Source: a virus. From it: DNA of 24,765 nucleotides. The translations under genes were made by a program, and so were the position numbers. Under the pieces are notes generated by a model. It searched no databases. It worked only from the letters and a program-made list of their open reading frames with translations, and had not been told where the DNA came from. The stretch spans positions 1 through 24,765 of the IMG/VR virus record IMGVR_UViG_3300034375_009424. One strand, given 5' to 3'. Position 1 is the first letter of the stretch, and the number at the start of each line of letters is the position of its first letter. Shown here piece after piece: positions 1 to 24,765 of this stretch.

Positions 1-49
1 TACCAGGATAAATCTTGGCAACTTGGAGCTGGTTAGGGTTGATTGCCAT
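1..49 (-). CDS. 5' end of the gene downstream of the major capsid gene (partial)
   Basis: On the minus strand an ATG at 49-47 follows a strong ribosome binding site (GGAGG at 59-63, nine bases before the ATG). It opens a frame of 16 codons that runs off the window, MAINPNQLQVAKIYPG. Stop and start are 14 bases apart, so it is almost certainly co-transcribed with the capsid gene. The position just after the capsid gene is where head-completion or tail genes usually lie, but 16 residues do not identify a function. Confidence 0.7.
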   Translation of the reverse strand, partial: MAINPNQLQVAKIYPG

Positions 50-63
50 CGTTAGTTACCTCC

Positions 64-1179
64 TCAAGCGTTAAAGGAGTAAGCCACGGTGGCGAAGTCA
101 GCGTTCAGAAGTTCGAAACCTGCGTACAGGCTCCAAATCATCATGATAAAACGGCTGAAATCGTCATTGTTGTTCAACAGCACCTGAGCGTTATTGCCGC
201 CGATACCGACGCCAACGCTTTGGGGACCGAAGAACATACCGATTGCGCTCTCATAAGTAGCGGCGGTACCACCGATGGTGGCACTTTGGCTTTGAGAAGG
301 CATGTTGGTCGATTCGAAGAAACGAACGCCTTCGAATACGAAACCGGTGGGCATGATCGGCTCACCAGCCACGAAGCTGGCTTGGCCGAAGCCCTGGCCC
401 ATGTAGATAGCAGCGTTGGGCTGCATACCGGACATGAGGGGGTTGATCTGACCGTTGCCAGGATAACGAGCCACTTCACGGAAGTCGCTGTTCTGACGCA
501 GGTGCATCAGGAAGGTAGGATCGCAAACACAGCGATAGAAACCGTCCTGATAAGTGGGGACGTTGCGCTTACGCATGGACTTAACCACGCGGAGCAGGTC
601 GTCCTTAACGTCGAACTTAGCTTGTTCGGCGTTGCTGTAGGTCAAAGAACCAACAGCGAGGTCGCCAGGGTAGTAGTAACCACCTTGGGTGTCAGAAGAC
701 TGACCTTTAGAAACTGCTTTCAGGAGTTCGTTGATGAACACCCGGTCACGCCAACGACGGTAGTCGTCGAGCAGGGTCAGTGAACCGATGGACTGGTGGA
801 AGGCAGTCAGGTTGCCGGTGTCCAGCAGAAGACGCTGCGCGGTGATGAGGGTTTCGCGAGCAATCTTAAAAGTGCTCGGCGAAGTGGGGTCGCCCGGATC
901 CGCAGGGCCGGTGTACTCCTTAAGAGTAACCAGCACTTTGTCCTTCACGATATTGCGGCTGTTTGCAGTACCAATGGTCTGCTCTGCAGTACGCTCACGT
1001 GACTCTTTGCTTCCCGGATTGCCCCAGAACCTGTAGCGGTCTAACTGTACAGTCTGGCCTGGCTGCTTACTGAAGTCATGTACGACTACAGGTTCTGCGG
1101 CCATCTCTACAACGTACGCAGGGTGCGGACGGTAAAGCTCGGCGCCGAGAAGCTTCGGGAAATCATTATCGACAAACAC
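64..1179 (-). CDS. Major capsid protein (HK97-fold type, probable)
   Basis: This 371-residue protein would form the icosahedral shell. Support is its place last in the terminase, portal, scaffold series, its typical length, and its smooth composition without low-complexity stretches. Residues about 50-75 (WGNPGSKESRERTAEQTIG) and a C-terminal half rich in aromatic and glycine residues look like phage capsid proteins, but no short diagnostic motif exists, so family membership is inferred mainly from context. The start is GTG at 1179: a GGAG sits nine bases upstream and an in-frame TAG lies 21 bases upstream, so no earlier start is possible. G+C-rich synonymous codons, unlike the AT-rich accessory genes, fit a highly expressed gene. 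A long antisense open frame over it is a by-product of this codon bias. Confidence 0.8.
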   Translation of the reverse strand: MFVDNDFPKLLGAELYRPHPAYVVEMAAEPVVVHDFSKQPGQTVQLDRYRFWGNPGSKESRERTAEQTIGTANSRNIVKDKVLVTLKEYTGPADPGDPTSPSTFKIARETLITAQRLLLDTGNLTAFHQSIGSLTLLDDYRRWRDRVFINELLKAVSKGQSSDTQGGYYYPGDLAVGSLTYSNAEQAKFDVKDDLLRVVKSMRKRNVPTYQDGFYRCVCDPTFLMHLRQNSDFREVARYPGNGQINPLMSGMQPNAAIYMGQGFGQASFVAGEPIMPTGFVFEGVRFFESTNMPSQSQSATIGGTAATYESAIGMFFGPQSVGVGIGGNNAQVLLNNNDDFSRFIMMIWSLYAGFELLNADFATVAYSFNA

Positions 1180-1188
1180 TGTCGATAG

Positions 1189-1192
1189 CTCC
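1189..1192 (-). promoter_or_regulatory. Ribosome binding site fixing the GTG start of the capsid gene
   Basis: Minus-strand GGAG lies nine bases before the GTG at 1179, and the in-frame TAG just upstream rules out a longer protein. Most other minus-strand genes in this window have weak or no Shine-Dalgarno sequence, so the good sites before the capsid gene and the gene after it stand out. Confidence 0.7.
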
Positions 1193-1217
1193 AGAAACTA
1201 CAAAATAAGTTTAATAG

Positions 1218-1255
1218 ATAAAAAGGGTAAAGACACATAAAAGTGTCTCGTTTTT
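1218..1255 (-). terminator. Possible bidirectional terminator-like hairpin before the capsid gene
   Basis: AGACAC (1231-1236) pairs with GTGTCT (1243-1248) around a six-base loop. On the minus strand it is followed by TTACCCTTTTTAT, on the plus strand by CGTTTTTA. The stem is only 6 bp, so termination would be partial. It lies in the 80-base gap between the 237-aa gene and the capsid gene, where read-through plus a new promoter could set capsid expression. I saw no convincing sigma70 promoter in the gap. Confidence 0.4.
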
Positions 1256-1259
1256 AGCG

Positions 1260-1973
1260 TTAACCTAATTTCCGATACATATTACGTACGCTTTCTGGCA
1301 ATTGGTAGTAAACAGAACCGTAGTTAGATACGTATCTAGCTGCGCCTCCCCGATACATAAACCTAAAGGGAACGGACATTAAACCCGGTTCTTCTGTACG
1401 AATAGTCTGTGTGTAAGTTTTACAATATACCGGAGGATTATAAACCCATTCTGATCTATTAGCCGAACCTAGAGAACCAAGAGAGTTAGTCAAGATACTC
1501 CCTTCGTACCGCCCGTGAGTGACGCCGCCACCCGTTAGACCTTGTTGCCCGGTGTTACCTGTCGGTATGTTGTATGGGTCATATGCCTGAGAATCCGGCG
1601 CAGAACCATTGAAATATGTGTATTTTCCAGCATCACGAACTCCGTAATCTGGTCCTGTAAAAGTCTGAACTTTTCGTCCGGCAATTGTTTCTACAGTGAC
1701 CGGGCGATACCCTTCGTACGAACTAAGCACGCCGCTAGGCGCATAATTTATGTTTTCGTAATCGTTCCAGTACCCAGAAACAGCCGTGGGAACTTGTCTC
1801 CACGCGGTCGAATACCCTCCGCTGTAGTTAGGCGAGCCGTCTACAATTTTGCCTATATCAGCTCCGGTGTCTTGAATACCAGAACTAACAACGACGTAGC
1901 CTTCGTACGAAGGGCCACTTTGCACACGGTGCGGCCCTGAATCGTACTTATAGTTTCTAAACGGTATATACAT
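1260..1973 (-). CDS. Tyr/Gly-rich probable virion-associated protein, unknown function
   Basis: This 237-residue protein is not recognised. It is rich in Tyr, Gly, Ser and Pro, poor in Lys, and has no membrane segment. A short motif SYEGY recurs at about residues 23-27 and 83-87, with RYEG near residue 155, each followed by beta-prone residues. It sits between the scaffold-like and capsid genes, so a decoration, fibre or head-accessory role is possible, but that rests on position alone. The ATG at 1973 has no clear Shine-Dalgarno sequence and lies two bases from a stable hairpin (1976-1995). AT-rich codons contrast with the neighbouring capsid gene. Confidence 0.65.
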   Translation of the reverse strand: MYIPFRNYKYDSGPHRVQSGPSYEGYVVVSSGIQDTGADIGKIVDGSPNYSGGYSTAWRQVPTAVSGYWNDYENINYAPSGVLSSYEGYRPVTVETIAGRKVQTFTGPDYGVRDAGKYTYFNGSAPDSQAYDPYNIPTGNTGQQGLTGGGVTHGRYEGSILTNSLGSLGSANRSEWVYNPPVYCKTYTQTIRTEEPGLMSVPFRFMYRGGAARYVSNYGSVYYQLPESVRNMYRKLG

Positions 1974-1975
1974 TT

Positions 1976-1995
1976 AAAGCAGCCAGAGCTGCCTT
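1976..1995 (-). other. Hairpin directly upstream of the 237-aa gene start
   Basis: AAAGCAGC (1976-1983) and GCTGCCTT (1988-1995) form an 8-bp stem (one G-U pair in the minus-strand RNA) with a four-base loop, ending two bases before the ATG at 1973. It occupies the place of the ribosome binding site. It could limit translation or mark the 3' end of the upstream small genes; there is no long T-tract, so a terminator role is less likely. Confidence 0.45.
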
Positions 1996-1999
1996 AATT

Positions 2000-2182
2000 C
2001 TAGACGGCGGGAATATCGTCAGCTGAACCAGCAGCAGGAATACGATTGTCAAGAGCACGGATGTCACTGCCGATCAAACTAATGTCTCGGGCATAATTAG
2101 CTTTAAGCTCTTCGAGTTCTTTTTTAAGCTGCTCGACTTCGGTTTTTTCTCCGCCACGGCGGCGACCAAGGGGGTTAGGCAT
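2000..2182 (-). CDS. Small coiled-coil protein, unknown function
   Basis: The 60-residue protein has a basic N-terminus (GRRRGG at residues 6-11), then a Lys/Glu/Leu heptad-like stretch (about residues 14-45, including VEQLKKELEELKANYA), which predicts a short coiled coil, and an acidic tail. It follows the 60-aa basic gene by three bases and probably shares its transcript. Position between scaffold and capsid genes suggests a head-assembly helper, but no family is recognised. Confidence 0.6.
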   Translation of the reverse strand: MPNPLGRRRGGEKTEVEQLKKELEELKANYARDISLIGSDIRALDNRIPAAGSADDIPAV

Positions 2183-2185
2183 CGA

Positions 2186-2368
2186 TTACTTACCTGTACT
2201 CTTTTTGTAGTTTACAGCTTTTTTCTTTGCTTCTTTGCGTTTATTTACGCGCTCAGGCAAGTCGCCTTTCGTTTTGCGTTCGTACTCCTCAACTTTGCCT
2301 TTCGAAATCTCGCCTCGTTCCTGCATAGCGTAAAATTTTCGTCTTTGAGCTTGCGACTTAAAAGGCAT
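2186..2368 (-). CDS. Small basic phage protein, DUF3008-like N-terminus
   Basis: The 60 residues are strongly basic. The start, MPFKSQAQRRKFYAMQERG, matches the pattern MPxKSxAQxRxxxAM that opens many small phage proteins (DUF3008-like), followed by a Glu/Lys-rich segment and a Lys-rich tail. Such proteins are common near structural or packaging genes; their function is not known. It is the first gene after the strong terminator at 2397-2427, so it needs its own promoter or read-through. The ATG at 2368 has only a weak AAG-type ribosome binding site. Confidence 0.65.
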   Translation of the reverse strand: MPFKSQAQRRKFYAMQERGEISKGKVEEYERKTKGDLPERVNKRKEAKKKAVNYKKSTGK

Positions 2369-2396
2369 CTTGATAAATGCTTTTTAACAGTTTATC

Positions 2397-2427
2397 CAAT
2401 AAAAAACCCCCGTTATCCAGACGGGGG
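2397..2427 (-). terminator. Strong intrinsic terminator after the portal/scaffold genes
   Basis: On the minus strand CCCCCGT (complement of 2421-2427) pairs with ACGGGGG (complement of 2407-2413) around a seven-base loop, followed by TTTTTTATT. This is a textbook rho-independent terminator placed after the stop of the scaffold-like gene at 2481. It separates the portal/scaffold transcript from the capsid transcript. Confidence 0.9.
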
Positions 2428-2449
2428 TAAATAATTCGTCCACCTTGCG

Positions 2450-2466
2450 GACGGCTGGTAGCCGTC
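2450..2466 (-). other. Second perfect hairpin in the same 3' untranslated region
   Basis: GACGGCT (2450-2456) and AGCCGTC (2460-2466) form a perfect 7-bp stem with a three-base loop, between the stop of the scaffold-like gene and the terminator. It has no T-tract, so it is not itself a terminator; it may protect or process the mRNA 3' end. Confidence 0.55.
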
Positions 2467-2480
2467 GAACTAAATTTAAC

Positions 2481-3434
2481 TCAAGCTTGATCCAGGAACA
2501 ACAGCTTGGCCCGAAGAGCATCGGGAGACATGTTGTTAAGGTAACGCCAGGCTTGATCAGGAGATTGGTTCATCACCTGCCCAAACTGTTCCCACTGCAT
2601 GTTGGGATCTTGTGCAGGTTGGCCCCCAGTTGCGGCTGCAGGAACAGCAGGAACCTGATCATAGTTGGGTTGATAAGCCTGTTGCTGAAGAGCAGCGCGA
2701 GCTTCATCGGCAGCAATCTGCTCGTCAGTACGAAGATCAGTGGGGTACACCTCGGTGAAGAACCGATTAGTGTAATCAGCCAGATGATCAGGATCGGTCA
2801 GAATCTGCTCCATAGCCATGCCACGTGAGGCAATTTGCTCCAGAGTCTGATGCTGCTGAATCAGTGCATCCTCCAAAGTGGTGGAGTACTGATTGAGGAT
2901 TGCAGGGGCTTCGAGGCCGAAGTGATTAACGACGGCGGCGCTTGCTTGACTTAACTGCGGCTCCTGCGCCGTAGAAGTCGGCGAGGAAATTGGGGTCGTA
3001 TAAACGTTGTTGGATAAGGTCGGCTGAACCGTAGGGGGTTGGTAAGCCCAGGGCTGTTGGACCTGTGAAGCCAGATTGCTCTGTTGAATATCCAGCGTTG
3101 CCGCCTGGGGCTGCGCTAACGATGCTGTCTGGCTGGGGGACGGGGAGAGCCGGGAAACGATCCGGTCCAGGCTGCCCAGCGCTGCTTCCCACGGGTTGTT
3201 CGGGGAGGAGGCTGACGGAAACTGGTTGGACTGGCTGTTGATAGAAGGGGCCGTAGCCAGTTGTGCCGGCGACGGCGCTTGGGCTGTAGTTGCCGAAGCT
3301 ACCGCCGGGGTAGGGGTTTGCGCCACCCATTGTGGGTACGCGGTTGAGCCCATATCCTGGGAGAAGGCCGCCTGGGGCGCCGCTACTGCCGGGGATACCG
3401 GGCTCGGGGTCGAAGCTGGGATCGCTTGGCTCAT
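2481..3434 (-). CDS. Putative scaffolding/head-assembly protein overlapping the portal gene
   Basis: The 317-residue product is Pro/Ala/Gln/Ser-rich and likely disordered over residues 1-165, then mostly helical and acidic (about 170-240), with a short helical C-terminus (residues about 285-317, AWRYLNNMSPDALRAKLLF). That layout, and the slot between portal and capsid genes, fit an internal scaffold, which usually contacts the capsid through C-terminal helices. The first 509 bases lie inside the 3' part of the portal gene in the +1 frame. The ATG at 3434 has an in-frame TAA 18 bases upstream and no good ribosome binding site, so the true start could be further in, with the part after 2926 certainly coding. 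A strong terminator follows. Confidence 0.6.
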   Translation of the reverse strand: MSQAIPASTPSPVSPAVAAPQAAFSQDMGSTAYPQWVAQTPTPAVASATTAQAPSPAQLATAPSINSQSNQFPSASSPNNPWEAALGSLDRIVSRLSPSPSQTASLAQPQAATLDIQQSNLASQVQQPWAYQPPTVQPTLSNNVYTTPISSPTSTAQEPQLSQASAAVVNHFGLEAPAILNQYSTTLEDALIQQHQTLEQIASRGMAMEQILTDPDHLADYTNRFFTEVYPTDLRTDEQIAADEARAALQQQAYQPNYDQVPAVPAAATGGQPAQDPNMQWEQFGQVMNQSPDQAWRYLNNMSPDALRAKLLFLDQA

Positions 3435-5166
3435 AGCTGCCCGAGTAAGTTAATTCTTGCGCGAGGTGATCGAATGTGCGGTAGAGGAGAGGCGTTATAT
3501 TTAACCTCGGATCTGCCGCTAGGGGCTGGGTCGGCGCAAGAGGATGCGGCGACTGCATCAGCTGATTTAATGTTAGCAGGAAATTTTGTAGTGCGGCTTG
3601 CGTTTGTTGAATCATTCTGAAAGGAAATCCTTTCAGCATTTCAGAACGCTCTAAATCGCTTTTGTCGGGGAACAAATAACGTAGAGCTTCCACGCTGTCA
3701 ACACCTAACTCCTGCAAGTTTCTGACAACGATTGACTTTTGGTTGATGTCGTAAGCCGTGTCTTCGTAAACATCGCCCTGGAATCGATACGTAACCTCTC
3801 GTTCTCCATCCGGCGGTAGCCCGAAAACACCTCCAGGAACTTTGTTCTCCGAAAGTGCAGTTTGAATCGCCACATCTACGTCGTTATCGTATTTAACGAG
3901 ACGTTTTTGATAGCGTTCAATTGCTTCGGCAGTCTCTTCTTTAGGCTCCTTAGGCGGAGCAAGACCCATAACCGAAATAAAACTTTCGCGGAAAACCTGC
4001 TCTTGATGGTAAATAATCATCTCAAGCAGACGACAAAAACCGTAAGTCAAAAAGCTCTTATTTTTACGAAGAGCAGTTGCTTGAGCGCGGCCCATGAGAC
4101 CTTTAATTTCAGTCGCAGTGGCGCCTGCGCTAATTGATATTTCATCAACGCCGCCGAGTGCAGTTCGAATTTCTTCACGAAGTAAAAGAGAATATCGGTT
4201 CATATCCCCGTTCACGGGGTCGGGCGTCATATAACCAACCCGATCTGACGGTTCGACGTTGGCGATAATCCGAGGAACTCGAAGTCCCCCGAGACCTGAC
4301 TGAGATCCAAACGGATCCGAAACCCGCGTGGAAGGCGAATCTAAACCTGCGAAACCGCTTTGACTACTAATCGTGGGACGGAAATTACGATCAGAATCAC
4401 TTGCTTCGACCAGATCACTCCGAGGCCGAGAACTGATAAGCGTGGGATTACCAAAGAACTCGATATTTTTGGAGATATTTTGCATCATTTGATCATGCAG
4501 AACAATTTGCTGCATGAACGGTTCAAATTCACCTTCGCCTTCGGTCCCACTGGCGTTCGGTTTGTTTAGAACCTCCACGGCGGGAATAAAACCAAGCGTG
4601 TTTGGCCGGCTATTCCGAGGAGTAATAACAGAACCAGGTTCTAAGTCAAAACTTAGTTCTGTGTCTGCCTCATACTCTGTGATTGTTTCGGCAGTAATTG
4701 AAATACGAACGTATCTTTTGTTTTGCCCGTAAGTGTTTGAAGGTAAACCTAAATTTCCGTTCTTAACTTTGTAAGAATATAAAATAACGACCTCTTCGAT
4801 TTCGCCATTAATGTCGTGATAAACACGGTACTGATTTTTGTTAAAGAAATAAATTTGGTACTTTAATTTTGGGTCCGGACGAAAATAAAAAAGCCCCGAA
4901 CCGTCAATAAGAAAATTTCGTAAAATCGAAGGGAATCGAATATCTAGTTTATTTAACTTTATTAAATCATCTAGAAATTTACTGCGTGCTTTATAAGTAT
5001 CTTGCTCACAATAAAAAAACAGACCCTTCTTTATCATAAGAAGGGTCATCTGCTGCAGATGGCTAAGCACCACCATGGTGGCGGACTGCTTCGAGCGATC
5101 CTGAGTCCGAGCTGCCTCCAGAATTTCACTGAATCGTCCTCGGACACTTAAAAGATCTGCAGGCAT
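2926..5166 (-). CDS. Portal protein
   Basis: This 746-residue protein would form the dodecameric ring at the packaging vertex through which terminase moves DNA. Support: length, location between the small head genes and the scaffold/capsid genes, a central segment typical of portal proteins (LGFIPAVEVLNKP followed by EGEFEPFMQQIVLHDQM, about residues 190-225), a helical stem-like region with GLMGRAQATALRKNKSF (about 355-371), and EEIRTALGGVDEIS just before it. From about residue 590 it becomes a Gly/Pro/Ser-rich extension ending in KSSKRRRR; this tail is longer than the usual core and overlaps the scaffold-like gene for 509 bases. The ATG at 5166 has no clear Shine-Dalgarno sequence. Two terminator-like hairpins lie within the sense strand (5013-5047 and 4049-4074). 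Confidence 0.85.
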   Translation of the reverse strand: MPADLLSVRGRFSEILEAARTQDRSKQSATMVVLSHLQQMTLLMIKKGLFFYCEQDTYKARSKFLDDLIKLNKLDIRFPSILRNFLIDGSGLFYFRPDPKLKYQIYFFNKNQYRVYHDINGEIEEVVILYSYKVKNGNLGLPSNTYGQNKRYVRISITAETITEYEADTELSFDLEPGSVITPRNSRPNTLGFIPAVEVLNKPNASGTEGEGEFEPFMQQIVLHDQMMQNISKNIEFFGNPTLISSRPRSDLVEASDSDRNFRPTISSQSGFAGLDSPSTRVSDPFGSQSGLGGLRVPRIIANVEPSDRVGYMTPDPVNGDMNRYSLLLREEIRTALGGVDEISISAGATATEIKGLMGRAQATALRKNKSFLTYGFCRLLEMIIYHQEQVFRESFISVMGLAPPKEPKEETAEAIERYQKRLVKYDNDVDVAIQTALSENKVPGGVFGLPPDGEREVTYRFQGDVYEDTAYDINQKSIVVRNLQELGVDSVEALRYLFPDKSDLERSEMLKGFPFRMIQQTQAALQNFLLTLNQLMQSPHPLAPTQPLAADPRLNITPLLYRTFDHLAQELTYSGSYEPSDPSFDPEPGIPGSSGAPGGLLPGYGLNRVPTMGGANPYPGGSFGNYSPSAVAGTTGYGPFYQQPVQPVSVSLLPEQPVGSSAGQPGPDRFPALPVPQPDSIVSAAPGGNAGYSTEQSGFTGPTALGLPTPYGSADLIQQRLYDPNFLADFYGAGAAVKSSKRRRR
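4049..4074 (-). terminator. Weak intragenic terminator-like hairpin in the portal gene
   Basis: Minus-strand GCTCTT (complement of 4069-4074) pairs with AAGAGC (complement of 4054-4059) around a nine-base loop, followed by TTTTTG. The 6-bp stem is half A-T, so it may only pause polymerase. It encodes ordinary portal residues. Confidence 0.3.
5013..5047 (-). terminator. Strong terminator-like hairpin inside the 5' part of the portal gene
   Basis: On the minus (sense) strand GACCCTTCTT pairs perfectly with AAGAAGGGTC (5022-5031 with 5038-5047) around the loop ATGATA, and TGTTTTTTTAT follows. Structurally it equals an intrinsic terminator, yet it lies about 120-155 bases into the portal coding sequence. 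It may work as an attenuator that translation must override. Two further perfect dyads are next to it (5048-5060 and 5070-5081). Confidence 0.6.
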
Positions 5167-5184
5167 GTTACGAATACGACGTTA

Positions 5185-6027
5185 TCAGGAGTCCGGAAGA
5201 AGGTACTCCTTCACTCGTTCCAGTTTAAACAATTCTGGCGGTAAAAGATCGTGCGGATACGAGGTAAGCAGATGATCTTTACGGCCGAGTGGATCCGTAC
5301 CGCCCGCTTGAGCTTTGTAGTTATCTAAATAATCAAGCATTTCCTCACTGTACGCGGGAGCGTGGGCATTTGGAATATCGTCATAACAGTGCGAGAAGGA
5401 TGTTAGTTTGCGTTTAAGCCGATCAGGACCGCCCATCCAGCTAAAGTGCCACCCTGCGTCACAGTCTCCCACGACAAGGTCATTAGGGTTACGACGTATC
5501 TCAGACAAGGTTTTATCCAGGTGGTCATGTAGGACCACGGTGCCGCAAGTCCAGTTAGTTGGCGGCTTTGTTTTATCTCCATCAGGGCTCATCACGCGGA
5601 GATCCGCCCGGCCGTACATCATGGGCATAGACAAACGCACACAACGAGAAGGATCCTCTTTAGCTTTTTTTACAGCTTCTAAAAGCGCAGAGGGCTTAGG
5701 AATTTCGTCTACATCACTAAAGAAAAACGCCGAATCGGGCGGTGTCATGCGCATACCGACCGCCAACGCATCACGTTGCGAGTACTCTCTTACCCAAGGA
5801 TTTGGGGCAATATCCGGAGGCGGCAGTTCGACGTGGAGAACCTGAATTTTGTCTTCCGGAAGTCCTAACTCGCGAATCGTGTCGACGCAACTAAAAGGCT
5901 TTTCGTCTCCTTTAAAAGTCCTATCGGCGTCTGTAATAATAAAACCATCGACAATATCCTTAAGCATTTCCACGCGGAGCTCTAGGAGCTCGCGTTCATT
6001 GAAGTACAAAAAACAATCGAACAGCAT
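5185..6027 (-). CDS. Glycosyltransferase family 17-like protein
   Basis: The 280-residue protein matches the GT17 family (PF04724, named for the eukaryotic beta-1,4-N-acetylglucosaminyltransferase that adds bisecting GlcNAc) from end to end: MLFDCFLYFNERELLELR at the start, NPWVRE (residues 76-81), the metal- and nucleotide-sugar-binding SDVDEIP (104-110, DxD Asp105/Asp107), and GWHFSWMGG (192-200). Bacterial and phage members transfer sugars in envelope or virion glycans; donor and acceptor here are unknown. It lies directly upstream of the portal gene (18-base gap) in the same orientation, inside the head operon. The ATG at 6027 sits in a perfect hairpin (6022-6037) and lacks a clear ribosome binding site. 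Confidence 0.85.
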   Translation of the reverse strand: MLFDCFLYFNERELLELRVEMLKDIVDGFIITDADRTFKGDEKPFSCVDTIRELGLPEDKIQVLHVELPPPDIAPNPWVREYSQRDALAVGMRMTPPDSAFFFSDVDEIPKPSALLEAVKKAKEDPSRCVRLSMPMMYGRADLRVMSPDGDKTKPPTNWTCGTVVLHDHLDKTLSEIRRNPNDLVVGDCDAGWHFSWMGGPDRLKRKLTSFSHCYDDIPNAHAPAYSEEMLDYLDNYKAQAGGTDPLGRKDHLLTSYPHDLLPPELFKLERVKEYLLPDS

Positions 6028-6037
6028 GAGGATGCTG
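6022..6037 (-). promoter_or_regulatory. Hairpin sequestering the start codon of the GT17 gene
   Basis: CAGCAT (6022-6027) pairs with ATGCTG (6032-6037) around GAGG. In the minus-strand mRNA the AUG start codon is within the 3' arm of this stem, which could lower translation or make it depend on ribosomes arriving from upstream genes. Confidence 0.4.
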
Positions 6038-6094
6038 AGAGGGCCTGCATAGTTTAGCAGGATTTACAAGATAACAACTAAAAACTTTAAAATG

Positions 6095-6349
6095 CTACCA
6101 CTTTTTACAACTCCAGTAGCGTGCTTTTAACTTACTTCCAGGGGTATCGCAATTATGACGAGCTCTAAAGCTTTCACGACGTTCGGGTATGTGTTTCTTA
6201 ATCGTCATATTTGGATCACCAAAACGAACTAATCGAACCTGATCACCTTCTTTTGCTGCGACTGCAAATTTTTTACCTCCGTCAGAATCACGACGAGGTT
6301 GGTTGTACCCGGAGAATATTTCTCCGGCGAGTCGAATCTTAGCCATCAT
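6095..6349 (-). CDS. Conserved small phage protein with C-terminal ARYWSCKKW motif
   Basis: The 84-residue basic protein carries a pattern I recognise from many phage and algal-virus proteins: KFAVAAKEG, then VRLVRFGDPNM, then RRESFRARHNCDTPGS and the ending KARYWSCKKW. The two conserved Cys near the end could bind metal. In other phages this block is found near, or fused to, head-maturation or DUF5872-type genes, as here, but its biochemical role is unknown. The start is ATG at 6349 or the adjacent ATG at 6346; the first overlaps the upstream stop as ATGA, suggesting translational coupling. A perfect 8-bp hairpin (6309-6327) lies shortly after the start. No protease active site is visible. 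Confidence 0.75.
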   Translation of the reverse strand: MMAKIRLAGEIFSGYNQPRRDSDGGKKFAVAAKEGDQVRLVRFGDPNMTIKKHIPERRESFRARHNCDTPGSKLKARYWSCKKW

Positions 6350-6564
6350 TTTTTACCTTTACTTTTAATATAAGCGGAGGCGCGACGACGTGCTTCTTTT
6401 GCTTTTTCAGTATTCGGCACCTGAGTATTTACGGGTTTGTTACCCGACGTGGCCCTCTTTTTCTTTTCATCCGTAGCTTTACGCTCCTTGTCGGACATTG
6501 AGGCCCACGCTTCTTTAGGCAGATAACGCTCAGTTCGCCCTTTTTCTCGCGCTAAATCAGCCAT
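6346..6564 (-). CDS. C-terminal half of a DUF5872-like protein (separate gene)
   Basis: The 72 residues are very basic. Residues about 12-40 (ERYLPKEAWASMSDKERKAT, then DEKKKRAT) resemble the second half of DUF5872-type phage proteins, where a segment of type ERYLPKKAxxxLSxxExxAT followed by KKRxxT is common. The usual first half is encoded by the next upstream gene (6567-6797), two bases away in another frame. This looks like a split of one ancestral gene, or a natural two-gene version. Function unknown; the Lys/Arg content suggests nucleic-acid contact. The ATG at 6564 lies just after a 6-bp hairpin (6569-6584) covering the upstream stop. Confidence 0.7.
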   Translation of the reverse strand: MADLAREKGRTERYLPKEAWASMSDKERKATDEKKKRATSGNKPVNTQVPNTEKAKEARRRASAYIKSKGKK

Positions 6565-6566
6565 AA

Positions 6567-6797
6567 CTAAGAACTTTTGTTCTTTTCGTATTCTTCACGA
6601 GTTTGCCAATCTTCTTTTCCCCAACGACTTAATTTATTTTTGCTTGATTTTTTACCTTCGTATCCGCCCCCCGCATCTTTGTAGTATTTAACGGCCAACT
6701 GCATGGCTCGGGCCGAATGTCCGCCGAGACGCTTGCGAGCTTTAGCTTTAGCGGCTGCCCATTTCTTTGGGTCCCGCTTTTTCGCGACTTCAGACAC
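6567..6797 (-). CDS. N-terminal half of a DUF5872-like protein (separate gene)
   Basis: The 76-residue basic protein has a Lys/Ala-rich start, HSARAMQLAVKYYKDAGGGY (about residues 27-46) and LSRWGKEDWQT (about 56-66). This matches the first half of DUF5872-type phage proteins (pattern xARxAQLxxKxYxxxGGxYxG, then LxxWTKExWxT). It ends where those continue into an ERYLPKKA segment, which is the next gene. Start is GTG at 6797, overlapping the end of the 107-aa gene by eight bases. Function unknown. Confidence 0.7.
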   Translation of the reverse strand: MSEVAKKRDPKKWAAAKAKARKRLGGHSARAMQLAVKYYKDAGGGYEGKKSSKNKLSRWGKEDWQTREEYEKNKSS

Positions 6798-7113
6798 TGG
6801 GAGTCACGGCGCCATCGCCGGGATATACAGGAACACCGGTCCGAGGCCCACGCTTGGCGGCTGCCTTTCGCAAAAGCTTAGCTTTCATAGATTCCGTGGG
6901 ATCTTCTTCCGGCGTAAACTCATCCTCGTAAGTTCCGTAGGGACCATATTGAGGAGGAATCGGTGCATTTAGCGGTTGCTCGCTGACTTGATTTTCATAA
7001 CTATCGCTACGCATCGCAGGACGTTGAGCCGTACGCTGACGACGCGATGCTAACTCCTGAGCATTAAATGCTTTGGTGAAAAAATCACCAGCTTCGATAA
7101 AAGGGTCAGCCAT
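6790..7113 (-). CDS. Unknown 107-aa protein in the small-gene cluster before portal
   Basis: Not recognised. The N-terminus (residues 1-30) is probably helical, residues 45-75 are Pro/Tyr/Glu-rich (PPQYGPYGTYEDEF), and residues 76-90 are basic. No signal peptide or membrane helix. It overlaps the next gene by eight bases and follows the 64-aa gene by 18 bases, so it belongs to the same tightly packed minus-strand operon. Confidence 0.6.
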   Translation of the reverse strand: MADPFIEAGDFFTKAFNAQELASRRQRTAQRPAMRSDSYENQVSEQPLNAPIPPQYGPYGTYEDEFTPEEDPTESMKAKLLRKAAAKRGPRTGVPVYPGDGAVTPSV

Positions 7114-7131
7114 GACTTAATTATAACGATG

Positions 7132-7326
7132 TCAAATAGAGCCTAGGGCTTTTATTTCAGCTGCTCTAGCTAACAAGGCGTCTTTAAAAAGATCTAACGG
7201 ACCGCTTTGCGCGGCTGCTCCTTTACGTAAAGCATTGATAATTTGATCGGCATCCATGCCGGCACTTTCACGCAGACTTTTGCCACCCTGCAGGTACGTA
7301 ACTAAGCCGGAAAGGTCGCTAGCCAT
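7132..7326 (-). CDS. Unknown 64-aa helical protein
   Basis: Not recognised. The sequence is mostly alpha-helical by composition (Ala/Leu/Asp/Lys, with LRKGAAAQSG in the middle). The ATG at 7326 overlaps the upstream stop by one base (TGATG), which points to translational coupling. It is part of the small-gene run between terminase and portal. Confidence 0.6.
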   Translation of the reverse strand: MASDLSGLVTYLQGGKSLRESAGMDADQIINALRKGAAAQSGPLDLFKDALLARAAEIKALGSI

Positions 7327-7607
7327 CAGTACAAGACTACGACATTAGTTACGTTACCACTTACAAGAGCTGTACAAGAGAGGGGACAGAGAAAATCACC
7401 GTTCAAGTGATTGTTTTCACATACCTGTCCTGGAGCATCTGTAAATTCTACTAAAAGACTTTTGTTACTGCCTCCGCCATTTTGAATAAACAAACCCCTA
7501 CACGCTGGAAAATATTTAGTTCCATCGGCGGGTACCCAAGTAAATCCACTTGAATAAGGCAGAGACGCTACCTGGCCGTAAACAGACCCAAATGCTCTTA
7601 CGTCCAC
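7326..7607 (-). CDS. Small beta-rich phage protein, possible virion component
   Basis: The 93-residue protein resembles a class of small phage structural proteins with the layout PxDGTxxxxxCRGLxIxxGG, then a strand-rich middle, a short GxFLPL-like turn, and an ending of type TNVVxLY: here PADGTKYFPACRGLFIQNGG (26-45), NGDFLCPLSC (69-78) and TNVVVLY (87-93). Four Cys are present. Similar proteins occur near head or tail genes and may be decoration or connector parts; this is inference. Start is GTG at 7607, three bases after the DUF3310 stop. Confidence 0.6.
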   Translation of the reverse strand: MDVRAFGSVYGQVASLPYSSGFTWVPADGTKYFPACRGLFIQNGGGSNKSLLVEFTDAPGQVCENNHLNGDFLCPLSCTALVSGNVTNVVVLY

Positions 7608-7610
7608 AAG

Positions 7611-7838
7611 TCAGTTGTTATCTTGAGTCAATTCTAACTCACCGATCAAACACTGTAAGTACCACGCGGCCTTCTTCAAGTCCTCGACACCGTTTTTGTG
7701 CTTGTACCTCCAGAGGTATTTAGCGATATTGCCGTGGCAGTAGCCCTGAAACCCCTCATTACCGACTTGTTCTTTAATGGCATCTATGCACTCAATAGCA
7801 CCAGACGTATAATGCGAAGGATGATTGACGTTGTCCAT
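7611..7838 (-). CDS. DUF3310 protein (T7 gp1.7-like family)
   Basis: The 75 residues carry the DUF3310 signature along the whole length: VNHPSHYTSGAIECIDAI (4-21), GFQGYCHGNIAKYLWRY (29-45) and NGVEDLKKAAWYLQ (49-62). DUF3310 occurs in T7 gp1.7, described as a nucleotide-kinase-related protein, and in many phages as a stand-alone small protein, so a role in nucleotide metabolism is plausible. It sits between a glycosyltransferase and virion genes, away from the dCMP deaminase. Confidence 0.9.
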   Translation of the reverse strand: MDNVNHPSHYTSGAIECIDAIKEQVGNEGFQGYCHGNIAKYLWRYKHKNGVEDLKKAAWYLQCLIGELELTQDNN

Positions 7839-7845
7839 AAAAATA

Positions 7846-8727
7846 CTAAAGCGTAAGCATTGTATCGCAAGTAATCAGGTTGCCAACCTTATTGCTCAGC
7901 TCCGTCGAGTACTTAATGTCGTCATGTTGCAACAAACAACAGTCATGCGGCATGTAAATTCCGTTTTTTTCGACTACTGGGACACATCGCCGGTGTTCAT
8001 AGCCGGAAGGAGGTGTTTCAAACGCTAAACCCATAGAACTACGGTCAGCTAAAGGCCAATTTCGGAAGGAAACAAGCTCTATACTCCGCATCGGGTCCAT
8101 ACTCGTACTTTTTACGTATTTAATCGCATCATCGGCATCCAAAATCATAGCGGCGTAATAAGGACTGCCCAAACTCGCAAAAAACCGTATTTCGTGGTCT
8201 ACTACGAGCTGTTTTGCGACGGTAAACCCACGCTCGCTCCAAACATTTGGAGTTTTTTCGGTTAAAGAGTATCGATAGTGGTTATCAAAAGGTACTTTTT
8301 TACCTCCGAACAGTTCATACCGTATAAATCCCGGCTCTAAGCCTACCTCAGCCAATCTAGGCTTCCAGCGCATCCAGTATTTGAAGTGATCCCAAGTTAA
8401 AAGCATGTCATTTTCTTGATATATAAAATAGTCGTACTCTTTGCGCATACAAGCTACAGTCAAATTTGGTTTATGCGCCCAAGTAAGCCACCAGCCGGTA
8501 TGCTCGGGACTCGCTACCACGATTTCTATATCGATTTGCTCTAAAAAAGGCCGCAAAAGAGCCGATAGCTGAGGGATTTGCTCCTGAGCTTCGTAGTTAA
8601 CAAACAAAAAAACCGAGACTTTCAGCTTGTACTCTGTGTAAAGTTTTAAAACTTTAAAAAGAGTGTCCAATCGAGCCATTGGCTCGTGGGCTGTAATGGC
8701 CACCCAGAGCTTTTTGTCTGTTTCCAT
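7846..8727 (-). CDS. Putative GT-A-fold glycosyltransferase next to terminase
   Basis: The 293-residue protein (from the ATG at 8727) starts with LWVAITAHEPMARLDTLFKV, the beta-alpha opening of a GT-A glycosyltransferase, and has YFIYQENDMLLTW (about 100-112), where the acidic END takes the place of the usual DxD. A C-terminal region contains GYEHRRCVP and a His/Cys-rich segment. I do not recognise the exact family. A longer reading from TTG at 8739 overlaps the terminase end; the ATG one base after the terminase TGA is preferred, suggesting coupled translation. Donor and acceptor unknown. Confidence 0.65.
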   Translation of the reverse strand: METDKKLWVAITAHEPMARLDTLFKVLKLYTEYKLKVSVFLFVNYEAQEQIPQLSALLRPFLEQIDIEIVVASPEHTGWWLTWAHKPNLTVACMRKEYDYFIYQENDMLLTWDHFKYWMRWKPRLAEVGLEPGFIRYELFGGKKVPFDNHYRYSLTEKTPNVWSERGFTVAKQLVVDHEIRFFASLGSPYYAAMILDADDAIKYVKSTSMDPMRSIELVSFRNWPLADRSSMGLAFETPPSGYEHRRCVPVVEKNGIYMPHDCCLLQHDDIKYSTELSNKVGNLITCDTMLTL

Positions 8728-8728
8728 A

Positions 8729-10252
8729 TCAGTACTCAACAGAAAAACTACCTCGGCGCTGTAAAAATGTAATTACCCACGTGTAGGCGTCAAGTAAATC
8801 GTCATGAGCTGTAGCGCCGACGTTAATAAGCTGTTCAAAAAGAGCGTCGAACTTTCTGTACTTATTAAAAATGACTTTTTGATTCTCAAGTAAACCCAAA
8901 GTACCTCTAAAACGAGCAATTTTATCGCCCCGGAAGCCCTTCACTTCATGAATATGTAAATTGCTAAGACCTCTTTCGTTAAGGAGCACTCTTCGAAGGT
9001 CTGCTGCAAGGCTGGCTTGATAAGCGACAGACTCAACCACCAAGGTCACAGTGGAATAAGTCGGTTGATACTCTCCGTTGTACTTAGTTAAAATGCCCCA
9101 CTCAAGCAACATGTCGCACAAAAGATCTATTTTTTCGAGATTTCCAATGGAACGACATTGGTGAGCATCGACAATGTAATATTTATCTTTCAAACGACCG
9201 CTTAAAACAAAAGCGGTGTAGTCCGATGTCTCGTTTTTACTCGCTGAAAGATCAATGCCCAGCGCCAAACTATCAAATTCGGTAGCTACATCTCCTTTGA
9301 TAAGCAAATCAGGCGACACGACTAAATCAGATGTCGCCACGGGTTGTTGCTGGTACTGAAAACAAAAAGCTACAGGATCTAGTTCTTTTTGTTGAAGCAA
9401 ATAATCTACAGACCACTGAGTCTGCCAATAGCTTTTAGGTTGTCCTTTGTCGTCATAAGTCAGAGCTTCTTGCGTAACTTGTTTCCATCCCTTATCGGGT
9501 ACAAACATCGTTTTATGGATGTCTAAAGGATGGAAGCGAGTGCCCAAACAAATTGAACGGCCACCTTCAAAAACAATGGGAGCGATAACGCTACTCCAGT
9601 TATTATTCATCTCTTCCCGAATCGTAGGATTTTTGATGTCCGCTGAAGATTTTATAGGGTCATCAATTAACACCAAGTGAGCACGTTTACTGGTAATACT
9701 ACCTCGCAAACCAGCTGCCCTTAGCGTAAATTCTTCATCACCAAGACGAGGAATTCCGGCATAATCGTAGTCAATCGACCAACCAATGTCAGATTGCATA
9801 CCCGGTTTAAGCCGGCACGTAGGAAAAATCTTACGAAACTCAGAGGAGTCGACAATCTGACGAATAATCCGTGATTTAGGTATGGCCGTGGCGATGTTGT
9901 AACTTACATAAATAATCTGAAGCGGTCTTTTAGCGGCTGTATGGCGACCAATACACCAAGCCGTAAACATATTGAGCACAGTGGACTTAGCAGAACCCCT
10001 GGGCGCCAGAATATCTAAGTTAGGTCCTGCTATATCTATAAGATACTTATTACTCTCATTAGTCACCAAATACTCATGCCATTCAAGCATGTGAGGAGCC
10101 GGAGGTTTATCTAGTATAGTACAGAAAGTATGGAAGTCATTTGAAGCCTTGGTGTAAATAGTTTCTGTAGCGCTACTGTCGTTATTTTCTATTGCTTTAA
10201 GAGCTCGTAGCTGTGCCCCACGGCGATACGCAAAAGTTTCCCGACTAGGCAT
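8729..10252 (-). CDS. terL: Terminase large subunit (DNA packaging ATPase/nuclease)
   Basis: The 507-residue protein drives DNA into the prohead and cuts the concatemer. Visible motifs: Walker A APRGSAKST (83-91), Walker B HLVLIDDP (192-199), coupling motif CLGTRFH (235-241), then the RNase H-like nuclease domain beginning LALGIDLSAS (329-338, Asp334) and ending HDDLLDA (483-489) with further acidic residues. The order and spacing match the Terminase_6 / TIGR01630-type large terminases. No small terminase gene is evident beside it; the 176-aa protein at 12561-13091 is only a weak candidate. The ATG at 10252 has no clear ribosome binding site; a promoter-like element lies just upstream, divergent from the GT4 gene. 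Confidence 0.95.
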   Translation of the reverse strand: MPSRETFAYRRGAQLRALKAIENNDSSATETIYTKASNDFHTFCTILDKPPAPHMLEWHEYLVTNESNKYLIDIAGPNLDILAPRGSAKSTVLNMFTAWCIGRHTAAKRPLQIIYVSYNIATAIPKSRIIRQIVDSSEFRKIFPTCRLKPGMQSDIGWSIDYDYAGIPRLGDEEFTLRAAGLRGSITSKRAHLVLIDDPIKSSADIKNPTIREEMNNNWSSVIAPIVFEGGRSICLGTRFHPLDIHKTMFVPDKGWKQVTQEALTYDDKGQPKSYWQTQWSVDYLLQQKELDPVAFCFQYQQQPVATSDLVVSPDLLIKGDVATEFDSLALGIDLSASKNETSDYTAFVLSGRLKDKYYIVDAHQCRSIGNLEKIDLLCDMLLEWGILTKYNGEYQPTYSTVTLVVESVAYQASLAADLRRVLLNERGLSNLHIHEVKGFRGDKIARFRGTLGLLENQKVIFNKYRKFDALFEQLINVGATAHDDLLDAYTWVITFLQRRGSFSVEY

Positions 10253-10271
10253 GTCTATAAGCTGATAGCAC

Positions 10272-10280
10272 TGTTATATT
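10272..10280 (+). promoter_or_regulatory. Extended -10 promoter for the plus-strand GT4/GH130-like pair
   Basis: TG (10272-10273), one base, TATATT (10275-10280) forms an extended -10 element with 5 of 6 consensus bases, 26 bases before the GT4 ATG. No good -35 is present, which is usual for extended -10 promoters. Confidence 0.45.
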
Positions 10281-10299
10281 GATTGTACTCGACTTTCAA
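10273..10299 (-). promoter_or_regulatory. Possible divergent promoter for terminase
   Basis: On the minus strand TTGAAA (10294-10299) and TATAAC (10273-10278) each match 5 of 6 consensus bases, but the spacer is only 15 bases. The -10 overlaps the plus-strand -10, so the two promoters would compete for polymerase. Confidence 0.35.
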
Positions 10300-10306
10300 A
10301 TTCTTC

Positions 10307-11479
10307 ATGGCGAAAGTTCTTTGGTACGGAGATGCGTGTAGTAATACAGGTTTTGCCAGAGTCACTCACAGTGTACTTGATAGCCTAAAAGAAAGCCATG
10401 AGATCGTGGTGATGGGCATCAACTACACAGGAGATCCTCACAACCTGCCTTACAAAGTTTACCCGGCATGTCCAGCCGGCAGTAACGATCGTTTTGGGAT
10501 CGGCAGGCTGCCCGAAATCTTACATAAAGAAAAACCAGACGTTGTAATCTGTCTTAACGATATCTGGATTGTTAACCAATTTTGGGAACGCTGCCAGTTT
10601 TTAAAAGACAAGCTCAAATTTAAATTCATTGCTTACTTCCCGGTGGATAGCGAAAGCTATTACCCAGATATGCTCCGGCATATTAAACACTGGGATTTGG
10701 GAATTACTTTTACCGTACCCTCGGCAGAAAGACTGATGAAGTACGGGGCAGATGCGCCCCGGTTAGCGGTGCTCCCCCACGGTGTCGATGTCGGTCGTTT
10801 TTACCCGATGGATACAGCAGAAGCACGTAGTCGCCTAGGATTGCCATTAGATAAATTTATTGTATTTAACGGTAATAGGAATCAACCCAGAAAACGTATA
10901 GATCTGACAATCAAAACATTCGCGGAATTTGCAGTAGATAAACCCGACGCGATGTTGTATTTACATATGGGTACAAAAGACCTGGGTTGGGACGTATTAC
11001 CTTTGTTTAAACACGAAATGACTCGACGTAATCTAGACGAAACTAATAGACTTGTTCTTACCGCAAACAATATCAACTATATCGATGCGCCGCCGGATGA
11101 ACTTTTAAATACGATCTACAACGCTTGCGACGTGGGGATAAATACATCCGACGGAGAGGGCTGGGGTCTTGTCAGTTTCGAACACGCCGGGTGTATGAAG
11201 CCTCAGGTCGTCCCGCACCACACCGTGTGTCAGGATATCTGGAAGGATGCCGCTGAACTTATCCCCATTTCCACATGGGTTGTGGATAAGGACTTAGGGG
11301 TTGAGCGCGGTCTTATCGATACGACCAAAGCGGCGAAAATTTTAGACGATCTGTACTACGATAAACAAAGCTATGATGAAGTAGCTAACGCGTGCTACTC
11401 TGTGACTCAACGACCCGAGTATCGCTGGGAGTCAATCAGCGCAGGATTCAATGCCGCTATCCAAGATCTAGGAGTTTGA
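10307..11479 (+). CDS. GT4-family glycosyltransferase (GT-B fold)
   Basis: The 390-residue protein is a retaining GT-B glycosyltransferase. Features: the N-terminal acceptor domain starting KVLWYGDACSNTGFARV (3-19), PHGVD (157-161) at the domain junction, NGNRNQPRKRID (188-199) as the donor-domain start with phosphate-binding Arg/Lys, and the GT4 motif EGWGLVSFE (284-292; Glu284 and Glu292 form the EX7E pair). Substrate unknown. A longer frame from TTG at 10283 adds eight residues, but the ATG at 10307 gives the natural start. It points away from terminase and is followed three bases later by a GH130-like gene, a two-gene carbohydrate unit opposite to the surrounding virion genes. Confidence 0.85.
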   Translation: MAKVLWYGDACSNTGFARVTHSVLDSLKESHEIVVMGINYTGDPHNLPYKVYPACPAGSNDRFGIGRLPEILHKEKPDVVICLNDIWIVNQFWERCQFLKDKLKFKFIAYFPVDSESYYPDMLRHIKHWDLGITFTVPSAERLMKYGADAPRLAVLPHGVDVGRFYPMDTAEARSRLGLPLDKFIVFNGNRNQPRKRIDLTIKTFAEFAVDKPDAMLYLHMGTKDLGWDVLPLFKHEMTRRNLDETNRLVLTANNINYIDAPPDELLNTIYNACDVGINTSDGEGWGLVSFEHAGCMKPQVVPHHTVCQDIWKDAAELIPISTWVVDKDLGVERGLIDTTKAAKILDDLYYDKQSYDEVANACYSVTQRPEYRWESISAGFNAAIQDLGV

Positions 11480-11481
11480 TC

Positions 11482-12564
11482 ATGCAGTCTCAAAATCGCT
11501 ACTTTCACCTTTACAGCGACGTTATTTTCCCTTCGAAGCGTCCTGACAAAGGCGTGCCGACTGTTTACGAACAAGCTGAAGCGTTAGGCGGTAAATTCAC
11601 GCGAATCGTAAAAGGTTTACCTAAGAACAGTGTCGCTAACTTTAGTCCTTCAATAATTAACAGGTTGGGAAAAACTTATATAGCTTGGCGATCTCAACCC
11701 GAAGCATTTGGCTTCAGGTACGACAATAAGTACTTTTATCTAAATAACCAACCCAACGAAATTTATATAGCCATGCTTGGAAGCAATGATGCTTCTGTCA
11801 TCGGCACTAAAAAACTTCGATCTAAAAAACACAGGCTTAGCTATGAAGATCCCAGGCTATTTACCGGGCCGGACTCAAACCTGTATGTTCAATTTGTAGC
11901 TTCTACATACGCCAGTAAATACGACTCAAATACCAAAAAACTTTTTTCGCAACCAAAAGTCGTTGTCTGCTGGGTTAACGATTTATTTGAAGCGGTAAGT
12001 GCAGCTATTCCGCCTATCGGAAAAAATCACACCGTGGGAGTACCGGAGAAAAACTGGGCTTTCTTTACCGCTAACGATGAGCTGAACTGTTTGTACTCCA
12101 CGCGGCCTTTAATCGTCGAAAGAGAGAACGGACCTTCTATTGAACTCGACACAAAAATTTTAGAAAAAGCTACAGGAGGTGCAGCTACTTTTAACTCCAC
12201 CGCCCCTATTAATTTGGGGTATTGCTACCTTGTTTTTTATCACTGGAAGCACATGGTATGCACAGACGACGGTAAACCTTACCTTATTTACCATGTAGGG
12301 GCTTATCTGGTTGATAAAAACTTCAAAGAAGTAACTTACTTCACGGAAGAACCCTTATTTACAGGTTCTTTAAACGATCGCGTTATCGAATGGACGGACG
12401 TTTGCGGCAATCCAGTTTCAAATCAACCTGCAGTAATTTTGCCCTTCGGTGCATTTCTGGAAGGAGATGAACTTGTGATGTCTCTCGGCGTCAATGATGC
12501 TTTTATGGGCATCTTCAGAACAAAGCTACAAAACATCATGCGCCGTATGCGCAAAGCCGATTAA
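11482..12564 (+). CDS. GH130-like beta-propeller enzyme (mannoside phosphorylase/hydrolase type)
   Basis: The 360-residue protein shows the repeated short-strand pattern of a five-bladed beta-propeller and motifs like those of GH130: SPSIINRLGKTYIAWR (55-70), YEDPRLF (121-127, the EDPR loop), PEKNWAFF (188-195), FYHWKH (252-257) and a closing blade with SLGVNDAFMGIF. GH130 enzymes are mainly phosphorylases of beta-mannosides; a few hydrolyse. Whether catalysis is retained cannot be judged by eye. Start is ATG at 11482 with GGAG seven bases upstream (11471-11474), three bases after the GT4 stop; a longer frame inside the GT4 gene is rejected. The last four bases, TTAA, are shared with the stop of the convergent minus gene. 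Confidence 0.7.
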   Translation: MQSQNRYFHLYSDVIFPSKRPDKGVPTVYEQAEALGGKFTRIVKGLPKNSVANFSPSIINRLGKTYIAWRSQPEAFGFRYDNKYFYLNNQPNEIYIAMLGSNDASVIGTKKLRSKKHRLSYEDPRLFTGPDSNLYVQFVASTYASKYDSNTKKLFSQPKVVVCWVNDLFEAVSAAIPPIGKNHTVGVPEKNWAFFTANDELNCLYSTRPLIVERENGPSIELDTKILEKATGGAATFNSTAPINLGYCYLVFYHWKHMVCTDDGKPYLIYHVGAYLVDKNFKEVTYFTEEPLFTGSLNDRVIEWTDVCGNPVSNQPAVILPFGAFLEGDELVMSLGVNDAFMGIFRTKLQNIMRRMRKAD

Positions 12565-13091
12565 GCGCGTTCTTCGTTCTCAATAGTAGTCCAAACTAAG
12601 ACGGCGGCCTCGTCAACTAATTGCTGAAGACCAGGCTGCCCGTCGAGGGTATTGATCAGTTCGCGAATGGTGCGATCTGCGCCGGCAAGGATCAAACCAC
12701 GGCGGTCTAGACCGTCCGCAATAGATCTAACAGCCTGAATGTGGCTACGAAGTTCTTTTTGAACCGCTGAAATTTTTGTCGCAGCGGATGCGGGGTCGAG
12801 CATCTGATTTTGAACCATGTCCCGTACATTTCTGATGTCAATTTGTAAGTCATCAATTTCACGAAGTAATACTTTGCGTAGATCTTCTTTAGGGAACTTC
12901 TCCTGGATCCACGCGGTCAGATCGGCGATACTACCTGTGTACCCCGGTCGCAAGAATCTAGCGTATAAATACGCTTCAATGTCGCTCGTTGTATTCTTCG
13001 CGTAATGGACGAACGCATCTTTGTTTGACGCGTCAAGCGAAGCTAACCACGCGGCAACCGTGGTTGAATCACCTATCGCCGATTTGATCAC
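12561..13091 (-). CDS. Unknown 176-aa helical protein, probable virion or packaging component
   Basis: Not recognised. Residues about 60-120 are strongly helical with heptad-like Leu/Ile/Val spacing (EIDDLQIDIRNVRDMVQNQM), consistent with a coiled coil; the N-terminal 50 residues contain Asp/Tyr-rich helices. It is the last gene of a minus-strand run of virion-like proteins. Start is GTG at 13091, overlapping the upstream TGA as GTGA. A small-terminase role is conceivable from size and helicity, but no DNA-binding motif is visible. Confidence 0.6.
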   Translation of the reverse strand: MIKSAIGDSTTVAAWLASLDASNKDAFVHYAKNTTSDIEAYLYARFLRPGYTGSIADLTAWIQEKFPKEDLRKVLLREIDDLQIDIRNVRDMVQNQMLDPASAATKISAVQKELRSHIQAVRSIADGLDRRGLILAGADRTIRELINTLDGQPGLQQLVDEAAVLVWTTIENEERA

Positions 13092-13831
13092 GCAAAGCCT
13101 CCGCCACCAAGAGCGGCCCCGCGAGCATCGCGACGCTTGGCAAATTCCAATTCACCTTGGCCCCTAAGTAACGCAAGGTTTTTACCAATGTCCAAGTTGG
13201 CCTGGGTTTGAGCTAGCACTTGTGCGTTACGAGTATTCGCAGCATTGGTGCCTACATCAGTAATACCTTTAGCTAAATTAGTGTACTGAAGACCCAGAAC
13301 ATCGGCGCCTTTTTTAGTTAGATCTGCTTGAGTCTCTCCGCCCAAAAGCTCCAAAGCAGTACGGCCTTTAGCGGCCATTTCCTGTTGGCCGATTGCTGCT
13401 CCGGCTAGTTGGGAAGAAATACCAGTCATTAAACCCGCCATCTGGTTTTCTTTAGAGCGAGCCCCCGTAAACATGTCATAAACAGACTGACCAATAAGAT
13501 TAGTCTGTGCTGCCTGAGCTCCTAGATAAGGAGCCATGTTAGCCATAAGCTCCTGGCCGGCGTAGGTCAGCTGTGTATTAATAGGTGCCAGCTGAGCGTA
13601 TAGCGAGCTGTAATCGGCCGGTTGCTGTGGTTGCTGTGAAGAACGCCCGCCGCCAAAAATGCTGCCAAAAGCGGAACCAAGTCCCCCAGCTAAAGTTCCT
13701 ATACCTCCTAAAGTCGCTCCTAAACCGCCTGCGGCCGCAGCGCCGCCAGCCAGAGCAGGCGTAGCGGCAAATGCAGAGCCGATAGCCGCAGATCCAAGTC
13801 CAGCAGCAGGTATTAAAGCCGGAATAGGCAT
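13088..13831 (-). CDS. Ala/Gly-rich putative internal virion (ejection-type) protein
   Basis: The 247-residue protein begins with a hydrophobic Ala/Gly/Leu-rich stretch (residues 1-60) without charged residues, long enough to enter a membrane. Then comes a Gln/Ala-rich amphipathic helical region (70-230) and a Gly-rich tail. This resembles internal virion proteins of short-tailed phages that leave the capsid with the DNA, such as the T7 gp14 type, in composition only. Start ATG at 13831 has a good ribosome binding site (AGAGG eight bases upstream). It forms a run with two other Ala-rich genes. Confidence 0.6.
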   Translation of the reverse strand: MPIPALIPAAGLGSAAIGSAFAATPALAGGAAAAGGLGATLGGIGTLAGGLGSAFGSIFGGGRSSQQPQQPADYSSLYAQLAPINTQLTYAGQELMANMAPYLGAQAAQTNLIGQSVYDMFTGARSKENQMAGLMTGISSQLAGAAIGQQEMAAKGRTALELLGGETQADLTKKGADVLGLQYTNLAKGITDVGTNAANTRNAQVLAQTQANLDIGKNLALLRGQGELEFAKRRDARGAALGGGGFA

Positions 13832-13835
13832 CGAA

Positions 13836-14597
13836 TTAACCTCTCTTTACACCGATGTTACTAAAAGGCTGCATAGCAGCCGAGAGCGTAGAGCTCAAAG
13901 CAGACGCATTAGGCGGCGCAAAAGCAGCTATAGTAGCGGCACCTAAAGAAGCGTTCGCAATTGCATTTGCGTTGTACATAGCAATTTGCCGTTCCTTCCA
14001 CGAATCGATGTTTGCCTTTTCAATATCGCGTGCGTAGCGAGCCCGCTCACCCTGACGAGTTAACTCAGAAGTCAAGAGTTGAGACTTGAGTAAATTCTCA
14101 AGCCGCATTCCTTCGACTTCTTTTAACCGTGAAGGATCCCCTAGTTCCTTTAAATACTCAAAGAGACCTCTAACAGTTTCATCTTGCTGTTGAGGAACAG
14201 TGGTACCTGAGTAAGGCGCCGTAGTTTGCGGCAGCGAATTGTTAGGAGGAGGCGGAAGAATCGGAGGGGGAGGAGGAAGCTGGTCTTCCATACCACCAGG
14301 GGTAACGGTACCAGGCTGTTTGGGGGTTTTAGGCGTCTTAGCTGCCATAGCCTCAGGTTTATACCCGCGAAGCGACGTGGCCCGCTGATAAATTTCGGCC
14401 GGGGACTTAGCTCCGGTCAGCGCTTCTGCTTGCTGGGGACCGGTATATTCGAAAAAACTTTCAGGGCTCTGCCAACCCATCTGAGGTCCGGCCCAAACCA
14501 CGGGGCGTCCGCCGAGAATGGCAAGCTCACCGCCGCCCCGCATCATGGCTGCAGGATCAAGCAGATTTTTAGCGACTTCAAAAAGTCCATTTGCCAT
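13836..14597 (-). CDS. Putative virion protein with polyproline linker
   Basis: The 253 residues (ATG at 14597, one base after the upstream TGA) fall into an N-terminal domain (1-75), a basic Pro/Lys linker with PPPPPILPPPP (about 108-118), a charged helical region (about 150-215, GERARYARDIEKANIDSWKE) and a hydrophobic Ala-rich C-terminus (about 215-245). The helix-plus-hydrophobic layout mirrors its neighbours in reverse order, suggesting co-assembling internal or neck proteins. A longer frame to 14645 runs into the upstream gene and is rejected. Confidence 0.6.
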   Translation of the reverse strand: MANGLFEVAKNLLDPAAMMRGGGELAILGGRPVVWAGPQMGWQSPESFFEYTGPQQAEALTGAKSPAEIYQRATSLRGYKPEAMAAKTPKTPKQPGTVTPGGMEDQLPPPPPILPPPPNNSLPQTTAPYSGTTVPQQQDETVRGLFEYLKELGDPSRLKEVEGMRLENLLKSQLLTSELTRQGERARYARDIEKANIDSWKERQIAMYNANAIANASLGAATIAAFAPPNASALSSTLSAAMQPFSNIGVKRG

Positions 14598-14598
14598 G

Positions 14599-15306
14599 TC
14601 AGGGTACCTGGGTGCCGAGTTGCTGCAGAACGGAACTGGACGCAAGGTTCTGCGGAGCAGTCAGGTTCTGGATAGCCGTATTTAATAACGACTGAGCCGT
14701 ATTGTATCCAGATGCGACTCGCTGACGTTGAATATCCCCAAGGGAACTCAGTTCCTGTCGTTTTATGCCGCCACCAACTTCTAGTTCAGCCTGCTGCAAT
14801 CCGGCACCCAATTCCATCTGCCGGATAGCAGATTGAATTTGACCTTCTAAAGCTTTTAAAGCACGTTCACGAGCACCGAGTTCTTCTAATTCAGAACTGC
14901 GCCCGGCTCGAATTTGACCGTAGACGTCTTCAGCAGACGGCCCAGAATCTAAACCAAAAAATCGACCGAAACGTTGACGAGCTCGTTCCTGCTCAATCAA
15001 TCGAGGAATCAGATCCTCGCTAAGAATCGCTTTAGAACCAGGAGCGTCGGAAGTGTCGGGTAGTCGGCCACGCAAAGCCGAAACTAAATCCGGAACTGAG
15101 GCGCCGACCGCCGAACTTAACAGAGGTGCGACGATATTCTGCCGGTTAAATCCAGGCGGTGTGGCAGGAGCGGCACTCGCCGCCTGACTTTGTAAAATAC
15201 TTTGAATTACAGCAGGCGCTACATTAGCTGCAGTAAGCTGCGTAGCTAAATTAACTAGCCCACCTGCTGCGGGCGCTGCTGCGGGCGCGGCGGCTAAAGC
15301 AACCAT
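14599..15306 (-). CDS. Ala-rich putative virion protein with coiled coil
   Basis: The 235-residue product opens with an Ala/Pro-rich hydrophobic stretch (1-20, 20 of the first 50 residues being Ala), a Ser/Asp-rich middle, then a long Glu/Gln/Arg helical region (about 125-215) likely to form a coiled coil. No enzyme motif. It shares the hydrophobic-then-helical plan of the 247-aa protein two genes downstream. Start ATG at 15306 follows the previous stop by three bases. Confidence 0.6.
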   Translation of the reverse strand: MVALAAAPAAAPAAGGLVNLATQLTAANVAPAVIQSILQSQAASAAPATPPGFNRQNIVAPLLSSAVGASVPDLVSALRGRLPDTSDAPGSKAILSEDLIPRLIEQERARQRFGRFFGLDSGPSAEDVYGQIRAGRSSELEELGARERALKALEGQIQSAIRQMELGAGLQQAELEVGGGIKRQELSSLGDIQRQRVASGYNTAQSLLNTAIQNLTAPQNLASSSVLQQLGTQVP

Positions 15307-15309
15307 TAC

Positions 15310-15546
15310 TTATTGACCTCCCGGATTGTCATACTGAGTGCCCGAAAGAGCCATTTTCTTATTTGATTTTACTTGATCTTCTGGGTTATTAGCAGCAACC
15401 GTATTCTGCAATTGTTCCGGCGAAGGTAATGCAGATGTCTGAGGGAACGTAGAAGCAATATACATTTTTAAAAAACTACTAGGATCTAAATCCGGCGCAT
15501 AGCGTCGAACGTCCCGTTCCTTCAGTTGTTGTTCCCTTGAGTTCAT
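15310..15546 (-). CDS. Unknown 78-aa protein
   Basis: Not recognised. The first 20 residues are charged (REQQLKERDVRRYAPDLDP), and the rest is Ser/Pro/Asn-rich and probably disordered. The ATG at 15546 overlaps the upstream stop by one base (TGATG). It is part of the virion-like operon. Confidence 0.55.
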   Translation of the reverse strand: MNSREQQLKERDVRRYAPDLDPSSFLKMYIASTFPQTSALPSPEQLQNTVAANNPEDQVKSNKKMALSGTQYDNPGGQ

Positions 15547-16049
15547 CAGAGGAGAGCCTGGAACGCCATGCTGGGCGGAATGTTGTTAGAAGCGGGGGCG
15601 TTCAGCATTGAGTATTGACCGCCGTGATTAGGCAAATCAAATTCAGCAGGACGCTGGCGACTTAAATACTCAGCACCTTCATCTCCCTGTTGCGTCAGAT
15701 TTTGGATATACGCCAAGAACACATCGACAAGCGACGGGTCTTCCAGAATCGCCGCCACAAGCTCTTCAACTTCATCAGCAGCATTTTCGTCGACAACACC
15801 AGCTTGAAGACGTCGCTCCAGCTGCACTTTCATTTCAGGCTGGGATGTGTCCGGATACGCGTTTAACGAGCGAGTAGGTTGCGTCATCATCCCGTCACCC
15901 TCCATGCCAGGCATCGGGGGCGCAGCACGGTAATAACTCTTGAGCACTGTGGCAACCATTGGAGTCGCAGCAGCACGCTCAGCAGACGTGCGGGGAACAG
16001 GCAAACCCAGTACACGAGCCGCTAATGCGTAATCGGAATCTGAGAACAT
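15546..16049 (-). CDS. Unknown 167-aa acidic protein, probably structural
   Basis: Not recognised. The N-terminus (SDYALAARVLGLPVPRTSAE) looks helical, the centre is Met/Pro-rich, residues about 80-118 are acidic helices (ADEVEELVAAILEDPSLV), and the C-terminus is Pro/Asn-rich. It overlaps the XRE-type gene by 28 bases at its start, so the two are likely translated from one message. Confidence 0.55.
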   Translation of the reverse strand: MFSDSDYALAARVLGLPVPRTSAERAAATPMVATVLKSYYRAAPPMPGMEGDGMMTQPTRSLNAYPDTSQPEMKVQLERRLQAGVVDENAADEVEELVAAILEDPSLVDVFLAYIQNLTQQGDEGAEYLSRQRPAEFDLPNHGGQYSMLNAPASNNIPPSMAFQALL

Positions 16050-16312
16050 GAACTAGCGGCTACGTCTTCTTCTTCCATTTTAGTACGAAGCTTCAAGATT
16101 TCGCCGGGTTGCACCTCTAGTACGATGCAGATCTTTTCTAGCACCTCGGGGCTTGGAATATAAAATTCGTCCAAACAGATGTTTCGGGTTGTAGTCGGGG
16201 ACAAATCTGCTATTTTGCTTAAGCGAAAAGACGTGATGCCACGCTCGACCAAAATCTCGTCGAGACGATTAATTAAACGCTTTTCTGACGGACGAGAGCT
16301 GTAGTAGGGCAC
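16022..16312 (-). CDS. XRE/Cro-type helix-turn-helix regulator
   Basis: The 96-residue protein carries one HTH_XRE domain at about residues 14-75: LDEILVERGITSFRLSKIAD (helices 1-2), LSPTTTRNI (recognition helix), IPSPEVLEKICIVLEVQPGEI (helices 4-5). Such proteins bind operator DNA as dimers. It may regulate the virion genes downstream of it or repress a competing phage. The start is GTG at 16312 without a Shine-Dalgarno sequence. The 35-base gap upstream holds AT-rich sequence with TAACT and AGTTA arms (18 apart), only weakly suggestive of an operator. Confidence 0.8.
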   Translation of the reverse strand: MPYYSSRPSEKRLINRLDEILVERGITSFRLSKIADLSPTTTRNICLDEFYIPSPEVLEKICIVLEVQPGEILKLRTKMEEEDVAASSCSQIPITH

Positions 16313-16347
16313 GGCCAGTATCTAACTAATATAAGTATTTTATCAAG

Positions 16348-17112
16348 TTAAAAACCTAAATTTTTAGCTCGCACAAACTCAAGATTATAAGTCGTTAAAC
16401 AAGAGGGAAACGCAGAATTGTTAAAAGGGTTCTTATAAGGTTTACCTTCAACGTGACCCTGCCACGCCTCGGACCATTTGGCGTGCATGTAAGTTTTATT
16501 GAGTTCGTGTGCCATGTGAATTCGATTAGCTAATTCAGGTTCGGACCTCCAAGTTTGAGAGCCGTCGTCATACGAACCGGTCAACTCCCCGTGGTAATAA
16601 GGAACGCCAACAGACATAACGCGTTTAAAATCATCGTGTTGAAAACGCATCCCCCAATCAAGATCTTCACAGTAGGCAGGGTAAAGATTTTCATCAAACA
16701 ACCCGTATTTTTGTACTGCCCAGTCTTTGAGTAAGAAAACGTCCCACGCTCCGTTATCGCCGTGCACCACACCGGCTTCTTTGTCTTGAGCCGCATCGTG
16801 CATAGCCTCAAGAAACCCAGGAGTGAACATTACGTCATGATTTACGATGAGCCAATAAGGCGCATCCATAAAACATTTAATGGTTAGATTCCAATAACCA
16901 GAACAGCCGACGTTTGCCGGCAAATGACACACCTTCACGTTTTTGACATACTTATGTGGGATTTTTTTTAATGCGTCTAATTCTTCGGTTATTTGATCTC
17001 GTCCGTTATTGTTAAAAACAACAAAAGTATCTACAGGATAATCTATGCTGTAAAAAAGCCTATAAACCCAATGAGGGGCATTAACAACGCCGGTGCTGAT
17101 GACAGGGATCAT
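16348..17112 (-). CDS. GT2-like (GT-A fold) glycosyltransferase
   Basis: The 254-residue protein fits an inverting GT-A enzyme of the GT2 type. FVVFNNNGRD (30-39) follows the first strand; NVGCSGYWNLTIK (67-79) resembles the N-x-G-x-xx-x-N loop; WLIVNHDVMFTPGFLEAM (87-104) contains the metal-binding HDV (92-94) in place of DxD; AYCEDLDWGMRFQ (146-158) supplies the acidic catalytic pair after it. Substrate unknown. It is divergent from the FkbM-type methyltransferase across a 68-base gap, and the two could modify one glycan. Codon use is AT-rich. Confidence 0.8.
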   Translation of the reverse strand: MIPVISTGVVNAPHWVYRLFYSIDYPVDTFVVFNNNGRDQITEELDALKKIPHKYVKNVKVCHLPANVGCSGYWNLTIKCFMDAPYWLIVNHDVMFTPGFLEAMHDAAQDKEAGVVHGDNGAWDVFLLKDWAVQKYGLFDENLYPAYCEDLDWGMRFQHDDFKRVMSVGVPYYHGELTGSYDDGSQTWRSEPELANRIHMAHELNKTYMHAKWSEAWQGHVEGKPYKNPFNNSAFPSCLTTYNLEFVRAKNLGF

Positions 17113-17150
17113 AAAAAATCTGCTAATGCTGCCATAGTAGCTTAAAATCG

Positions 17151-17159
17151 TGCTATCTT
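17151..17159 (+). promoter_or_regulatory. Possible extended -10 promoter of the FkbM-type gene
   Basis: TG (17151-17152), one base, TATCTT (17154-17159) resembles an extended -10 element (4 of 6 in the hexamer), 21 bases before the ATG at 17181. No clear -35. Confidence 0.3.
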
Positions 17160-17180
17160 ACTGACACAAACAAAAAAAAC

Positions 17181-17897
17181 ATGACAAAGTTTCTTTGGAG
17201 TCCGCAGAGTAAATCAATAATCCCTGTGCAACAGCCTGCGTTCTTAATGAACGAGGATGAATCCGGCCTGTGCCAAATGTTCCGCGTAGGAATCCCCGAA
17301 CACGAACTAATTGAATTTTGTAAACAATTTGCCGATCCGTCAAAACGGTTTATTGACGGTGGAGCACACATGGGTGCATACAGTATTCTGCTGTCAGACT
17401 TGTTCGAACACGTCGATGCGTTCGAAGCTCAACGCCGCACATATTTTCAACTCTGCGGAAACATTTATCTAAACGAAAAAGCAAACATAACTCCACATAA
17501 TTTTGCTTTGACGAACCACGAGCACACTTACGGCGACACGACGCTGTACATCGTCAGCGATGATGGAGGCGGATCCTCAACAATCAAACCCGATTCAGAT
17601 AAAATCCAAGCAAAAGAGACCATAGAGACTATCCATATTGACAATTTCGAATGGTCTGATGTGGGTTTAATTAAATTGGATGTCGAAGGATCCGAATTAG
17701 AAGCTATTCAAGGTGCTCGCGAAACTTTAAAACGCTGCAAATTTCCGCCAATTTTATTCGAATCCAACGGACCAGGAGCTCATAATCAAAAACGTGCTGA
17801 ACTGTTCAAACACTTAATGACGGAGCTGCCGTATCAAGTCGGCAGCATTAGAGGCTTCGACAATATGTTTATTGCTGTTCGACAGGAAGCTGCATAA
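17181..17897 (+). CDS. FkbM-family SAM-dependent methyltransferase
   Basis: The 238-residue protein is a class I methyltransferase of the FkbM type, which usually O-methylates sugars or polyketides. Motifs: FIDGGAHMGAYS (57-68, SAM-binding glycine loop) and LIKLDVEGSELEAIQGA (163-179), the FkbM hallmark. In phages such genes often lie beside glycosyltransferases, as here (divergent GT2-like gene), so capping or methylating a glycan is the likely task. The ATG at 17181 has no Shine-Dalgarno sequence but an A-rich leader. The 3' end overlaps the convergent dCMP deaminase gene by 29 bases. Confidence 0.88.
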   Translation: MTKFLWSPQSKSIIPVQQPAFLMNEDESGLCQMFRVGIPEHELIEFCKQFADPSKRFIDGGAHMGAYSILLSDLFEHVDAFEAQRRTYFQLCGNIYLNEKANITPHNFALTNHEHTYGDTTLYIVSDDGGGSSTIKPDSDKIQAKETIETIHIDNFEWSDVGLIKLDVEGSELEAIQGARETLKRCKFPPILFESNGPGAHNQKRAELFKHLMTELPYQVGSIRGFDNMFIAVRQEAA

Positions 17898-18318
17898 TAT
17901 CCACGTCTGCTTCGCGCAGCATCTCGATCGACAGATTAAAGTTCGACAACCAGCGATCCGGTATCGGCAGATCAGGCACAACGATCCGCTGAATACCGGC
18001 CTGAATCATCAGCGTGGTGCAGTTGCTGCAAGGCAAAAAAGGCCAAACATAAACAGAAGCACCAAATAAATCAATACCGAATCTAGCAGCCTGCGCGACA
18101 ATGTTCGCCTCAGCGTGCACTATGCGCAGATACTTTTCCTCCCGATTGTTCAAACGCCCAGGCAGATCCGCAACACCCCTAGGCAATCCATTAAAACCGG
18201 TCGCAAGTACACGCCGATCTTTAACTGCGACAGCCCCGACTTTCGTCGACGGGTCACGGCTCCAGTCACTGACATGTTTAGCCAGGTCCAAAAACCGGCG
18301 GTCCCACTTCTCACTCAT
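17869..18318 (-). CDS. Deoxycytidylate (dCMP) deaminase
   Basis: The 149-residue enzyme converts dCMP to dUMP, feeding dTMP synthesis during phage replication. It has the DPSTKVGAVAV start of the fold (22-32), the zinc and catalytic HAE (His68, Glu70) and PCSNC (Cys97, Cys100), with IQRIVV after it. Length is typical of dCMP/ComE-type deaminases. ATG at 18318 overlaps the upstream stop as ATGA. Its end overlaps the FkbM-type gene on the other strand by 29 bases. No thymidylate synthase is in the window. Confidence 0.92.
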   Translation of the reverse strand: MSEKWDRRFLDLAKHVSDWSRDPSTKVGAVAVKDRRVLATGFNGLPRGVADLPGRLNNREEKYLRIVHAEANIVAQAARFGIDLFGASVYVWPFLPCSNCTTLMIQAGIQRIVVPDLPIPDRWLSNFNLSIEMLREADVDIMQLPVEQQ

Positions 18319-18692
18319 ACAAATGCGACTCGCTCAGCCTTGTCGTCATCACAAAGATACACCATTCCAGGCACCCACTCCTCAGTGTGCCCATTCGCCA
18401 ACTTAACGATGTAGCGCCACTGGGGCTTACCGTCCCTCCTTAATGTCTTCTTATACCCCATAACTTCGCCTTTCTTATTAGGTAACGACATACCAGCAGA
18501 ACACGTTCGCTTACCGATCATGTCGCCCACGGCAAACTTCATGTTGGGCTGTTCAGTTTTAGTCATCGAAATTCCGTTGTCTTCAAGGATTTTAAGTACT
18601 GCTGCCATTCTGGCTACAGAACTAAGCGTTTCTTCGTTGAACGATTCGTGCCAAAACTCGTGCAAACAAAGTTCAATCAGATGTCGTGACAC
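18315..18692 (-). CDS. Unknown protein with SH3-like C-terminal domain
   Basis: The product is about 125 residues from GTG at 18692. The N-terminal half is helical. The second half, KFAVGDMIGKRT, then GEVMGYKKT, WRYIVKLANGHTEEWVPGMV, has the GD-turn, central turn and VKLANGxxEEW strand pattern of a small SH3-like beta-barrel. A longer TTG start at 18710 is possible, but the GTG has GGGA upstream. It overlaps the zinc-ribbon gene and is coupled to dCMP deaminase by ATGA. Function unknown. Confidence 0.65.
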   Translation of the reverse strand: MSRHLIELCLHEFWHESFNEETLSSVARMAAVLKILEDNGISMTKTEQPNMKFAVGDMIGKRTCSAGMSLPNKKGEVMGYKKTLRRDGKPQWRYIVKLANGHTEEWVPGMVYLCDDDKAERVAFV

Positions 18693-18924
18693 GCTTGGAT
18701 TCCCGTTCAATGCGGGACTTACGCCGCCTCAGATTACAGATACCCCGATAGAAAAAGCCGAATGTGTCGGCTTCCGTAACGACGGCCCGTTTGCCACATA
18801 CGTCACAGACACCCATGCCAAACACCGCTTTCAGATTGCTCAACTCGCCGTACCGAAGCCCGCAGTCACGGCAACTGACTCTGGCTTTTTTAAGAATCTG
18901 TATGTTCTCCTGCGTAGGCTTCAT
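18673..18924 (-). CDS. Small zinc-ribbon-type protein
   Basis: The 83 residues (ATG at 18924) contain two CxxC pairs (Cys18/Cys21 and Cys40/Cys43) about 19 residues apart, the arrangement of a zinc ribbon, then an aromatic patch (TFGFFYRG) and a very basic C-terminus (LRRRKSRIERESKR). This fits a small nucleic-acid-binding protein or recombination-endonuclease-like fragment, but no nuclease motif is visible. A longer frame to 19071 overlaps the 79-aa gene and looks non-coding. Confidence 0.65.
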   Translation of the reverse strand: MKPTQENIQILKKARVSCRDCGLRYGELSNLKAVFGMGVCDVCGKRAVVTEADTFGFFYRGICNLRRRKSRIERESKRVTTSD

Positions 18925-19129
18925 CCGAGACACTGAGCAAATACGGAACAGTAATATAGCAATCTGTGCTGTCCAGATCAGCTTTGGCGCTATGGTGTAA
19001 TTCTTGAGTCCATTCTGCGATCGATTGGATCGCCCGAATAGCCTCAGGCACATACACCTGCCATCTGTCATCTTCGTAAAACTTGCCGATGTCCACGGCT
19101 ACTCGAACGATCAGAGGGTGCGTGCTCAT
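18890..19129 (-). CDS. Unknown 79-aa protein downstream of the tRNA
   Basis: Not recognised. The sequence is mixed, with a strand-like start (LIVRVAVDIG), a helical centre (EAIRAIQSIAEWTQELHHSA) and an acidic tail. Its start lies 21 bases after the tRNA 3' end, so it is probably on the same primary transcript. It overlaps the zinc-ribbon gene by 35 bases. No Shine-Dalgarno sequence. Confidence 0.6.
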   Translation of the reverse strand: MSTHPLIVRVAVDIGKFYEDDRWQVYVPEAIRAIQSIAEWTQELHHSAKADLDSTDCYITVPYLLSVSDEAYAGEHTDS

Positions 19130-19150
19130 GTTGATCTGGATTTAAAGAGG

Positions 19151-19224
19151 TCCCGGCGGGCGGATTCGAACCGCCGACTGCTCGATTTTAAATCGAGAAC
19201 CTCATTCCGCTGGGTCACGCCGGG
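19151..19224 (-). tRNA. tRNA with anticodon UAA (reads UUA, Leu by code) and short variable loop
   Basis: The 74-base minus-strand cloverleaf has a perfect 7-bp acceptor stem (CCCGGCG with CGCCGGG), U8, a 3-bp D stem (ACC/GGT) with A14 and GG, a 5-bp anticodon stem (CTCGA/TCGAG) around TTTAAAA, and a perfect T arm (GGCGG, TTCGAAT, CCGCC). Position 34-36 is TAA, which reads UUA. The discriminator is A; CCA is not encoded (the 3' bases are CCT). The variable loop is only five bases (CAGTC), whereas bacterial leucine tRNAs have a long variable arm. So charging by LeuRS is uncertain. Confidence 0.92.
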
Positions 19225-19685
19225 GTGTCATCATAATACCTCGGATTCGGCTGACCGCCGCGAAAAGTCTTTTTTAATCGTTGACCGTATTTGCCTGCGC
19301 ATTTTTTAGAACAGAAAGGGCCTGCTTTTTTCTGCTTCACTTGATTACCTCGTACGTCACGCATAGGTTTATAAAACGAGGTGCGGCACTCGGGGCATAC
19401 AAAATAAGCTTCTTCGGGTTTTCTTAGTGCCGCAGACTTTAACGAGTTATCAGACCGGGATAAAACTTGCAGGTTAGATAAACAGTTATTTGTAAAATCT
19501 CCATCTATATGATCACATGTTTCATCTTCCAACAAAGCTCTTCCTAGCTTTTGCTCAAGTAAATACTTTGGATAACTTACAGTTTTTCGTTTGCCGTTTT
19601 CGTAGAGGATGACATGCTGCCTACCGTCTTTACGAGTGTAAGGACCATAAACTTTCAGTTCACCACTCGGGCGCTCGTTCAGCAT
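19215..19685 (-). CDS. HNH endonuclease with C-terminal zinc-finger pair, probably homing type
   Basis: The 156-residue protein has an N-terminal sheet of type VYGPYTRKDGRQHVILYENG, then the HNH motif CDHIDGDFTNNCLSNLQVLS (57-76; His59, Asp61 and Asn67 as key residues), then Cys97/Cys100 and Cys125/Cys129, a likely zinc-binding finger. Free-standing phage HNH proteins of this shape nick or cut DNA and spread as homing genes. Start ATG at 19685 is chosen over a longer frame (to 19823) that overlaps the upstream gene. The TGA stop lies in the tRNA acceptor stem (shared bases 19215-19224). Confidence 0.85.
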   Translation of the reverse strand: MLNERPSGELKVYGPYTRKDGRQHVILYENGKRKTVSYPKYLLEQKLGRALLEDETCDHIDGDFTNNCLSNLQVLSRSDNSLKSAALRKPEEAYFVCPECRTSFYKPMRDVRGNQVKQKKAGPFCSKKCAGKYGQRLKKTFRGGQPNPRYYDDTPA

Positions 19686-19723
19686 ACTCCCACGACACAG
19701 AGGCAAGCAGCATCGTAACACTA

Positions 19724-19939
19724 CTAAACTAACAGCCGCCCTTCTCCGATCGCCTTCCTCACAAAATACAGTTCCTTCTCGGGCGCCAAGTGCCAAGAAC
19801 TTACATAGCATTCGTCGCCCCACACGCTCTTGATTACTACCGAATCCCCGTCAGTATGGTTTGCGCTAGTTACGTACTTGGCAATATCCACGCCTGAAAG
19901 ATCTACTTCCTTGACGTCGGAGTTTGGTTTCCTTATCAT
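19724..19939 (-). CDS. Unknown 71-aa protein
   Basis: Not recognised. It is mixed charge, with an SVVIKSVWGDECYVSSW core that looks beta-stranded and a short C-terminal helix. A frame reaching 20029 crosses the promoter and start of the plus-strand operon, so the internal ATG at 19939 is preferred. The plus-strand promoter overlaps its first codons. No strong Shine-Dalgarno sequence. Confidence 0.5.
   Translation of the reverse strand: MIRKPNSDVKEVDLSGVDIAKYVTSANHTDGDSVVIKSVWGDECYVSSWHLAPEKELYFVRKAIGEGRLLV
19911..19939 (+). promoter_or_regulatory. Sigma70-type promoter of the plus-strand operon
   Basis: TTGACG (19911-19916, 5 of 6 of TTGACA), a spacer of exactly 17 bases and TATCAT (19934-19939, 5 of 6 of TATAAT) lie 26 bases before the methyltransferase ATG. 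It is the best promoter match I saw in the window. It overlaps the 5' end of the divergent 71-aa gene. Confidence 0.7.
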
Positions 19940-19965
19940 ACTGATATCACTAAGCTGATGGCTCC

Positions 19966-20583
19966 ATGCCTCACAGTCTAGATCCGAAATATAGCATCCA
20001 CAACGACTGGGTCCAAAACTTCCTGGCATCCTGGGAACTCATCAACAAAACGCCCCAAGCATCAGAACTCCAATTTAGCCCATCTGCTAGACGTTTAATC
20101 GTCGAGATTGGCATTTATGAGGGTGCGTCGACAGTTTGGTTCTCCGACAACCTGCTCGAACACCCCGACAGCAGATTGATCAGTATCGACCCGTTCACCG
20201 GCTCCCAAGAACAGATTAACGACCCCCGGCAGCATCCCACGCTGTCCCAGATCGAATTCACCGCCAGATCCAACGTCGCCAAATCTAAACACGCCGGCAA
20301 GGTCCGCATCGAAAAGGGCTGCTCGTGGGACCTCTACCCGAACCTCAAGGCCGAACTCACACAAGGCATAGACATCCTGTATATTGACGGTGCTCACGAC
20401 AGCACCTCAGTCATGCGTGACATTGCTCTGTACGCGCCCCATGTCAAATCAGGCGGCGCTATCCTATTCGACGACTACGGCGCTGAGTCTGTGCGCATTT
20501 CCGTAGATGCAGCCGTTAGTACATTCCTTTCTCTTGAAAAAGGTGTACTGTGTCCCTGGCAGCTCTGGACCGTCAAAAAATGA
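19966..20583 (+). CDS. Class I SAM-dependent methyltransferase (Methyltransf_24 type)
   Basis: The 205-residue protein has the SAM-binding loop VEIGIYEGASTVW (46-58), LISIDPFTGS (71-80) with the acidic residue of motif II, IDILYIDGAHD (135-145) as motif IV and GGAILFDDYG (163-172). This matches the Methyltransf_24 / cephalosporin-hydroxylase-related group common in glycan and natural-product clusters; acceptor unknown. It starts a plus-strand operon with its own promoter. C/G-ending codons are more frequent than in the FkbM-type gene (32 versus 22 G+C bases in hand-counted 60-base samples), suggesting a different source. Its TGA overlaps the ATG of the next tiny gene. Confidence 0.85.
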   Translation: MPHSLDPKYSIHNDWVQNFLASWELINKTPQASELQFSPSARRLIVEIGIYEGASTVWFSDNLLEHPDSRLISIDPFTGSQEQINDPRQHPTLSQIEFTARSNVAKSKHAGKVRIEKGCSWDLYPNLKAELTQGIDILYIDGAHDSTSVMRDIALYAPHVKSGGAILFDDYGAESVRISVDAAVSTFLSLEKGVLCPWQLWTVKK

Positions 20584-20669
20584 CCCTCCAAATGCTCCTT
20601 ATCACATTCATCATCTATACAATCCTCTGTATTTTATTTTTCTGGCTCGCATCTAAAATCCTACCTTGA
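20580..20669 (+). CDS. 29-aa single-pass membrane microprotein
   Basis: An ATG overlapping the methyltransferase stop (ATGA at 20580) opens a 29-codon frame ending with TGA at 20667. Residues 3-24 form one hydrophobic, aromatic helix (for instance ITFIIYTILCILFFWLA) followed by SKILP, so a Lys flanks the cytoplasmic or interfacial end. Translational coupling and clean fit between the neighbours (7 bases before the next ATG) support a real gene. Function unknown; a membrane anchor, lysis helper or superinfection factor are guesses. Confidence 0.55.
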   Translation: MTLQMLLITFIIYTILCILFFWLASKILP

Positions 20670-20676
20670 GATCCAA

Positions 20677-20883
20677 ATGAACCTGCCCGACCGAAATTCT
20701 TATCTAGAACAACGCGAAAATCGCCTTCAAGACACCATGAACGAGTACCTAGACGGAGAAGAGTACGACGCACTCGCAACTGCGATTATCAGTCATCTGC
20801 GTGCCGAATACCAGTACTACTCCGAGCGCTGCGGAAAAATCAAGCGCATTCTCGAACTACTTCAAACCGCGAGTGTCCAATGA
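20677..20883 (+). CDS. Unknown 68-aa helical protein
   Basis: Not recognised. It is highly charged and almost entirely helical by composition (YLEQRENRLQDTMNEYLDGE, then a second helix with Tyr/Arg/Leu). No membrane segment. Its stop overlaps the ATG of the next gene (ATGA at 20880), so the two are coupled. Confidence 0.65.
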   Translation: MNLPDRNSYLEQRENRLQDTMNEYLDGEEYDALATAIISHLRAEYQYYSERCGKIKRILELLQTASVQ

Positions 20884-21425
20884 CCTACCCAACCACAGCG
20901 GTCGAAATTAAAATCAACTACAGCGGCAGCGGTCAATACGACGGACTCCCTGAGCACACGTTCACCCTGCTCATGGAAGACGCTACAGAGATCTCGTCTC
21001 CCTCGTGGTTCCTTTTATTCGAACGCGTTCTGAGCGCCCTGGGTTATTGCGAAACCTCCATCATGTCGGGCGCCTGCAGTCTCGCCTTCAACGACATGCG
21101 GGAACCTGCCGAAATGAAAAAGGTCGCCATCGAACATGACCTGCGACTTGTTGAAGACCCAGACCCAACCCCGAACATCAAACTCAAAGCGCCCAAGAAT
21201 ACCGAAAAGAAGCCCTTGTACGAGATCGTAGAAGACAATTCAGACGTTTACGGTCCTGCGTGGCTCCAGAAGTTGGCCAACATATTTAGAGTTGTTGCTG
21301 ACCAGATCGAAATCAGCGGTGAGGACGAGTTTGGCGTTTACCAAACCACGGGCGAAGACATTCGCGAATGGTTGTATAAGGAAGCGCAAAAGGCAGAAAA
21401 CTCTCAAAGCTTAGACAACGAGTAA
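20880..21425 (+). CDS. Unknown 181-aa acidic protein
   Basis: Not recognised. Residues 1-90 mix strands and helices (YSGSGQYDGLPEHTFTLLME), residues 92-118 are Pro/Lys-rich and probably a linker, and residues 120-175 are an acidic helical domain (LQKLANIFRVVADQIEISGE). There is no catalytic motif. Codon use is C/G-ending like the methyltransferase, so the operon may have moved as a unit. Confidence 0.65.
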   Translation: MTYPTTAVEIKINYSGSGQYDGLPEHTFTLLMEDATEISSPSWFLLFERVLSALGYCETSIMSGACSLAFNDMREPAEMKKVAIEHDLRLVEDPDPTPNIKLKAPKNTEKKPLYEIVEDNSDVYGPAWLQKLANIFRVVADQIEISGEDEFGVYQTTGEDIREWLYKEAQKAENSQSLDNE

Positions 21426-21445
21426 CCCCTCTCCTTTTTCTGGCA

Positions 21446-21709
21446 ATGACTGATCTTGAACTAATTTCTGCGGCAAACAAAGCCGGTTTATGTTTAGCTA
21501 CATGTTGGGATTTAAATGAACTCTGCAACGTCAGCGCGGCAGAAGAAACTGAAAAATGGATCCGGGATGCGGAAACAATCGAAGAGCGCGATGAAAAACA
21601 AAGAATCGCAAATCACGTGAGAATGCGTGCTCAAGAAAAAATGAACAACTTGCGCGAATTTGCCGAAATTATTCTCGCCGAACAAAGATTAAAAAATGCC
21701 CGTAACTAA
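21446..21709 (+). CDS. Unknown 87-aa helical protein ending the plus-strand operon
   Basis: Not recognised. It is helical and charged (ETEKWIRDAETIEERDEKQR), with two Cys near residues 16 and 20 and no visible domain. It follows the 181-aa gene by 20 bases but uses AT-richer codons, nearer to the FkbM-type and GT2 genes, so it may be a separate acquisition. A 6-bp hairpin lies 8 bases after its stop. Confidence 0.6.
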   Translation: MTDLELISAANKAGLCLATCWDLNELCNVSAAEETEKWIRDAETIEERDEKQRIANHVRMRAQEKMNNLREFAEIILAEQRLKNARN

Positions 21710-21717
21710 CATTGTCT

Positions 21718-21743
21718 GCACAGGAGAAGGTATCTATCTGTGC
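21718..21743 (+). terminator. Weak hairpin between convergent genes
   Basis: GCACAG (21718-21723) and CTGTGC (21738-21743) form a 6-bp stem with a 14-base loop, in the 45-base gap between the plus operon and the minus 52-aa gene. The following bases are not a clear T-tract, so termination is uncertain. Confidence 0.25.
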
Positions 21744-21754
21744 GCGAGTCTCAT

Positions 21755-21913
21755 TTAAGACTCATTTTTAATTTTCTTGGCGAAATACTGCTTAAAAACA
21801 TGTTTGCACTCTTCGTTAGAAATGTTTAATTCTTTTGCAGCGCGGGGGACGTTCCACCGGGCTTTAAAAAGCATTTCCAAAGGATCTACTTTATTTAATT
21901 TCGAGTTCTCCAT
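21755..21913 (-). CDS. 52-aa small protein with helix-turn-helix-like core
   Basis: A minus-strand frame from ATG at 21913 to TAA at 21755 encodes 52 residues. DPLEMLFKARWNVPRAAKEL (10-29), then NISNEECKHVFKQYF (30-44), looks like two helices with a turn, as in small phage DNA-binding proteins. The codon pattern and the overlap with the next upstream frame (23 bases) support it. A weak G-rich site precedes the ATG. Function unknown. Confidence 0.6.
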   Translation of the reverse strand: MENSKLNKVDPLEMLFKARWNVPRAAKELNISNEECKHVFKQYFAKKIKNES

Positions 21914-22070
21914 TTGCATCCCAGCTCATATAGGCGCTTAATTGCTGTCGATCAACGTCAGACTTAAACTTTGCGACAGTAGTCGGCCCGCGTCGACCGG
22001 TCAACTTTATTAATTTAGCTAATTCAGAAATAATCGGTACGTTTTCCGACGTGTCGAGTTCAAAAGGCAC
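21891..22070 (-). CDS. About 59-aa small protein, start uncertain
   Basis: A minus-strand frame ending with TAA at 21891 encodes a convincing sequence: FELDTSENVPIISELAKLIK, then LTGRRGPTTVAKFKSDVD and QQLSAYMSWDANGELEIK. An in-frame TAA lies at 22106-22104, and no ATG occurs before residue 47, so the start must be GTG at 22070 or, giving five more residues, ATT at 22085. Its end overlaps the 52-aa gene by 23 bases, indicating a coupled pair. Not recognised. Confidence 0.5.
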   Translation of the reverse strand: MPFELDTSENVPIISELAKLIKLTGRRGPTTVAKFKSDVDRQQLSAYMSWDANGELEIK

Positions 22071-22085
22071 AAAAAGAGCTTCAAT

Positions 22086-22359
22086 TTGATTAAATTTAAG
22101 CCCTTAATCGTTAAAAAACCGACGGTCCTGAATTATTTAAGCAAGGGCGATACTTGATTCCTCGATAACACAGCCACAGCGTGGCGCGATGCACAAGAGA
22201 CCACCAAGCCAGGTGATTCTCGTGATGCTGTTCGCGATCATATGTAGCACCGCGATACGTAATTGTCGTCACTACAGTTCAGCAACTGTAGTTATTCTAA
22301 AGATGATAAAACAGACTACAAAGTTTATGGTGTTACAAGACAAATTAAGAAAATATTAC
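22086..22359. other. Intergenic region with two hairpins
   Basis: No convincing gene lies here. A perfect 9-bp hairpin, ACTACAGTT (22271-22279) with AACTGTAGT (22284-22292) around a four-base loop, has no T-tract on either strand. A smaller one, GCCAC (22173-22177) with GTGGC (22181-22185), sits 90 bases away. An open plus-strand frame through the region looks non-coding. The region could hold the promoter of the two small minus genes, an RNA, or a protein-binding site. Confidence 0.4.
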
Positions 22360-22587
22360 TTACACACCCCGAACTAAACCACGCTGGCGAAGAAGTTCAA
22401 TCAAACTACCGCCGGAAGCGTCCTTTAAGAGCTCCTGCATACGACGGGCATCCATCTTTTGATCCACTAAATCGCGGAACTGATCCTGATCAAGTGGGAA
22501 AGTTACATCGCCATCGCCAGTAACACCAGCAACTTTTGTATCCGCAATCATCCGCTCAAGGAAATCCCGAGCAAGTTGCTCTTGCAT
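22360..22587 (-). CDS. Unknown 75-aa acidic protein
   Basis: Not recognised. It is mostly helical (ARDFLERMIADT; FRDLVDQKMDARRMQELLKD) with an acidic Gly-rich loop (VTGDGDVTFPLD) and a basic end. It follows the large virion-like protein by 24 bases in the same orientation and may be a chaperone or small virion part. No membrane segment. Confidence 0.6.
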   Translation of the reverse strand: MQEQLARDFLERMIADTKVAGVTGDGDVTFPLDQDQFRDLVDQKMDARRMQELLKDASGGSLIELLRQRGLVRGV

Positions 22588-22611
22588 AACTTGAACTTAG
22601 CTTTATTTAGT

Positions 22612-24765
22612 TTAGCGTCCAAATAACAGCTCAGATAAACCAAACTCACCCCGGCGTGGGTTAAATCGCTCACGAGCTAAGTCAAGTCGACGTTGAGCCT
22701 CTGAGCGATTTTGCTGACGTTGCTGTTCAGTACGTTGTTCTTGAGTAAGCGGTCGAATTTGCTGAGTTAGCGGTTGAGGTCCCACACGAGTTGGACTGGA
22801 TGCGCCGGTACGCGGTGCGGTGCCTAGCGCCTGCCGCAGTTTCGGAACAATACCTTCCCCAGTTTCTTGACGTACGACCTCATTAAGTGCACGAGTACCT
22901 GCTGTGCCGACCATGCCTGCTCCCACACCGGGGGCTAATACCGGAGCAGCGGCCAAAGCAGCTGAATACCCAACTGCCGCAGGCAGACTCTGAACAAATT
23001 CGCGTCCCATCTGCTGAGCCATAGGCGCAAGACCTTCGCGATATCCAGTTTGAATAGCTTCAGGGCTGGGAATCAGATCGGCAGCACCAGGCAACAACGC
23101 GGAAGGTGTGCGACGTAAAGCCCGAGCGTATTCACGTGCGCCCTGCGCAGCCATAGATAAAGGATCGCCAGAGTAATACGCTTTAGATGTCAGCGGTTCA
23201 CGCGATTGAGTGACCTCAGCCCGCAAAGGCCGAGGATCGCCCGGACGCGGATCGACAATAGCAACACCGCCAGCTAACGAAGCTGCAGGACGACCGGCTT
23301 GAAGCGGAACAATATTTCCCTCGCTGTTCATGTAAAGAAGTTGATTATTTCTATTTGTTAAAGGTCCAAACCCGACAGAGCGATAAGCGCCGCCACGGCG
23401 ATTGGGTTGTTGTCCTTTAAATTCCTCTTGACGACGAAGAATGGAGCTTTCGCTTAAAGACTTACCTTGTTCCTCTCGTAACCGTGCTAAATCAGAAGTA
23501 CCAATAGGAGAGTTCTCTAAAATCATGCCCGGACGCATATTACGCAGCACGTTCTCTGTAATAAACTTGTTCATTTGTTCAAACACCGGCGCAGGTATAT
23601 CTTTTGCGCTGTAATCAAAACTCTCAGAAGGAGTTCTAGTTTCAAAAGAAACGCTAGACATTCCCGTAACAGGGTTATCTCTTAAATAATTCAAAACGTT
23701 TTTAGACATTTCATCGGTGCGATCAAGGTCAGTGCCTAACCTAAAGCGCGAAGGTGCTGGAGAAGTATTAACGCGAATGCCGTAATCTCCTGTTGGGTCA
23801 ACAGAAACAGCACCTGTATCCGGATCGTAAGAAAAACTAGCTACAGCAGGAACTCGGTCTAAACCGGGATTTTTAAGCGATAGCGGTCCTGCTGTGGGGG
23901 ACATCGAAACGGTAGCCGGAGTATTAGTTATATTTTCAAACTCGTTAGCACGTTGTGTTATGAACGATAAAGCATCTTGAAGTTCTCGACCTTTAGCGTA
24001 GCCTCCCCCACCGACCACGGGCATCCGTCGGGATACAGCCGGCGCCGAACCAGCTTGCAACTGTTCGCCGTACCCCAACTGAATTAAACGATCAACCGCT
24101 TCTTTTTGTTTTCCGGTTTCTCCGCTGGTGTAATCCAATTCAATCTGCGACAAGTAAGAAGGCTGAACACCCAACTCCTTCATCGCAAGATTGTATATAT
24201 TTTGACGAGCTTCAGGTTTTGAAATTTCTTGTTCCAAATCTAAGTACGGAGACAATTTTTCTAAATTTCGTTCAATTTTTGGCGTAGGGTTATCTAAGAA
24301 ACCTTGAAGATAAGGACCGACCTCTGGATATTTTTCAACGAACTTATTAAGCTCTTTAGCTTGTTTATTTACGGCTTCTTGCCTAGCAATTTCCCGCGTC
24401 TCCAGTAATTGATTTTCAAGCCCAGGAATACCAAACTGGAGAGAATCCGTGGTGGTAACCGTAGGAATCAAGGGATCTATTTCAGCTGGCGACATATTTA
24501 CAGTTCTTCGCATTAGCTGTGCTTCTTCCGCGAGGCTGCGTACGGAGGGCTCTGCCTCCTGATTTAAATCCCTTTGAAGCTGATACAAAGTATTTCTATT
24601 TGGATTTCGGGCTTGTTGTTCTGCTCCTCGTAAAACTACCTCACGCCGAGCAGGACGATCAAGAGCCGAAGGAGCGATAGCGTCCGCCACCTGAGGCAAT
24701 AAAGCAGAACCTTCAATAGGAAAAGTATTTATATTTCCTTCTCTACCGATAGCTTGACGAAGCTC
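22612..24765 (-). CDS. Large Gln/Arg/Pro-rich protein, probable virion protein (5' end outside the window)
   Basis: The frame stays open from the TAA at 22612 to the right edge (717 residues visible), so an internal TTG at 24699 is not the start and the N-terminus is missing. The visible part has charged helical stretches (ENQLLETREIARQEAVNKQA, and LNKFVEKYPEVGPYLQGF), a Pro/Thr/Ser-rich centre and a hydrophobic Ala/Val/Gly segment (about 570-600 of the track reading, for example AALAAAPVLAPGVGAGMVG) that could cross a membrane, then a Gln/Arg-rich helical end with QRTEQQRQQNRSEAQRR. No enzyme motif is visible. Size and composition fit a large internal or tail-associated virion protein; function not established. 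Confidence 0.7.
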   Translation of the reverse strand, partial: ELRQAIGREGNINTFPIEGSALLPQVADAIAPSALDRPARREVVLRGAEQQARNPNRNTLYQLQRDLNQEAEPSVRSLAEEAQLMRRTVNMSPAEIDPLIPTVTTTDSLQFGIPGLENQLLETREIARQEAVNKQAKELNKFVEKYPEVGPYLQGFLDNPTPKIERNLEKLSPYLDLEQEISKPEARQNIYNLAMKELGVQPSYLSQIELDYTSGETGKQKEAVDRLIQLGYGEQLQAGSAPAVSRRMPVVGGGGYAKGRELQDALSFITQRANEFENITNTPATVSMSPTAGPLSLKNPGLDRVPAVASFSYDPDTGAVSVDPTGDYGIRVNTSPAPSRFRLGTDLDRTDEMSKNVLNYLRDNPVTGMSSVSFETRTPSESFDYSAKDIPAPVFEQMNKFITENVLRNMRPGMILENSPIGTSDLARLREEQGKSLSESSILRRQEEFKGQQPNRRGGAYRSVGFGPLTNRNNQLLYMNSEGNIVPLQAGRPAASLAGGVAIVDPRPGDPRPLRAEVTQSREPLTSKAYYSGDPLSMAAQGAREYARALRRTPSALLPGAADLIPSPEAIQTGYREGLAPMAQQMGREFVQSLPAAVGYSAALAAAPVLAPGVGAGMVGTAGTRALNEVVRQETGEGIVPKLRQALGTAPRTGASSPTRVGPQPLTQQIRPLTQEQRTEQQRQQNRSEAQRRLDLARERFNPRRGEFGLSELLFGR

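Follow-up and report, generated by a model that had tools for sequence, protein, structure and literature searches.

A conserved glycan gene set interleaved with packaging and head genes in an uncultured lineage of S-EIV1-like phages

Seven genes for glycan modification lie in the window, by which we mean the whole stretch of DNA analysed here, a 24.8-kb fragment of an uncultured tailed phage akin to Synechococcus phage S-EIV1. Five of them, encoding GT17, GT2, GT4-like and predicted GT-A-fold glycosyltransferases and a GH130-like protein, form a set that is fixed in the lineage, and two methyltransferase genes vary among relatives. We consider that this set most likely specifies a glycan pathway for decoration of the virion, with a putative glycan and a putative acceptor, and give this reading a probability of about one half. 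All seven reading frames named by the original prediction were found where it had placed them, six with family matches and the seventh through a predicted GT-A fold. Its proposal that several glycan genes sit inside the structural module and probably act together holds up, and virion or envelope glycosylation is a sensible class of function for them.

The Phage Lineage and Its Backbone Genes

The window and S-EIV1 (KJ410740) have homologous terL, portal, scaffold-like, major capsid protein (MCP) and g12561 genes in the same order, and lineage membership is supported by profile matches (E=2e-32 to 1e-202) together with this synteny. The MCP gene (64-1179, minus strand) matches phrog_1357, major head protein (E=1.3e-21), and is ~69% identical to its S-EIV1 counterpart. 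The portal gene (2926-5166, minus strand) matches phrog_20475 (E=2e-161) and phrog_64, portal protein (E=7e-10), with 47.7% identity to S-EIV1. terL, encoding the large terminase subunit (8729-10252, minus strand; phrog_38, E=4.7e-73), is homologous to the S-EIV1 terminase gene and flanks the glycan-gene slots, and g12561 (12561-13091, minus strand; S-EIV1 homologue, E=1.1e-41) bounds the GT4-GH130 slot on its far side. The hosts are probably picocyanobacteria, judging from kinship to S-EIV1 and S-CBS4 and from speD, which relatives of the window phage carry. The lineage is widespread, with hundreds of contigs in IMG/VR; the whole window, used as a DNA query against the phage collection, returned zero matches.

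Clear head, packaging and linked genes occupy only positions ~64-16049. Glycan genes within these limits do lie between virion genes, as had been predicted for all seven, whereas the GT2, FkbM and Methyltransf_24 genes share a flanking stretch with a dCMP deaminase gene, HTH and HNH genes and a tRNA, and their placement is not strictly between virion genes.

The Core Glycan Genes

Directly upstream of the portal gene, the GT17-family gene (5185-6027, minus strand) matches PF04724 at E=4.9e-15 (55.9 bits against a curated cut-off of 26), and its acidic, metal-binding SDxDE motif (D105, D107, E108) is invariant across 26 aligned homologues. The gene immediately downstream of terL (7846-8739, minus strand) lacks a Pfam or PHROG match, but a GT-A fold is predicted for its product. 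The AlphaFold model (pLDDT 88.8) matches the GT-A domains of GT6, LH3 and ColGalT in Foldseek with probability 1.00, albeit with TM scores of only ~0.36-0.44, and a candidate DXD-like motif (E109-N110-D111, 'END') is invariant in 26 homologues. The GT2-family gene (16348-17112, minus strand) matches PF00535 (E=3.4e-7; 30.8 bits, cut-off 23.3) and phrog_29879, galactosyl transferase (E=1.5e-21), and has NHD and YCED motifs that are invariant in its homologues. PHROGs gave no match for the GT17, GT-A or GH130 gene, and a search of solved structures by sequence profile returned only weak chance matches for the GH130 and GT-A genes.

The GT4-like gene (10307-11479, plus strand) leads a plus-strand pair and probably starts at ATG 10307. 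It matches phrog_2170, glycosyltransferase (E=1.3e-49), and reaches 20-25 bits against the Pfam GT4 models, below their cut-offs of 26-28. Both glutamates of the C-terminal EX7E motif (E283 and E291) are invariant in 17 homologues. The corrected start of the second gene (11482-12564, plus strand) is ATG 11482, only 2 bp past the GT4 stop, so that the two genes resemble a single bicistronic unit. The encoded protein matches PF04041 (E=7.5e-8; 32.1 bits, cut-off 26) over its C-terminal third only. Its predicted structure, a five-bladed beta-propeller (pLDDT 76.7), finds GH130 enzymes and Leishmania GT108 enzymes as its best Foldseek matches (E from 1.7e-10), at ~9-17% identity in structural alignment. 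Across 13 homologues, N56, E125, D126 and D342 are invariant. In the GH130 enzyme Teth514_1789, the -1 subsite is formed by Asn28, Asp98 and Asp287 (PMC4264767); the Asn-to-Asp spacing of 70 is the same in both proteins and the second spacing is 216 against 189, the residues having been matched by motif and spacing rather than by superposition. In the E125-D126 pair the Asp follows a Glu, an arrangement shared with GH130_NC. With its predicted propeller, its best fold matches and the apparent retention of the Glu-Asp pair and of the mannose-contacting residues, the protein resembles GH130 mannoside phosphorylases and GT108 mannosyltransferases, and it may be either a mannoside phosphorylase or a GT108-like mannosyltransferase, the GT108 link being one of fold similarity only.

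Conservation and Origin of the Core Set

Recurrence was assessed in a set of ~100 non-redundant sequences. Each core gene is kept in every relative that spans its slot: GT17 in 72/72, the GT-A gene in 74/74, GT4 and GH130 each in 66/66, and GT2 in 26/26. Slot and orientation are the same throughout, GT4 always lying on the strand opposite terL. The picture is identical when only portal-retrieved records are counted (GT17 50/50, GT-A 34/34, GT4 and GH130 22/22, GT2 11/11). Median dN/dS values of the core genes are 0.03-0.07, well below 1, with few unsaturated pairs for some genes (two for GH130, one for GT2). Such recurrence in fixed slots, combined with dN/dS values of this order, is far beyond chance. 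The five genes also co-diverge with terL (Mantel r 0.68-0.82, compared with 0.79 for portal), which together with their fixed position and orientation marks them as an inherited backbone of the lineage.

The same data bear on the idea that the genes arrived separately as morons, serve unrelated functions and share a region by chance. The glycan genes are indeed not copies of one another, as originally predicted; the FkbM and Methyltransf_24 genes vary among relatives; and three relatives (L026, L048 and L077) carry a divergent GT17 allele (~51-57% identity). However, five genes that hold the same place and orientation in all relatives while co-diverging with terL make this explanation improbable, and the original view that the genes were gained one by one, as scattered acquisitions, is not supported for the core.

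The core genes mark the lineage off from its S-EIV1-like sister lineage. Across 80 sister loci, no homologues of GT17, GT-A, GT4, GH130 or GT2 were found close to structural genes. S-EIV1 itself has a GT4 homologue (42.3% identity), the only homologue of these glycan genes there, but it lies far from the structural genes, at 8.1-9.3 kb, and zero glycan genes separate the g12561 homologue from terL in that phage. A donor scan for GT17 in 84,980 prokaryote genomes, using exact short patterns and therefore insensitive, returned only two weak relatives (26-34%), in a proteobacterial MAG and a Leptospiraceae MAG, and for this reason no donor is named. The same kind of insensitive pattern scan found no GH130 relatives in the 84,980 genomes. 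The MAGs with GT17 relatives, searched for bacterial GH130 genes to align, yielded none, and the INPHARED phages contained no relative of the GH130-like gene.

Variable Tailoring Genes

Divergent from GT2 lies the FkbM-type methyltransferase gene (17181-17897, plus strand; PF05050, FkbM/Methyltransf_21, E=9.8e-14, 52.3 bits, cut-off 22.7), which occupies a variable slot. It is present in 22 of 26 relatives. In two relatives (G012 and G013) the slot is taken instead by an RmlB-like gene plus a small gene resembling a methyltransferase, and in another (G017) an RmlD-like gene adjoins FkbM. The second variable gene (19966-20583, plus strand) matches PF13578 (Methyltransf_24; E=2.2e-21, 77.1 bits, cut-off 26.3) and also PF04989 (RMNT_CmcI; E=2.2e-5), resembling a rhamnosyl O-methyltransferase gene; it occurs in 10 of the 26 contigs that bear the dCMP deaminase gene, some of which stop too early to judge. 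Near-complete relatives have an additional GT47 gene. Independent absence from relatives, which the original prediction had named as telling against a common system, was never seen for the five core genes and was found in part for FkbM (missing in 4/26) and the Methyltransf_24 gene. We rejected the idea of a complete dTDP-rhamnose pathway: its only components among the relatives were RmlB-like genes in two contigs and RmlD in one, and a signature scan returned no RmlA.

The dCMP deaminase gene in the window, along with a ThyX-type thymidylate synthase-like reading frame recognised by eye in one relative, could suggest that the glycan genes modify phage DNA, yielding hypermodified, glycosylated bases that resist restriction, and glycosylation of phage DNA exists in principle. 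We consider this very improbable, as no base hydroxymethylase was recognised among the reading frames inspected, and the GT17, GT2, FkbM, GH130-like and rhamnosyl-methyltransferase-like genes belong to glycan-metabolism families rather than to known base glycosyltransferases.

Comparison With Known Systems

In cyanophages, glycan genes are usually assigned to the host envelope. The 13 cell-wall genes of S-SCSM1, which include glycosyltransferases and a dTDP-glucose dehydratase, were interpreted as genes for the host cell wall, and LPS genes are cited for P-SSM2 (PMC9602691). Remodelling of the host LPS or capsule by these enzymes in the course of infection is the main rival to virion decoration; it could, for instance, keep released progeny or competing phages from adsorbing. 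RmlB and RmlD in some relatives are consistent with this rival, as is the strand of several glycan genes: GT4, GH130, FkbM and Methyltransf_24 lie opposite the late genes, so that their expression timing may differ, which counts against a virion role. In favour of a virion role, GT17, GT-A and GT2 share the strand of the head and packaging genes. Sigma-70-like sites in the window were no more frequent than in shuffled sequences, and a terminator scan likewise did no better than shuffles. Envelope remodelling nevertheless seems to us rather unlikely, in that the five genes occur in every relative and are interleaved singly or in twos among packaging and head genes rather than gathered in a single exchangeable cluster. 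S-SCSM1 and P-SSM2 resemble the window phage in having several glycan genes within one cyanophage, but they are T4-like with large genomes, and many of the S-SCSM1 genes have neighbouring ORF numbers (ORF113-135) (PMC9602691).

Also in favour of a virion role, Synechococcus phage S-CBS4 has a homologous, 45.7% identical GT4 gene between its portal and capsid genes, and the next gene carries a methyltransferase annotation; S-CBS4 belongs to another lineage, however, and has no match to the GT17, GT-A, GT2 or GH130-like genes. Mycobacteriophages Che8, Corndog and Myrna offer a precedent, in that phage-encoded glycosyltransferases act on the capsid and tail tube (PMC12363180). The parts of that source drawn on here name one glycosyltransferase per phage, whereas the window phage has genes for at least five conserved predicted enzymes and two predicted methyltransferases. 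In chloroviruses and mimivirus, the virion glycans are tied to glycosyltransferases encoded by the virus, to a methyltransferase domain and to rhamnose pathways (PMC4691112). These are large DNA viruses of eukaryotes, whose enzyme families may not be homologous to those found here; the window phage, moreover, would need most sugar donors from its host.

Proposed Pathway and Implications

Under virion decoration, the transferases would work late in infection within the cytoplasm of the host and assemble a short glycan from its sugar nucleotides. We propose that the GT4-GH130 pair adds or alters a mannose unit, the GH130-like protein acting as a phosphorylase or as a GT108-like mannosyltransferase. 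The methyltransferases could then O-methylate the glycan as a cap, and the finished product would be joined to a virion protein. GT17, GT-A, GT4-GH130 and GT2 would supply the fixed part of this pathway, with FkbM and Methyltransf_24, joined in some relatives by RmlB, RmlD and GT47, providing variable tailoring. A stronger version, which we put forward tentatively, is that multi-step virion glycosylation is obligatory for particle assembly in a large uncultured cyanophage lineage. On this view the core enzymes, among them a GH130/GT108-type mannosyl enzyme that the search of annotated phages did not turn up, would be an integral part of the module for packaging and head formation, and exchangeable methyltransferases and rhamnose-type genes would vary the outer sugars between strains.

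Glycan genes of phages are usually treated as optional accessories, yet at least five here match the terminase gene in constancy. Should they serve to decorate the virion, bacteriophages would have a counterpart to the glycosylation systems of chloroviruses and mimivirus, and the role of the glycan in adsorption, particle stability or grazing would become directly testable. A fixed core combined with a variable tailoring slot also predicts that the glycans would be strain-specific.

Source phage and its lineage

The minus strand of the 24,765-base IMG/VR window encodes a terminase (terL, 8729-10252), a portal (2926-5166), a scaffold-like gene (2481-3434) and a major capsid protein (MCP, 64-1179). 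The window DNA had no close match among 50,697 phage records. At the protein level the portal matched a single phage record, that of Synechococcus phage S-EIV1, with 47.7% identity. Since terL, MCP, the scaffold-like gene and g12561 (12561-13091, minus strand) are also common to both, the window belongs to an S-EIV1-related lineage. By relatedness, its host is probably a picocyanobacterium, as S-EIV1 and S-CBS4 infect Synechococcus and near-complete relatives carry S-adenosylmethionine decarboxylase (speD), which is annotated in S-EIV1 too.

The scaffold-like gene overlaps the portal 3′ end by 509 bases in another frame. Its ORF is full-length in most relatives, and the S-EIV1 equivalent (59287-60264; scaffold profile E=2.4e-32), for which the GenBank annotation begins only at 59863, likewise overlaps the end of the portal gene (57537-59840); this is a long conserved gene overlap. 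The S-EIV1 MCP, about 69% identical, is an intact 383-aa ORF at about 60859-62010 (+) of KJ410740 (30860-32011 in L082, our handle for the S-EIV1 sequence). It is not labelled MCP in GenBank, where a hypothetical gene (60784-61545, minus strand) and a short ORF (61540-62010, plus strand) are annotated over it.

A fixed core of glycan genes

The seven glycan genes of the original prediction are present as described. On the minus strand are GT17 (5185-6027), a GT-A-like gene (7846-8739) and GT2 (16348-17112); GT4 (10307-11479, with 10307 the probable start), GH130 (11482-12564), FkbM (17181-17897) and Methyltransf_24 (19966-20583) are on the plus strand. GT4 and GH130 look like a single plus-strand unit, as GH130 starts 2 bases past the GT4 stop. 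The 7846-8739 gene matched no family; its model (pLDDT 88.8) matched GT-A enzymes at probability 1.00, but with modest TM (about 0.36-0.44), and these matches, with an END motif invariant among homologues, make its product a probable GT-A transferase.

Conservation was assessed in the nearest relatives (portal 76-100% identical), 80 retrieved by portal similarity (20 as whole contigs, 28-86 kb) and 80 by GH130, pooled into 103 non-redundant sequences including the window or its equivalent. Among those covering each slot, the gene was present in the same place and orientation in 72/72 for GT17, 74/74 for GT-A, 66/66 for both GT4 and GH130, and 26/26 for GT2; FkbM was found in 22/26. Retrieval by GH130 biases the counts for the GT4-GH130 slot, but the portal-retrieved records taken by themselves show GT17 in 50/50, GT-A in 34/34, GT4 in 22/22, GH130 in 22/22, GT2 in 11/11 and FkbM in 7/11. 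Glycan-gene distances follow terL distances (Mantel r 0.68-0.82, vs 0.79 for portal and 0.77 for g12561). The five core genes have median dN/dS values of 0.03-0.07, based on few unsaturated pairs in the case of GH130 and GT2, and the two methyltransferases have values of 0.14-0.20. Fixed slots, co-divergence with terL and low dN/dS mark the core as inherited backbone under purifying selection. Three relatives (sequences L026, L048 and L077) have a divergent GT17 allele, about 51-57% identical, in the same place adjoining the portal gene, which suggests occasional replacement with function probably kept. That the seven genes are unrelated morons is improbable.

The set was not found in the sister lineage: 80 S-EIV1-like loci have terL, portal, MCP and g12561 in common with the window lineage, and within the stretches examined none had homologues of the seven genes. 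S-EIV1 itself has a GT4 homologue, but far from its head genes. In S-CBS4, a different Synechococcus phage, a 45.7% identical GT4 sits between portal and capsid genes. The glycan set is thus a mark of one of two lineages, by gain in one or loss in the other.

Variable tailoring genes

FkbM occupies the interval between GT2 and the dCMP deaminase gene in most relatives; two have an RmlB-like dehydratase plus a small methyltransferase-like gene there instead, and in another an RmlD-like reductase adjoins FkbM. Methyltransf_24, which also matched a rhamnosyl O-methyltransferase family, is variable among relatives, and some near-complete relatives have a further Methyltransf_24-like gene adjoining the scaffold gene. 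A GT47 exostosin-like glycosyltransferase lies near speD, outside the window-covered part, in six near-complete relatives (contigs G014, G016, G017, G020, G021 and G022). No full rhamnose pathway was found in the relatives, so that sugar donors would be mainly host-derived. The proposal that the glycan genes were scattered and gained one by one is not supported for the core; it is replaced by a fixed core with variable tailoring genes within one cyanophage lineage.

The accessory flank also contains a tRNA-Leu (TAA; 19149-19224, minus strand) adjoining an HNH endonuclease gene (19215-19823). Elsewhere, a 208-aa protein with no Pfam match is 93% identical between G016 (54370-54993) and G017 (37103-37729), whose other genes are far less alike, suggesting a recent transfer.

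Predicted function

The GH130-like protein scores above the Pfam cut-off, and its AlphaFold model (pLDDT 76.7) best matched GH130 phosphorylases and Leishmania GT108 enzymes (E from 1.7e-10), the latter being dual transferase-phosphorylases of GH130 fold and similar mechanism (PMC8950772). The −1 subsite of Teth514_1789 comprises Asn28, Asp98 and Asp287, and in the GH130_NC cluster a Glu immediately precedes that Asp (PMC4264767). N56, E125-D126 and D342 are invariant in the phage proteins, with the N-to-D spacing of 70 found in Teth514_1789, a correspondence by motif and spacing, not superposition. Sequence and model support the prediction that the protein is catalytically active on a mannoside and that it may work in the direction of synthesis in the phage. 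A pattern scan of 84,980 prokaryote genomes yielded no protein of the phage type, nor was one found in INPHARED phages.

We propose a lineage-fixed pathway, expressed together with the structural genes, that would make a short glycan from host donors, probably including mannose, which would be variably capped by methylation and attached to a virion protein. The Tyr/Ser/Gly-rich product of g1260 (1260-1973, minus strand) may be a glycan acceptor or may decorate the head. Its gene adjoins the MCP gene and is present across the lineage; a profile search of the S-EIV1 structural region gave no match to it. In mycobacteriophages, phage-encoded enzymes are described as glycosylating the capsid and tail tube (PMC12363180), and chloroviruses and mimiviruses encode glycan pathways (PMC4691112). 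The main points in favour of the host envelope are that other cyanophage glycan sets have been interpreted in this way (PMC9602691) and that four of the seven lie on the strand opposite the structural genes. The main point in favour of the virion is that the core genes resemble morphogenesis genes in placement and constancy, and an envelope role is considered less likely. Modification of phage DNA is very improbable. Virion glycosylation is given a probability of about 0.5. Virus-encoded glycan modification is a known kind of function; what is new is a fixed core with a variable tailoring set in a cyanophage lineage, for which that function is predicted.
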